Assembly: GCF_910592395.1 (NCBI RefSeq) | Contig: NC_088312.1 | Location: forward strand, 9,176,001-9,240,000 | Origin: Lineus longissimus | Lineage: Eukaryota > Nemertea > Pilidiophora > Heteronemertea > Lineidae | DNA: 64,000 nucleotides | Direction of reading: 5' to 3' | Shown: one piece after another, positions 1 to 64,000 of the stretch | Position numbering within the stretch: the first letter of the stretch is position 1 | How the letters are laid out: every line of letters begins with the position of its first letter | Notes under the pieces: model-generated | Told to the model about the DNA's origin: nothing | Database searches by the model: none | Seen by the model: the letters and a program-made list of their open reading frames with translations, nothing else | Made by a program: the position numbers and the translations under genes

Positions 1-91
1 AAAGGGTAGGCCAACCTTCAACCTCAGTGGTAAACGTATTGGTATGTTCGCGCAACCTCGCTACTGTTGAGGACCCCACCCATAAGTATCC

Positions 92-350
92 TCAGTGCAG
101 GTGATCAATTTCTATATAGGCCCTTGATATAGGCCTAGACATTGCCGAATATCGATTATTCATAAGAATAACACCAGAATTATATAATCATAAATAATCC
201 TTACTGACTGTAAACTCGGCTAGGAACTGTTGTAGGTTTCAGGTTGACGAATGTCAATCAGTGCAGGTGATCAATTTCTGTCTAGACATTGAATATTGAT
301 TTCATAAGAATTACACCAGAATTGCATAATCATAAATAATCCTTACGCAC
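92..350. repeat. Diverged direct repeat, two copies of about 100 bp
   Basis: Two copies, 92-215 and 258-350, both start with cagtgcaggtgatcaatttc and end with cataaataatccttac. They differ by small indels. No coding signal is seen here. Confidence 0.75.
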
Positions 351-550
351 TGTTGTGGGGTCAAAGTTCAGACTTTGAATATTGAGCCACGTGGGCCGTG
401 GTATTCAGTGGTGTCGCCTGTTGTCGAATTGATAAACTAAAATTTGAAGTTAGTTTTTTTCAAATACATGTAGATCCTGATACTTATTTGTCCAATAATC
501 TAAAATAATGAAATAATTTTATGCTATTACTTTTAGGGTCGCACGCTGTT

Positions 551-798
551 TCCACTCAAACAATAAAACAAAATCGGATTGCATTTTATTTTTTCATTTT
601 TGGTGATCAAAATGTGGCAGTTGACTAAGGCACCACTGACTGTAACTTGAAATTCTAAAGCAATTAGTTACTTTTTTACTAATTGTTTTAGAATTTCAAG
701 TTACAGCCAGTAGTGCCTATGGTCAACGGCCACATTTTGATCACCAAAAAATGAAAAAATAAAATGCGCTCCGGTTTTGTTTTATTGATTTGAGTGGA
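551..798. repeat. Foldback (long inverted repeat) element
   Basis: Arms of about 115 bp (551-665 and 680-798) are near-perfect reverse complements around a short loop at about 672. Both arms contain ggtgatcaaaatgtggc and its complement. The shape is that of a foldback or MITE-type element. No transposase is present. Confidence 0.85.
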
Positions 799-810
799 AT
801 ATGCTAGAAA

Positions 811-892
811 CCGCGTACGGGGTTCGAACTCGCGACTTATGGAGAAAAAAACCTCCAAAGTCGTCCGCCCTAACCACCAGGCCACTACGCGC
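811..892 (-). repeat. tRNA-like SINE head
   Basis: On the minus strand this stretch has an A-box-like tggcctggtggttagggc and a B-box-like gagttcgaaccccg, with weakly complementary outer ends (gcgcgta and tacgcgg). The middle folds as gactttggag against ctccataagtc, which is not a normal anticodon arm, so a functional tRNA is unlikely. It lies directly against the foldback element. A tRNA-derived SINE or a decayed tRNA are the alternatives. Confidence 0.5.
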
Positions 893-1200
893 TCTAGAAA
901 AAGTAGGCGTGCGTTTGCGACTGACTCTTGGACAATGTTATACGTCATCACCCCGATCAGACTTGCACAGGCCTATTGAATAAATGATCACGTGCGCTAT
1001 TCATGTTGGCCGGGAGACACAATAGTTCTCATTGTAATGAAAAGCCATTGAACTGGTTGTTCCTTTGTCGAAAATGAAACTAAATCTCATATAGGCCTAA
1101 TGTAGTCTGACAACAAAACGACAGGAAAATGTACCATACAGCTGCCGTTTTGGTCATGGAATGGGTTTATCCCTGTCAGTGTGAAAATCTGCGTTTTGTT

Positions 1201-1231
1201 GCCCCCCCCCCCCCCCCCCCCCACACACACA
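1201..1231. repeat. Poly-C tract followed by CA repeats
   Basis: A run of more than 20 C followed by acacacac. It is low-complexity sequence, and the exact length is likely to be polymorphic or an assembly artefact. Confidence 0.85.
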
Positions 1232-2200
1232 CTCGGTGTTTAGGATCGACTGATCAGCTTTGTTCTGAAATAATTTGAAATGAAATACAAATTCTGAAGG
1301 TTAGGCATTGGCCTTTAGATTGGAAAATAATGAATGTCTTTAATACTCATGATGAGGGGTGCATGAATATTCTAAAGTCTTAAAGCACTTTAGACAAGGA
1401 CTGGATTGTTCCTGTCTTTAAACTGGGAACTAATGAACTTCCAGCGGTATTGCCTCCGCCGGAAGCTGAGCAATGTCATTAAAATGTGGGTCGATATCAA
1501 ATCTTAAGCACTTGATGACAAGCAAGTTCAGGGTGGCCTTTGTCTTTAGATTAGGACCTCATCCTGCATTTCTCCAATAAATAAACACCTCAACAAGTCC
1601 CCATCTAAGTAATTGGTTATAATTTCAAAAGTATCAACGATATCATCATACCATCATAAAGCACAATGACAGGGCATACCTAATGTTATGCATGAATGAT
1701 CTTCAATTGAATGAAAAAAAAGCCATTTCAAATACGGAAACATGCGACGAATGTTGTTATGAACAACTGATAGGCCCTTGTCCTTTTCATCCACTATGCC
1801 CAATGATATTGTGCCATTTCCATTGCATTGTCGTGGTGTTTATTTTCAGTTCTAAGGCTGTTGTAACATGCCTATTCTATTACTTCTTGCACGTGAAATA
1901 AGCAAGGCCGTCAGTTTTGCTTTAGCTTGGGAATTTCAACATGTTCAGGGGTTCGATGTGACCTGTAGATTCTGTTGTACAGTCGAGACCAAGTTGTTTG
2001 AACCACGGTCCTTTTTCTCTCTAGCACGTCAATATACTATAGCGAACATTTCTCTCTCCGGAGGACTAACGATATTTCCCTCTTATTTCAGCGAGATGAT
2101 TGATGAGTATTGGAAGACTGTGATTGACTTCCGTTCGGAGATGTGAGATGGCAGAGACACGGATTCCCATGCACGAGTTCTTTTCAATATACGATTCAAT

Positions 2201-2302
2201 ATACGATGTACAGGAGTAAAAGGATATACGATGTACAGGAGTAAAAGGATGTACGATGTACAGGAGTAAAAGGATGTACGATGTACAGGAGTAAAAGGAT
2301 GT
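2201..2302. repeat. 25-bp tandem repeat, four copies
   Basis: Four near-identical copies of a unit containing gtacaggagtaaaaggat. The short open frame on the minus strand across it is a by-product of the repeat. Confidence 0.9.
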
Positions 2303-2384
2303 GCCTCGTTATAGACAAAGAACTTGTTAAATTATGAACGCTGGTGTATTTGATTAGAAAAGAACAATAGCAAGGAACTGTTCG

Positions 2385-2560
2385 CAAATGTTAATGATAA
2401 AGTACATTATTCTTATCGAAATGGACAGACTGAAAAGAACAATAGCAAAGAACTGTTCGCTGATGTTTATGATAAAGTACATTATTCTTATCGAATCTAG
2501 TGTATATTTGATGAGAAATGGACAGACTGTACCTTCAAAGCTGATGTTAATGATAAATAG
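2385..2560. repeat. Degenerate direct repeats
   Basis: The word gataaagtacattattctta and neighbouring aagaacaatagcaa recur at a spacing of about 70-75 bp. This is probably a decayed satellite edge leading into the array that starts near 2.88 kb. Confidence 0.6.
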
Positions 2561-2879
2561 GTTAGTCCATTGTTTAGTTTCGTATGCAATCAGACCGATT
2601 GTTGCTGATGATGAATAGGCTAATAAATAAAGACATTGTTAGATGAAAGTCCATTGTTTGATTTGTTTCGTATGCAATCAGGTTGATCATTGCTATAGAG
2701 TAACCAGACTTAGTGTGGTAACTCTAAGATCATTGTCTCGAATGCTAATTGGTTTCATCAATCGGGAATGATCAGTTGTTCTCGAATGCAGTTGAATGTT
2801 TTCATTGTCTCGAATCGTGATTGCTTAGAGAACAAAGAAATCGTTTGATCTCGAATGCAATGAAGGTCGATCATTTGAT

Positions 2880-4952
2880 CTTTTATAACCAGTTGTGATG
2901 TTAATGATAAGTAAACACATGACTTGATCAAAGTGAATTGTTCTTTTCATATGCAATCATTGTCTCGAATCCTAATTGATCTTGATCATAGAATCTTTTG
3001 TATCCAGTTGTGATGTTAATGAAACACATGACTTGATCAAAGTGAATTGTTCTTTTCATATGCAATCATTGTCACGAATCCTAATTAATCATTGAATCTT
3101 TTCTATCCAGTTGTGATGTTAATGATGATAATTAAACACATGACTTGATCAAAGTCAATTGTTCTTTTCATATGCAATCATTGTCTCGAATCCAAATTGA
3201 TCATTGAATCTTTTGTATCCAGTTGTGATGTTAATGATAATCAAACACATGACTTCATCAAATCAAATTGTTCTCTTCATATGCAATCATTGGATCTTCT
3301 ATATCCAGTTGTGATGTTAATGATAATTAAACACATGACTTCATCAAAGTCAATTGTTCTTTTCATATGTAATCATTGTCTCGAATCCTAATTGATCTTC
3401 ATCATAGAATCTTTTGTATCCAGTTGTGATGTTAATGATGTTAATTAAACACATGACTTGATTAAAGTCAATTGTTCTGTTCATATGCAATCATTGTCTC
3501 GAATCCAAATTGATCATTGAATCTTTTGTATCCAGTTGTGATGTTAATGATGATAATTAAACACATGACTTGAACACATGACTTGATCAAAGTCAATTGT
3601 TCTTTTCATATGCAATCATTGTCTCGAATCCTTATTGATCATTGAATCTTTTGTATCCAGTTGTGATGTTAATGATGATAATTAAACACATGACTTGATC
3701 AAAGTCAATTGTTCTTTTCATATGCAATCATTGTCACGAATCCTAATTAATCATTGGATCTTCTGTATCCAGTTGTGATGTTAATGATAATTAAACACAT
3801 GATAAATCAAATCAAATTGTTCTCTTCATATGCAATCATTGGATCTTCTATATCCAGTTGTGATGTTAATGATAATTAAACACATGACTTCATCAAATCA
3901 AATTGTTCTCTTCATATGCAATCATTGGATCTTCTATATCCAGTTGTGATGTTAATGATAATTAAACACATGACTTCATCAAAGTCAATTGTTCTTTTGA
4001 TATGTAATCATTGTCTCGAATCCTAATTGATCTTCATCATAGAATCTTTTGTATCCAGTTGTGATGTTAATGATGTTAATTAAACACATGACTTGATCAA
4101 AGTCAATTGTTCTGTTCATATGCAATCATTGTCTCGAATCTAAATTGATCATTGAATCTTTTGTATCCAGTTGTGATGTTCATGATGATAAAACACATGA
4201 CTTGATCAAAGTGAATTGTTCTTTTCATATGCAATCATTGTCACGAATCCTAATTAATCATTGGATCTTCTGTATCCAGTTGTGATGTTAATGATAATTA
4301 AACACATGATAAATCAAATCAAATTGTTCTCTTCATATGCAATCATTGGATCTTCTATATCCAGTTGTGATGTTAATGATAATTAAACACATGACTTCAT
4401 CAAAGTCAATTGTTCTTTTCATATGTAATCATTGTCTCGAATCCTAATTGATCTTCATCATAGAATCTTTTGTATCCAGTTGTGATGTTAATTAAACACA
4501 TGACTTGCTTAAAGTCAATTGTTCTGTTCATATGCAATCATTGTCTCGAATCTAAATTGATCATTGAATCTTTTGTATCCAGTTGTGATGTTCATGATGA
4601 TAAAACACATGACTTGATCAAAGTGAATTGTTCTTTTCATATGCAATCATTGTCACGAATCCTAATTAATCATTGGATCTTCTGTATCCAGTTGTGATGT
4701 TAATGATAATTAAATACATGACTTGATCAAAGTCAATTGCTCTTTTCATATGCAATCATTGGATCTTCTATATCCAGTTGTGATGTTCATGATAATTAAA
4801 CACATGACTTCATCAAAGTCAATTGTTCTTTTCATATGCAATCATTGTCTCGAATCCTAATTGATCTTGAACATAGAATCTTTTGTATCCAGTTGTGATG
4901 TTAATTAAACACATGACTTGATCAAAGTCAATTGTTCTTTTCATATGCATTA
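2880..4952. repeat. Satellite array, units about 85-125 bp
   Basis: About 20 copies of a unit containing tccagttgtgatgttaatga, aaacacatgactt, caattgttcttttcatatgc and cattgtctcgaatcc. Unit length varies because the sub-block with the tctcgaatcc word is missing from some copies, giving long and short versions that alternate in runs. Open frames across it are chance. Confidence 0.92.
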
Positions 4953-5191
4953 GGTTGTCTAGAATTCTGAGTGCATAAGATCAAGGACTTCATCCAATTA
5001 GGTTGATCTAATAATTTCATCAATCAAAGTCCATTGCTGTTCTTTTGATTCGAGGATGGCGGCTTGCATGTTTACAATCGAGGCAGTGGCAAATTTATTT
5101 TGCGTGGGTTCCGTATAAATAAAGTGTTTGGGATGTGCAAAAAAATTTTTTGCGTGGATTCGCTCCGTAACTTTTTGATGATAAAGAGAGT

Positions 5192-5246
5192 GTTAGGGGG
5201 GTAGTCATGCAATTTGTTTGATGGCATGACTTTAAACCCCCCCTAA
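5192..5246. repeat. Short hairpin (inverted repeat)
   Basis: ttaggggggtagtcatgc is followed by its approximate complement, ending in ccccccctaa. The loop is about 15 nt. No gene is visible between 4.95 and 7.4 kb. Confidence 0.65.
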
Positions 5247-6030
5247 GAGGGTTCAATGAAGACACCAAAGTGATCAGTAATTAGTTTATTCATGTTGATC
5301 ATTCAAATATATACAGAGGAAATAAGGTTTGTAAGAAAGCGGAGATGAAGAGTGAGAGTGAGAGACTTCAAGGCTGTGGTATCGAATGGATGGAGAGACT
5401 GGACGATTTCGTGAGATGCTGAAAAGAAATAAAAATGTTTTAAAGTGTTGACATGGAAGTTGAAATCTTAAGCAATTAGAATTTCTTCAAAATGAGGTGA
5501 ATGCTTATTGTAAAGACTCATAAAGTTCTTTATTTTCGTCAAAGGGGTGATTTATTCAGTTAATAGAATGATACATACATAGAAAATGGCTATTTAAACC
5601 ACTACAGATCAAGGTGTATGGCTGTAGAAACCAATACCACATTGAGACAGACCAAGAACCATTGAAATATCAAGCGGAATATCTTTCAAATAAATGACCA
5701 ATTTGCAGATCAATGTACATGTGCTATAGAAGCCATGAACCACTGACAGCTATCGAAACCAATAACACTTTCACATACCGGCACAAGGATTCCTGTCACA
5801 GCTGTTCTAGTTCACTCCATGTTTTCAACTGCTCCAACGATTTCAACTGCTCCAACGATTTCATCTGGAAAATGAAGTTAGAAATTTAAAACTCATTGGA
5901 AAGGCGCAACTCATTTCATCCCTGTCGTGAATAACATGTATACTTCCATGCACACCGGAATGGGCTTCTCAGAAAAATTTCTAAATTCCCGAAGTCAACT
6001 CGAGCAGTACTGAAATATGTCACCAAGAGT

Positions 6031-7300
6031 GGTCACAAGAAGCCAGATTGAGCCCACGTGTACTTTACTTCACACTCTATCGAAAAAGGGAATTTCATGT
6101 ATTATCCTACCAGAATAAAGGCATGTTATGAACATTTCGGGAGAGAGGTCCACGTTTTCCAGCATGGTATCCGACATTTTTTTTCTGACAACTCAAACTG
6201 AGGCTAGAACATAGGGCCCCCATATTCAGCAAGCAAGGGCCTGAAAAGTTGGAAGGAGGGAGATTCAAATATGTTAGGCCCTTTGACAAGTCTCAAATGC
6301 GCGATCACCGCGGGAAAACTAATGACCTTACAAACATTATAATTATGCGGGCAACAATGGATTAATTCTCTTAATCCATTGTTTATAATGGCCATAGGCC
6401 TAGAATGGGCGTTACCGACAGCAGAGAGTTCTAAAACGACAATGAACCACGTGTTTCAAGGTATGGTCAATTTCCAGTATGAATACAATACCCACAATAA
6501 TGTCATCTTATTTTATGATTTGAGGACACAAAAAGAGGGTAGTCTATAAAACTGCAGTGTTTTTCTCCCGTTGGAATACAGTGCACCATATGTTTCGACG
6601 TACATCAATTAGCAGATCAATGTACATGGCTATAGAAAACAATAAACCATTAACATGATTAAGGCATATGGGTATAGTAACCATGAACCCAGTGACAGTT
6701 CAAGGTGCATATGACTATCGAAACCAATAACACATACTATGCATAAAAATCCCTTTTAGTCGTGGTGGCACAAACTTCAGTCAGCTGGGCTGGTTCACTA
6801 CATGATTTCAACTGCTCCAACGATTTCTCCTCTGGAAAATGAAGTTTCGACATGTACGTCAATAAATTACATTTACATACTTCGTACTTCGTCGTCTCGT
6901 AAGTCTTGCGAAACCTGCCTATTGTCCCCCGAAAAAAGGTCGACACATCTTTTGGATGTGTAACCTTACGATGTCTACTTCTGCTATCTTGAACTTCACA
7001 GAACAAACATAATTTACTAGGAAAACCATTAGTAAATAACATGTATATGTATATATACGGCGTATATACATGTTATTTACTAATGGTTTTCCTGCATTAT
7101 ATACATACATCCACACCGCCCTGATATACATACATCTACATAAATATCACCAAGAGTCGTCTTAATGCCTATTACAAGCAGCCAGATTGAGCCCACGTGT
7201 ACTTTTACTTCACAGACTATCGAAAAAGTGAATTTCATGTATTATCCTACCAGAATAAAGGCATGTAATCAAAATTTCGGAAGGAGGGAGATTCAAATAT
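6031..7300. repeat. Direct duplication about 1.1 kb apart
   Basis: The block at about 6031-6125 recurs at about 7151-7266. Shared words include agccagattgagcccacgtg and cctaccagaataaaggcatg, and the flanking gatcaatgtacatg and ggagggagattcaaatatgtt words recur as well. The open frames inside have no recognisable product. Confidence 0.8.
7021..7091. repeat. Near-perfect palindrome, about 31-bp arms
   Basis: gaaaaccattagtaaataac and its exact complement gttatttactaatggttttc flank an AT-rich centre around cggcg. It could extrude a cruciform or be the relic of a small foldback element. Confidence 0.9.
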
Positions 7301-7394
7301 GTTCTTCTTGACCCTAAATGTATTGACATTGCTAAGCTTTACAGACAACGCGTGTCTAATATGGGCGGAGGTAAAGGAGGCAATACCGCAGGAA

Positions 7395-9287
7395 GGGAGC
7401 TCCACATCCAGGACATCTCATCCTTTGAAGAGAACAACCTACTGTCTTTGAGACAACCTGAATAGGGAGCTCCAAGTCCAGTACATCTCACCCTTTGAAG
7501 AGAACAACCTACTTTCTTTGAGACAACCTGAATAGGGAGCTCCTCATCCAGTACATCTCAGCCTTTGAGGAGAACCACCTACTGTTTTGGAGACAACCTG
7601 AATAGGGAGCTCCAAGTCCAGTACATCTCACCCTTTGAAGAAATCAACCTACTGTCTTTGAAACAACCTGAATAGGGAGCTCCACATCCAGGACATTTCA
7701 GCCTTTGAAGAGAACAACCTACTGTCTTTGAAACAACCTGGATAAGGAGCTCCACATCTAGGACACTTCAGCCTTTGAAGAGAACAACCTACTGTCTTTG
7801 AAACAACCTGGATAGGGAGCTCCACATCCAGGACATCTCGCCCTTTGAAGAGAACAACCTACTGTCTTTGAGACAACCTGAATAGGGAGCTCCACATCCA
7901 GGATATCTCAGCCTTTGAAGAGAACAACCTACTGTCTTTGAGACAGCCTGAATAGGGAGCTCCTCATCCAGTACATTTCACCCTTTGAAGAGAACAACCT
8001 ACTGTCTTTGAGACAACCTTGGTAGGGAGCTCCACATCTAGGACATTTCAGCCTTTGAAGAGAACAACCTACTGTATTTGAGACAACCTGAATAGGGAGC
8101 TCCACATCCAGAAAATCTCACCCTTTGAAGAGAACAACCTACTGTCTTTGAAACAACCTTAATAGGGAGCTCCTCATCTAGGACATTTCAGCCTTTGAAG
8201 AGAACAACCTACTGTCTTTGAGACAACCTTGATAGGGAGCTCCACATCTAGTACATCTCACCCTTTGAAGAGAACAACCAACTGTCTTTGAGACAACCTT
8301 GATAGGGAGCTCCACATCTAGGACATTTCAGCCTTTGAAGAGAACAACATACTGTATTTGAGACAACCTGAATAGGGAGCTCCACATCCAGAACATCTCA
8401 CCCTTTGAAGAGAACAACCTACTGTCTTTGAAACAACCTTAATAGGGAGCTCCTCATCTAGGACATTTCAGCCTTTGAAGAGAACAACTTACTGTCTTTG
8501 AGACAACCTGAATAGGGAGCTCTCCATCTAGTACATCTCACCCTTTGAAGAGAACAACCTACTGTCTTTGAGACAACCTGAATAGGGCGCTCTCCATCTA
8601 GTACATCTTAGCCTTTGAAGAGAACAACCTACTGTCTTTGAGACAACCTGAATAGGGCGCTCCACATCCAGGATATCTCACCCTTTGAAGAGATTAACCT
8701 ACTGTCTTTAAGACAACCTGAATAGGGAGTCCCTCATCCAGAAAATCTCACCCTTTGAAGAGAACACCCTACTGTCTTTGAGACAACCTGAATAGGGAGC
8801 TCCACATCCAGGATATCTCGCCCTTTGAAAAGAACTAGCTACTGTCTTTGAAACAACCTGAATAGGGAGCTCCACATCTGGGGACATTTCAGCATTTGAG
8901 GAGAAAAACCTACTGTCTTTGAGACAACCTGAATAGGGAGCTCCACATCCAGGATATCTCGCCCTTTGAAAAGAACAACCTACTGTCTTTGAGACAACCT
9001 GAATAGGGAGCTCCTCATCTGGGGACATTTCAGCATTTGAGGAGAAAAACCTACTGTCTTTGAGGCAACCTGAATAGGGCGCTCTCCATCTAGTACATCT
9101 CAGCCTTTGAAGAGAACAACCTACTGTCTTTGAGACAACCTGAATAGGGAGCTCTCCATCTAGTACATCTCACCCTTTGAAGAGAATAACCTACTGTCTT
9201 TGAAACAATCTGAATAGGGTGCTCCACATCTAGTACATCTCAGCCTTTGAAGAGAACATCCTTCTGTCTTTGAGACAACCTGAAGAC
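7395..9287. repeat. 70-bp satellite, about 27 tandem copies
   Basis: The unit is exactly 70 bp, starts gggagctccacatccagg and ends gagacaacctgaata. Copies differ in a few bases. Two variants, caccctttga and cagcctttga, tend to alternate, which suggests a 140-bp higher-order unit. Each unit carries a GAGCTC site. Open frames on the minus strand (8708-9028, 9160-9378) are repeats of the unit and not proteins. Confidence 0.95.
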
Positions 9288-10550
9288 GGACCTGCCTTGT
9301 TCTGTCCCGGTATGGAAAGACAATCAAGATTTCCTGCCTTATTGACTGCATAGTGGCACGGTCATTATTTGAATTCAAGACAACATTTCGGGGGCAGAGT
9401 GAAAGTGAAAATATTTTTGTGCCATGATAAGAACTATGTTACTATGCCCCCAAAAACGCTGTTGTGATTGATAGCTTTCAGGATTTGGCCCAAGGCCTTA
9501 TCGGTGAAAGCATCAGTTGTGCTTCATTAAATCAACATGAATAAGAACTGTTAAAGGGTATTTCTTTATTATGATTTAATACTTTTTAATTTCTTAGAAC
9601 TATTCTATTGAATACACAGATACATGACACCAAGTATAGATTTGATTAATCCATACTTGATGGTACACTGAACATGAACTGTATGTCCTAATTAGGTATT
9701 CAGCGGTACAATTATAGTCTTAGTACAATTACCGCCCCTGTGTGTGTTAATGTGTACTGTCAACTGTTAAGTGCACTTTATTGGGCTGTAATCATGCCAA
9801 GACTGTACATGTAATTGTACCAGTCTACCTTACATGAATCATGAGGGATGAATTACCCAAAGTTGTTCATTCAACTCTATACTCACTACTACGGGAACAG
9901 ACTGACAATTATCGTTACAAAAAAGACATTACTGAAATGGCCCAACTTCTATAATGTGGCCAGATCAAATCAGGGGGCTTATTCTACGCAAGAAATTCAT
10001 AATCCTGCGTATCATTATGATATACGATTGCCATATAATTAACATAATTACACAACCCAAATCTTAGACACAATTACTGTTACTATATCCGAAAATAAAT
10101 GCAGAAATGTGCTGCAGATAGACCAACTTATATCACAAATGAAAACATTCGATATCTTCTTGCTCAGCGATGAGAATATGTATGCTATCCTACATGTACA
10201 TGAATATATGATTAGTTTTACAGATAAGTTTTATGTTATCAGTTTTTATGTATGTTGCACCCACTCATTTTAATAGCTGGTGGTTGGATTTGGCTGACAT
10301 GATGATAGTATTTTCTTTAGAATACTATAATGTGGCGATTTGGCCAGAAAGTGTACAGCCAGTTATTGACTACAGCTAATAAAATGCCTGGAGGCTGCAT
10401 TATGTACAATCACAAACAATGACACATGTCATATCATCCATTGAGATTATTACTCTATGCTTTAACAGTGATTTAGAGTCATCCATCATTATCAACATCT
10501 TCAAAAGAGTACAAAACATAGCGTCAGCAACTTATGAAGTCTTTTCATTG
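9288..10550. other. Gene-free AT-rich stretch
   Basis: No coding frame, RNA gene or repeat is recognised here. It lies beyond the last zinc-finger exon of the minus-strand gene and probably contains that gene's 3' end and the intergenic space before the satellites. Confidence 0.5.
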
Positions 10551-10556
10551 TTTATT
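10551..10556 (-). terminator. Poly(A) hexamer after the distal zinc-finger exon
   Basis: AATAAA on the minus strand, about 310 nt downstream of the stop of the last finger exon (10868). It is a plausible 3' end of the whole unit. Confidence 0.5.
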
Positions 10557-10867
10557 GAATAAAAAGATTTTTAGGGGATGGATGGGGTCTGCAAGTACCA
10601 CATACTCTTCTAAAAATCTTGATAATTTTGGATGTGCCCTTTCCATGCATTCTTAGAAGCATCCAACACCATCTTTCATGTATACAAATTGATAAATACA
10701 TAAATGAAGACTGCAGGCAGGAGCCAGATTGAGTGAGTCATCTGAATGGAGACCAAAATTGACCCCTTTGCTACTGCCTGTATTCTTTCATTAAACGGTC
10801 CTCTCCTTCCATAAGTATGTACATGTATTACCCATCAACATTGTTAACAACTTCCACAATTATACAT

Positions 10868-11197
10868 TTATACAAAATTCCCACCGGCACCTTTCATATG
10901 CACAAATTGATGAATACTCAAGTGGTCCTTACGGCGGAATTTCTTCCCACAAGTCCCACAAACAAATGGTTTCTCCCCAGTATGAAGGAAAAGATGCAAC
11001 TTCAAGGAACCCTTCGTCGTAAACGATTTATGACATTTTTTACAACTAAATGGTTTTTCACCAATGTGACTCCTGAAGTGCGCCTCATAGTTTGTCTTGT
11101 TCTGCGATGTCTTGCCACAGATTTGACATCTAAGAGAGCTCCTTGAAGCCGTCATGTCCCACCGGACTGAAACATGGCCAGGGCCAAAAAAGGCAGT
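10868..11197 (-). CDS. Alternative terminal exon X31, three C2H2 fingers
   Basis: The last intact finger exon of the array, furthest from the shared 5' exons. The phase-0 acceptor is attgttcttgcag just right of 11197. The exon encodes 109 residues and a stop. Fingers begin at residues 24, 52 and 80. Helix positions -1/2/3/6 are N-T-N-A, T-G-S-L and R-D-H-I. Finger 1 is of the divergent type with Ser where Phe is usual. Linkers are IGEKPFS and TGEKPFV. The open frame runs on upstream through the intron to 11410, but the acceptor, the array-wide phase and the loss of similarity put the boundary at 11197. Confidence 0.88.
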   Translation of the reverse strand, partial: TAFFGPGHVSVRWDMTASRSSLRCQICGKTSQNKTNYEAHFRSHIGEKPFSCKKCHKSFTTKGSLKLHLFLHTGEKPFVCGTCGKKFRRKDHLSIHQFVHMKGAGGNFV

Positions 11198-12151
11198 CTG
11201 CAAGAACAATAATCGTGCTTCAATTTTAGGTTTGTGTGTCTTTCTACTGTGCTCAGAATCATGGATCTGACCTGGAAGAGGCGGAACATGCAAATACAAC
11301 CTGTGAAAAATGAAGCACGATGAATTTTCTAGCATGAATATGATATCAATGCTCCTGAAAATGAAGTGATTGAATAACACACAAAGTTTCATAACTTCAG
11401 CCGAGCTCATTTAGCTTCTCTGAAAAAAAACTATACATACAGAAAAGGTACAAGATCTATTGATTATCCCCTCCATCTGGAGTAACATCAGCTTGCGTAG
11501 CTTCTCCAGAGAATATGCAGAAAGCACAACCAACCATAGTAAAGAGACTGATGAAGAATTGCTTGAAATATGGCGAAAGGAGCAGGGCTTCCAATAACTT
11601 CCCAAACTTACCCTTCAAAAGGAAGAAAGGGCCCTTGGTAATTGGACATATCTTTCAAAACTACATGAAAGACCCTCCTAACTTTTGTATGACCCTTGAA
11701 AATCCTCTTTTGAGAGGGCCTTGCGGAAAGCCTTTCTGGGCAAGCAAGCAGAGAGCCTCGGGGATTGTGGTAAACTCTTACGACGTTGATCAAGAAAATG
11801 AAGACCAAAATAGCAGCTATGATTCTGAGTGAAAGTACAGTCACAGCAAACCAATAGGAAAGATTTCTAATATTGCTAACCAAGAAACAAGAGGAAGCCA
11901 AGCCATCTGACAAAGAGCTGTGGGAGCCCAGGAAGGAGGTCAAACTCCCAATGAATGGGCTAAATACCACCTCAATCATCCTCAACATCCAGTTACAAGG
12001 ATACAATACGGAAAGAACATCAACAGGAAACTAATACTAGATCTTCATGGAAATCTTATGTAAGAAGAAGGACAACACACAGCCACAGATAGAGTCCTGA
12101 TCGCCCTACTTGCAACAGGAAAATTACCTCTGCAGGAATAGAAAATTTCAC

Positions 12152-12499
12152 TCAAAGTTTCTCCTCGCGCATATGAGTGACCTGGTGACCTGTCACATGA
12201 CACTTTTGAGCAAACCTTTTACCGCATATTTGACACTGATAAGGCTTCTCTCCTGAATGGATCCTCAGGTGTGATGTTAAACTGCCTTTGGTCGCCAGAG
12301 CTTTGCCACAGAGCGGACATTTGAACGGCTTTTCTTTCGTGTGTGTCCTCATGTGCGTCTCATAGTTCATGCGATGCTGCGAGATGGCACCACAGACGCG
12401 GCACTGGAGCGGACGTTCCGTTTGACCTTCAGAAGAGAGACGGCGGATGCCTTGCACTGGTGGCGATAAAGCAGAGCCTGGTTGATGGAGCACGTTGAA
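12152..12499 (-). CDS. Alternative terminal exon X30, three C2H2 fingers
   Basis: Phase-0 acceptor ttgttcttacag right of 12499; 115 residues and a stop. Fingers start at residues 33, 61 and 89, with helix residues (-1/2/3/6) H-M-N-T, T-G-S-S and Q-C-H-G. Finger 2 has Leu for the usual Phe (GKALATKG). The linkers TKEKPFK and SGEKPYQ are slightly off the TGEKP consensus. The 32-residue lead before the fingers is Ser/Gln-rich and unrelated to its neighbours. Confidence 0.9.
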   Translation of the reverse strand, partial: FNVLHQPGSALSPPVQGIRRLSSEGQTERPLQCRVCGAISQHRMNYETHMRTHTKEKPFKCPLCGKALATKGSLTSHLRIHSGEKPYQCQICGKRFAQKCHVTGHQVTHMREEKL

Positions 12500-12888
12500 C
12501 TGTAAGAACAACAAGATGGAGAAAGGATTTAAAACCATGTTGAGATGAACAAATTGGACAAAAGGTCCCGTGGAACTCAAAAGAATGTGACTTCTTACCT
12601 AAGAGAGGGAAAGGTTCTATGAATCAGAAGGCTATTGCTAGCCCATTGATTTCGATACAAGCTAAAAGAATAAAGCTAATCCAATCATTGTGTAGAATTT
12701 TGGTGACAGGGCCTCTTTTCTCCAATTGAAGTATTAGGGTGGGTATTGAGGTTCCCTGAATTATAGCCAGTTGAAGTAGAAGGCTTCATCTGTCACAAAA
12801 GGTATTTAGATGAGAGGCTCCAGACATCCTACATGTACATCCCTCACTGGTTGATTCAAAATATTTGAATGTTTCTGTCTCATGAATA

Positions 12889-13161
12889 TTAATGAGGAGG
12901 CCTCTGATTCTGCAAGGCCATTGGCTGCATGTGGGTAATGTGGTGACGCTTCAAGTTGCCCTTGCTCGTGAATGCCTTCTTACAAATGGAGCACTCAAAT
13001 GGTCTTTCACCGGTATGAATACGCATGTGGACGTCATGATTGAGACGATGTTGAGAAACGACACCGCAAATCTCACAACGGAATCCCCGGTAAGGGCTTT
13101 TGATTGGTCCTTTTCCGTGCCCAATGAAGCTTGTTTGTTGTGCTGGACAAAGGCGGGGAGA
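12889..13161 (-). CDS. Alternative terminal exon X29, two C2H2 fingers
   Basis: Phase-0 acceptor tccttgttcttgcag right of 13161; 90 residues and a stop. Fingers start at residues 29 and 57; helix residues H-L-N-V and S-G-N-R. Finger 1 belongs to the divergent class (GVVSQHRLNH). The short tail after finger 2 contains QNQRPPH. Antisense open frames over this exon are shadows. Confidence 0.9.
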   Translation of the reverse strand, partial: SPRLCPAQQTSFIGHGKGPIKSPYRGFRCEICGVVSQHRLNHDVHMRIHTGERPFECSICKKAFTSKGNLKRHHITHMQPMALQNQRPPH

Positions 13162-13553
13162 CTGCAAGAACAAGGAAAGACAGTGCCATTAAAAAAGTGA
13201 TTTCCTGAAATTGCTGCATGGCAAATCAAAAGCAAGCTGTGAGGAGAATATTGCCTGAAAGGTTTTCAATTTCTTATGGCTGCTTAGACATCATCAACAC
13301 TGAAAAATGACTGTCCATTGCAAAACACGGAACTAGAAAAGGGACACAACTTTGGCAGAGTATAACACCAATAAGAATGTAATCTCAAATGAGCAAAGCT
13401 ATGGATATAAATCCAAGGGAAGGAACCATGCAGTATAGGTGTCTCTCATATACGAGTTTCATGCAATCTTGTTAGTATACACCAAGAGAATGGCAAGAAC
13501 AAGCCACAATATGCACCAAACGCATGGCAAAATTGAACAAGAAGTGCACCAAG

Positions 13554-13898
13554 CTACTTCATAATCTCACTAGGATCCATGTGTTTAAGCTGATCAACCC
13601 TATGGATGAACTCATGCTCAGTCAAGTAACCCTTTGTGCTAAACCTTTTCCCACACACCGCACATTCCAATCGCTTGTCTCCTGAATGTACAACAACATG
13701 TCGTTTGAGGTTTCCTTTACACGTGAAGCCTTTCTGACAAATGGAACATTTGAATGGCCGAACTCCTGTGTGAGTTCTCATGTGAGTTTCGTAATTGATA
13801 CGATTCTGGGATATAACACCACAAATACTACACTTGCGTACGCTGGTTGACCTGGAGAAATCCCTTTCGTGTCTGCCAAATCTCTTCTCATAACACAA
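13554..13898 (-). CDS. Alternative terminal exon X28, three C2H2 fingers
   Basis: Phase-0 acceptor atttgtttttgcag right of 13898; 114 residues and a stop. Fingers start at residues 23, 51 and 79; helix residues N-I-N-T, C-G-N-R and T-G-Y-E. The linkers TGVRPFK and SGDKRLE are divergent, which may loosen DNA contact between fingers. It has a 15-residue tail after finger 3. Confidence 0.9.
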   Translation of the reverse strand: MCYEKRFGRHERDFSRSTSVRKCSICGVISQNRINYETHMRTHTGVRPFKCSICQKGFTCKGNLKRHVVVHSGDKRLECAVCGKRFSTKGYLTEHEFIHRVDQLKHMDPSEIMK

Positions 13899-14397
13899 CT
13901 GCAAAAACAAATGGTAAGAATATGGATCAGTGCATTTGTTTCAAACCCGTGTTGAATTATGGAGATTGCAGGCTTCAATGGATGCAGAGAACCACTTCTG
14001 TACATAGTCAGTCACAACCTGTCATAGAAATGAGATGCAATCTGACGTCGACTGTGGATGAAGCCACAACCAAAACAAAGGCGCAAGACAATGTCACAAC
14101 CACCTATTAACAAACTAGGCAGCACTCACATGTACTGATGAGAAATGTTGAAACACCGAGTCTGGGCCTCAGAATGCTTTGACCAACTTATCCACTTTGA
14201 CACTTACACGTAAACAACGTCCAATTATTTTATGACTCTTCAAAGAACGAGTTGACCTGAATGCCAAACTGATAAAGGAATGATTAATGGAACTTTTCTC
14301 ATGACCTGCTACTTGAATGAAGCTCCATCTTTTCAACTATTCTGAACAGAATCCCCAAATAATGTTAACAGCCATCTTGTTATGACACAAATCAAAG

Positions 14398-14625
14398 CTA
14401 CTGGCTATCCCGCCCGATGTGGGTCACAAAATGCTGCTTCATATTTCCTTTAGTCGAAAAGGTCTTGCTACAGACAGTGCACTTGAAGGGTCGCTCTCCT
14501 GAGTGAGATCTCGCATGCGTCACAAAGTTGGATCTGTTCTGTGCAATGCAACCACAAATCTTGCACTGGAATCGCTGCTTCATCGATTCATATTTTGGAC
14601 GTAACTTGTTCCATTTGTTGATAAA
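14398..14625 (-). CDS. Alternative terminal exon X27, two C2H2 fingers
   Basis: Phase-0 acceptor ttatttttgcag right of 14625; 75 residues and a stop, the shortest intact finger exon on this strand. Fingers start at residues 21 and 49; helix residues N-S-N-T and T-G-N-Q. Finger 1 shows the divergent core (GCIAQNRSNF). The intron upstream (14.63-15.18 kb) contains a 43-bp tandem repeat. Confidence 0.9.
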   Translation of the reverse strand, partial: FINKWNKLRPKYESMKQRFQCKICGCIAQNRSNFVTHARSHSGERPFKCTVCSKTFSTKGNMKQHFVTHIGRDSQ

Positions 14626-14878
14626 CTGCAAAAATAAATAAAGGTTGAAGATTAGATTCGTGGAAATCAATACTAAAGGCAGATCCACATGTAATATTAG
14701 GCCCAATATCATGATCGATGATGAGACAATGTGTTGTGCTCAACTTGAACTGTGAATCAGACTGAAAGGTTGAAGGTCAACATGAGATCACACAACTAAA
14801 ACTCCTAAAAATGGACGCCACCGAGATGATCACGTTCTGACATCAATGGAGAGGTGTTAGAATAACGGAGATCAATTT

Positions 14879-15035
14879 GAATAGAAACAATGAAACAGAG
14901 TGACCAAAAAACACTATCTTCGAATAGAAACAATGAAACAGAGTGACCAAAAACACTATCTTCGAATAGAAACAATGAACTCAGTAACCAAAAACACTAT
15001 CTTTGAAAAGAAACGATGAAACTGTCCAGCCAAAA
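14879..15035. repeat. About 43-bp tandem repeat, 3-4 copies
   Basis: Copies contain aatagaaacaatgaaacaga and ccaaaaacactatctt and decay towards the right. It lies in the intron between finger exons X26 and X27. Confidence 0.85.
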
Positions 15036-15176
15036 TCACTAGTTTTGAGGAAGAGTCCACCCTCCTGATAGAGGCATGTTCAACTGTATAATGATTTCCA
15101 TCATTCGAAACCAAGCAGCCATCTTAATAAACTTTCTCCATGCTGATACGAACAGAACCTTAAGTTCTACAAGTCA

Positions 15177-15428
15177 TCATTTGTCAAAGTGTCCTTCTTT
15201 TGTTAAATGTATGAACATATGAGTTTTCAGATTTCCCTTGTTGATACAAGCCTTGCCACAAACACGACATTTGAATGGCTTTTCTCCTGTATGAATTCGC
15301 TTATGATACTCAAAATTTGCCTTGCACGATGAGATTTTGCCACACATCGGACACTGGAGATTTTTCAGGTTCGGGGTCGTTCTTTGCTGAGGACCTTGGT
15401 AGAACGCTCTCCGGACTGAATGAAGATC
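15177..15428 (-). CDS. Alternative terminal exon X26, two C2H2 fingers
   Basis: First member (from the left) of a dense cluster of closely related exons spaced 250-450 bp apart (15.2-18.9 kb). Phase-0 acceptor tcttgtttcttgcag right of 15428; 83 residues and a stop. Fingers start at residues 26 and 54; helix residues C-A-N-Y and N-G-N-T. Finger 2 has Cys where Phe is usual (GKACINKG). The lead starts DLHSV, matching GLHSM of X25 and DSLHG of X22. Confidence 0.92.
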   Translation of the reverse strand, partial: DLHSVRRAFYQGPQQRTTPNLKNLQCPMCGKISSCKANFEYHKRIHTGEKPFKCRVCGKACINKGNLKTHMFIHLTKEGHFDK

Positions 15429-15480
15429 CTGCAAGAAACAAGAGGATGGCAATTTATAGTCTGATGACGTCTGCCAGTAT

Positions 15481-15744
15481 TCATTCAACCGTCCCATGAA
15501 TTTGCATTATATGAAACTTCAAAGTCTGTTTAGAAGAGAATTTTCTGCCACAAACTGAGCATTTGAATGGTTTCTCTCCAGTATGAACACGTAAATGGAA
15601 TTCATAGTTTGCCTTGCAAGACGAGATTTTACCACAAACGTGACACTGGAAATTTTTTAGTATTTGCTTCGATCTGTGCTGTGGGGAGGATCTTTGCTGA
15701 AGTACTTCGTACTGGTAACTCTTTCCATGCATTGAATGAAGACC
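15481..15744 (-). CDS. Alternative terminal exon X25, two C2H2 fingers
   Basis: Only about 50 bp separate its stop from the acceptor of X26, so the intervening intron is extremely short. Phase-0 acceptor cttgtttattgcag right of 15744; 87 residues and a stop. Fingers start at residues 34 and 62; helix residues C-A-N-F and S-Q-T-F. Finger 2 ends with four residues between its histidines. It is the closest sister of X24. Confidence 0.92.
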   Translation of the reverse strand, partial: GLHSMHGKSYQYEVLQQRSSPQHRSKQILKNFQCHVCGKISSCKANYEFHLRVHTGEKPFKCSVCGRKFSSKQTLKFHIMQIHGTVE

Positions 15745-15785
15745 CTGCAATAAACAAGAATATGCCATTTGAAGTATCGCGATAG

Positions 15786-16064
15786 CTATCGGTATTCAGT
15801 CAAACGTTCCACCCGACAACACTCACGAATTTTCTTGATATGAAACTTCAATGCTTGTTTAGAAGAGAACTTTCTGCCACAAACTGAACATTGGAATGGT
15901 TTTTCTCCAGTATGACTACGCAAATGGAATTCGTAGTTTGATTTGCAGGTTGAGATTTTTCCACAGTGATGACATTGGAGATTTTTTCTTGATTGGGTTG
16001 ATCCCTGCAGAGATGTTGATTTCCGCCCAGGTACTTGGCAGGTCCTCCCATATGAGTCAATACT
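15786..16064 (-). CDS. Alternative terminal exon X24, one standard plus one altered finger
   Basis: Phase-0 acceptor tcttgtttcttgcag right of 16064; 92 residues and a stop. Finger 1 starts at residue 31 (helix C-S-N-F). Finger 2 starts at residue 59 (S-Q-A-F), but its last His is gone: the end reads [10 protein letters not shown], leaving cysteines as possible fourth ligand. Sister of X25, where the same position is intact. Confidence 0.88.
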
Positions 16065-16148
16065 CTGCAAGAAACAAGAGTACCGCCATTTATGGTACGA
16101 CAACATCGACTGGTATCCAGTCGGGGAAACCCTGTCTTAATATATCCA

Positions 16149-16400
16149 TCATCTTTTCACCAATGACCAGCATTGGTTTTGCATTCTTTTGCAATGTGTT
16201 ATCATCACATGAGACTTCAAAGTTGCTTTACAGGAGAAATTCTTGCCGCATGCGACACATTTGAATGGTTTTTCCCCACTATGTGTGCGCAGATGAAATT
16301 CATGATTTGATCTGTTCTTCGAGATTTTGCCACAAATGTGACACTGCAGAATTTTTTTCGTTGGGGTTGATCTTCGGAAGGACATGCCACACAAGAAATC
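16149..16400 (-). CDS. Alternative terminal exon X23, two C2H2 fingers
   Basis: Phase-0 acceptor tcttgttttttgcag right of 16400; 83 residues and a stop. Fingers start at residues 20 and 48; helix residues N-S-N-F and C-A-T-S. Finger 2 has four residues between its histidines. The linker is SGEKPFK. The lead begins DFLCGMSF, related to X22. Confidence 0.92.
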   Translation of the reverse strand, partial: DFLCGMSFRRSTPTKKILQCHICGKISKNRSNHEFHLRTHSGEKPFKCVACGKNFSCKATLKSHVMITHCKRMQNQCWSLVKR

Positions 16401-16470
16401 CTGCAAAAAACAAGAGTAGGACCATTTAAGCAAAGACACGAAGATCCTTAATTCCAAGACCAAAATACCC

Positions 16471-16728
16471 TCAGAACAATCCCTTTTTCAAAATCGTCCC
16501 AATTCTTTGATTGGTGAAACTACAATATGTTATTTGATGCCTTCGCAAATTTCCTTTCGTAGAAAAACCCATGTTACAAGTCAGACATTTAAATGGTTTT
16601 GCTCCTGTATGAGTGCACATGTGGGCATCATAATTTCCCTTGCATGATGAAATTTTCCAACAAATCGGACACTGGAGATTATTAATTGTTTGGGTGGTTC
16701 TCATGAAGGTCCTTCCATGTAATGAATC
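16471..16728 (-). CDS. Alternative terminal exon X22, C2H2 plus C2HC-like finger
   Basis: Phase-0 acceptor tcttgttttttgcag right of 16728; 85 residues and a stop. Finger 1 starts at residue 20 (helix C-G-N-A), finger 2 at residue 48 (T-G-N-R). Finger 2 ends RRHQITYC, so the second His is Tyr and the next residue is Cys, giving a C2HC pattern. The linker TGAKPFK lacks the usual Glu. The tail is longer than in its sisters and may be a read-through after loss of an earlier stop. Confidence 0.88.
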   Translation of the reverse strand, partial: DSLHGRTFMRTTQTINNLQCPICWKISSCKGNYDAHMCTHTGAKPFKCLTCNMGFSTKGNLRRHQITYCSFTNQRIGTILKKGLF

Positions 16729-16841
16729 CTGCAAAAAACAAGAACAGAACCATTTAAGCAAACGTGAACAGCTCCTTAAATTCTACCACTTAAATGACCT
16801 AAGATCTATCATCTTATCAAAAACACCTCCATTTTAACTGG

Positions 16842-17075
16842 TCAAACTGTCTCCCTAAAATGTGTAATCCGATGTGTTTGCAAATTCCCTTTCTTCGAAA
16901 AACTCTTGAAACAAGTTGGACATTGGAATGGTTTTTCTCCTGTGTGAGTGCGCATATGGCATTCATAATTTGCCTTGCACGATGAAATTTTCTCACAAAC
17001 GTGGCATTGGAGATTTTTTCTTCCTGGAGCTGCTTTCGGCTGATGTAATTGGTAGGTCATTCCATACATCAAATC
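16842..17075 (-). CDS. Alternative terminal exon X21, two C2H2 fingers
   Basis: Phase-0 acceptor tcttgttttttacag right of 17075; 77 residues and a stop. Fingers start at residues 24 and 52; helix residues C-A-N-C and K-G-N-T. The linker is the perfect TGEKPFQ. Finger 1 has CEKISS in place of CGKxF. Same subfamily as X18-X26. Confidence 0.92.
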   Translation of the reverse strand, partial: DLMYGMTYQLHQPKAAPGRKNLQCHVCEKISSCKANYECHMRTHTGEKPFQCPTCFKSFSKKGNLQTHRITHFRETV

Positions 17076-17101
17076 CTGTAAAAAACAAGAGTATTGCTAT
17101 T

Positions 17102-17365
17102 TTAAAGGATTTTAAATAATTGGTAGTCAAGCAACTGTCCCTGCCTGTAATAATGTGTTATTTGATGATTTCTCAAATTGCCTTTGTGAGAGAAAATCTT
17201 GTTACAAGTTTGACATTTGAATGGCCTTTCTCCTGTATGAATACGCAAATGGCACTCATAGTTAGCTTTGTGTTGCGAAACTTTGCCACAGATCGGACAC
17301 TGGAGATCGTCCTTTATCACAGTCCTCTGCCACTGCTGTTCTCGTATATAATTTGAATGAAAGCT
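17102..17365 (-). CDS. Alternative terminal exon X20, two C2H2 fingers
   Basis: Only about 26 bp lie between this stop and the acceptor of X21, so the exons almost abut. Phase-0 acceptor aattcttttgcag right of 17365; 87 residues and a stop. Fingers start at residues 23 and 51; helix residues H-A-N-C and H-G-N-N. It shares the lead words EQQ-QRTVIK-DLQCPIC with X19 and the broken exon at 17.8-18.1 kb, marking a recent triplication. Confidence 0.92.
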   Translation of the reverse strand, partial: SFHSNYIREQQWQRTVIKDDLQCPICGKVSQHKANYECHLRIHTGERPFKCQTCNKIFSHKGNLRNHQITHYYRQGQLLDYQLFKIL

Positions 17366-17469
17366 CTGCAAAAGAATTAAAGTCTGTCATAGATAATGTG
17401 GTCAATGAAAATGTATAAATGCGGCTACAAAAAACCACATTGCATTTTTTAAACAAGTTCATCAAAACT

Positions 17470-17712
17470 TCAGCGGCTAAAATGTCCTTCCTGTCTAAAA
17501 TGTGTCACCATGTGAGACTTCAAATTTCCCTTGTTTTTAAAACCCTTGCCACATTTTTTACACTTGATAGGTCTTTCTCCTGTATGAGTACGCATGTGGT
17601 ATTCAAAGTTGGCTTTGTGTTTCGATACTTTGCCACAGATCGGACACTGAAGATCGTTCTTTATCACAGTCCCCTGCCGCTGCTGTTCTTGTCTATAATC
17701 CGAACGAAAAAT
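17470..17712 (-). CDS. Alternative terminal exon X19, two C2H2 fingers
   Basis: Phase-0 acceptor gtctcttttgcag right of 17712; 80 residues and a stop. Fingers start at residues 23 and 51; helix residues H-A-N-Y and N-G-N-S. The linker is TGERPIK. Its tail RQEGHFSR recurs in the tails of X26 and of the broken exon at 18.3 kb. Confidence 0.92.
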   Translation of the reverse strand: MFRSDYRQEQQRQGTVIKNDLQCPICGKVSKHKANFEYHMRTHTGERPIKCKKCGKGFKNKGNLKSHMVTHFRQEGHFSR

Positions 17713-17770
17713 CTGCAAAAGAGACAAAAGAATTGTCATTTATACTACCAGCAACTATGTGAGCATCAAA

Positions 17771-18098
17771 TTAAAGATCTCCTTCAAAAACAAAGTGTTC
17801 ATTGTTGAACTTGTTCTGTGAGATGTTCCCACAGTTGTGACATTTGAAATTACTGCAAAATATAGCTGAAAAGTAATTTGAAATATCATTAGTTGAAGTG
17901 TCTCCTCGTCTATGCCTGATCATGCGAGATTTAAAAAAATTCCTCTTGTTAGCACTGCTCTGACCACAAATCCAACAATTGAAAGGCACTTCCCCTGTGT
18001 GAATACGCATATGGAATTCATGATTTGCTCTGTGCTTCGACACTTAGCTACAAATCTGACACTGGAGATCATGCTTCCCTTCAGTCCTTTGCTGTTGC
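17771..18098 (-). pseudogene. Disrupted finger exon with in-frame stop
   Basis: A sister of X19 and X20: the same QQRT lead and CQIC start. A taa stop sits where the second half of CGK would be, just before VSKHRANHEFH. The frame is also shifted relative to the phase-0 acceptor near 18098. The second finger has diverged (CWICGQSSANKRN) and the tail is unrelated. It cannot give a finger protein from the shared exons. Confidence 0.85.
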
Positions 18099-18198
18099 CT
18101 GCTAAATCAATATTCAGATAGGTAGCTCAGAAAAATAGAGTTTGTCATTTATGATGAGCAGAATCTCAAAAAAACTTTCTAACTTTCATGATCTTCAA

Positions 18199-18271
18199 AC
18201 CGAGTCCTTCAAAAAGGTATTGGTTAAAGTGTCCTTCTTCTCTTAAATGCATGACCATATGAGATTTCAAA
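18199..18271 (-). pseudogene. Fragment of a finger exon 3' end
   Basis: A roughly 71-bp tandem copy of the end of the neighbouring exon, reading KSHMVMHLREEGHFN on the minus strand. No acceptor and no complete finger remain. Confidence 0.8.
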
Positions 18272-18288
18272 CCAAGTCCTTGATAGCA

Positions 18289-18526
18289 TTATCGATTAAA
18301 GTGGCCTACTCTTAAGTGCATTGCCATATGAGATTTCAAATATCCCTTGTTCGCACACCTCTTGCCACTTTTTGGACACTTGAAAGGTCTTTCCCTAGTA
18401 TGAATACGCAAAGGGCATTCATAGTTGGACTTGAGAGATTTTTCCACAGATGTGACACGTGAAATTCCTCCTTGTAACAGTGAAACTCCCTCGAGAGGAA
18501 GTACGCCCATTCACTGAACAAGGAAT
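18289..18526 (-). pseudogene. Disrupted finger exon, frameshift in finger 1
   Basis: Acceptor ctgttttgcag right of 18526 opens in phase 0 and reads to FTCHICGKISQ, then meets a stop. The rest of the finger (SNYECPLRIHTRERP) continues in another frame down to 18289. The remaining finger also has Ser for its second Cys (CPKSGK) and Pro where the first His should be (YECPLRIH). This is clear decay of an exon from the X18-X26 subfamily. Confidence 0.87.
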
Positions 18527-18606
18527 CTGCAAAACAGGACAAAGATACCGTCATTCATGCCGTGAACAATTTATCTCCTTGGTCTTGATTAAATCTTTTG
18601 TAATCC

Positions 18607-18873
18607 TTATAAAAGTTTGGTATCATCTTGGTTCAATTCGCCCTTCCTGTAATGTGTAAACAAATGCCTCTTCATCGAACTCTTGCAAGGGAAACTATCG
18701 CCACATTTCTGACATTTAAATGGTCTCTCTCCTGTATGAATACGCATGTGATATTCGTAATTTGCCTTGCATGAAGAGACTTTGCCACAGATCCGACATT
18801 GGAAGTTCATCCTGGTCGAAGTCCAGCGTTTCTGTGATGAAGTCTGACTACTGGTAGTCATTGAAGGAGGAAT
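18607..18873 (-). CDS. Alternative terminal exon X18, two C2H2 fingers
   Basis: Right-hand end of the dense cluster. Phase-0 acceptor tctttttttgcag right of 18873; 88 residues and a stop. Fingers start at residues 26 and 54; helix residues C-A-N-Y and C-S-S-R. The tail is YRKGELNQDDTKLL. The broken exon at 19.2-19.5 kb is its sister and shares FPCKSS-KRH and KGELN. Confidence 0.92.
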   Translation of the reverse strand: MPPSMTTSSQTSSQKRWTSTRMNFQCRICGKVSSCKANYEYHMRIHTGERPFKCQKCGDSFPCKSSMKRHLFTHYRKGELNQDDTKLL

Positions 18874-19189
18874 CTGCAAAAAAAGAAAAAAAATACTGTC
18901 ATTGATGCGGTCAAAAATCTTTACTCCTTCATCCTAAGAGATAAGAGGAAAGGTGTTGCAATCAGTTTATCGTGCAGATGTTGTATTTTAGAACAAACCC
19001 CATCCCATACCCTGCCGAAGTACATGTATCAACTTATTCGCACTGAGCGAGATGCTACCTATATTAGCCAGATGGATGTTATCCTAACCAACAGGGAAGA
19101 CAGAGAAGACCTTGTGAATACTGCCCACTACAAGACCATAACAGGGCTCAACCTAAGCAATGAGACTTTCAACCAAACCTAAAACTCCA

Positions 19190-19479
19190 TCAACGAAAGA
19201 ATGCTGAAGAACAAGAGTCCGTCCTGGCAATGAAAACTTTTATTTCATCATGGTTTAACTCCCCCTTCTTATAATGCGCAAAGAAATGTCGCTTCAAAGA
19301 GCTCTTGCAAGGGAAACTGTAGCCACATTTCGGGCATTTAAATGGCCTTTCTCTTGTATGGGTGTACTTATGGTATTCGTAGTTGGACCTATTTTGTGAG
19401 ATTTTGCAGCAGATTCGACACTGGAATTTCTTATTTGAGTAAATCCTTGATGCATTTATCGAGTCACTGAATGAAGATT
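19190..19479 (-). pseudogene. Disrupted finger exon out of frame with its acceptor
   Basis: Two fingers are readable (FQCRICCKISQNRSNYEYH, then CPKCGYSFPCKSSLKRH), similar to X18. The only good acceptor (cttttttcag right of 19479) puts them one frame off: phase 0 reads NLHSVTR then a stop. The linker is THTRERP and the stop has moved downstream compared with X18. It is probably dead unless another acceptor or donor phase is used. Confidence 0.8.
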
Positions 19480-20342
19480 CTGAAAAAAGATGAAAGAGAT
19501 CAATAAAGTTACTTTATGGACCTTTATAGTTTTGGATAAGCAGGCTACCCAAAAACGCACTGTAAATATTATGCAAGTCCTTAGCATAATTATTTTCTCA
19601 ATCAAGTTGCATTGGCCTGCAAAAACAAGAAAATATATTAGAAATATTTGAAATCTCGAGCGATATAATGTGATGTTATGTGGTATAAAATGTCATCTAC
19701 GCTATTTGATATGATTGGGTGCAATATGAGACTCAATGAGAGCGCATTATTGACAAAGTGTCCTCCACCAAAGGATTAATATTTCCACCACCGCTTCCAC
19801 CATGATGCAATGTCAAGACAGATTTGGAACCACTCACCAAGCCACACTTCACAAGATAGAGATTACATAAGACACATGAGATAGAAAAGATTAATATAGA
19901 AGACATAGAAGATTAGAGCATCATACAAAAGATATAAAAGATTGATACAGATGCTGTAGTATGTCAGCAAATTCCAAAAAGCGAGCCATCAGACAAGGCA
20001 GACATAAGTACAGTCTACATAACTAGGTTGCAGTACTGATTACCTATCTTAAATTGTGTTGAAATTGATTTGATATTGTAGAGTACAGCCATTGATGTCA
20101 ATTACATTTAACAATGTATCCATCCATAGATGCGTTGTCCATTATATCAGTATCATTCACTATGTCAATGTGTTCGACTTGGCATTGCCAATCAATGTCA
20201 TCTTCATTCAGTTTCTATTCCGTACTGATGCAGCATATCAGGTTATTCAATTACCAAATATAGAGACAACATATACAAATAGCATTTGAAACTATCTTTG
20301 ACAGAAATCTGACTCCATCGCCATCAGAACCTTGCATTTAGG

Positions 20343-20864
20343 CTACTTTTCTTCTTTGATGGAGACGTTTGCAAAATCGATACTATTCTCCTCACACGAT
20401 ACACTAGGGCTACCACGATCAACTTGGTTGTTATTTGGGCTCGCCGAAAGAATTCCGTGGCTGTTACGATCAACAGGGGCAGCAGTACGGTTTGCCATGA
20501 TGCCATGATTTGCTGAGGTGGCGGTCGGGCTGGCCAACATTTCCGTCCCATCCGTCTTGAAGTGGGTCAACCGGTGACCTTTCATGTGTGGCAACTGAGC
20601 AAAGCAGCGGCCGCAAACATTACACACATATGGTTTCTCGCCAGTGTGCACCCTGATGTGAGTTTTCAAATGCGTCGACGTCGAGAAGCCTTTGTTACAG
20701 ACTTTGCACTTGTACGGTCTTTCTCCTGTGTGTGTTCGCATGTGCACGGCAAGAAAGCCGCTGTATTTCGACGCCTTCCCGCAGATTGGGCATGCATACA
20801 CGCCGGTGTCTAATGCCTTGTCTTCAATCCTGTCTATGTTTTCCCTCACCATGAACACATGAAC
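20343..20864 (-). CDS. Alternative terminal exon X17, three fingers and long acidic tail
   Basis: Phase-0 acceptor ttgtccctttacag right of 20864; 173 residues and a stop. Fingers start at residues 25, 53 and 81; helix residues Y-G-F-V, T-T-H-T and Q-P-H-G. A 72-residue Ser/Asn-rich tail follows, unlike other exons, which end within about 20 residues. It finishes FANVSIKEEK, where IKEE fits the SUMO-acceptor consensus (hydrophobic-K-x-E). The tail may carry a separate regulatory function. Confidence 0.92.
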   Translation of the reverse strand, partial: VHVFMVRENIDRIEDKALDTGVYACPICGKASKYSGFLAVHMRTHTGERPYKCKVCNKGFSTSTHLKTHIRVHTGEKPYVCNVCGRCFAQLPHMKGHRLTHFKTDGTEMLASPTATSANHGIMANRTAAPVDRNSHGILSASPNNNQVDRGSPSVSCEENSIDFANVSIKEEK

Positions 20865-21394
20865 CTGTAAAGGGACAAGCAAGAATAAGACTTTGGCTGG
20901 TTTGAGTATTGTATATGGCCACATTGAAGATGAAAGTATTGAAAAGTATAAAGACAATCTGTAAATATGAAAATAAACCATTTTAAGGAAGTTTTTGTGC
21001 AGCTCCGTTTGATGAAATCAGGCATTCTGAACAACAGGTGACAATCTACTGGCTATGAACAGGGCACTGCCACCAGAGGATACACATGCACATAATAGGC
21101 TACGTCTGGTCTCTAGTTCCACATTCACATTGAGCAGATTCTCGTAAGTATATCAGGAGCTAGAGACCACACACCAGCTCATGTGCTTCATACCTGCTCC
21201 CTTTAAATAAAGAACATAATACCGGGAACTGGTCTAAAGACCCTGTCCACAAAACTAGGGGATATGCCAGAACTCTCCGTTACCGAAAACACACTGACTG
21301 CTGACTATCTCAAACATTCCGAACCCAGAAGAAGAAGAAGAAGAATAAGGCACAACTGTTCTCTTCCATATCATAAAGTACAGCACTAACAATC

Positions 21395-21400
21395 TTTATT
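21395..21400 (-). terminator. Poly(A) hexamer after X16
   Basis: AATAAA on the minus strand about 200 nt past the stop of exon X16. This fits X16 being a last exon with its own 3' end. Confidence 0.45.
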
Positions 21401-21598
21401 GAACACACAGCCACCAAATTTGATCCTGCAAAATTTGCAAACTATAAGGCAAAAGTCCATCAAATATTATAAACTTATGTTACAGTTCTGTCCAGTGTTA
21501 CAGACATCCTAGTTACTCGGATGTCTTGTATCCAGGACCACGTTGTGACTTTGTCCCCAATTCTACAGAAGAATCTTGTTCTCGTTCTGGAAACAATG

Positions 21599-21904
21599 TT
21601 ATTCATAAGTATACCTTTCCTGCACATGTACAAACTTATGTGCCTTGAGATTGCCTCCTTGGGAAAAGCGCTTGCCACATTTGTCACACTCATATGGTTT
21701 CTCTCCAGTGTGAACACGGAGGTGCAATTTCAAATTTCCTTTTGAGTTAAATGATTTATCGCAGAATCCACATTGGTGTGGTTTCTCTCCCGTGTGGGTC
21801 CTTGCATGAATCTGAAAAGCCACCCGGTGGGGTGAGACGGTACCACAGATTTCACACTTGAAAATGTTGGTCCCGTGAGTCACTTTTCTGTTCCTGTTGC
21901 TGCA
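21599..21904 (-). CDS. Alternative terminal exon X16, three C2H2 fingers
   Basis: Phase-0 acceptor tttattcttacag right of 21904; 101 residues and a stop. Fingers start at residues 17, 45 and 73; helix residues H-V-A-I, S-G-N-L and Q-G-N-A. Linkers are perfect TGEKP. A decayed sister sits immediately upstream at 21969-22073. Confidence 0.92.
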   Translation of the reverse strand, partial: CSNRNRKVTHGTNIFKCEICGTVSPHRVAFQIHARTHTGEKPHQCGFCDKSFNSKGNLKLHLRVHTGEKPYECDKCGKRFSQGGNLKAHKFVHVQERYTYE

Positions 21905-21968
21905 CTGTAAGAATAAAGAGAAACCATTAAGTACAGATCTGATTGTGAATTTGTTTGGTACATTAGAA

Positions 21969-22073
21969 TTACACATAGAAATGAAAAGGTCTTTTTTCTC
22001 TGCGAGTCCTCATATAGATCTTGATAACACTGCAACTGGTGGTCACGTTAAAATATCTGTTTCTGGTGATGCT
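21969..22073 (-). pseudogene. Relic of a finger exon with broken acceptor
   Basis: It reads SITRNRYFNVTTSCSV then MRTRREKRPF, aligning to the start of X16 (CSNRNRKV and [10 protein letters not shown]). The zinc ligands are mostly lost. The acceptor reads ttcttgcaaagc, so the cag expected at the junction is caa. A clean case of exon decay. Confidence 0.75.
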
Positions 22074-22374
22074 TTGCAAGAATAAAGAGAAATGATTAAA
22101 GTGAAATTTGCCCGAGCAATGCAATGCCAATATATTTCCAACGCCCTCAGTCCGTATCAAAGATATTGATGTATCGATTCATCACTATGGACTTCTCATG
22201 AGTTTCTGAATGGAACCCAATTGTCTACACGTCCAGATTCGATGAGGACATTTCAAAAAAGATATGCTGAAAAGTTATCCCATTGGTGACCATTCGGTAA
22301 AACTAGACATTTCTGTATTTTGGCAGTTCACAGATGACACCTAGCGCCCTAATTTAGCTGAGTTCCGTTATGAA

Positions 22375-22674
22375 TCAAAACTTTGGTTTCAAATGCACAA
22401 CCATGTGCCCCTTCAGAGTATAGGGCCGTGCAAAACTCCGGCCACAGATTTTACACAAATAAGGCTTCTCTCCCGAATGGACCCTTTCATGAATTTTCCG
22501 GTTTCCTTTCGAAGCAAAACGTCTTGGACACTGATCACATTTGAAGGGGCGTTCTCCCGAATGGATTCGCATATGGATAGCAAAGTTACTCCTGGTCGCA
22601 GATAAAGCTCCGCAGATGTCACATTCAAATCTCTTGCCGGAAGATCCAAGGTTGGCTTGACTAATTGACCAAGT
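22375..22674 (-). CDS. Alternative terminal exon X15, three C2H2 fingers
   Basis: Phase-0 acceptor ctctccttccag right of 22674; 99 residues and a stop. The exon extends about 100 nt upstream of its first internal Met. Fingers start at residues 18, 46 and 74; helix residues T-S-N-I, S-G-N-I and R-Y-T-G. Finger 2 has Arg for the conserved Leu (KGNRKIH). Linkers are SGERPFK and SGEKPYL. The lead is Ser-rich. Confidence 0.9.
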   Translation of the reverse strand, partial: TWSISQANLGSSGKRFECDICGALSATRSNFAIHMRIHSGERPFKCDQCPRRFASKGNRKIHERVHSGEKPYLCKICGRSFARPYTLKGHMVVHLKPKF

Positions 22675-23608
22675 CTGGAAGGAGAGAAAAGGGAGGACTA
22701 GTGATTATGTCCATTGAATCATTGTCGAAGATAGTAGGTTATAAATCATCTGAAATTGAGACAGAACTGATGCATTACATCATGTAGTAGTGCAGGTCAA
22801 AGTCCCTTGCTCTCATCTGAAAAGTTTTGGGTTTACAGCCCGACATCAACAATGGTTGAGGTTTATCATCCAACTTCTTAAACCTGGTCTATCTTAAAAC
22901 CGTTCAGTAGACCTCAGTTGAGCTGCTCAATCAGAGCTATATTTCTTATAGCGCCCATGTCGCTTTATTTGAAATGGCTCAATGTTGACATGTCACAACA
23001 TTTGATCCAATGTATTTCATGTCACCATCTTGGCAGTTGGTCAGTGGCAACATGTCCAAGGTTAAATTCTTGGCAATTGGTCCAAGGTATTGATGTCACA
23101 ATCATCAGGAGGGGTCGAATCGGACGCATCTTATGTCACAACAGTCACTGGCAAGTTGGGGACACCTATGTCGCTCATGTCATGATCTTGGCAATAATTT
23201 TTCTGAGGAAAAGTAGGGATTATCAAATGTTGTATGTCATGTGACAATATTTGCTGATGGCCAGAACTGACGAGTCTAACGTCACAATCTTTGTGACTGA
23301 ACAAAGCCGACACGTCTCACGTCATTATTCACGCCTCCTGCCGTATCGTTTTTGGTACTCTTTACTTGCACCTGGCTGGCTGGTATCAAGTTCCCCAAGT
23401 ATTCCCCATCTATGCTTGAATCAGATCAAATGTTGTCCTTGGAGACTAGGCTTACTCAGAACAAAGTAGAACCTCTCTATTAAGGACAACATTGGGATTG
23501 ACAAATGCTGTTTTCAAAGGGAGGTATCCTGATTATAGAGGTTATCCTGATTACAGAGGTCCAGTTGTATAGAAATGACCCATTCAGGACCAAAACCCAA
23601 GTCCCTAA

Positions 23609-23744
23609 GGCACCTTCTCCATAGAGCTATACCCTATACTACACTATACGCGAACAATGGCTTCACAAAGGGTGCATGACCATGAAACTATTGTTCGCGT
23701 ATAGTATAGTATAGTATAGGGTATAGCTCTATGGAATAGGTGCC
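23609..23744. repeat. Inverted repeat element, about 45-bp arms
   Basis: ggcaccttctccatagagct and its near complement agctctatggaataggtgcc flank tatac-rich arms and a central loop with cttcacaaagggtgcatg. It lies in the 1.9-kb intron between X14 and X15, which otherwise shows only short catgtcac/cttggca word repeats (22.98-23.2 kb). Confidence 0.88.
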
Positions 23745-24634
23745 TAAGAGAACGGGTGTCTTGCTAAGAAAGGCGTCTGCTATGGGAGGTTCCATTGTAC
23801 CTCTCATCTTTATAGTGCAAGTTGATATTTATTCCAAGTGGACTTATCATCTCATAGTTTTATCCAGAGGAGAACTGAAACATGAACAATCTGAATTTAG
23901 ATACAATTTCTTCTTTATTTGTCTTTATCTATACATAACTGCAGAAACCTAACTTCATTGGACATTGTAAAGGGAAATATCTGATTCTTAGAACATCAAG
24001 TACATTCCCATCAGTGACCGAGTTTGCAATTATATCCTCAACAAAATGGGTTAAAATTTTAACAATTTGGTACATAATTACAAAGGCTAAATTATTCTGA
24101 AGCAACTGTCATTTATGTACATCATTTGCTGAGACTAGAGCCCACAGCCATGGCCCAAGAAAACACAACAGCACAAGTGAAGATGTCTTTTGGATGCAAT
24201 GACATTTACATACAATTACAATATTACATTCAAACATTTCTACAAGAAGGCCGATATCAGACCCTTCAGACATATGACAGAAAATGCCATCCCCCAAGCC
24301 ATTTTACCATAGACAGGCTTTGTCTAAAAGGTGAAGCCAATAACCAACACTAACATGACAAGATAGCCAAGAGCAACCCAGTTGACCATTCCAATATTGC
24401 CTCTAACATTAAGTAAGCAACATATAATTAAACGTCAACAGTAGGACTAACAGTGTGTGCAAATCAGTCGGACAAGCAAAATGATTAGGGGCCCCAAATT
24501 TACTTTGATGCAGAAAGACCTCTTGGGGCCTTGTCTGGACAGAGCACCATTATTGCCCATGGTCTCTAATGATGTGGGTCAGGAAGCTGGAACCCTATAG
24601 CGTAATGAAAACAACCGTAGTTTGCCCCTGATTT

Positions 24635-24937
24635 TCACTGGCTATAAGGGCGCATGTGTATGAATTTATGTGCGTTCATGTTACTCCTAGCCGAGAAGCC
24701 TTTCCCACAAATTGAACATTTATAAGGTTTCTCTCCCGTGTGACTCCTCATGTGGAGAGTGAGGTGATCCTTGCGATGAAACGTCTTAGGACACAGGTCA
24801 CATTGAAAGATCACTGGTCCATTAATTGCACGCGGTTTGCTTCCATACACTGGTGATCTCATTTGAGAAAGTGTGGGAGGTGTAGTGCAGGATGGGGACG
24901 GTCTTTTCTGGCTATGAATAGGCGTTCGGTGGAGTGT
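24635..24937 (-). CDS. Alternative terminal exon X14, two C2H2 fingers
   Basis: Phase-0 acceptor gtattttgcag right of 24937; 100 residues and a stop. A 45-residue Pro/Ser-rich lead precedes fingers at residues 46 and 74; helix residues R-D-H-L and A-S-N-A. Finger 1 is of the HRKDHL type, which also occurs in X12, X13 and X31. Confidence 0.92.
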
Positions 24938-25460
24938 CTGCAAAATACGAAATAGCTAGTCAGATAGGTTGAGTATTCAGTGGCCCAAGACGACCACAGT
25001 CACAACATCACTACTGTAACACAGACACAAGACCATAGATGGAATCATAAAATACAACTTGGATGCCATTAAAATCTCACGCGAGATCTGGCTGCTGAAA
25101 ATTAATGGACACTGGTAAACCTCACAAGATCTTGGTCCTCATCTTTGGCCAACTAGCTAAAATGCGACAATAAGTGTATGTTCGAGATTATTTAGGCCTT
25201 TTGCCTATCATGACAAGCTCTGCAACCCAAAGACAAAGCCAAGGCATGAGATCATGACACGTTTATCAAATAAAATCAAACATCCCTGTCAAAGATCTGG
25301 AATGAAAGAAAGAACAAAGAAACCACCACAAGTAGGCACATGGAGACCCCACAGAAAATCAGAAGTCCTCTTCCACCAAAATGAACTCAAAAGCAAATCA
25401 ACCCTACTAAAGTTCTTGAAACCCTGAGTAAATGTTAATACCCAAGATTCGCCCAGACTG

Positions 25461-26159
25461 TTATTTGCGTGAATGAACCACCATGTGAGTTGTCAAAGCA
25501 CTCTTCTGCGAGAATTTGTGGCCACAGACCTCACACGTATAAGGTTTTTCTCCAGTGTGGCGACGAATATGCAACCTTAACAAATCCCGCCGATGGAAAG
25601 CTCTCCCGCAGTAAGAACACAAGAAAGGATTCTCCCCTTTGTGGGTCATTAGGTGATTGCGGAGGCTTCGCTTATGGGCGTACGTCTTGTTGCAGATCAA
25701 ACATTTCAGGCTAGAATCTAACAACGCTTTTTCTTTGTCCTTTTCTGCTGTCGTAGGTTGTGTCTTTGTGGCCGACCCTGTAGGCCTTTGTGAGTAAGAA
25801 GCACATGATGGCGATGCACACATGTGAGTTGTCAAGCCACATTTCTGTGTGTATCCGCGACCGCAGGTCTCGCATGTATAAGGTCTTTCCCCAGTGTGAA
25901 CACGGAGATGCAATTTTAACAAATCCTGTCGATGGAAGGCTTTCCTACAATAAGAACACAAGAATGGGTTCTGCCCCTTGTGGGTCATCAAATGATTGTC
26001 AAGACTTCTGCTATGGGCGTAAGTCTTGCTGCAGATTGAACACTTCAGGCCAGCCCCTACCAATGTGTTTCTTTTATCCTTTTTAGCCACTGAACCTTCT
26101 CTCTTTGTGCAAGACTCTAAAGGCAATGGTGAGGAAGAAGTGTCGGATGACACTGCAAC
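25461..26159 (-). CDS. Alternative terminal exon X13, six fingers from an internal duplication
   Basis: The largest finger exon: phase-0 acceptor gtgtatttttag right of 26159; 232 residues and a stop. Two three-finger blocks (residues 40-112 and 153-229) are tandem copies with near-identical fingers: helix H-R-S-N, R-D-L-L, Q-C-G-T, then H-R-S-N, R-D-L-L, Q-S-A-T. The third finger lost its last His (TTHMCASPSC). A 40-residue linker separates the blocks. The duplication probably happened inside one exon. Confidence 0.92.
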   Translation of the reverse strand, partial: VAVSSDTSSSPLPLESCTKREGSVAKKDKRNTLVGAGLKCSICSKTYAHSRSLDNHLMTHKGQNPFLCSYCRKAFHRQDLLKLHLRVHTGERPYTCETCGRGYTQKCGLTTHMCASPSCASYSQRPTGSATKTQPTTAEKDKEKALLDSSLKCLICNKTYAHKRSLRNHLMTHKGENPFLCSYCGRAFHRRDLLRLHIRRHTGEKPYTCEVCGHKFSQKSALTTHMVVHSRK

Positions 26160-26519
26160 CTAAAAATACACAAGAATAGTGTGTCAGATATTAAACCTGT
26201 TAACTCGATTATTGGTGTCACTGAGTACTTCAAAGGGATATGACCTGCTGGAGAAAACAGGAGCAGAATACCTCTTTCCTGGGATGGCATCAAACTGATG
26301 AGAGGCCAGAAGACCGGTTCAAACAACCATATCTGCCATCAAAATGCTCCTGTTTCCAATACACTGCAATGCACTTCTCCTCTCCAATGTTCAACAAGAC
26401 CACATATACAAATGTAATGTATCACTACTATTTCCAATGACATATAAGGCAGTTTACAATCACTGGTTTCAATAAATACAAAGTACATTTGCATTCTCTT
26501 ATAAAAATGTTTCCTCAAA

Positions 26520-26825
26520 TCAACAAGACGCCTTATAATGAACAATCTGGTGCGACTTCACCGAACTCTTCTGAGAGAAACGCCGTCCGCATATTTCACA
26601 TTGGTATGGTTTCTCCCCAGTGTGACTACGCATATGCAATGCCAGGTGATCTTTCCTGCCGAACGACTTTTGACAAATCTCACAGGGGAATGGTTTTTGG
26701 CCAGTGTGGAGACGGAGATGGACACGTAGTGAACGGCGGGAAGCGCATTGGAATCCACATACAGAACACTTCAAAGGGGAAGTCGACTCATGCAGGTGAT
26801 CTGGCAGAGGTTGAGGAAGCGAAAC
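26520..26825 (-). CDS. Alternative terminal exon X12, three C2H2 fingers
   Basis: Phase-0 acceptor ttatccttgcag right of 26825; 101 residues and a stop. Fingers start at residues 20, 48 and 76; helix residues S-R-S-V, R-D-H-L and Q-S-S-S. Finger 1 has Cys for the usual Phe (GFQCASRR). The lead is short and Pro/Leu-rich. Confidence 0.92.
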   Translation of the reverse strand, partial: VSLPQPLPDHLHESTSPLKCSVCGFQCASRRSLRVHLRLHTGQKPFPCEICQKSFGRKDHLALHMRSHTGEKPYQCEICGRRFSQKSSVKSHQIVHYKASC

Positions 26826-27156
26826 CTGCAAGGATAAATAAGATGTGTTTCAAATAAAGCATTGTATTCTGATCTTATTTGGCATGTTGTGAAAGTGAAA
26901 GTTCCTTGGCTCTACCTGAAAAGTCTGAAATGCCATGTGATGTCACCAGAACAGAAACATTTGATGTACAAAATGTAAAAGGCTTTGAAGAAGTGGAGTT
27001 ACAGAGCATTTTGCTACACATTTTTGCCGCATCACTATTTAATTCCGATAAAAGCTGCCATTTTAAAGTCCTAAATCATGCAAAGTGATGGTTTACTGTA
27101 GTATACTTGACTTGACATGTTCCTGGTAACGTGAACGCACCTCCAGACCAATGATA

Positions 27157-27162
27157 TTTATT
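27157..27162 (-). terminator. Poly(A) hexamer after X11
   Basis: AATAAA on the minus strand about 90 nt beyond the stop of X11. Confidence 0.45.
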
Positions 27163-27250
27163 TTGGTTACAGTATGATACAGTGTGTATGACATACACAC
27201 ACACAGACTGAAAACCCGACAGAAAAATTCCTTCACAAATGTCAACAGAA

Positions 27251-27586
27251 TTACATAGTTGAATTAGGAAGATAGATTCGAGCAGACTTCTTTGAATACA
27301 CTCGGTGGACAACCAGCTGGTGACTCCTAAAGTTGCCTTTCTGACTGAAACCTTTCCCACAAATCTGACAAACATATGGTTTTTCTCCAGTATGAATACG
27401 CTGATGAACAATCAAATGCTCCTTGCGAACAAATTGCCGACTGCAGGTTGGACAAAGAAATGGACGAACTCGGGTGTCCGCCCTTGTGCGAAATGACACG
27501 GAGTCTGGACTGTGAGACATGTGTTGTGGTGATCGCGAAGGGTTGCCTGGACATGCTGGAGGGAAGATGGACCTGCCCACTCGACC
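27251..27586 (-). CDS. Alternative terminal exon X11, two C2H2 fingers
   Basis: Phase-0 acceptor ctttcttgttcttgcag right of 27586; 111 residues and a stop. A 44-residue Pro/Ser-rich lead precedes fingers at residues 45 and 73; helix residues R-E-H-V and Q-G-N-S. Finger 2 has four residues between its histidines. The segment [11 protein letters not shown] just before finger 1 resembles the last part of a lost upstream finger and linker. Confidence 0.9.
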
Positions 27587-28304
27587 CTGCAAGAACAAGA
27601 AAGGTTCTCGAGTCAATAAGTTGCCATATGAAGCATGTTCAATGTGAGGCCAAAAAACCCAGTAAGCATAAGGAGAACAAGTGCTTGTATTGAAGAAGAG
27701 AGTACCAACAATGTTGCTCTCTTTGAAATAAAGACAGAAAATGCCATCACTTAAATGAACCTGTCCAAACGTTGAAATACGTCAATTGATGTTGGAAGTC
27801 AATTAAGAGATGGTAGAAACAAAAACAGGCTTGTCATCAATGTTGCAGCCCAGCCCAGCATAGGAAAGTTATGTGTTCAATCTATCAACCATGTCAGCAA
27901 CAATCAGCCTGACATCACAGCACATATGCACTTTTAGAGTTCGATAATGTGGCAGTAAAAATCAATTCTGAAAGTTTGATTATGTCAACATATGTCACTC
28001 TCACATTTTTGTCAAGTCACTTGGCCATTCACACCTGCTTGCAGCTATGCTTCATCCTGGGTTCCACATACTATGTTGGTGTCATCACGGGGTATATGAA
28101 CTTTTATGAAACTCAATTTTGTTACATCTACTCCGTAAGTTGTCGGGCAAAACCCCTTTCAACAGCAGCAAGTTATGAGCGCAATAGAGGAGAAAAATGC
28201 AAATTTCGTGCTGAAATAACGTCCCAGTAAAATTCTGTTGTCATTAGAATTGAAAAGGAACTATCTGAGTTCCATTAGTTCCTTTGCCCGACCATTATAC
28301 TGTA

Positions 28305-28634
28305 TCAGTTTAGAGATTTAGCGCGGCACCTTAGAATATGCTCCTTCAGGTTACTGCTATTCCTAAACTTTTTTCTACAGAATTTGCACTCAAATGGCTT
28401 TTCCCCGGTGTGAATCCTGGTGTGATCGACAAGATGATGTTTCAGTCTAAATGCACATTTACAACCAGGGTGCAGGCACTCAAACGGTCGTTCACCCGTA
28501 TGTGACCTCATGTGGGCTTCTAGCACTGCAGGCCTGCGGCAAACCCTGCCGCATATTCCACATTGAAGAATTGCCTTTTTGATAAAGAACTTCATTCTTG
28601 AGTAATGATGCTGCTCCTTTACGGTGTTGTCAGA
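28305..28634 (-). CDS. Alternative terminal exon X10, three fingers, third C2HC-like
   Basis: Phase-0 acceptor ccttgtttttgcag right of 28634; 109 residues and a stop. Fingers start at residues 25, 53 and 83. Finger 2 has four residues between its cysteines (CLHPGC) and the helix FRLKHHL; finger 3 ends EHILRC, with Cys in place of the last His. Helix residues are R-A-V-A, L-H-H-D and N-S-N-E. The KHHL helix links X8-X10 to the three finger exons of the plus-strand paralogue. Confidence 0.92.
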   Translation of the reverse strand, partial: SDNTVKEQHHYSRMKFFIKKAILQCGICGRVCRRPAVLEAHMRSHTGERPFECLHPGCKCAFRLKHHLVDHTRIHTGEKPFECKFCRKKFRNSSNLKEHILRCRAKSLN

Positions 28635-28718
28635 CTGCAAAAACAAGGAAACAACAGTAGGATTTTTTGTCGAATCAAAGCGTTATCCCACTCTTGCCTT
28701 GTAATCGGAGGGCGCTCG

Positions 28719-29069
28719 TCACTTTTGACAGTGGGACATAATAAAATGTACATCCAATTCACTCTTGCTTTGGAAAAGTTCACTGCAAACATCACATGCC
28801 AAATACTTGGCATTACAAGCACGGCGTAACTCATGCTGATGTAAATAACGTTTGGCAGCGAATCCTTTCCCACATAGCCTACAGACGAACAATTTCTCTC
28901 CTAAATGAGTCGCTTCATGATCTTTTAGGTGATGGCTTAGACGAAAACCTGCATCGCAAATTTGACATTTGAATGGGCGTCTCTCTGAGTGTGACTTCTT
29001 GTGCTCCAGCATTCGTGAGCGAAATGCAAATAATTTTCCACAAAAGCTGCACTTCCAAGTCTGATGAGT
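28719..29069 (-). CDS. Alternative terminal exon X9, four fingers
   Basis: Phase-0 acceptor tccttgtttttgcag right of 29069; 116 residues and a stop. Fingers start at residues 7, 35, 63 and 92; helix residues F-S-R-E, L-H-H-D, A-R-Y-Q and S-S-E-V. Finger 3 ends HELRRAC, a Cys in place of the last His. Linkers SERRPFK and LGEKLFV are poor. A second in-phase acceptor 99 nt upstream (right of 29168) would add a 33-residue lead, so two start points are possible. Confidence 0.88.
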   Translation of the reverse strand, partial: THQTWKCSFCGKLFAFRSRMLEHKKSHSERRPFKCQICDAGFRLSHHLKDHEATHLGEKLFVCRLCGKGFAAKRYLHQHELRRACNAKYLACDVCSELFQSKSELDVHFIMSHCQK

Positions 29070-29655
29070 CTGCAAAAACAAGGAGAAATGGTATTGAGAA
29101 GAAATCCGACTGAGGATCACAACCCTGACTCTGGAGGGAAGTATTTTTCTACCCGCAAATGGTTGCAACTGCAAAAATATAGAAACACAGACTATCAATT
29201 TCACACCGGATGAGTTGAGAAGCTACAACTGTATATTCTTGGATTACAAAACGAGTTCTTAGGTGTAGCATACATGTACACAAAACTATACTGTGGTCAG
29301 CCGAATTGGAATATCCCCCAACAAAGTAAGACTCAATTACGGTTTCGAGTCTTAATGAGATGAGCACTGTCACTGCCACAAATCACAGCAAATATATTCA
29401 GATTTGTCTGAATGAGCCACAACCATGAGAGCAAGTATACCAACAGAAGCGTCTCATATCACGGGCCATCTTTCCATGACTACGTCAAGTGCATAGAAGT
29501 GATATGACGTTTCAAATCACATTTCATAGCAAATCTTCTTCCTCAGTGGCGACACAAGTGTGGCCTCTCACTATTGTGCTTCTGGTCAGATTGGTGAAGT
29601 CCTAGTGACTGAGAAGCAAGGGTAACTGATTATGAAGAGAGGATCACTACCAGCT

Positions 29656-29994
29656 TTACTCTTTGGAAAGGCTACCATAATCCTGGCAGTCCCCCCTGTT
29701 GAAATGACGAGTTATATGAATTCGAAGATCTCGATTTACTGCAAATCCGCGACCACAAATACCACACTTATGTGGTTTCTCCCCTGAATGTTTAAACATG
29801 TGTTCCTTCAAATGATGCTTGCGGCGGAAGGCCAGTTTGCACAGCGAACAAGGAAATGGGCGTTCGTCGGTATGTGAGCGCATGTGGACCCGCACGAGTG
29901 AAGGACACTTGAAGACTTTCCCACAGAAGTTGCAAGCGTTGAATGACAGGTCTTTTTCAATGCCGCTTTGAATGCCAAATATTCTCGGAGGGAA
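29656..29994 (-). CDS. Alternative terminal exon X8, three C2H2 fingers
   Basis: Phase-0 acceptor tgtctttgcag right of 29994; 112 residues and a stop. Fingers start at residues 21, 49 and 77; helix residues C-S-L-V, R-H-H-E and V-R-D-I. Finger 1 has the standard Phe. The linker TDERPFP has Asp for Gly. Finger 2 carries the KHHLK helix shared with X10 and the plus-strand exons. Confidence 0.92.
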   Translation of the reverse strand, partial: FPPRIFGIQSGIEKDLSFNACNFCGKVFKCPSLVRVHMRSHTDERPFPCSLCKLAFRRKHHLKEHMFKHSGEKPHKCGICGRGFAVNRDLRIHITRHFNRGDCQDYGSLSKE

Positions 29995-30465
29995 CTGCAA
30001 AGACAAAAGCAACCAACATCAGATTTGCAAGAAACCGTGATACGAAAAATGGCGAAGATGACCTGCAACCTGTAATGACAGCTATTTTGAGAGCACCAGC
30101 ACTGGAAATTTCAAATACAAAGTTTGCTAAATTCTGTGACACTGTTTTGTATGACCTTTGCTAATAGGGATCGAGTTATCCACCTGGAATAATCTTACGC
30201 CCAAACCTCAAGAGAGCCTTTACTCACAACAGTCAGCATGGACAATATCAATAGTAGGGGAACACAAATAGTGATAGCAAGGTCAATGATAGGTCTCAAG
30301 CCAAATTCGTAAACGAAGGCTACAACAAATTATAGATAAAACTGAAAAATCTCTGTGGGTCCTAGCCAGCTATGAGCTGGGCTTAGTAGCACATTCCCTT
30401 GGTATGAAATCATTAAGAGTTCAAAAGCTAAAACATGCAACATATGCCCACTCCTTCACTCCTGA

Positions 30466-30471
30466 TTTATT
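30466..30471 (-). terminator. Poly(A) hexamer after X7
   Basis: AATAAA on the minus strand about 190 nt past the X7 stop. Confidence 0.45.
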
Positions 30472-30660
30472 CAAGATACACAATATTTGAAAGAGTCGTA
30501 AACATGGAAGGTCAGTCAGCAAAAGCAGGAAACTGTATAACTTTCACAGGCATGGTTTAATTTTGAGTGACGTTATTGGCTTGGTAATTATGAGTGATCA
30601 CAAGGACTGTTAAGACTATGTATGTCCCAAGTAACAAAGTCGCCATCATTTCGAATTCCT

Positions 30661-30990
30661 TCACTTTCTCTTCCCATTGGCATGAACGATTCTATGGCTC
30701 TTCAAGTGGCTCGCCTGGGTGAAGGATCTGCCACATATAACACAATGATATGGTTTCTCTCCCGTATGGACCCTCGAATGAACCTTCAAGTTGCTCTTGG
30801 TCAGAAAGGTTTTATCACATTTGTCGCACGCGAAAGGTCTTTCTCCCGTGTGTGTTCGCATGTGGATTACTAGCGCCGACGGATGCGTACAGATTACGTC
30901 ACAAATGCCGCATCTCTTGGACGAAGTGTATTTCTGCCGATTCACCTTGGCACTGTCGTCCTTTTTGACGTCATGATACGTGCAGCTTGA
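30661..30990 (-). CDS. Alternative terminal exon X7, three C2H2 fingers
   Basis: Phase-0 acceptor tatttcttacttttacag right of 30990; 109 residues and a stop. Fingers start at residues 27, 55 and 83; helix residues H-S-A-I, T-S-N-V and Q-S-H-S. Linkers are perfect TGEKP/TGERP. It is the close sister of X6: the same SALxIHMRxH, KSNLKVH and VRVH/SRVH words. The basic tail NGKRK could aid nuclear entry. Confidence 0.93.
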
Positions 30991-31529
30991 CTGTAAAAGT
31001 AAGAAATACTGGCTTAGGGGAGGTTTCAGGAAATCCATTGGACAGAAGTGGTACACTCCACACTAGAATGCCTTGCAATTAGTAAGAGCATTCACAACAG
31101 TGATACAACATAGAAACATGTAGACAAACGTTTTGGACGCAAGAAAGCTGTACCAGACTTAACCATGCAGGGAGCACTTTACAGAGACAATCCCTCACAT
31201 AAACTAGACAATAAATGGAACATTGAGGAATGAGCACATAGCCATGACTTCGAAAAGATCAACCTTACAATGGATCCCAAATGGGAAGATCGTACATTAG
31301 GAAACAAAGATTGGAACAGAAACCTCAGAACATTCGGCATAATGTAAACCCTCTTTTAATGGCCTGTTTCTGATGGATTCACTACAAGCGTGGCTGTCTT
31401 GCAGGATGTCTCCTACGTATCCAGATGCTGACCCCTTTTGAACTTGTGGATTTGTAGCGTTGGTTCCATTGTCTCCATAGCATATTCCCTGGTATGACCA
31501 ATGGGAATCTCCAATAAGCCAAAAAAAGG

Positions 31530-31535
31530 TTTATT
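31530..31535 (-). terminator. Poly(A) hexamer after X6
   Basis: AATAAA on the minus strand about 205 nt past the X6 stop. Confidence 0.45.
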
Positions 31536-31680
31536 TTGTAGCTGCACAAGCAAACAGCCCATTGAAACGCAAAACATGAAAGCAGTCAAGTTCCATTGCT
31601 GTGTTTTTTAGAAAGTGATGTCAATGATACTAAAGTCAAAACTGTCATTTCTGTTCATGTCATCATCACATCATTCTATC

Positions 31681-31741
31681 ATGCCCATCCTGATGTGCCT
31701 TACAGGAATTCTGATGGGCAAATCTCTTTCCACACATCTGT
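31681..31741 (-). pseudogene. Tandem copy of the X6 3' end
   Basis: Repeats the words gtgccttacaggaattctga and gggcaaatctctttcc found at the end of X6 (31772-31812). Only the tail of one finger is present. Confidence 0.75.
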
Positions 31742-32062
31742 CTATACCAATATGCCCATATGCGTGATCTGGTGTGCCTTACAGGAATTCTGATGGGCAA
31801 ATCTCTTTCCGCAAATGCTACACACATATGGTTTCTCTCCTGTGTGGACTCTCACATGCACTTTCAAGTTACTTTTGTTCAAGAAGGTTTTGGAACAATA
31901 TTGACATTTAAATGGTCTTTCTCCTGTGTGGATCCTCATGTGAATCTCCAATGCTGACCGATGTGGTGAAATGCTTCCACACACATAACAAGTATGCTCG
32001 TAGAAATCAGGTGATGTTTTCTGGAGTCCTTTACATCTTTCCTTTACGCGCTGATTGATTGA
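31742..32062 (-). CDS. Alternative terminal exon X6, three C2H2 fingers
   Basis: Phase-0 acceptor ctttattttacag right of 32062; 106 residues and a stop. Fingers start at residues 25, 53 and 81; helix residues H-S-A-I, N-S-N-V and H-N-S-A. Finger 3 has Cys for the core Leu (HQNSCKAH). The exon starts about 80 nt upstream of the first methionine frame one would pick by eye. Sister of X7. Confidence 0.92.
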   Translation of the reverse strand, partial: SINQRVKERCKGLQKTSPDFYEHTCYVCGSISPHRSALEIHMRIHTGERPFKCQYCSKTFLNKSNLKVHVRVHTGEKPYVCSICGKRFAHQNSCKAHQITHMGILV

Positions 32063-32359
32063 CTGTAAAATAAAGAAAGGTGGGAGTTTTAGGACAACCG
32101 ATCAAGCGTAAGCAAGGAAGCAAGGGATTTGTTTAAAAACAAACTTGATGTTTTTAAACTCATTGAGAGCGGGGAAACCTCTATGAGGGAATGATGGGAA
32201 GAAATTCAGAAATTTTAAACGTTTGCCAGAAAGGATCCAGTATTTGTTGTGTCTTGACATGCTCGAGGAGGGTCTACAGCTGAAGGTAAATCTGCAGACT
32301 CATACCATCCTCTTTCCCTAATTAACGAAACTATTAACGAAAGCTACACTTAAATGCTA

Positions 32360-32365
32360 TTTATT
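32360..32365 (-). terminator. Poly(A) hexamer after X5
   Basis: AATAAA on the minus strand about 320 nt past the X5 stop. Confidence 0.4.
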
Positions 32366-32687
32366 GACAGATCTTATAGAACATATGAACCAGAACATAA
32401 TTCACTTCCGTACATAATTCACTTCAGTACAAGTAGACTTTGTCTATCTCTACTGGAGAGGAGAATGCAATGTTTTAAGTGACTCCTGGTATTCTCTAGA
32501 AACATATCAATAATCGCTGAGATTGTGTCTCAATATCCATGAAGATCGGTTTCACAGAATCACAAGTATCCAATGTCAGTGTGATCATCTCATCAGGGCT
32601 TGTTATGCGTCAACAAATGACAATCAAACCTTAAATGAGACTTCCATATTAGTTTTAATGAATCACACGTATCCAATGTCAGTGTGA

Positions 32688-33005
32688 TCATCTTGTCAGG
32701 AGCTTGTTGTGTGTCAACATATGACAATCAAGCGTGCCGCTCTGGGCAAACTGTTTCCCACAAATAAGACATCGATATGGCTTCTCTCCCGTGTGTGTCC
32801 TGATGTGCCTAGTCAGACAGGACTGCTGGACGAACGCCCGTGGACAGAACGGACATTTGTAAGGACGTTCACCTGTATGACGTCTCATATGACGGGAGAG
32901 ATTTCCGGCCGTTTGCATGCCGCAGATGCGACATTTATTAGGGTTACCTCCCGGGGAAATTACTTGTACTTGCGCTTTGGGTTTCTTGGGGTATTTGAAA
33001 CTGAG
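32688..33005 (-). CDS. Alternative terminal exon X5, three fingers, first one short
   Basis: Phase-0 acceptor ttttgttcttccag right of 33005; 105 residues and a stop. Finger 1 (residue 25) is only 19 residues long, with 10 instead of 12 residues between the second Cys and first His ([12 protein letters not shown]). Fingers 2 and 3 start at residues 51 and 79; helix residues Q-S-C-R and Q-G-T-C. The lead is basic (KYPKKPKAQ). Confidence 0.92.
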
Positions 33006-33356
33006 CTGGAAGAACAAAAGAATTATTGGTTTAAACTTCAATTTTTCTTTATATTGGATAAGACAAAGACACCAAGTCTAACTAAGATCTGTCATCTCAC
33101 TTCATATCAGATGGCTGCAAATGAAAATGTTTCATCAATGCAAATTCTTTTCCTGTTCGGATGTTTCAAGACTCTGACCAGTGATCATCCTAATGTACAA
33201 GTCCATGGCAAAACTGAGTAGTGATTTGTGCAACAAACACACATTTTAGGGCTCTAAATCCGGATTTCCTAACCTTTTGCAGGTACAATTTTGGTCAAGT
33301 CCCGTCTGCAGTAGCACACAAAAGCAACGTTGTCTACTCTTTTTTCGAACTGCTGA

Positions 33357-33617
33357 TCAGAGGAAGTGCAGATTCTTCCTGAAATATGCCTCATGTTTAC
33401 TCATCATATGTCTCTTCATGCCACATTTCTCAATGAATCCCTTCTGACAAACAGGGCAGTGGTGGGGGCGTTCTCCTGTGTGTCGCTTGGCATGGCGCGC
33501 AAGACTGCCACTTGTCGCGTAGCACACGCCACAGTAGGGACATCTATAGGGACTTCCAGGAGACTGAATGCTGGAACGTTCTTCCCTACCCAGTGACAGG
33601 CTGCCAACACGATAGGG
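33357..33617 (-). CDS. Alternative terminal exon X4, two C2H2 fingers
   Basis: Phase-0 acceptor tgtttctttacttacag right of 33617; 86 residues and a stop. Fingers start at residues 26 and 54; helix residues T-G-S-R and E-C-G-R. Finger 1 has Tyr for Phe. Finger 2 ends RHMMSKH (four residues between the His). The long open frame upstream to 33905 is intron: similarity begins only at the acceptor. Confidence 0.92.
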   Translation of the reverse strand, partial: PYRVGSLSLGREERSSIQSPGSPYRCPYCGVCYATSGSLARHAKRHTGERPHHCPVCQKGFIEKCGMKRHMMSKHEAYFRKNLHFL

Positions 33618-33924
33618 CTGTAAGTAAAGAAACAACAACCATTTTACTTCAAACAAGTCTATTTCTGAGCCAAAAAAGACAACACACAAACTATAGATAC
33701 ATGTATTAACAAAAAGGTCTGTTACATCAGACAAAGGATATTCTTTTATGATTTCGGAGGGGTTTGGTTTACACTTGGTGCATCTACACAAAAAAATCAA
33801 TACAAAAATCAAGACTGAGAGAATGTGAAATGAATAAAATCCTACGCCGAAACAAAATATTGGACCGCCTTGCTTGGTACACCGAATGTCTGCCAAATAC
33901 AACACAAAGCATGTGTTTTGCTTT

Positions 33925-34254
33925 TCAATTTACTTTCTTTAGATGTGTCGTTAAGTGAATCTTTACTGAGTAGCTCTGATGAAAAGCTTTGTTACAAACA
34001 GGACATTTAAATTTCCGTTCTCCAGTATGGATGCGCATGTGCCTTGACAAGGCTCCTTTGAAAGAAAATGTTTTCTGGCAAATTTCACAACGATGAGCAT
34101 TTCTATTAGAAGTTCTTGTCCTTTCCACATTTTCCAGCGGATATGGCTGTGTCCTCTTTGGCCTAGATCTGATGGGTTTTAAATTTTTAAGTAGGACTTG
34201 GTCGCTGAACTGCCTGGAGCCAACATATTCGATTGTCTTGCCTGGTACATAGCG
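33925..34254 (-). CDS. Alternative terminal exon X3, two C2H2 fingers with basic lead
   Basis: Phase-0 acceptor ccttcttgtatttgcag right of 34254; 109 residues and a stop. A 55-residue lead rich in Arg/Lys (IRSRPKRTQ, NVERTRTSNRN) precedes fingers at residues 56 and 84; helix residues F-G-A-R and Q-Y-S-I. The basic lead may act as an exon-specific nuclear localisation or DNA-binding patch. Confidence 0.92.
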   Translation of the reverse strand, partial: RYVPGKTIEYVGSRQFSDQVLLKNLKPIRSRPKRTQPYPLENVERTRTSNRNAHRCEICQKTFSFKGALSRHMRIHTGERKFKCPVCNKAFHQSYSVKIHLTTHLKKVN

Positions 34255-34894
34255 CTGCAAATACAAGAAGGTTGGAATTTCAGATTGCCATTTGAGATTC
34301 ATGAACTTCTATACTCATCTAATGCTATATTTAAAACATACTCTGAATAGAAAAATGGGTTAATCATTCCTCCTGACAATGTATTGACCCAAACTGGCAA
34401 TTCCTCATGAATAATCCTGTCAGCCCAACCAAAGGATATCAACTCAATATCATATTACCTTGACAGCATACTAAAAATCTGACATCATTAATATCATGGC
34501 CCATTATAGGGTACACACCAGATGGTATCCATGGCAACGCATGGTTATAGCTCACCAGTGCAGCTGTAGCTCTCAGTATATTGGATCTGATGTCTGATAT
34601 ACCACTACAGCTAGGTTTACACGATATCTAGCATATCAGAATATCGCTAGGTTATGGGATTTTTCACTTCGCTGCACAGACTGCGGAACAATGCTCTGGG
34701 TTCAGGTTGGGTGTGGATTCTGATATAAGTACAATGGCCATGGGATGAACTTATATTCATCCAGGTCTCTCAATTACATCATTTGGAAACACCAGGCATA
34801 TTTTCCAGCGATTTCATTGCGTTCACACCTGACATCAATCTTTTGCGCCTAAAATCTGTCTCGCATAATCATGAGAGTTTACTGATGTCCAATG

Positions 34895-35149
34895 TCATTT
34901 TAAAGGCCTCGAGGTCTGCATGGTGCATGTACTGTGTTTGAGTTTGATATGAGTCCTAAGATTTCCCTCCTGCGAGAAGCTTCTCTGGCAAAACTGACAT
35001 AAGAATGGTTTCTCTCCGGTATGTTTCCTGTTGTGCACTGTCAGACTGGCCTTGCTCGGAAACGGTTTACCACACCACCAACACGACCATATTTTCACCC
35101 TGCTTTTCAGATGTGTCAGCTCGGGTACTGCGGCAGGGATGAGAAGGAC
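34895..35149 (-). CDS. Alternative terminal exon X2, two C2H2 fingers
   Basis: Phase-0 acceptor cctgttttacag right of 35149; 84 residues and a stop. Fingers start at residues 23 and 51; helix residues S-A-S-V and Q-G-N-T. Finger 1 starts CWWCGKPF. Finger 2 has four residues between its histidines (HIKLKH). The intron just upstream contains short repeats of agacatgaaag. Confidence 0.92.
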
Positions 35150-35261
35150 CTGTAAAACAGGAGAGGAAGGAGCATAATTGATGGCCTCCTGAACCAAGGT
35201 GCCAACTTGCCATTCTTTGGGATCAGAAGATTGAAGGATCTTTGTCTTCTAGACATGCATT

Positions 35262-35350
35262 GCAAGATAGATCCCTTTTCTTCTAGACATGAGAGATGGG
35301 ACCATCTTCTGGACATGAAAGTTCTAGACATGAAAAGTCCAGACATGAAA
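35262..35350. repeat. Short imperfect repeats of agacatgaaagatggg
   Basis: Words tctagacatgaaag, gacatgagagatggg and gacatgaaagatggg recur within 90 bp inside the X1-X2 intron. Confidence 0.65.
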
Positions 35351-35405
35351 GATGGGTCCATCATCTTTGCCATTGTCATGAACAGGAAATGTTAGAATAG
35401 AACAA

Positions 35406-35411
35406 TTTATT
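35406..35411 (-). terminator. Poly(A) hexamer after X1
   Basis: AATAAA on the minus strand about 290 nt past the X1 stop. Confidence 0.4.
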
Positions 35412-35697
35412 TCCGAGTATACATTACGTGGTGGTAACATTGTCAACATTATGACAGCATTCAGATCTTGTATCAGCCAGGTTAACCTTGGTCAAACAAA
35501 CAGGCATTTACCACAATTTGGAAAAGTTTCGAAACAAAAACACATCAGATGTAACATCTTCTTCTACAGCACTGAAACATAGTCGCACAGAGAACCTGAA
35601 TTTCATGATAAAAACTGATTATTACACAAGTCGGTGAACCTGGTCTGGAGACAGATGACGGAATCCATATTGACGTCAAACAAACACTAACTCACAG

Positions 35698-36024
35698 CTA
35701 CTTTAAACTGAACTCGGCCAGATACTGTGGGTGCATGATCATGTGATTCTTCATGTCAGACATATAAGTGAATGTTTTCTTGCAGTATTTGCAAACATGG
35801 CTTTTCGAAACCGAATGGATCCTTGCGACATGTTTTGTCAAGCTGTTCTTCCGAGTGAATGATAATGTGCACTTGTTACAGCTAAATAGTTTCTCTTCAG
35901 TATGGATACGAGTATGAATATCAAGAGATGTCTGTTCGAAGAAGCATTTCTTGCACCAAGGGCAGAGGACACCTTGACCAGTTTCGCCTCCGACAACGTC
36001 AAGTCCTGATCGGTGAAACACAAA
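35698..36024 (-). CDS. Alternative terminal exon X1, three C2H2 fingers
   Basis: The finger exon nearest the shared exons. Phase-0 acceptor ctgatttcag right of 36024; 108 residues and a stop. Fingers start at residues 21, 49 and 78; helix residues E-T-S-I, R-N-S-K and Y-S-D-N. Finger 2 has four residues between its histidines. Linkers (TEEKLFS, SVSKSHV) are the least TGEKP-like in the array. All three fingers keep the standard Phe core. Confidence 0.92.
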   Translation of the reverse strand, partial: FVFHRSGLDVVGGETGQGVLCPWCKKCFFEQTSLDIHTRIHTEEKLFSCNKCTLSFTRKNSLTKHVARIHSVSKSHVCKYCKKTFTYMSDMKNHMIMHPQYLAEFSLK

Positions 36025-39000
36025 CTGAAATCAGATCAGAGGAAAACTCAATACCTCACCCACAGTCAGAAAAACTGACGAAGCCTGAATGAATTGTAAA
36101 ACCCGAGATACCACACGAAACTTCTTTCCTTTATCTTGAAGGGCCTTCCGGATTCAATGGCAAAAGATACTGGCACAGAGGATACATTTTTAGTCCACCG
36201 CTACTCTGCTTTAAAGAAATACATGCTCACATATTGTTCATTATCAACTGAGAGTTGATTTTACAATGTAGAACTATCAAATGACTAAGATGACAAACTT
36301 GACATTCTAAACAGAGACCTGAAAATCTGAAAATTCATTATGGAGAAAAAGGAGAAGTCAAGACCTTGAAAAGATCATTTTTATTGCTGATATAATGAGA
36401 TGAACATGACCTGAAAAACAAAGAAAAATACTGATGAAAGTACTAGCACTCTATATATAGTAAAACATATCTTCCACATCCAGACTCTCCTGTCCAATTA
36501 TGATGAACCCTTGAGTATCATGAGTTTGCCTGGTCCACATCCTCCGATAGTCCAAGTCTATCACCAAGTAGATCTTTGTTCCTGACCTAATATATTCTCA
36601 GATTCGGGAAAAAGATGGCCTGAGTCCTGAGCCTTTCAATGTAGGTCAAGCTCTTCATTTGAAAAATGACATGGTTTTCTGCTGATATTCATCATTTCTA
36701 TCAATACATCTATTGTAAGTCGTCGAATGGTTGCTGGTTTACGATCAGTTTGAAACATTTTTCTCCCAACACAGAATGTCACGTAAGATGGGTACAACTT
36801 TTAGGCAGATTTTTTTCTCTGTCAACCGGCAGAGATCTTCAAACATGTTAAAATGATTTCAGGAATAGAAATTCGAAAAGGTTTTGGACCAGTTAGAGAG
36901 TTCCCTTTGTTCCCACAATGCTAGAGTAACTTCATGCTGACATGCAGCAAATATGCCCTGAGTAGATGACTCCTGAGACTGGTTGTTTCAATATATTTTC
37001 AGTTCAACTGCGAGCACAGCAAACCATCAGGATGTAATGAATTTCTATTCCTGATACGAGTTGTTATGAAAGAATTCAACGAGAACGCAAAAACAAATGT
37101 CAGTTTTTAAAAAAGTTGTGAGTACTTCAGTTTCCTTACCTGTGAAAATTCTAGATATAGAAATGATTTTCTCCTGAAACTGAAGGTAATTCTCATTCCA
37201 AGTGCAATTGTTTTTGAACACAACAGATCGATCACACAATCAATCAATTAAAACGCCAGCCAAACTCCATACCAATTCCATTCATCGAAGAATCTTTGAC
37301 AACTCCATACCAATTCCATTCATCGAAGAATCTTTGACATGTGTTGTCAGTTGGGTTGGCATTTTAAATGATTGATTTGGTTTGTGATATTTATTTAGAA
37401 GTTACAGACTTACTGAATGTTGATATTTTTGCACCTGTGCACCAACAGGGCAGGGCGTGCAAAGCTAGTGTTCGCAAGATTTAACCAGTTAAATCCTTTT
37501 ATGTAGGCAGCTTGCAGCCAGTACACTCCAAACTTTCAATATGTTCAAGGCAATGGTATTGCCCAGCCATGTCTTTAGCTCCATATTTTAGACTGTCTTG
37601 AAAAAGATTGCATTTGGAATGATGGGATTTGGTAAGACCTGAAGAAAAAATGTTCCTAATCGAGGAATGCCAACAGGAGTACATCTTATCGATACTTTGC
37701 CTGTATTGTATTGTAACCCATTAACACACATGTGCTGAACAGGCTGGGCTTGGAGGCAGTACCCCAATCAACACAGGTCACGTTTTTCTTGGACGGAGCA
37801 GGTTATGCTTCAGGGTAAACTAGCAAACAAGACAAAGGGGAAAAACGACAAGTCCAGAACGAATGAAGAAACCGCAAGCTTGAAAAGAACATTTTTGCCC
37901 TACGTTAAAGGACACCCTGAATCAGATATTCTCCTCATCACTGCCGAAATGAAGGCAACACCTGAATACAGGAATTGGAGTGGGTGTATTTTTTTGTTCC
38001 TCAGACAAGTCAGAATGGGTCATCGAAAAGTAAGTAAAAAGTGTCAATGTTCGTCTCTGGAACAACGTCCTTTTCAAACCAGCACCATTCTTTAACATCC
38101 AACACTTTGTTAGGCCTAACAACTGAAGTACTCCAACCAAAGTTACTGTCAAGCAGACTCAACTTGTGTGACATTTCAGAATGAACAGACTTCGTTCATG
38201 AGATCATCACTTAGTCCACACCACGGTCCTTGATGCACTAGTAATGAAAGGTACAACGTCATTGACAGCCATAGAGGAAATAGGTAAGGTGAGACTCTAA
38301 AAAGTTTTGTTCATAATATCTGCTCACCCAAGCCAACTGAATGAAAACTTCAGCTCGATAAAATAATGTCAAATATGAAAATTACATATTGTAGTATGTT
38401 GTACACACAATATTCAAATCTGCTTGCCAGGCTCAAACGAACTATAAACTAAAGTAAAGTATAATGATCTAGCAACACTTCCAATGAAATACTTCTGTTT
38501 TAAACACCTAACATTTCATTCTGCACATAGTCAATTGCATGTGCAAAAACCCCCAAGGACGTGACAGGGTTTATCATCGATCAATCGAATTTCAAACTGA
38601 AAATGAAATAACTTTTCATTCAAATCCAATGGCTCATCAGGTTTGAACTGCATGTAGTCAACAGCCTCAAACTGGTCATTACTTGCTAGATCAGATACAC
38701 TTTGCAATGAAAACAGACTTCATATCAAGCTGACTTGTGTTGACACAAAAACACAGATCAATCGACTTGGTCGTCTGAAGCAGGCAAAGTTGAACAGCCC
38801 AACAATTGCCTGACTTTCAGACCAATTTCGTCACTCAGCTATTTGCAGCTTTTCCATGCACTCATTTCCAGTGTAGAGCTGTGCTGTTTTCACCAATTTT
38901 GAAGAAATTCATCATTTCAGTCACTCAAGTCAACTATCAATGAAGTCAACAAAACTAATGATAAAAGGGTATGAGCTGGTATGTACTGATATTCATCACA

Positions 39001-40365
39001 ACACTATAGGCAAAGTGCTGACACAGGAGAGGAAAATCAGAATTGTATCCTTTCAAAGACAGATTGTCATGAGCTATGTCGTCCGAGGAGAGGATCCTGC
39101 ATGGACTTGGGCAATTGGACCCAGAAGACTTTCTTAAACGCACTGTGTTAAGCTTAGTTTTCACTAACATTTACAGCGAAACGGCCCAGCACAGCTTTCA
39201 CAGGTGTTTGATTCATGTTGATTTGAGTTACTGGCTCAGCAATGGAAACTGACCATTACACCTGTTATTGTAAAAGTGGCAAAATGATGACTGTAGACTG
39301 CGATACAATCCAACATTTACTCATCAGAATCTATTCTAATGATCATCTCCTTTATCAACACTTGCCTAACCAGCTGCAAAGAATGAGAAGACTCAAAAGT
39401 CACACATTACAAACATACTTCATTTCAAAGTAGACATTATTCAAAATAGAAATCATTTCAAAATGGACATTATGAAGCATTTGAAAAGTTTCATAAATTG
39501 AAGCTCTTTCTAAATGATCAACGTGCCCCTTTCTTCAGTTTTTTCATTACTATATGTGTAGATAGTGATAAGTTCCCTCTCATACATCATAAGTAATAAA
39601 TATTATTCCTTGAACTAGTCACCCAAAGGCAATACCTCACACGAATTCAATTGATTAATTTCAAATACAGTTATCAGTACATTGGTAATGTGTGAACAAA
39701 TGTAATCAACAAAACAGGTATCCATGAAATCTTGCAATTACATGTATCTTGTCAACTCTCTTTTTTTCCTTCCACACCTTTGTATTTGCATACACTAATT
39801 ATCATAACAGTGCCTCTTGCAAAACAGCTTATTTCAATCTGCCCCAATAACTTAAAAGCTGAGGGCAGACGCAGCTTCCAACAAACAAAAAACAATCCAG
39901 CATTGGAATTTTCTTTTGAAGATGAAGCGAATTGCACAACCTCTGATGATTTCTTGAATACCTGTTGACAAACCATATCATACCCTGTGCATCAGCAACC
40001 TTGTATCAGACCACAACTAGCTAGGGATGCCTTCAGCTTGGTCGACCGTTGGCTGAAATTGCTAGAGAAAACGTTATCGAGCATTCGATATTTTCATATG
40101 AAAAGAATACTGCACACAAGTATTTTGTGTTTGGTTCTGTACCAAGTAAATATTATTCAAGCCAGATTTTTTCACAGAGGGAAATGCTGCCAAAAAATGG
40201 ATGAGGCTATAAGAATCACTAGTATTCGGTAAAGGATTTAAACAGGCATTTAAATATGACTTTGTGGTGTATTTTTTTAATGTTTTGCATCCTGACAAAT
40301 TGCAGTGCGATACAAGGTAGCAGATACCTAACTAAATTAGAGAATAATTCACAACTTATCCCTAC
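36025..40365 (-). other. 4.3-kb intron between shared exon 2 and the first finger exon
   Basis: No finger exon, relic or other gene is recognised in either strand. The open frames (for example 37805-38095) have no familiar motif. A 38-bp tandem duplication lies at 37265-37340. If the array is spliced as proposed, this is where exon choice begins. Confidence 0.55.
37265..37340. repeat. 38-bp tandem duplication
   Basis: Two adjacent perfect copies of a unit starting aactccataccaattccatt. Confidence 0.92.
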
Positions 40366-40968
40366 CTTTCCATCTCCTCCAGGTGACATTCCCGTACTCG
40401 GGATAGGCCCCGATATCGGCACAGGGGGGCCCTGATTACTGTCACTTGCCCCTGAACTAGGCGTGCCTGGCATCATACCTGAGTCACGCTGCGAGTCCAT
40501 CATCATAGCACCAGCAGAAGTGTCAATTCCGCTTTTATTGTCCTCATCGTCTTGTGAGACACTTAATGGGAAGAATGTATCACTTGCGCTGCTCACTGGA
40601 TTAAAATTGTCATGAGAGAGAGATTGCATGGGCGACGTTATAGAGGGCGACACCGAAGACCATTGTTCTTTTGTTGGCGTAGCTGACATGGAAGTATTAC
40701 CCTGTGACAACATGCGGTGAGAGAGATCGGAGAAAGTATCGGTGGTCATGGCAGAGATGCGAGATATAGCATTGTCCTGGTTTGGATGTGACAGCCTGAA
40801 TTGTGACGAACCCACATCCTGTTCCATTGGTTGTGCTGATTTTGATTGAGACTCGGCCATGGAAATGATGTTGGAAAGACCAAAGTCTGCTTGTTCCACG
40901 GAGAGATCTAAAGTTGGAGGGGAGTCTGGAATCTCTATCACAGGTTGGGCAGCCACATTGGACGATTT
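40366..40968 (-). CDS. Shared exon 2: Ser/Pro-rich linker with SUMO-interacting-like motif
   Basis: Acceptor ttcttcttgcag right of 40968, donor aaag/gtaggg left of 40366. It is 603 nt, phase 0 at both ends, 201 residues. It starts KSSNVAAQP then VIEIPDSPP, which matches the hydrophobic core plus acidic/phospho-Ser pattern of SUMO-interacting motifs. The rest is Ser/Thr/Gln/Met-rich and looks disordered, ending in a Gly/Pro-rich stretch (GPPVPISGPIP, GGDGK). It would connect the coiled coil to any one finger exon. The plus-strand paralogue (43952-44551) is clearly homologous along its length. Reading on past the donor gives only a short tail and a stop. Confidence 0.92.
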
Positions 40969-41226
40969 CTGCAAGAAGAATATGGATAAAAGGATTTATA
41001 AAAATTCTATTTTCTTAGCAATGAACAAATTGAACACAAGGTTTTTTCCTTTTTCTTGAATCATAACAACATACAAAATTTCGTTTCCTTCAAAGACGGA
41101 GACATTTTGAATATCTAATTTCAAATCACACCTTGTCAAACCTACATAGGAGTCTAATATCCTCTGTCCTAAACATTCAAAGATACAGGTAGGTCTCAGG
41201 TCTGAATATAACTTCCTAATACTTAC

Positions 41227-41934
41227 TGATTTACTTTGCCTAAGACTTCTCTTAGTGAACTCATGAGCTCGTCTTTCCATCTCCAGTGTCCTCTCTTTTA
41301 ACTCTAACTGTTCTTTCAATTCCGCATTCTCCTTCATCAACTGATTTTGTAACTTTTTCAATAGATGGTCTTTTATTGAAATCTGCTCTTGTTTTATTGT
41401 TAATTCTGATTTCAATCGTTCTAAATCAGCACGATAACGCACAACCTCTGTCTGCTTTCCTAAAAGTTCACTCCTCGACTTGTCTAACATGTCCATATTA
41501 CAGTTCAAATCAGATCGCACACTTTGTAACATTTGTTCTTTTACAGTCAGCTCTGATTGTGTTCTATTCAGCAGTCTTTGATTGGCTTTAATCTCCTCCT
41601 GTAACTTGGTGATCTCCTCATTCCCAGCATCCACCACTGGTTTCATTTCGTCCAACTGACGTTTCCGCATATTGATTTCTTTTCCTGCGATTTCAACAGA
41701 ATTTTCCTTCACCACAAGTTCTGCTTGGTACCTGGTGATAAAACTAAACAAGTCCGACCAAGCTTTGGTCAACACAGCTCCTTTGCTTTGTAATTCTGTC
41801 TGCATATTTTGAAATGGATGTTCCGTTTGCATCTCTTGGAATGGTTGCTCAGCTTGCATGGCCTGCCCTGGGCTAGGGCTGCCCTCGTCGTCAGTGTGTT
41901 GGTTGTCTTGCAGCGACATGGCTCCGTCCTTCAT
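41227..41934 (-). CDS. Shared exon 1: coiled-coil N-terminus of the multi-finger gene
   Basis: The coding part is 708 nt from ATG 41934 (MKDGAMSL), or 693 nt from ATG 41919 (MSLQDN). The donor tca/gtaagt left of 41227 is phase 0. After about 55 acidic, Gln-rich residues, about 175 residues form a long coiled coil with heptads (for example ELTVKEQMLQSVRSDL and ERLKSELTIKQEQIS). This should give dimers or oligomers. No BTB, ZAD or KRAB domain is present. The paralogue starts at the position of the second Met (its counterpart of MKDGA begins with ATT), so either start is possible. A 5' UTR acceptor tgtatttacag lies right of 41962. Confidence 0.92.
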
Positions 41935-41962
41935 ACTATCAATTCATTGAATATGGAGGTAT

Positions 41963-43011
41963 CTGTAAATACAGAATAGACAGTTTGTAACTTAAATGAT
42001 GATGAATGCTCGTGACTGTTAACAAACCCCTTTCTATTTCTTTTTTTCACTGCTTTGCTATTGTCCGAAGTTGGCTTTTGCCTTCTGACGTGTTTCTGAG
42101 TGTGCGGAAATGTTTACGGCATCAACGATGGCATGCATTTCTAATAAATGTCCATACTGACTTAGTCACTTACACACCAGTCGGTGGAAGTTACTGTTCG
42201 CTCGTGAACATTCACCATTAATGTTTTTTCAAAGCAGCATATAAAAGCCCTGAAGCTATCTGCACATACAACAAATGCACTGGATGGGTATACTACAATG
42301 TACATGAACAGATACACGCACAAATGCAGACAAAGGAAACACATGCATGGATGCAGTGGTGGTTACTCATCCTCCACTACAAACCCTTCGATCGCGATTC
42401 TAGAGGCAAAATCTGACATCAAATACCCACCAAAAATAATGATACGTATGTTAGGAATACGATTCTATTAATTTCGGCCAGTTGGATTGAGTAACTTGAT
42501 CAGCATCATATGTTTTATTCAGAGAAAAGTGGGCGAAACAGTAATTTTTCAAATTTGCGTAGTTAATGGTGTCACCAACCGCGGCGCCACTGTCTCAGGG
42601 CGGAGATAATTTCGGCATTCTGTATTTTTGTCATTTTATTTCACTTTGTATGATATACAAATACATTGATTCTTTTCAAAACACTCAGTTGGTATTAGGC
42701 GACACAAACAACTTTCCATTTTGGAAAAGAAAGGCGTAGCAAACATTAAGAGGCACTAAAAGGAAACGTGTCCGAAAATAGTTTTCTCACGCTCTTAACG
42801 TACATCTTTGGTAGAGATATTTGTATGGGTACAGTAGGCGGTCTCCATGTGTTAAACAGGGTTTCCCAAAAAAATGGATGTTTTGTTAGAAATCGGCAAT
42901 CTGGTTTAGTAATGGGATCAATTACTTTTGCAGAGTCTAGAGAACACAAGTGCTCTTCTGGTCACTAGAATCTTGAGTTTGACTCAAAATCATATATGTT
43001 TGTCTTTTCAG
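41963..43011. promoter_or_regulatory. Divergent promoter region between the head-to-head paralogues
   Basis: About 1.05 kb between the 5' UTR acceptors of the two copies. It must hold the 5' non-coding exons and, most simply, both promoters. A GC-rich patch (accgcggcgccactg) lies near 42580. A possible minus-strand donor (tgt/gtaagt) lies near 42172. No clear TATA box is seen. Confidence 0.45.
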
Positions 43012-43126
43012 AGTTTTGAACTTGAAGTGCTTCACCTCATCACCTCCTCGGACCCCTCGCTTCGCAGTCAGTGACAGCACATGTGGTTAATAGGAGCCCG
43101 CTAGGAATACAATTAAAGACGGAGCA

Positions 43127-43834
43127 ATGTCGTTGCCAGAGACCCAACTGAGTGATGATGATGGAAGCCCCAGCCCATCACTGATTATGCAACAGGCGCA
43201 AGCAGAGCGACCAATCATGAATATGCAAACGGAACATCCGTTTCAAAATATGCAGACAGAACTACAAAGCAAAGGAGCTGTATTGACCAAAGCTTGGTCG
43301 GACTTGTTTAGTTTTATCACCAGGTACCAAGCAGAACTTGTGGTGAAGGAAAATTCTGTTGAAATGGCGGAAAAAGAAATCAATATGCGGAAATGGCATT
43401 TGGACGAAATGAAACCAGTGGTGGATGCTGGGAATGAGGAGATCACCAAGTTACAGGAGGAGATTCAAACCAGTCAAAGACTGCTGAATAGAACACAGTC
43501 AGAGCTGACTGTAAAAGAACAAATGTTACAAAGTGTGCGATCTGATTTGAACTGTAATATGGAAATGTTAGACAAGTCGAGGAGTGAACTTTTAGGAAAG
43601 CAGACGGAGGTTGTGCGTTATCGTGCTGATTTAGAACGATTGAAATCAGAATTGACAATACAACAAGAGCAGATTTCAATAAAAGACAATTTATTGAAAA
43701 AGTTACAAAATCAGTTGATGAAGGAGAATGCAGAGCTGAAAGAACAGCTGGATAATGAAAGGCAAACTCTCGAGTTGGAACGGAACTACCATGAACTTAC
43801 AAAAATGGATCTGAGAAAGAGTAAAGCACTCCTT
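43127..43834 (+). CDS. Plus-strand paralogue exon 1, coiled coil
   Basis: 708 nt, 236 residues from ATG 43127 (MSLPETQ), donor ctt/gtaaga after 43834 in phase 0. It is clearly the same exon as 41227-41934 on the other strand, with only scattered changes along the coiled coil, so the two could also pair with each other. A 5' UTR acceptor tgtcttttcag ends at 43011. The upstream start seen in the other copy (MKDGA) is absent because ATG is ATT. Confidence 0.92.
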
Positions 43835-43951
43835 GTAAGAATCGGTTTCATTGCTAATTAATATTCTTGTCTTGGTACGAATGTAGTCTATCATTCGAAC
43901 TAATTGCTACATTTGTATTCTACTACTGGTATATGTGTTGTATTCTTTCAG

Positions 43952-44551
43952 AAATCATCTGGTGCCACCTCCAAAGCAGTAATAGAGATTCCTGACTCCC
44001 CTCCGACTTTAGATCTTTCCATAGAACAAGAAGACTCCAGACTCTCGAATATCATTTCAATGGCTGAGGACCAGTATCTGTCTCATCATAGACTTTCACA
44101 ACAAGACTACATCATATCTGATAGGTTTTCAGATCTTCCTAGTCAACGCATTTCCCCTGCAGCAACGTCCTTGAACCATCCAAAAAAACGAAAGATTTCT
44201 CGAGTCTCGCCGTCGTTGACCTTGACCTCACCGATGCAAAAGTCTTCCGACGTGTCACCAGATTCAATGGGAATGTCCGACTCTCTTACTCATGTTAATT
44301 ACAGTCCTATGAGCAGTGCAAGTGATACGTTCTTTCCCTTGACTGTTTCACAGGATGAGGAAAATAAAAGTGGAATCGATCCTGCTGCTGGTGCTATGAT
44401 GATGGACACGCAGCGTGACCTAGGTATGATGCCAGGCACGCCTAGTTCAGGGGCAAGTGACAGTAATCAGGGCCCCCCTGTGCCGATATCTGGGCCGATC
44501 CCGGCTGCAGGAATGTCAGTGTCACCTGGAGGATTGGGAGGAGATGGAAAG
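43952..44551 (+). CDS. Plus-strand paralogue exon 2, linker with SIM-like motif and basic patch
   Basis: Acceptor tattctttcag, donor aaag/gtgggt; 600 nt, phase 0 both sides, 200 residues. It keeps VIEIPDSPPTLDLS and the Gly/Pro-rich end of the minus copy. It has gained or kept HPKKRKISRVSPS, a good monopartite nuclear-localisation candidate, where the minus copy reads TPTKEQWSSVSPS. It splices in phase to the finger exons downstream. Confidence 0.92.
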
Positions 44552-45253
44552 GTGGGTATCTGTTCTGAATCATATTTATCCTATTTCTTACCCAATGTAT
44601 CACAAAAATGTTTGTAACGATTGCCCCTATCGTTCAAACCTGCAAAATGGAGGTAGAAGTAAGGTAAATTTAGTGGAAAGAAGACGTCAGTATGGAAGCT
44701 GTGCAGTGAAATGGAGTTAACAGCATGAATGGATCATCAAGGAATGTCTGGCAGAAGCAGTGATGGAAATTGTCCAACTGACTTGGAATCAATGGAAGAA
44801 CAATCAGGCATTTGTGAGAATGTTCTTGCTGTGGACACCCATTGCCCATTACTGAATGCCATATTGGATCTACATCTATGTTAAGATGTCGTGATGTTCA
44901 AAGAACAGGATTTCGTGACATTGTGACAGTGTGCAAGATACTCAACTCATCTGTCAGCGAGACAAAAAGTGCATTCATGAAGTTAGTTCTTTCGAGCAAA
45001 GTTAGGGAGCGCATGACTATACTGAAATGATGACCATGCTAAATGTGCACATTGTTGCTATGCTCTGCGCCATGAATGTACATGTACCAACAACTTTCAT
45101 CAATAATTAACCTATGAAATGAAAAAAAGTTAGTTCCTACCAACTTTTCCAAAGTCTCCTGCCTGACGTTTCTCTGGAACGTCGTAATTCTCCAGCACGG
45201 CAGTATGATTTTTAACTCACAAAGTACTGATACTGGCATTTCTTATTTTGCAG

Positions 45254-45481
45254 TTCCTGTCTAAATTACCAAAGGTGCTTGAAAACACGCAAGGAGTACC
45301 TTTTAGTTATAAAGCGCTACGCTGCCGGATCTGTGGGAAACATTATTATACGCCATATAAGATGAAGGCCCATATGAGAAGCCACACCGGTGAACGGCCA
45401 TTTAAATGTGTCATCTGCAACAACGCGTTCCATCTCAAACACCATCTCAAAGCACATCTGGCAACTCATGCAAAGCCTTAA
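45254..45481 (+). CDS. Plus-strand terminal exon P1, two C2H2 fingers
   Basis: Phase-0 acceptor tttcttattttgcag before 45254; 75 residues and a stop. Fingers start at residues 24 and 52; helix residues T-Y-K-A and L-H-H-A. The linker is TGERPFK. Finger 2 has the FHLKHHLK helix shared with minus-strand X8-X10. Confidence 0.92.
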   Translation, partial: FLSKLPKVLENTQGVPFSYKALRCRICGKHYYTPYKMKAHMRSHTGERPFKCVICNNAFHLKHHLKAHLATHAKP

Positions 45482-45513
45482 CAGAAACTGATGGGGTGTT
45501 TCTTATTTTGCAG

Positions 45514-45723
45514 TTGCTGCTTGAGTTTATTAGGATGCGAAATACACACATTGATGCTCTGTTCTGCGAGATTTGTGGAAAAAGATTCAGTGCACCTTCT
45601 AAAAAAAAGTATCACATGAGAATCCACTCGGACGAACGACCATTTCAGTGCAGTATCTGCCAATGTGTATTCCGACTAAAACACCATCTCAAGAACCATA
45701 TGGCCACTCACAGAAAGACTTGA
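45514..45723 (+). CDS. Plus-strand terminal exon P2, two C2H2 fingers
   Basis: Only 32 bp after the P1 stop, with the same acceptor tttcttattttgcag. Phase 0; 69 residues and a stop. Fingers start at residues 18 and 46; helix residues A-S-K-Y and L-H-H-N. The linker is SDERPFQ. Finger 1 has Lys for the core Leu (PSKKKYH). Confidence 0.92.
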   Translation: MLLEFIRMRNTHIDALFCEICGKRFSAPSKKKYHMRIHSDERPFQCSICQCVFRLKHHLKNHMATHRKT

Positions 45724-45747
45724 AAAACTTTTGAAGCAGAAAGAAAC

Positions 45748-45903
45748 ATTTGGTACAGTCATGTCAATACATTTGGTACAGTCATGTCAATGCATATGTT
45801 ACAGTCATGTCAATGCATATGGTACAGTCATGTCAATGCATATGGTAGAGTCATGTCAATACATTTGGGACAGTCATGTCAATACATATGGTACAGTCAT
45901 GTA
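45748..45903. repeat. About 23-bp tandem repeat, about seven copies
   Basis: Copies of ggtacagtcatgtcaatgca with small changes, directly after exon P2 and probably in its 3' UTR. Confidence 0.92.
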
Positions 45904-46184
45904 ACACAAGGTTGCTGTTGCCATACACAACAACCTTGAGGAGTTCTGAAGACCAATTTTGCCCTTTTGTTCTTGTATTGTGGGTGTCTGTAAAAGTGTT
46001 AGAGTGCATCCTATGGGGCTGTGAAGTGCAATGTACTTGTGGTGTCTGTTAGTCATTTTGATATGTGACTGCATGATTGAGTTTAAGAACACAATTGCGT
46101 TCTTGTTTCAGCCTCATAGATCACGGTTTGTCCCTGGAATTACTTGTCAGTTTTATCTTATGATTCTGATGTATCTCATTGCAG

Positions 46185-46388
46185 TTCACTACTGTTGTTC
46201 AAAGGATGTGTGGCTATAACATCATAAAATGCGACATTTGTGGAAAGATTTTCGCAGCTCCATCACTTCTGAAGATTCATATGAGAACACACACAAAGGA
46301 GCGGCCGTTTGAATGCAGTGTTTGTGGAAAGTCGTTCGGGCATAAACACCATCTGAAACGGCATTTTCTGGCACATGGTGATGTCTAA
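46185..46388 (+). CDS. Plus-strand terminal exon P3, two C2H2 fingers
   Basis: Phase-0 acceptor tgtatctcattgcag before 46185; 67 residues and a stop. Fingers start at residues 16 and 44; helix residues A-S-L-I and H-H-H-R. The linker is TKERPFE. The lead [12 protein letters not shown] is repeated in the finger-less exon at 46500. Confidence 0.92.
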
Positions 46389-46499
46389 ATCTAAAATATA
46401 CTGATTTTGTACTGTAGAATCTCTCTGAAGAGAGAGGTGAGTCTTATCATGGATCTTGTCAGTTTATCATGTGATTCTGGTATCTATCAATCATTGCAG

Positions 46500-46643
46500 T
46501 TTGCTTGTGATGTCCAAAGGATGTGTGGCTATGAAGTCCTACATGATGTTTGCTTCTATTCATATTTTGATATCCTTGATAAATGTGCAGGACAACCAAG
46601 TGATTGTGAAGACCAAAAGATTGGTACCATTGACAAGTTCTAG
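46500..46643 (+). CDS. Plus-strand terminal exon P4, no zinc finger
   Basis: A 5' copy of P3: the flank (cttgtcagttt, gattctg) and a phase-0 acceptor tcaatcattgcag precede FACDVQRMCGYE, matching the P3 lead. Instead of fingers the frame continues with a Cys/Asp-rich peptide (CFYSYFDILDKC, then CEDQ) and stops after 47 residues. It is either a decayed exon or a finger-less isoform that would give the coiled coil without DNA binding. It is open and in phase but lacks any domain. Confidence 0.5.
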   Translation, partial: FACDVQRMCGYEVLHDVCFYSYFDILDKCAGQPSDCEDQKIGTIDKF

Positions 46644-47282
46644 TTGGCAGCACTTGCAACTAATGATGGAGCAATCACCTGTCTCTGAGCTGGTTGTGAC
46701 ATAAAATCAGAATTGTAACAGCTACTGTCATCAGCTTGGTTGTGACATGGTCTCTACAGGGAGTCATACAAGACATATGCCTTCCCAAGTCATATAGCAC
46801 CCTATATTGACAGAGACACATACAAAAAGATCAGCTGTATCTGAAATTTTGAATAAATATATCTGTAATGAAGTCCTACATGATGTTTGCTTCTATTCAT
46901 ATTTTGATATCCTTGTTAAATGTGCAGGACAACCAAGTGAGTGTGAAGACCAATAGATAGATACCATTGACAAGTTCTAGTTGGCAGCACTTGCAACTAA
47001 TGATGGAGGAATCACCTGTCTCTGAGCTGGTTGTGGCGTAAACTCAGAATTGTAACAGCTACTGTCATCAGCTTGGTTGTGACAGTGTCCTGGACGAGTA
47101 AAGTTGGCTGGTAGCTACTTTTCAGATCTTGGACATTGTAGCAGCTACTGTCGTCAGATTGGTTGTGACATGGTCTCTACAGGGAGTCATACAAGACATA
47201 TGCCTTCCCAAAACATGTAGCTAGAGCTCAGAGTGTGGGAATGAGAAGTATCCTATATTGACAGAGACACATACAAAACACC
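46531..47282. repeat. Local duplication downstream of the paralogue
   Basis: 46531-46836 is repeated at 46867-47282 with an internal insertion. Shared words include tcctacatgatgtttgcttc, aggacaaccaagtga and caagacatatgccttccc. Confidence 0.88.
46853..46858 (+). terminator. Poly(A) hexamer of the plus-strand paralogue
   Basis: AATAAA about 470 nt after the P3 stop and 210 nt after the P4 stop. Confidence 0.5.
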
Positions 47283-47578
47283 ACCTTAAAAAGCAGAGAC
47301 TAACACGGCAGAGTACTGTCGCAATGTTTTCAATCTCTATTAAAGGTCCTGGGTCTCTGTAGAACCGTATGTTAAACGTGACACTTTTTGCAGGGGTCAT
47401 AAAACTGTTACACCGGATTTGTTTATATACGCGGTATCATTTCACTTGGTTGGGTTTAAAAATGAAATGGTCCAGGGACCATGTACTCACCTCGGGTAAT
47501 GTAATGCATGTCATTTGCAGTGGATATGGGCAGAACAGTTTCTGGCTAGTTTCACGAGTTTTGATTCCATTAAATATA

Positions 47579-48452
47579 TTGGCAGTGTTTTATTGGTTCT
47601 GTGATGTCAAGATATCAATTATAACAATATATCATTTTTGGATGGATTTTCAGGGCAAACACGAGCGACGCTAAGATGCTGAAAATTTTGGAACGTAATG
47701 ATTGATACATAAACTGATTGATGCTAAAGCGAAATATCGATATCAAGGCTAATTAACCATTTATTCTGAAATATCACGAAATGATAACTTGGACATGTTC
47801 TCAAAATATGAACAATTTTTGAAAATTTTCTTGATGACATGGAAGACAATGTCAGTCTGAGTACTGAACCAAGATTTGGGGTGAAAACATCAGAGTCGAG
47901 TTGATTGAGAGGGAATATCGTTTTCGTGATATTTTGAAGAATTACTGCCAGACCAGCATTGATATAAAAATTTCGCTTTAACATCTATCAGATTATATAT
48001 CTATCATCAATATCCCGCATTTTCAGCGTTATATCACGCACAGTTTGCGGATGCAGACCACTTTGAAAATACCTCGTACCCAGGTCTTACAGGCTTTTCA
48101 CTCCTATTCATTCATGATCATGGAGGGTCATGTAGGCCCTGGATCCAAGGCCTCTTTTTGAGTTTCATGGCAGATTTTTGCAAAAATTTACCAAATGTTT
48201 GAAAAACCATGAAGCGGTTGGAATTTTGAGCTGATTTTTGCATGCAGCATCTGTACGACATCAACAACTACATTGGCAGTGTTTTATTGGTTCTGACATG
48301 TCTAGATATCAATTATATCAACATATCATTTTGTGTCATTTTTGGATAGATTTTCAGGGCAAACACGAGCGACATTAAGATGCTGAAAATTTTGGAACGA
48401 AATGATAAATACATAATCTGATTGATGCTAAAGCGAAATATCGATATCAGTG
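47579..48452. repeat. Repeat block duplicated, with inverted ends
   Basis: 47579-47746 recurs at 48272-48452 (words ggcagtgttttattggttct and ttttcagggcaaacacgagc). The end of the block, gatgctaaagcgaaatatcg at 47720, is found inverted at 47957-47985, framing a roughly 265-bp unit with about 28-bp imperfect terminal inverted repeats. This looks like a non-autonomous DNA transposon that has been copied locally. Confidence 0.75.
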
Positions 48453-48728
48453 GTCGATGGATTTGACTGAAAATCAAGGATGTTGTAGAGAGTACATAGA
48501 TATATCACACCAAGATTTAGCCATCTAGCCCTAGCGGTGACGAAACGTGCTCCGCTAACGGACGACGACAGACGCCACGGTATCGTATAAGCACCCCAGA
48601 GATGAGCTAAAAAGGAGAGCGGCGCTCTTTCCACCTCACTGGCCACCACTGGCTCACTATTCAAATATCAGAAAATCCATCTCTGCATGCGCAAGTCCAA
48701 TTAACCGATGCCCATTAGAGTATTTACA

Positions 48729-48742
48729 ATAACCATGGAAAC
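48729..48742. promoter_or_regulatory. X-box-like RFX palindrome
   Basis: ATAACCATGGAAAC, close to the RFX site GTnRCC-AT-GGyAAC. The nearest downstream gene on either strand is unclear, so this could be an enhancer site or chance. Confidence 0.35.
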
Positions 48743-49429
48743 GGTTGGTGTATAGGAGATGTCTTCCTCGGATAAGTGTTGTAATGCACAATAATGGTAA
48801 GGGAGGCACTCAGCTAGTGTAATCAACTTGTACGCTCTAATGAGGCTCAGGCATCCTTAAAGGGAGAATATAGGGAATCACTGTAGGTGGGAATGTTGAA
48901 ACCAAGGTATAATTTGGAGCATAATGCTTCTCCTGTGGGTTTTTCGGCTAAGTGTCGTCGCAGGTCCAGGTGGATGCACCCTACTTTCATGGTTTTAGAC
49001 TCCCTTTAAAGGGACAAGCTGGGCATGAGATGATATGTTCGTTTTCATTAAAAAATGCTTTACAACTAGGCCGTGACTGCTCCAAAGAGAACAAGAGCTG
49101 AAACAAAATTCGAAAAGCATCAAACACGTTCAGAAAAAACTAGTTTAATGATGAACCAGAAAAAGAACAAACATACTGCAAAATTCACAAGCCATGTCCA
49201 AAACTGCCCCGTAACTCTGGCGAAAAATCATTAGGCCTATAGTGTGATAATACAAGTGGCGGCGCATGGTTAATAGGTAAATCCCACCCCCAAGTTGTTC
49301 CTTTAACGAGACTTCAGCAAGAATCCTAGCTGATGCAGTGGGCCGCAGTGGTGTCATCAAATGTAACATCGGGCAAAAGTTGACATTTTTACGGGAAAGG
49401 CACGCGAATCACGCGAAATCTCAATTAAA

Positions 49430-50770
49430 TCAAGTCTCCGTCCAAGCGGTTCTCCTTGCCAATTCATTGCCTACAAGGTCTTTAAACTGCATGGACTTCA
49501 TCGTTCCCGGGTAAAACTGCTCCTCCAACTGTTCAAGGATGGTTTGAAATCCAGGATTTATCTGAATACAATCCCTCCTGGTTTTCACCCAGTTATATGC
49601 GCGTCTAAGGTGCATCCCATGGAACGCCATCAGGTACTGTATAGTCACAACCGCACAACGCGATTTGCCCAAATAACTAGCTACGAGAACTTTTTTGTTC
49701 ATTTTACGGGCTCCCTCCAAAAAAACGTTTATTTCGCGAAAATAAATATCTATTCCCTCTTCTTCAATGTCTTCCACGCTTATACACAGTTTTGCTCTTG
49801 AATGGACATGTTTGGACGGACACGTGCACGGACAGATGGACTTCTTCTTGGACGGAACCTCATCCGGACGTTTGTTGCTGAGGTCAACCACACGATCTAC
49901 ACCAAGCCTGCACAGTAAATGCTCATTGTAAACCGATTCTATATTCCCCATATACAGAAAATCCAAAATTTCCGATATATTGGCGTCTTTGAAATATCCT
50001 TTACTGTCCGATTCCAAACATTCGAAAATGACTACAGACAAACTTTGCGATTTGTTTTTTTGAAACTGCTGTTGTTTGAGTTCAGCTTGTCGTTTCGGGT
50101 CTCTGCCTCCTAAATCTGGTGAACTAGAGCTCTGCACACGGATGTCTTCACTTGTGATATTCCTTGAATGTGTTTTAGATGTGACAAAAACATCGGGTAC
50201 AGTCAAAGAGGTCAGTCCTACAAGTTTCTCCTGAGATCCAATATTCTCATTAGATCCTTCCGGTGACGGTGCAGTCTTTATAACACGCCCATCAGACGAC
50301 CTGCAGTTTCGAGCTTTCGGTTTAAGGGTCTGGATCCCCATCACAAGATTTGGACAGGACCCCAGTAGATATTTAGATTTTGGATTCAATCGTGATGGCT
50401 CATTGCCCGAGAAAAATTTCTGTTGTAATCCCGCCATTTTTCGGTGTAGAAATCCTGATAGCGATCCCCGTCTTGGCCCTGCTTTGATAGAAGTGTCCTC
50501 AATCAAGATTGGCGGGGTTACGATGTCGCGCGGCGTCATGCCGTCTTCGCTTAGTGCACCAATCTCTAACTCAGGTTTTGTTTTCGGCAAATCTGTGAAT
50601 AATGGCCGCTCCTGACCGTCATCATCGTCACTTTGTCGTCGTCTCGTTGGTTTTGTCATCGTGGTATCGAGCAAGTCTAAACCCTTGGCGAAATTGTCCT
50701 TTCGATATAGCCTTGGCCTTCGATTGGCATCACTCATGTTGTGGTCAAGTGAGGGCACATCGCACGTCAT
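49430..50770 (-). CDS. Dual-specificity phosphatase-like protein, predicted pseudophosphatase
   Basis: A single coding exon of 446 residues from ATG 50770; a tga lies in frame just upstream. The first 240 residues are Ser/Lys/Asp-rich and look disordered. From about residue 250 to 425 the fold is that of a dual-specificity phosphatase: YLGxI-like start (FLYMGNIESVYN), a Val-rich beta strand, and the signature loop VLVASYLGKSRCAVVTIQYLM read as VLV, ASYLGKSR, then YLM, followed by VKTRRDCIQINPGF. The loop aligns to HCxxGxSR with His to Ala and the catalytic Cys to Ser (residues 364-371), so it should bind but not hydrolyse phosphoprotein, as in the STYX and STYXL2 families. Which subfamily it belongs to is not clear from the sequence alone. 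A 5' UTR acceptor tattttcag lies right of 50811. Confidence 0.85.
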   Translation of the reverse strand: MTCDVPSLDHNMSDANRRPRLYRKDNFAKGLDLLDTTMTKPTRRRQSDDDDGQERPLFTDLPKTKPELEIGALSEDGMTPRDIVTPPILIEDTSIKAGPRRGSLSGFLHRKMAGLQQKFFSGNEPSRLNPKSKYLLGSCPNLVMGIQTLKPKARNCRSSDGRVIKTAPSPEGSNENIGSQEKLVGLTSLTVPDVFVTSKTHSRNITSEDIRVQSSSSPDLGGRDPKRQAELKQQQFQKNKSQSLSVVIFECLESDSKGYFKDANISEILDFLYMGNIESVYNEHLLCRLGVDRVVDLSNKRPDEVPSKKKSICPCTCPSKHVHSRAKLCISVEDIEEEGIDIYFREINVFLEGARKMNKKVLVASYLGKSRCAVVTIQYLMAFHGMHLRRAYNWVKTRRDCIQINPGFQTILEQLEEQFYPGTMKSMQFKDLVGNELARRTAWTET

Positions 50771-53406
50771 CACCGGTCGTCATCATCAGGTGGACGGAAT
50801 TACCAGGTATGCTGAAAATAGATCATAGAATTTCAAATAAACTCATCAACGATTTTACGATATTTAGGTGGAGAATGTGGATCATGGAAGTCACACCCAT
50901 CTGCAATAATGGTTGGTTGGGGTTACTGTGATCCTTGCATCATGGAGAAAACATAGAAACTGACAGTCCAGGCTTAACAAAGTCACGAGCCTTAAGCATC
51001 CATTAATGGCGTAGCAATGCATCCCAGAGAACACTTGGACCTTTGAAACCAACTTGGCATAATCTTCTCTCACTAGAAACCACAGCCTCACATCTTTAGG
51101 GGAGGAGTATGTGAATGCCATTAGGGGATAATTGACTGACAAACAACGGAAAGAAAAAAAGAAATTACGCATTGGCTGACATCATGAAATTGCGGCCATG
51201 GTGGATTCCATGCAGACGCATGCTCCATATATATAAAGACGGCGGAAGTCCGCTCACCGCGTTCTTGGATACATGCCATTGATTAGCAGTTCGGAAGGGT
51301 TACAAAGATACTCGTGCAAACGAAGATGATAATGAGCTGTTTCTATGGTCTCTCATTACAGAACAAATTATTAGAAAGGTTCCAGTTAGTTTGGATCAAT
51401 TAGGGAACACGTTTCTTGTCATCACAGGTACATGTTCTCCGATATTGATTAATATTGTTCAATCTATGTGGTGGATGAGGTGACGGGGAAGATTGATACA
51501 TACCACAAAAGGCGCCCTGTAAGATTATATGACGATTTTGAAATGGTTGTATCAAAAGTATTAAAATAGTCCTAGATTTTGTCAGATAATGTTCCGCAGG
51601 TTTAGGTAAACACTAACGCAAATAGTTTCTGCAACCACGTGAACAATTTGTTTTTTCTGGATCAATGACAATTGCAGGTATGAGATGCAGACGCAGCACA
51701 ACACATCGTAAACTGATTCACTTGATTGCCACCTTTGACATTTGACATAACAAGTGTGCTAAGCCAAGACGAAAAACACTCCGAATGCAGAGGACCGGCC
51801 TTGTCCGGTCGCTCTATTGATGAGAAGACTATGATGACGAAGTTGACTGCACAAGGAGTCTAAGACGATGAGGCTAAACGAGCTGTGACCCCAATCTGAA
51901 CAATAGCGCGTATACTACGTCCCAGTCGATCCGGTTCAAATACACGTCGCGCAGTTCTATTAAAAGCTCATTAGATATGAACCGGATATACGAGAACACA
52001 GTATACGCACGTGATCATTACTGACGGCTGCTTGCAACGTCAGGTCTCGTTAGGGAGTTTTCCCCAAATGTACGTGATGATGACGTGCCCCATTAACAGG
52101 ACGTAACATCTATTTTAAAATGCGTTTCCAAAGTGAATGCATGAGGACAACCCATTTGTGTCGTATATCACTGGAAACGCCCGATTCCCCTGATTCTGCA
52201 GGATGTTAAATCGGGCATTTTATTTCCTTAAATAAATCATGAGCGTCGCATTTGCTCCTAGCTCTGTTCACCATCCCAAATGGCAATATTGCCAATTGAG
52301 CCGGACAATCACGAAAACCCCCAAATATTATACATTTCTTCCTGAATAATTCTTACAGAGACCATTCTCCCATGAAAGACAGTTGCTTACGCTACACGAA
52401 AATCAAAAAAATCGAGGGTCAACCATTGAACTTTTGAGATATGTTGAATTTTGCACAAATCAGCGAAAAACGCACCAGCTGGCACTGGACGGCATTTCAA
52501 CACGGGGCCGACGCACATTCCAAGTTCAGTGTACACATACGTAGGCAACAACAGTATAAATGCGTAGTTTCTTGTTAGCCGCCTATTGAGTAGCGCTCTA
52601 GGTTTCAGAAACTCCAAAAAAACATGTCTTTGCCAAAACAACTGCTGAATCAACACTGACATACTGTAAGGACCGAGAAATCAATGATTTTAGAAACTAC
52701 GGTGAGGGGCGCAAATGAATAAATAAACCCCTCCACAATGAGACCTGACGCAGGGCTTGTAACTGGCTTGTGACGGTGTGAAAGGAAATGTTGTCCGTAT
52801 GTGACCTGTCTGACGTCACGAATGACGCCACGCATCACAGTCGATTTCGTCCTGTTTATCAGGTTTATTGGTCCAAAAACAAGATTTTTCCGGCACTGCG
52901 AGCGCTGTTGGCGGGCCAAGTCTCAAGTTCTACAGTTATACAAAGTGCAGGGCCGGAGAAACGAACATTAATCCCTGATTGGGGTCTTTTATGCAACACT
53001 GAGATTCACCGATGCAGTCGCGTCATCAAAATGCTCGATGCAAGAAACTTATCAACGCGGCTTACCATTCCAGATGTTAAAGATGTTCTCTCTATTCGAA
53101 ACCGAGACCAACCTTCATAAAACACGGGACACCGACTACTGCAGACATAATTCTCTTTCACAAGCGCGAGTTAGAACTATGCGATGAAGAAACTCTGTTG
53201 CGGAAGCTTTAAAGTGTTCTTTTCCCGCCATATGTACTAAGCATTCACCAAAGTCTGATTTTGTGGGCTGTAAAATGTAAGTCATACACCTTCTACTACT
53301 TTCCTTTCCGGTGAGCCAAAATGCGACAGTTTTGTCTTGACCCCCTTCTTATTATGGAAATATATAAGAAATATCACATCATGCAAAAGACAAAGAGACA
53401 ACGTAC

Positions 53407-53530
53407 CTGTGACGGACGGCTAAATCAAGCCAGATACAGTTTCCTCCAGCAGCGTCAACCACTAAAGTAACACGGCGGCGTTCTCTCACAGCGTGCGCAG
53501 CCCACCCGTCCTTACATGGAGACTGCAGAA
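53407..53530 (-). other. Possible 5' non-coding exon of the pseudophosphatase gene
   Basis: A strong minus-strand donor (cacag/gtacgt) at 53406 ends a GC-rich stretch. The coding exon at 50.8 kb has only a 5' UTR acceptor, so an upstream exon must exist and this is the best candidate. The right end is a guess. Confidence 0.4.
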
Positions 53531-53543
53531 ATAGACGGTCTCG

Positions 53544-53557
53544 GTTTCCATAGTAAC
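53544..53557 (-). promoter_or_regulatory. RFX X-box-like motif near the putative promoter
   Basis: On the minus strand it reads GTTACTATGGAAAC, a good match to the RFX X-box half-sites separated by AT. It lies just upstream of the proposed first exon. X-boxes at such positions often drive ciliary genes. Confidence 0.45.
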
Positions 53558-54595
53558 GGACTAATAAGGTGTTGTGATTTCCATGTCACCACTATTGACG
53601 AGTGGTCAGATCGTACATGTGCATGTAGAAAAAACATGTATTCGATATGGATTGAACGCGATGACACTAATCACAATTGATATTCACAGTATTTTCTTTA
53701 TCATAGATAGGCCCATAGACAATAGACTCATTATAGGATTGACATTATTTGATTATGGTTCATTCGTATTGACGCGAATCGGTAGATAGTTACGTGAGAG
53801 GTATAAATTTTGATAATAAAATATTGACGATACAGGATAAAGTATTACTGAGTGGATGTGGTGAATTTTCATACTGATTTTTATACTTGTAAAGGCGATA
53901 AAGAACGAAGCAATAAGCTAAAAACCAGGGCTCAAAACTGCAACTGACGTCACACACAAATCGTGATGTCGTTGTATTTTTATGCGTTTGCGTCACATAC
54001 GATGCAGTGTATGCCGTTTGATCACACGGACTCCCTTTTTCGGCTTATAACTATAATGATTTTTCATTATCGCATGCTCACACAGCTTACATATTTTTCA
54101 ACAAGACATACGTAAAATTAATACGGGGAAACGTCATACTTATGCGCTGCTGCTGTGGTGTAGTACCGCTCCTTCACAGACAGCGTGTTGCTGCGCTGCC
54201 CGTCAGGCAGTTTTATTGCCATATGATTGCCTGGAACCTGGAATCCGCAAACAGTATTCAGTCGCACTTCATCCTAAAGTGGTATGTCAAGTCTATACCA
54301 CGCCCTTCTATACTGATCTCGTGGCTTTATTATTGATTTGGCAAATAAAACAATTTCCAAACGGACGCCAGCTATTTGCCTCGCGCGAGTCGCAGTAAAT
54401 TTCTCCCTGCTAAGGAAATAACCTTGGAAGAAGGTAAACATTGTTGTTATAAAACACTAGACGTCCGCAATGACTCCATAAACTGTCAGAGGCCGCATCA
54501 AAAAAATGGGGTGGATTTCGGCTGAGGCTGGAACTAACAATTCGAGTTGTTTTGGACGTCGTGGGAGGGGGTATTCGCGTGGGAAGGGGAGGTTA

Positions 54596-54643
54596 CGCAC
54601 CCCCTGCACCCCCTGCACCCCCGCACCCCCCCCCCCCCCCCTA
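54596..54643. repeat. C-rich low-complexity tract (G-rich on minus strand)
   Basis: Repeats of accccctgc followed by a run of C. The minus strand could form a G-quadruplex. Confidence 0.75.
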
Positions 54644-56044
54644 TGGTTCCGCTCCTGCCCCAAGCAAGGTGACCTCCCTCTGTTTACATTTCTGCACAAA
54701 ACGATTTGACCACGACAGAATCTCAATGATGGATAATCAATTTGGAAACTATCAGGGTCAGGACAACGACATCGCATGACCAGACATCTTGACCTCGTCT
54801 GAGGGTGCTCAGTAAAATGCATTTACTTAACCGATCATACAAAATTGTTATCCTAGTTCGAGGTTGACACCATTGATCACGGTTGATCGAAAACACTCAT
54901 AGTTAAACTGATGTGGAGGGTATACATCGGGTTTGTTTGGCAAAGAAATCGATAAGACTGCATGCCAAGAGAAGAGCCGGTGGCGTATTTATAGAAGCAT
55001 CGCGAAATCATTAAATGAGACATTATCAATACCTTGTCGAAAATATCGTGTAGCGCGGTTCCAAGTGCATTTTGAAGCATATCCATGAAAAAGGAACATC
55101 TTGTGTTGGGTGTCATCACACTAATTAGTTTTACCAGGAAACCATTGTTTTGTTTTTGACAAAACCTATCAAATGGTGCTATCACAAGTGCTGTAACAAG
55201 GGTAATATAGAACTAGGTGTTAAAATAAACATGAGACACCTTTAAAATCGAATAGCAACAACACTTTCATTCAGAACCTGATGTCATCATAACTGATCTA
55301 ATAGCTGCACGAAGCGAAAAACTGACATTTGTTGATATACCGATAACGCGATTCATTCAATTAATTGTGCGCTCAGGTGAGTGATTTAGCGATCTCAAAA
55401 CATTGCGGGTCAAGATGGATATCATGGGCATGCACTTGAAATCGAGATTACTCAGCCCAGTAGTCTCGCTATATATGCACACTGATATCAATCCCTCATC
55501 ACAAGACCCAAGGCACAAGACCCTTTCGCACCGATATCGTAGATTACGGTGCGTTTACGACGTCATCGTACACATAGATGACGTCGTTATCGTATGTAGA
55601 TGTCATCGTAATGTGAGACGAAACCATGGCGAAATCATTTTGGGCGAATTAGCAAAATTCTTGAACAAAAGGAATATAACAGAATCTTTTTCTGATACGC
55701 CGACGTCGATGCATCATTTTATTCAACATAATGTTATCTTAAAACGTGAATGCTAACTTGAGCATGATTAGAAACCTCGACATGTTTCACAGCACCGTAG
55801 GGCCGCGCTGTTGTGGTTCGTACATGCATCATTCTTCAAAGACTGGTCCCTCCTCATGTCAGGACAACTGAACTGTCGACTCCCGAGAGTGAAAGTATAG
55901 CCGTCATTGTCGCCGAAGAGGCATCCTGCAAGGCAAAATCAGCAGTTATTTGTATTACAAGCGAGAGTCATCTAAATGTAGTGAAGCTCCATCATGAAGC
56001 TGATATATACATATTTGTCCCTTTCAACACTTTTCGACATACTG

Positions 56045-56110
56045 AACTTCCAGCAGTATTGCCTCCTTAGCCTCCGCCCATACGCGTTGTCTGAAAGTTG
56101 AGCAAGGTCA
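56045..56110. repeat. Copy of a dispersed repeat also at 1436-1480 and 7345-7394
   Basis: gaacttccagcagtattgcctcc and ccgcccat-cgcgttgtctg words match gaacttccagcggtattgcc at 1436 and, in reverse orientation, the segment just before the 70-bp satellite at 7345. Confidence 0.7.
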
Positions 56111-56242
56111 TACATTGAGGGTCAAGATGCTTCCTCAGGCAGAAGTTAAATAGCTACCGTCATGATGGCCAATCAAAAACAAAGACGCCAGAGGGCTCAT
56201 AAGAGTACAGCCATTCATGGTGAGATTTCAATGTAGGCTTAC

Positions 56243-56426
56243 CTGGTTCGGCTTTGTTGACGACCTTGCTGCATGAGCCACAGCACTTGTCAGAGACCTG
56301 GTCCTGGTAGCACTTAGAATTGGATGAGGTAACGAAAGCAGAACATTTCTTGCCATCAAATGTAATATAGGGGTCGTCTTTACAGTTGGATATTGCAGCA
56401 CCAGCACACTTTTTACAGCCGCAGTG
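56243..56426 (-). CDS. Metalloprotease gene, alternative 3' exon 15b (Cys module)
   Basis: Acceptor ttttccag right of 56426 in phase 0, donor ccag/gtaagc left of 56243 in phase 1. It encodes HCGCKKCAGAAISNC then KKCSAFVTSSNSKCYQDQ and DKCCGSC, the same CY...CCGSC pattern as the terminal exon 57268-57419. It follows exon 14b in phase. The next exon, which must carry a stop, was not found in the window to the left. Confidence 0.65.
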
Positions 56427-56891
56427 CTGGAAAAGATGAGTGGAAAGAATGGAGGGTTTCAGCAACAATGTTCTGCTTCACCGTGTCTGCTTCGGCCAAG
56501 ATTAAAGAGACAAAAGCCGAAGTGGCGCATTTGTAAAAAATTTCGGCGCCTGTCACCTCAGGTTTCGTGCATGATCTCGATCTCCAGTCAGTCCACTCCC
56601 TCTATGTGAGTGGGAGGACGACTCTCTATGACTGCTTTCCCTCGGGATTCCCGGTTTTCTTCTACCTGATCTGCATCACACTACGATTCACCAAATTTGT
56701 AAATAATGTACTAGTTCGACATCAGCTCAGTTTCAACTCTGGTCTATTTCCAAGATTTCCCTCCGAAATCGTCATCAGGTTTCTGTCTTTGCACCCTAAT
56801 CAAACAAAAGTTGAAAGGAAAAACACAGGAATTATCACGATGAGGGATCGTAATGATAACTTCAAGCTGAGGTAAAATTGCAATGTCTTAC

Positions 56892-56968
56892 CCAGTTATT
56901 CCATGCAACCGAACAATGACCACCAGAGAGAGAAGTACAGAACTTCTGGTGGTCACCATATTCACAAC
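56892..56968 (-). CDS. Metalloprotease gene, alternative 3' exon 14b
   Basis: Acceptor ctttcag right of 56968, donor actgg/gtaag left of 56892; 77 nt, starts in the same phase as exon 14a and ends in phase 0. It reads (G)CEYGDHQKFCTSLSGGHC, comparable to CPYGDFPAG at the start of 14a. It could replace 14a or belong to a neighbouring decayed copy. Confidence 0.6.
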
Positions 56969-57267
56969 CTGAAAGAAGATAATCGATTCTGATAATAGGT
57001 CTATACTGTTCATGTTATGCATGCACATCAATCAACGGTAATGCATCTGCGTCATTCTTTTTAAGTTAAGACCAAATAAATGTGCAAACACTTCTTAGTA
57101 ACTCTTTCCCTCGCTTTATTTGTATAACAGGCGATTCAGGGAACGCTGGTGTTTGACGAAAGAAGGAACTTCATCATAAAGCTGTAAAAGTAGAAAGTAT
57201 ATATTCAAAAATAAACACCAAGTAACAACATATTATCTTCGAATTAGTATTGCTTTAGATCTTTTTA

Positions 57268-57419
57268 CTAGCCTCGCTTGTTCTGCTTGATCTTTTTGCA
57301 AGAGCCGCAGCATCTCTCTCTGATGTCCCTCTCATAGCATCTGAACGGTTCCCCCTGTATCAGTGAAGCGCACTGTTGGCCGGCGAATCCGGCGGGGAAA
57401 TCGCCATAAGGACAGGTCT
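57268..57419 (-). CDS. Metalloprotease exon 14a, terminal Cys module with stop
   Basis: Acceptor cgtttcag right of 57419, stop at 57268. It reads ETCPYGDFPAGFAGQQC, then CYERDIRERCCGSCKK and the basic end IKQNKRG. This completes a 521-residue protein with all splice phases consistent. The six-Cys pattern with CCGSC resembles small Cys modules seen at the C-termini of invertebrate reprolysins. Confidence 0.85.
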
Positions 57420-57817
57420 CTGAAACGGGATGAAGAAGTCAGAGACAAATAGAAGGAATCACCATCTACTTCATGTGCTTTCGCCACTCTTCTCAAGCGG
57501 CATCTGTCGTATGAACATTATACTAGACGTGTTAGACGCCATACTACCTGCTTCACCGTGAGCGCAGTCTTCAAAGTTGAACAAAGCTCAAGAACGTTCA
57601 CTTGGTCTATTAACGTATGACTTCAGGTACATTTAGCCTGCGCTGAGGAGAGTGGTAAATAACAGCCATTTTTGGACTTCGTCTTCCTTTCCCCTTCCTT
57701 ACAGCCACGCATGCCAGACCGGTCCGAAAGCTTGTAGAGATACCTCAAAACCCAGTGACGAATAATAGCCGCAAAATGAATGTCTTCTACAGTGTACTGC
57801 GTTGTTGGCGAACTTAC

Positions 57818-57869
57818 CATCTAAAGACGGTGCGTATCGGTTGGAAACACAGGTTGCCTCATCGCACCA
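57818..57869 (-). CDS. Metalloprotease exon 13
   Basis: 52 nt, acceptor atttatttcag right of 57869 (phase 0), donor gatg/gtaagt (phase 1). It reads WCDEATCVSNRYAPSLDG, the WC...C...LDG part of a disintegrin-like segment. Too short to be seen as an open frame. Confidence 0.85.
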
Positions 57870-58852
57870 CTGAAATAAATTGGAAAGAGGTTACCCTAAG
57901 AAATTCATTTCGATTTTTAACAGTATTTTTTGTTGCCTCAAACGGACTGTCTGACGCAACGGAAAATCGGAGTGTTGGGTATGATTGTGACTCGCTGTTG
58001 AGGGCAATGGCTTGGGCAGCAAAAGTAATTCGCGTTTGTGTACACTATACTATTGAAAAAAAAGAGCAATGGCCGTCAGTTCGCGCCAGGTCTGTCCAAA
58101 TCATAGCCGACACGTGGTGGGCGGACTTGAAGCCTCAATGGGCGAAAGCAGCGCTAGTTACCTTTTTATCTCCACAGGATGTGCCTCTTGCCGCCAAAGA
58201 CGTAGTGGAGCATTTTGAACCATCGTTGTTGGTTGTGCAGCTCAAGCCGCGGCATACATCCGCCACCTTTTGGTTCTGTAACGACGCCCCAAAAATAATG
58301 CGTAATGAAGTATTTCGCAGTAATCAGTTCATCAAAATAAAAGTAAAAAATGTATTTGAGACAAAAGAGTGTCAACGCACTTCGGTTTTAGTTTTTAATT
58401 CTACCTGAGTATAGACCTCTTGTCACACCGAAGTGTTAAGAGTATTCAGCTGTATTCGGATAGCAAACCAACCGACTTTCAAGGAATCACCGATGAGTAT
58501 GGAGCATCACACCGAAAACCGTATTGTAAGGAAAGGTTCATACGCCCTTAAGGGGAAACGATATGTTTGAGATCAGCGTGATGTCAGGTCCAATATTTGG
58601 CAAATCACGCAGAACGGTATTTTAGACCATGTCGGTGTAGCAGGCCAAAATGGCCCCCTGGAAAAACTGTCCAGCCGTATCATAATCTGGCGGATCATGC
58701 TATAGGGACCATGAACGTCAAGACCTCCGGGATTTTAGCGGCCATAGTCTCTATAGAACTATTCACATGCAACATAATCTGTCAGAATACAATAGGGCAG
58801 GACATTTTTTCTTGGGGACATTTTCGACTGGTAATGTCAACATCTGACTTAC

Positions 58853-58988
58853 GAAGGGACAGGGGAACGAGTTATCCCCTTGCATTCCTTTACACTGCGC
58901 GACTGCGTCCAAGATCTGGCCTGGCATCTCCCCAACAGGCCTCTCCCAGCCGGGTATGCTATTGCTTGCCTTGTTCGACATACAGTTA
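58853..58988 (-). CDS. Metalloprotease exon 12, disintegrin-like start
   Basis: Acceptor cttgtattgcag right of 58988, donor ttc/gtaagt. It reads NCMSNKASNSIPGWE, then PGQILDAVAQCKGMQGD and SFPCPF. The PG...QC...C order matches the segment after the catalytic domain in ADAMTS-like proteins. Confidence 0.87.
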
Positions 58989-59270
58989 CTGCAATACAAG
59001 GATCATCTTATGATTACTTATAAAACATTAAAGGGAATCACATGTATGTTAAATGAAATGCAGGCTGATATACTGTCTGAACATAAGATGAACGTGTGTC
59101 CGTATCTGTTCAAGTAAGATTTATTTGGTTTTTCAAATGCTTCTCTTCCTGAACGATACGGGATCGAACAACTATACACAGTAATGCGATGATAGCGTCA
59201 CCAACGCCATCTTCGAATTTCTCTCTCGAAAGAATGGAAGTTTGAGATCCTTCGTAAGGCTCTTTCCTTC

Positions 59271-59302
59271 ATGATGGTGATGGTGATGATGATGATGATT
59301 AT
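59271..59302. repeat. Microsatellite (gatggt/gatgat)n
   Basis: Trinucleotide repeats within the intron between exons 11 and 12. Confidence 0.85.
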
Positions 59303-59519
59303 ATGCTAATGATATTGCTAACGATGACTCTGAAATCTTCCTTCCATATTGAGAGAGTTCCGAGTCATTTTATCTTTTATACTGGATACTCATAGCATCG
59401 CCTCAAAGGAAAGCACGTATCTTTAAAGGTAAACCGATACTTATATTCACAGCGAATGACATACATGTACAAAAAATAAAAATAAAAATAAAAAACCCCG
59501 AACATGCATAAAGGCCTAC

Positions 59520-59699
59520 CTTGCTCCCAAGGTACTAAAGTAGTCCCTGAACTGTCTGATAGAACAGGAGGAGAATAAGTAGGGGTTCCTGTAGTTGTAT
59601 TGGTCGACGACGTTGGCGTTAGAGGGCGCCATGATGTACTTAGAATCTTGACTGCAACTAGATGCTGATTTTTTCCCGTCGTGGTCGGCTGCACCAAGA
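59520..59699 (-). CDS. Metalloprotease exon 11, third ligand and Met-turn
   Basis: Acceptor atcatttcag right of 59699, donor gcaag/gtaggc. Joined to exon 10 it gives HELGHSLGAADHDG, then SSCSQDSKYIMAPSNANV with the Met-turn YIMAP, and NPYLFSSCSIRQFRDYF. The obvious long frame here (TTTGKNQHL...) is the wrong one: the splice phase selects the frame with the protease signature. Confidence 0.9.
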
Positions 59700-59997
59700 C
59701 TGAAATGATTTAAAGTAAAAGAAATACAGACGATTTAGTTAGTGAGAATGTCTGAAGAGGAGAAGTTAGCAACAGTCTATAACCTCAAGATGAGGCCCTT
59801 ACTGATACTTTGACTTATTAAATGAAAGGCATTATCTTGGAGAAACTGTTGATTTCTTGATGGCGACACCCCCTTCCAAAAAAAGGAGAAGAAAAGCGGC
59901 AAAAAGGTAACCGGACAGGATCATTTATTGGTGAGTGGCGCTATTTCGGACTATCGAATTTGCGGGTGAGTGGTCATAGATAGCCACCGCTGCATAC

Positions 59998-60103
59998 CTG
60001 TGTCCAAGTTCATGAGCGGCTGTTCCCTCTGAACTGAACACTCCGGCCTCTTCGATCACCGAGTAAGAATCTCGAGAGCACATGACTTTTGTGAAAGCAA
60101 TTC
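59998..60103 (-). CDS. Metalloprotease exon 10, HELGH zinc site
   Basis: Acceptor tttttttttacag right of 60103, donor acacag/gtatgc. It reads GIAFTKVMCSRDSYSVIEE, then FSSEGTAAHELGHS with the catalytic Glu and first two zinc His. The intron falls directly after the second His. Confidence 0.92.
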
Positions 60104-60388
60104 CTGTAAAAAAAAAAGTTTCAGTATATATAACATGTAAATACCGGAATATTTTACAATAGCAAAATATCATACTTTTAATTGGATTTGCGTCTTATTC
60201 CATCTTAAAAGAAGCTTCTTTTGGAAGTTTATAGAAAGACGAAAAAAACGAAGTATAATCCGTGTAGGCCTGCATAAAATGAAAAATAGCTGTTGTTCCC
60301 AAAAAGCTCAACGCCTGCATGTTGTTTTTGCACATTTGTGTAGGTCGAAAAAGTCTTACTGACTATGTTTTAACAGGACCGTGCTTAC

Positions 60389-60438
60389 CGACAGTACCAC
60401 TTTTCACTTGTCTATCCTCCACGCTGTATAAATCCTTC
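60389..60438 (-). CDS. Metalloprotease exon 9
   Basis: 50 nt, acceptor gttttcag right of 60438, donor gtcg/gtaagc. It reads KDLYSVEDRQVKSGTVG, joining FT(M) of exon 8 to IAFTKVMC of exon 10. Confidence 0.87.
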
Positions 60439-60801
60439 CTGAAAACATATTGATATATAAAATTCATGTGAACATTGGTGTGCAAGAAGTCCTGAGCAGT
60501 GTAACATAAATCAGTTACCTCTGAGCATGGGCGTGTCCGGGGCCGTCGCACTCATAAAAATGAGGGCTCAACAAACACAAATGCATCCCCGGTCTACAGA
60601 TTTTTCAGAGAAATAAAAAAAACCTTAAGGCCTATACGGCATTGTGTACATGTACAGCATTTCTACTTTCCTGGACCACCAGTAATTATGAAGGACTGAG
60701 GCACTACTTAAAATTTTGAGATGGTGAAAAATACCAAATCCAAGTGTTGGGTCTCTATGTATAAAATAGGCCAACTCGGCATTTTACAAAAAAATGCTTA
60801 C

Positions 60802-60968
60802 ATTGTGAATGCCATGACATGGTCACTCTTGCCGATGAAGTTCCTTCCGTTTCCCTTGTCCCAGTCTCTCAATGCATTCAGGGATAAATCAGCATTGATC
60901 AGATTCTGGTCGTTGACGCCTGGATTTCGCAGACTGCTGCTCATAGAGAACGTCGACTCACCGCTAGA
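60802..60968 (-). CDS. Metalloprotease exon 8
   Basis: Acceptor tactgtttcag right of 60968, donor acaat/gtaagc. It reads SSGESTFSMSSSLRN, then LRDWDKGNGRNFIGKSDHVM and AFT. The SDHVMAFT element is typical of the reprolysin fold (central beta strand). Confidence 0.9.
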
Positions 60969-61393
60969 CTGAAACAGTATTGTTTTCAGAAGTCTCAAAA
61001 CTTTGCAACAACGTGTTAATTAATATCACCAACGGCTTGTTTAACATTAAACCATGGATCCCCAATCGGAAGTTAATCGTCGCTAAATTGGGTTCCATCT
61101 TCCAATGAGAGGATAGCATACGATGCCAGTATAACTACGCAACCTTTACCAATGGCGAAGCTTGGGGATTGAATTGGGCCACCCATTGCTACTACCCACC
61201 GCAATCACCGACGTCCACACAGGATCACAATCGGCAACGTGTTCGGTTGGAACCAACCAGATACATGTAATTATCCAGTTCTCTCTGGCAAATGATCTGA
61301 TTGGCTATTTGTAGTAAGTGGTGCCAGTCCATTGGTCTTTTCAGAGATGCATGTGTAATTGATGCTGTCAAAGTACTGCTTACAGGTACATAC

Positions 61394-61471
61394 CTCTATC
61401 ACGTGGATACCCTTTACCCTGATGTAGATCGAAAAGTCGGACTCCTGTAGATTGGCGTAACGGATATCAAC
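61394..61471 (-). CDS. Metalloprotease exon 7
   Basis: 26 codons, phase 0 at both ends; acceptor cactttcag, donor atagag/gtatgt. It reads VDIRYANLQESDFSIYIRVK then GIHVIE. Confidence 0.87.
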
Positions 61472-61589
61472 CTGAAAGTGTTAGACAATAGCACAGTTAA
61501 CACCCAAAAATGAACGAGCCAAACCGTTCGGATGCATACCTCCGTGATTACGGTGTAAACTATCAAAAATATTAAATGTGGGTACTTAC

Positions 61590-61668
61590 GCCACTCATTA
61601 CGTGAGCGAAATAACGTTGGATGTTCCTCAACGCCTCGTTTTTGTTGCGCATTGCATTGGTGTAGTAT
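61590..61668 (-). CDS. Metalloprotease exon 6
   Basis: 79 nt, acceptor ctcgtttctag right of 61668, donor agtggc/gtaagt. It reads YYTNAMRNKNEALRNIQRYF then AHVMSG, the first helix of the catalytic domain. Confidence 0.87.
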
Positions 61669-62171
61669 CTAGAAACGAGGATATATATTTCAGCAGCGTC
61701 ATTCAAAAGATGCCGTCTTAAATCTACTTCAGTCATCGCCGGGGCTTATCAAAGTTTTCAAGAACATTCTTGCGTTCTGCGCTCAACACATAACATTCTC
61801 ACATTTTTAGATGTTTTTTAATAGGTCATACGATGTATTAACAAAATGGCCAATCTTATGCCATTGACGTCAATAGAAGCAGGGGTGGACCGACGGTCAT
61901 CAAATAATCCTAGTTCCGGCCGTGGGGGAGTGCTAAGAGCGACATCCACTACATCTAGTTCCTTGAACCACCATCATGGCGACCATAGACCATGTAAAGA
62001 GTGACGAACAACTTCTGTCGCCAGTGGGTCCTCTTTGTACTCTGGCATCGCCACCCTCGGGACTTCGTATCTAATTGGTAACGCATATACGACACAGAGA
62101 ATGTGTTATGATATATACCCGTACCAAAGGGACGTTTAGAATATGCCCATACAAGTCCGTGGTAAACTTAC

Positions 62172-62247
62172 TCATTGTATACAGTGTAGTCGATGATGAT
62201 GTGTACTTCAACGCCAAGACTCCCGAAAGCCCTCTTCGCCCGTGAGG
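62172..62247 (-). CDS. Metalloprotease exon 5, start of the catalytic domain
   Basis: 76 nt, acceptor ttgtttctcag right of 62247, donor aatga/gtaagt. It reads SRAKRAFGSLGVEVHIIIDY then TVYNE. RAKR is a possible furin-type cleavage site just before the domain. Confidence 0.88.
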
Positions 62248-62472
62248 CTGAGAAACAATGGACAGTTGAGGTCAGGTTATTGAAGGAAAACGCATGCAGA
62301 AGATGACAATTTATTGTCGCGAGAGTTTTAGCCTAAATATAATTCTATACAACGGAGTACGATAGTGACTTCAGACCTGAGACAGGATGCAACAATGTTA
62401 GAAAGTCCATTGCCATCTGGAAGTCTGTCAATCATCAGCTAAGAGTGTTCCTGCTCCTAATGGAATTCTTAC

Positions 62473-62608
62473 CTTTCTCAGCAGAAAGGTCAAATCGTTT
62501 AATCAAGTTATGTTTGGACTGGTCAGTCGCTACGTCCCGCTTTGCAGAGTAATGTGCCTCTGGAGCTTCAACGACGTAAGCCTTGTCGTCGTGGAGGAAG
62601 GAACCACT
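62473..62608 (-). CDS. Metalloprotease exon 4, propeptide
   Basis: Acceptor tctttttag right of 62608, donor gaaag/gtaaga. It reads SGSFLHDDKAYVVEAPEAHY, then SAKRDVATDQSKHNLIKRFD. The dibasic sites SAKR and IKRF suit propeptide processing. Confidence 0.88.
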
Positions 62609-62850
62609 CTAAAAAGATGACTTCAGTGATAGGGTAAACGCAAAATAGGCGAAATAACACTACTGTAACTATGCAGATCTATTCTACGGATGAAAGGCTA
62701 ATCTAAGTCCACAGTGAGATCGAAAAGGGTAGGTGGCCAAAACTGTATAAATGTCGCAATCTCTAAGTCCAATGGTTTCGATAGCTTAACTTCTTCTTTA
62801 GAAGGACGAGATGTACTTTCAAACTCTGTGGAAACTTAGACTCATCTTAC

Positions 62851-62943
62851 CAATGATCTCTTGAAGACTCCTGGTGCCTGTTCCACCGATCTGACCATCA
62901 CAACACCCTGGTCGTTGAGGACATCGTAGAAAGCGTCTTCGTC
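62851..62943 (-). CDS. Metalloprotease exon 3, propeptide
   Basis: 31 codons in phase 0; acceptor ttattctgcag, donor tcattg/gtaaga. It reads DEDAFYDVLNDQGVVMVRSV then EQAPGVFKRSL. Confidence 0.87.
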
Positions 62944-63219
62944 CTGCAGAATAAGAAGTTGAATTAATACTCTCCAATCTTCTAAAGCTCACCTGAAGGA
63001 ACTTGCGTGCATAATGATCAGCTATATCTTCTCATTCTGCGTTCTCAATCATTATGACCAGCTAGATATCGGAACTCCTGATGTATCATCAAGTCACGGG
63101 TGACTAACAAATGAAAAAAAGAAGACCAAATCGATATTTTATCACCGCAGGGTTTTAGACAGTGTTTCGAAATGTGAAAACTTGAAAACACTAATTCTCG
63201 CTGCTGCTCGATAACTTAC

Positions 63220-63428
63220 AGCATCTCTAAGTTGGACCAGTTCAACCCCGTCTTCCTTCTCAACGGACAGCGTAGGAGAGATGCCTCTGCGCAAGCGAAG
63301 CCTGACATCACTGCCTGTCTCATCCTTGAGTAGAAGATTTAGCTCATCTGGATGACGTTTGGTAGTCTCTTTGGTCTCGTCAATAACATCAACGGCACGC
63401 TTGGTGACGATTTCTGGGTCTGATCCGG
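63220..63428 (-). CDS. Metalloprotease exon 2, propeptide
   Basis: Acceptor ctccactccag right of 63428, donor gatgct/gtaagt. It reads AGSDPEIVTKRAVDVIDETK, then LRLRRGISPTLSVEKEDG. The open frame continues upstream into the intron, but the phase from exon 1 fixes the start. Confidence 0.9.
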
Positions 63429-63920
63429 CTGGAGTGGAGCAAAAGTGAATAAATGTCATCGTGACAGTATTCGATATTCCCACATCTAATGGCACCAAAA
63501 CAGACACGCACCTGCCTAGGCATGTCGCCTTGGTTTTCTTCTGCACTGGCCCATCATGCAGGGCGAAAGAGAAATAAAAGTTCCTGACCCTTAAGAGACC
63601 ACAGTAGAAGTTTCTGTAAACGAATTCTTAGTGGCATAATCAAGGGCAATATTACCCAGCTGTCGGCTGTCCAGTCACCTCCTATTCTACATAAGTAGTT
63701 TCCATCAACAAATTGCACAAAAAAAGGAACAATTCAAAATCTGACTGAATTATCACGCTTTTCCTATGTTGACTTCGATCTGACCCGAGTTAGCTCTTTC
63801 TTGAAGCAATCAATGGTCTGGTTGCAATGGCAGAGAATATTCTTGACTCTTAACTGAAAGACACTCCCTTTGAAAAGCACCTGGTGTCCTCGTGGAGATG
63901 GACACTGAGGACTATCTTAC

Positions 63921-63972
63921 CAACTACTGCGGCGATAAGGACAAGACCGAGGAAGCTTTGGAGGAATTCCAT
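63921..63972 (-). CDS. Metalloprotease exon 1, start and signal peptide
   Basis: ATG at 63972; MEFLQSFLGLVLIAAVV is a good signal peptide, so the enzyme is secreted. Donor gttg/gtaaga in phase 1 matches exon 2. The summed coding length of exons 1-14a is 1566 nt, which is 522 codons including the stop. The promoter lies outside the window. Confidence 0.9.
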
Positions 63973-64000
63973 GATGACGGTTCTCCTTGTGTCTGAGCGG

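Follow-up and report, generated by a model that had tools for sequence, protein, structure and literature searches.

A 64-kb stretch of Lineus longissimus NC_088312.1 (the window, meaning the whole stretch analysed) is best read as holding a constant coiled-coil module followed by alternative 3′ zinc-finger exons, as in lola and mod(mdg4), although with no match to their BTB domain. We give a probability of roughly two in three to a two-armed coiled-coil zinc-finger locus in which each arm would be spliced to one of 31 (left) or three (right) C2H2 exons, the distal left exons would share a 3′ end, and gene conversion would act between the arms. If true, one genomic place could yield dozens of related gene regulators. 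A first-pass annotation had proposed a single locus with 31 ends; its array is borne out, but it forms only one arm of a head-to-head pair.

Constant exons and coiled coil

The left arm opens on the minus strand with a pair of coding exons ending in a phase-0 donor, AAG/GTAGGG, after position 40366 (Table 1), in agreement with the two common 5′ exons described in the first-pass annotation. The start formerly placed at 41934 does carry an in-frame ATG, but it lies upstream, and the paralogous copy retains only the ATG of 41919.

Residues 35-230 of left exon 1 are predicted as one long helix (AlphaFold2, single chain, mean pLDDT 86.8), and the exon has a sharp hydrophobic period of 3.5 residues, with a spectral amplitude of 23.0 in the left arm and 22.1 in the right, while the five other periods tested reach at most 13.8. 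This heptad repeat within one long helix is what defines coiled-coil proteins, and both the model and the periodicity support the coiled-coil module proposed earlier, in a form suited to pairing. The window holds two copies of the coiled coil in all, and none further inside the array.

The open frames of both constant exons of both arms gave no Pfam match to BTB at E values up to 0.001, left constant exon 2 matched no Pfam family, and Rfam at gathering thresholds returned 0 matches over the whole 64-kb window. A search for relatives of the coiled coil yielded 42 pattern stretches in viral_contigs and 267 in genome_contigs, 0 of them confirmed, which says little because both collections are viral or prokaryotic. 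Among the matches listed in a literature search (titles and abstract beginnings), there was no coiled-coil locus of this type.

Table 1. Coordinates of the two arms within the window
Feature	Position	Strand	Remarks
Left constant exon 1, coiled coil	41227-41919	minus	693 nt, 231 codons; donor TCA/GTAAGT, phase 0
Left constant exon 2, linker	40366-40968	minus	603 nt, 201 codons; acceptor TTGCAG/AAA
Intron, constant exon 2 to first finger exon	36025-40365	minus	4.3 kb; predicted from donor and acceptor positions
Proximal array	20343-36024	minus	17 intact finger exons
Proximal finger exons	35698-36024, 34895-35149, 33925-34254, 33357-33617, 32688-33005, 31742-32062, 30661-30990, 29656-29994, 28719-29069, 28305-28634, 27251-27586, 26520-26825, 25461-26159, 24635-24937, 22375-22674, 21599-21904, 20343-20864	minus	25461-26159 is E26159, a fused double
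32nd finger ORF	19190-19513	minus	nearby acceptors out of phase; probable relic exon
Distal array	10868-18873	minus	14 intact finger exons; no AATAAA/ATTAAA among them
Distal finger exons	18607-18873, 17470-17712, 17102-17365, 16842-17075, 16471-16728, 16149-16400, 15786-16064, 15481-15744, 15177-15428, 14398-14625, 13554-13898, 12889-13161, 12152-12499, 10868-11197	minus	16471-16728 is E16728, 15786-16064 is E16064, 10868-11197 is E11197
Finger relic	about 17771-18061	minus	stop-broken
First AATAAA past last finger exon	10551-10556	minus	312 nt beyond E11197 stop; proposed shared 3′ end
Spacer between divergent ATGs	41920-43126		1.2 kb; candidate bidirectional promoter, from ATG positions
Right constant exon 1, coiled coil	43127-43834	plus	236 codons
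Right constant exon 2	43952-44551	plus	200 codons; donor AAG/GTGGGT, phase 0
Right array, 3 finger exons	45254-45481, 45514-45723, 46185-46388	plus	phase-0 acceptors
Inverted repeat in exon 1	41303-41857 with 43198-43752	minus (first tract)	555 nt, 94%; proposed gene-conversion tract
Inverted repeat in exon 2	40384-40548 with 44354-44518	minus (first tract)	165 nt, 91%; second proposed conversion tract

Finger exons and their acceptors

The left constant exons are followed, on their own strand, by 31 intact C2H2 exons between 36024 and 10868. The open frame of every one begins at an in-frame YAG acceptor and closes with its own stop, 3-72 residues beyond the last strict-pattern finger. The earlier count of 31 was correct, but it overlooked the 32nd finger ORF, the stop-broken relic and the whole right arm. 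The strict C2H2 pattern occurs 86 times in the window: four matches contain a stop, and the 82 stop-free ones comprise 76 on the minus strand between 10.9 and 36 kb and six on the plus strand between 45.3 and 46.4 kb. The spacing that defines C2H2 proteins, C-x2-C-x12-H-x3/4-H, occurs in both arms; the conserved F is in place in 46 and the conserved L in 43 of the 73 fingers tallied, and Pfam PF00096 matched in both finger exons scanned (n = 2). The predicted set of DNA-contact residues differs in every one of the 34 exons.

The phase-0 acceptors reported earlier are present at all 31 exons. Since these had been picked for being in phase, a separate test was added that took the top-scoring acceptor within 260 nt upstream of all 35 intact finger ORFs on both strands. 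The strongest nearby acceptor is in phase for 32 of the 35, which are not independent trials because duplicated exons inherit phase; the exceptions are ORF 19190-19513 and exons E11197 and E26159, the two exons having a stronger, out-of-phase acceptor nearby. Of some 3000 random plus-strand points, 1% score at least as high as 18.2, the median best-acceptor score of the finger ORFs; random points on the array's own minus strand have a median of 15.8.

The first-pass annotation also described the array as free of upstream promoter-like exons, and there is indeed little sign of other 5′ exons. A scan with AGGTRAG donors, a pattern unlike the locus's own donors, found none on either strand. With GTRRGD, which matches the locus's own donors, ATG-open stretches of at least 90 nt ending at a donor were sought in 10868-40365, a design in which short or non-coding first exons fall below detection; the minus strand gave 25, 20 of them overlapping finger exons and one of the five others in phase 0 (11988-11782), and the plus-strand control gave 20.

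Poly(A) signals and a shared 3′ end

An 8.7-kb stretch free of AATAAA and ATTAAA, the canonical hexamers to which the count was confined, takes in all 14 distal exons, a desert noticed post hoc. Within 10868-18873, the minus strand has 0 hexamers vs 7.0 expected, a count that none of 400 shuffles matched, and the plus strand has 10 vs 9.6; shuffling of the whole minus strand produced an equally long gap once in 60 trials, and the entire array has 15 vs 21.5 (7% of shuffles as low). Eight distal exons are separated by merely 26-113 bp, and this crowding, together with the hexamer-free 8.7 kb, suggests that the 14 distal exons probably share one 3′ end. A canonical hexamer precedes the next exon in eight of the 17 proximal exons and in nine there is none. 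The earlier description as alternative terminal exons fits part of the array, but not the 14 distal exons, which have no canonical poly(A) signals of their own.

Donor depletion would be expected of such an arrangement because downstream sequence would stay unspliced. The depletion is weak: the array has 21 GTRAGW sites against 26.8 expected, a count as low in 15% of shuffles, and array plus intron has 22 against 32.7 (2.5%); strong donors number 0 against 2.6 on the minus strand (14.5%) and 0 against 2.0 on the plus strand.

The head-to-head arm

A paralogous plus-strand locus (43127-46388) lies head-to-head with the left arm, 1.2 kb away. Its exon 1 has the same residue as the left one at 195 of 231 aligned codons, and synonymous divergence between the arms is 0-0.21 per 30-codon block over aligned exon-1 codons 31-180, while the remaining three blocks give 1.0, 0.88 and an undefined value. 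The tracts of identity have sharp edges. The coiled-coil stretches of both arms thus look homogenised by gene conversion, although constraint could instead account for the low synonymous divergence. The pair is unlikely to be an assembly artefact, given the strong synonymous divergence in codons beyond the tracts and the different finger sets. This mirror-image arm offers a natural experiment, in which constant parts stay alike and finger sets diverge.

Proposed working of the locus and alternatives

In the reading we prefer, the phase-0 donor of each arm, behind the constant coiled-coil and linker exons, would be joined to one downstream C2H2 exon, giving products with a common pairing part and differing DNA-binding ends (31 left, three right). 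Proximal exons with a hexamer would act as ordinary alternative last exons, and distal finger choice would be acceptor choice inside effectively one long last exon; translation would end after the chosen distal finger, and everything downstream, including later fingers, would become 3′ UTR to about 10556. Gene conversion across the inverted pair would keep the coiled-coil tracts of both arms alike, and therefore the products of both arms could pair. The conjunction of acceptor choice in a giant last exon with conversion-matched coiled coils, such that distal transcripts would escape nonsense-mediated decay, because nothing would be spliced downstream, and 34 endings could pair freely, is put forward tentatively, as the less probable side of an uneven bet. 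The crowded distal cluster makes a clear and testable prediction, namely that acceptors would be chosen there with no individual poly(A) sites.

Intron docking sites, sought as complementarity between the 4.3-kb intron and the 200 nt upstream of every left acceptor, were rejected. Matches exceeded those of single-base shuffles (255 vs 152.7 at k = 9, 76 vs 41.3 at k = 10 and 22 vs 11.6 at k = 11), but are treated as tract composition because the reverse-complement control gave more (466, 279 and 221); k = 11 was the sole word length at which the fullest intron bin rose above that of the shuffles (3 exons vs 2).

The strongest competitor, which we nevertheless consider unlikely, is trans-splicing in the manner of mod(mdg4), with constant and finger transcripts made separately from promoters inside the array and perhaps joined across arms. 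Both arms' phase-0 donors fit all 34 listed acceptors, and hexamers in the 4.3-kb intron (AATAAA at 37395 and 36385, ATTAAA at 40281) could terminate the donor transcript; such a route is described for mod(mdg4) mRNAs (PMC12692577) and, in part, for lola mRNAs (PMC1947980). The eight tightly spaced distal exons, however, leave scant space for single promoters, and the finger exons of each arm share the strand of their own constant exons, as cis-splicing would keep them.

It is far less plausible that few exons are in use, the bulk of the array being the decaying remains of earlier duplications. Two left finger sequences are already broken or out of phase, and at least two distal exons (E16728, E16064) have an irregular second finger, but 31 of 33 left finger sequences keep their frame, acceptor and stop. 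An estimate of dS was obtained for 19 of the 30 most similar exon pairs (561 pairs in all), and dN/dS in these 19 spans 0.13-0.44, dS being near saturation for most finger-exon pairs; in the three with dS below 0.8, dN/dS is 0.36-0.44, under the neutral value of 1.

Spliced-leader operons combine short spacings with an acceptor just before each ORF. The array resembles them in both respects, and an in-frame ATG lies ahead of the first pattern finger in 12 of the 31 left exons, contrary to the earlier statement that internal start contexts are lacking, which is true of the other 19; yet it is the least likely reading of all that the finger exons are independent ORFs, as single-exon genes or operon members given a spliced leader, since nothing would then maintain phase-0 acceptors, and the missing start codons led us to reject the operon for most exons.

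Comparison with known systems

Clustered protocadherins likewise join tandem variable exons to one constant module, but theirs lie 5′, are driven by individual promoters and code for adhesion ectodomains. In fruitless and tramtrack a constant exon is followed by interchangeable 3′ zinc-finger exons, as predicted here; these genes differ in their few ends and their BTB domain.

In lola, as described in PMC1947980, constant N-terminal pairing exons are joined in cis as well as in trans to alternative C-terminal exons, most of them zinc-finger, giving at least 20 isoforms. The Lineus locus is predicted from its sequence to share the constant N-terminal pairing exons and alternative zinc-finger 3′ ends; it differs in its coiled coil, without a Pfam BTB match, in its 31 + 3 ends, in its second head-to-head arm and in clustered finger exons without canonical poly(A) signals of their own. 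Measured against both lola and mod(mdg4), the constant exons have no Pfam BTB match, and 3′ exons with a zinc-binding domain and a stop are present (31 + 3).

The mRNAs of mod(mdg4) are described as made solely by trans-splicing of common exons to 3′ exons that have promoters of their own and lie in part on the opposite strand (PMC12692577), and its ends as mostly of FLYWCH type (PMC12692577, PMC4667647). The number of alternative 3′ ends behind constant exons, counted here from the sequence, is similar; the earlier suggestion of a larger version than those known is unsupported, because PMC4667647 puts the isoforms of mod(mdg4) at 31 or more in the fly and 40 or more in the butterfly D. plexippus. 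Unlike those of mod(mdg4), the ends here are classical C2H2 fingers on the constant exons' strand, and a coiled coil replaces BTB. If the reading is true, the combination of one pairing module with many DNA-binding ends, best known in fly BTB loci, arose here with an unrelated pairing module.

Two-armed layout and constant exons

The locus is best explained by splicing, in each arm, of a constant coiled-coil part to one of several alternative 3′ finger exons. The window has a eukaryotic gene structure, with two arms pointing away from one another (see the table). The first-pass annotation had described two shared exons with a phase-0 donor followed by 31 intact finger exons on the same strand, and the sequence confirms this organization: the left arm carries 31 intact C2H2 exons on the minus strand, spanning 36024-10868.

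Coordinates of constant exons, right-arm finger exons and left-arm relics
Feature	Position	Strand	Remark
Left constant exon 1	41919-41227	minus	length multiple of three, phase-0 donor
Left constant exon 2	40968-40366	minus	length multiple of three, phase-0 donor
Right constant exon 1	43127-43834	plus	phase-0 donor
Right constant exon 2	43952-44551	plus	phase-0 donor
Right finger exon 1	45254-45481	plus	
Right finger exon 2	45514-45723	plus	
Right finger exon 3	46185-46388	plus	
Left relic	19190-19513	minus	no in-phase acceptor nearby
Left relic	about 17771-18061	minus	stop in finger sequence

The constant exons match no Pfam family at cut-off, and in particular not BTB; right exon 1 gives a sub-cut-off match to RACo_linker (E 0.0006). 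Among six periods tested, hydrophobic amplitude peaks at 3.5 residues in both exon-1 copies (23.0 and 22.1), and AlphaFold2, run on exon 1 with a two-row alignment, predicts a single helix at 35-230 (mean pLDDT 86.8, pTM 0.37). We infer that the coiled-coil constant part pairs. An ATTAAA lies at 40281 (minus), 85 nt past the donor at 40366, and polyadenylation in this intron could yield a coiled-coil-only protein without fingers.

Elsewhere in the window, a 449-codon open frame at 49430-50779 (minus) matches DSPc, the dual-specificity phosphatase domain of Pfam (E 1e-18); among solved chains, 2wgp (DUSP14) alone matches at E up to 1e-10. At 59925-60194 (minus), an open frame with an HELGH motif and a weak, sub-cut-off Pfam match to a reprolysin-like metallopeptidase is probably a single exon of a protease gene.

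Finger exons and their probable dependence on an outside 5′ part

The strict finger pattern has 86 matches in the window, four with a stop inside. Of the 82 stop-free matches, six lie on the plus strand in the right array; the minus strand carries the remaining 76 at 10.9-36 kb, including two within the 19190 ORF. At 25461-26159 (minus), two similar finger blocks are fused in a single open frame, as would result had one tandem copy lost its acceptor. The finger exon E29069 (minus, within the region 28719-29222; handles give start positions) has a second in-phase acceptor at 29168, 99 nt upstream and sharing the open frame, making two exon starts possible.

The earlier claim that these exons lack an internal start context holds for 19 of the 31 left exons, where, as in one of the three right exons, no in-frame ATG lies between the acceptor and the first pattern finger; it fails for the other 12, which, like two right exons, have one. 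A tblastn search of the window with the constant exons returned these two copies and no others. We also scanned the minus strand at 10868-40365 for stretches of 90 nt or longer that are open from an ATG to a donor of the form GTRRGD, a pattern that recovers all four constant-exon ends; the scan addresses coding first exons of that length. It yielded 25 stretches, 20 of which overlap finger exons; only one of the other five, 11988-11782, is in phase 0, and by position it could serve the last finger exon only. The plus-strand control gave 20 stretches. The finger exons probably need a 5′ part from outside themselves.

Acceptor phase

Since the acceptors of the listed exons were picked for being in phase, the exon list by itself is no test of phase. 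We therefore kept, for each of 35 intact finger ORFs, just the top-scoring acceptor in the 260 nt preceding its first finger; it was in phase in 32, the exceptions being the 19190 ORF and the left finger exons E11197 and E26159, although the exons are duplicates of one another and the 35 are thus not independent draws. The median best-acceptor score was 18.2 for finger ORFs versus 14.4 for random plus-strand points, 1% of which reach 18.2; random minus-strand points in the array, true acceptors included, gave 15.8.

Poly(A) signals and a proposed shared 3′ end

Neither AATAAA nor ATTAAA was found on the minus strand from 19244 to 10556, which holds 14 intact exons. Within 10868-18873, a stretch chosen after being seen, the minus strand has 0 hexamers against 7.0 expected, as low in 0 of 400 dinucleotide shuffles; when the whole minus strand was shuffled, a gap of equal length appeared in 1 of 60 trials. 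Counts are normal on the plus strand of that stretch (10, 9.6 expected) and in the proximal array (15, 14.4 expected); the whole array has 15 against 21.5 expected, with 7% of shuffles as low. A hexamer precedes the next intact exon in eight of the 17 proximal exons (E36024, E33005, E32062, E30990, E27586, E24937, E21904 and E20864) and is absent there in nine.

The distal exons would share a common 3′ end at 10556; in eight of them, stop-to-acceptor gaps measure 26-113 bp. Transcripts with nothing spliced downstream of the stop escape nonsense-mediated decay, and distal transcripts would do so if nothing were spliced 3′ of the chosen acceptor. The scarcity of donors weakly supports unspliced downstream sequence. 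On the 3′ side of the left array, past its end, lies a minisatellite (7394-9284, 27 copies of a 70-bp unit), and 2869-4949 holds nested complex tandem repeats whose units measure about 86, 109 and 412 bp.

Comparison of the two arms

Left and right copies encode matching residues at 195 of 231 aligned codons in exon 1 (dN/dS about 0.27) and 127 of 179 in exon 2 (about 0.25). Taken per 30 aligned codons, between-arm dS is 0-0.21 over exon-1 codons 31-180, flanked by blocks at 1.0 (codons 1-30), 0.88 (181-210) and, for the last, an undefined value; in exon 2 it is about 0.2 over codons 121-179 and 0.8 to 2.3 or undefined in earlier blocks. At the DNA level, the low-dS blocks are inverted repeats within exons (555 nt at 94%; 165 nt at 91%), and gene conversion between inverted copies explains them better than selection on the protein.

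In the finger-exon tree, the three right exons fall with left E28634, E29069 and E29994 (92/93) and right E46185 pairs with left E29994 (94/87), all forks uniting right and left exons being below the program's bar (95/80). The right exons form one group in 0% of 200 bootstrap trees, the bootstrap not having settled, and the four of 31 inner branches that reach 95/80 are compatible with one origin. Two or more finger types, the tree suggests, are older than the split of the arms.

Selection and contact residues

When all 561 exon pairs are ranked by similarity, the top 30 include 19 with estimable dS, whose dN/dS is 0.13-0.44, and 11 in which dS was not estimable; the three pairs with dS below 0.8 give 0.36-0.44. 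Predicted contact residues (-1, 2, 3, 6) differ among all 34 exons. Over 73 fingers, variability is greatest at positions 6 and -1. Contact positions 2 and 3 vary less than two non-contact positions (second Cys +3 and +5); the F position varies least and the L position third least. Within the nine-exon distal clade, contact positions differ in 48% of comparisons for finger 1 and 80% for finger 2, other positions in 34% and 55%, and F/L positions in 28% and 22%. This pattern fits a predicted DNA specificity that diversified on a kept scaffold.

Comparison with known systems

The fly gene lola produces at least 20 isoforms, by cis and trans (PMC1947980), and mod(mdg4) over 30 (PMC12692577), or at least 31 in the fly and 40 or more in D. 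plexippus (PMC4667647). The Tramtrack-type BTB group is described as Arthropoda-specific and hexamer-forming (PMC11426971). The present locus lies outside the BTB group of lola and mod(mdg4), because the defining domain was tested for and not found. In their way of working, lola and mod(mdg4) resemble what we propose for this locus.
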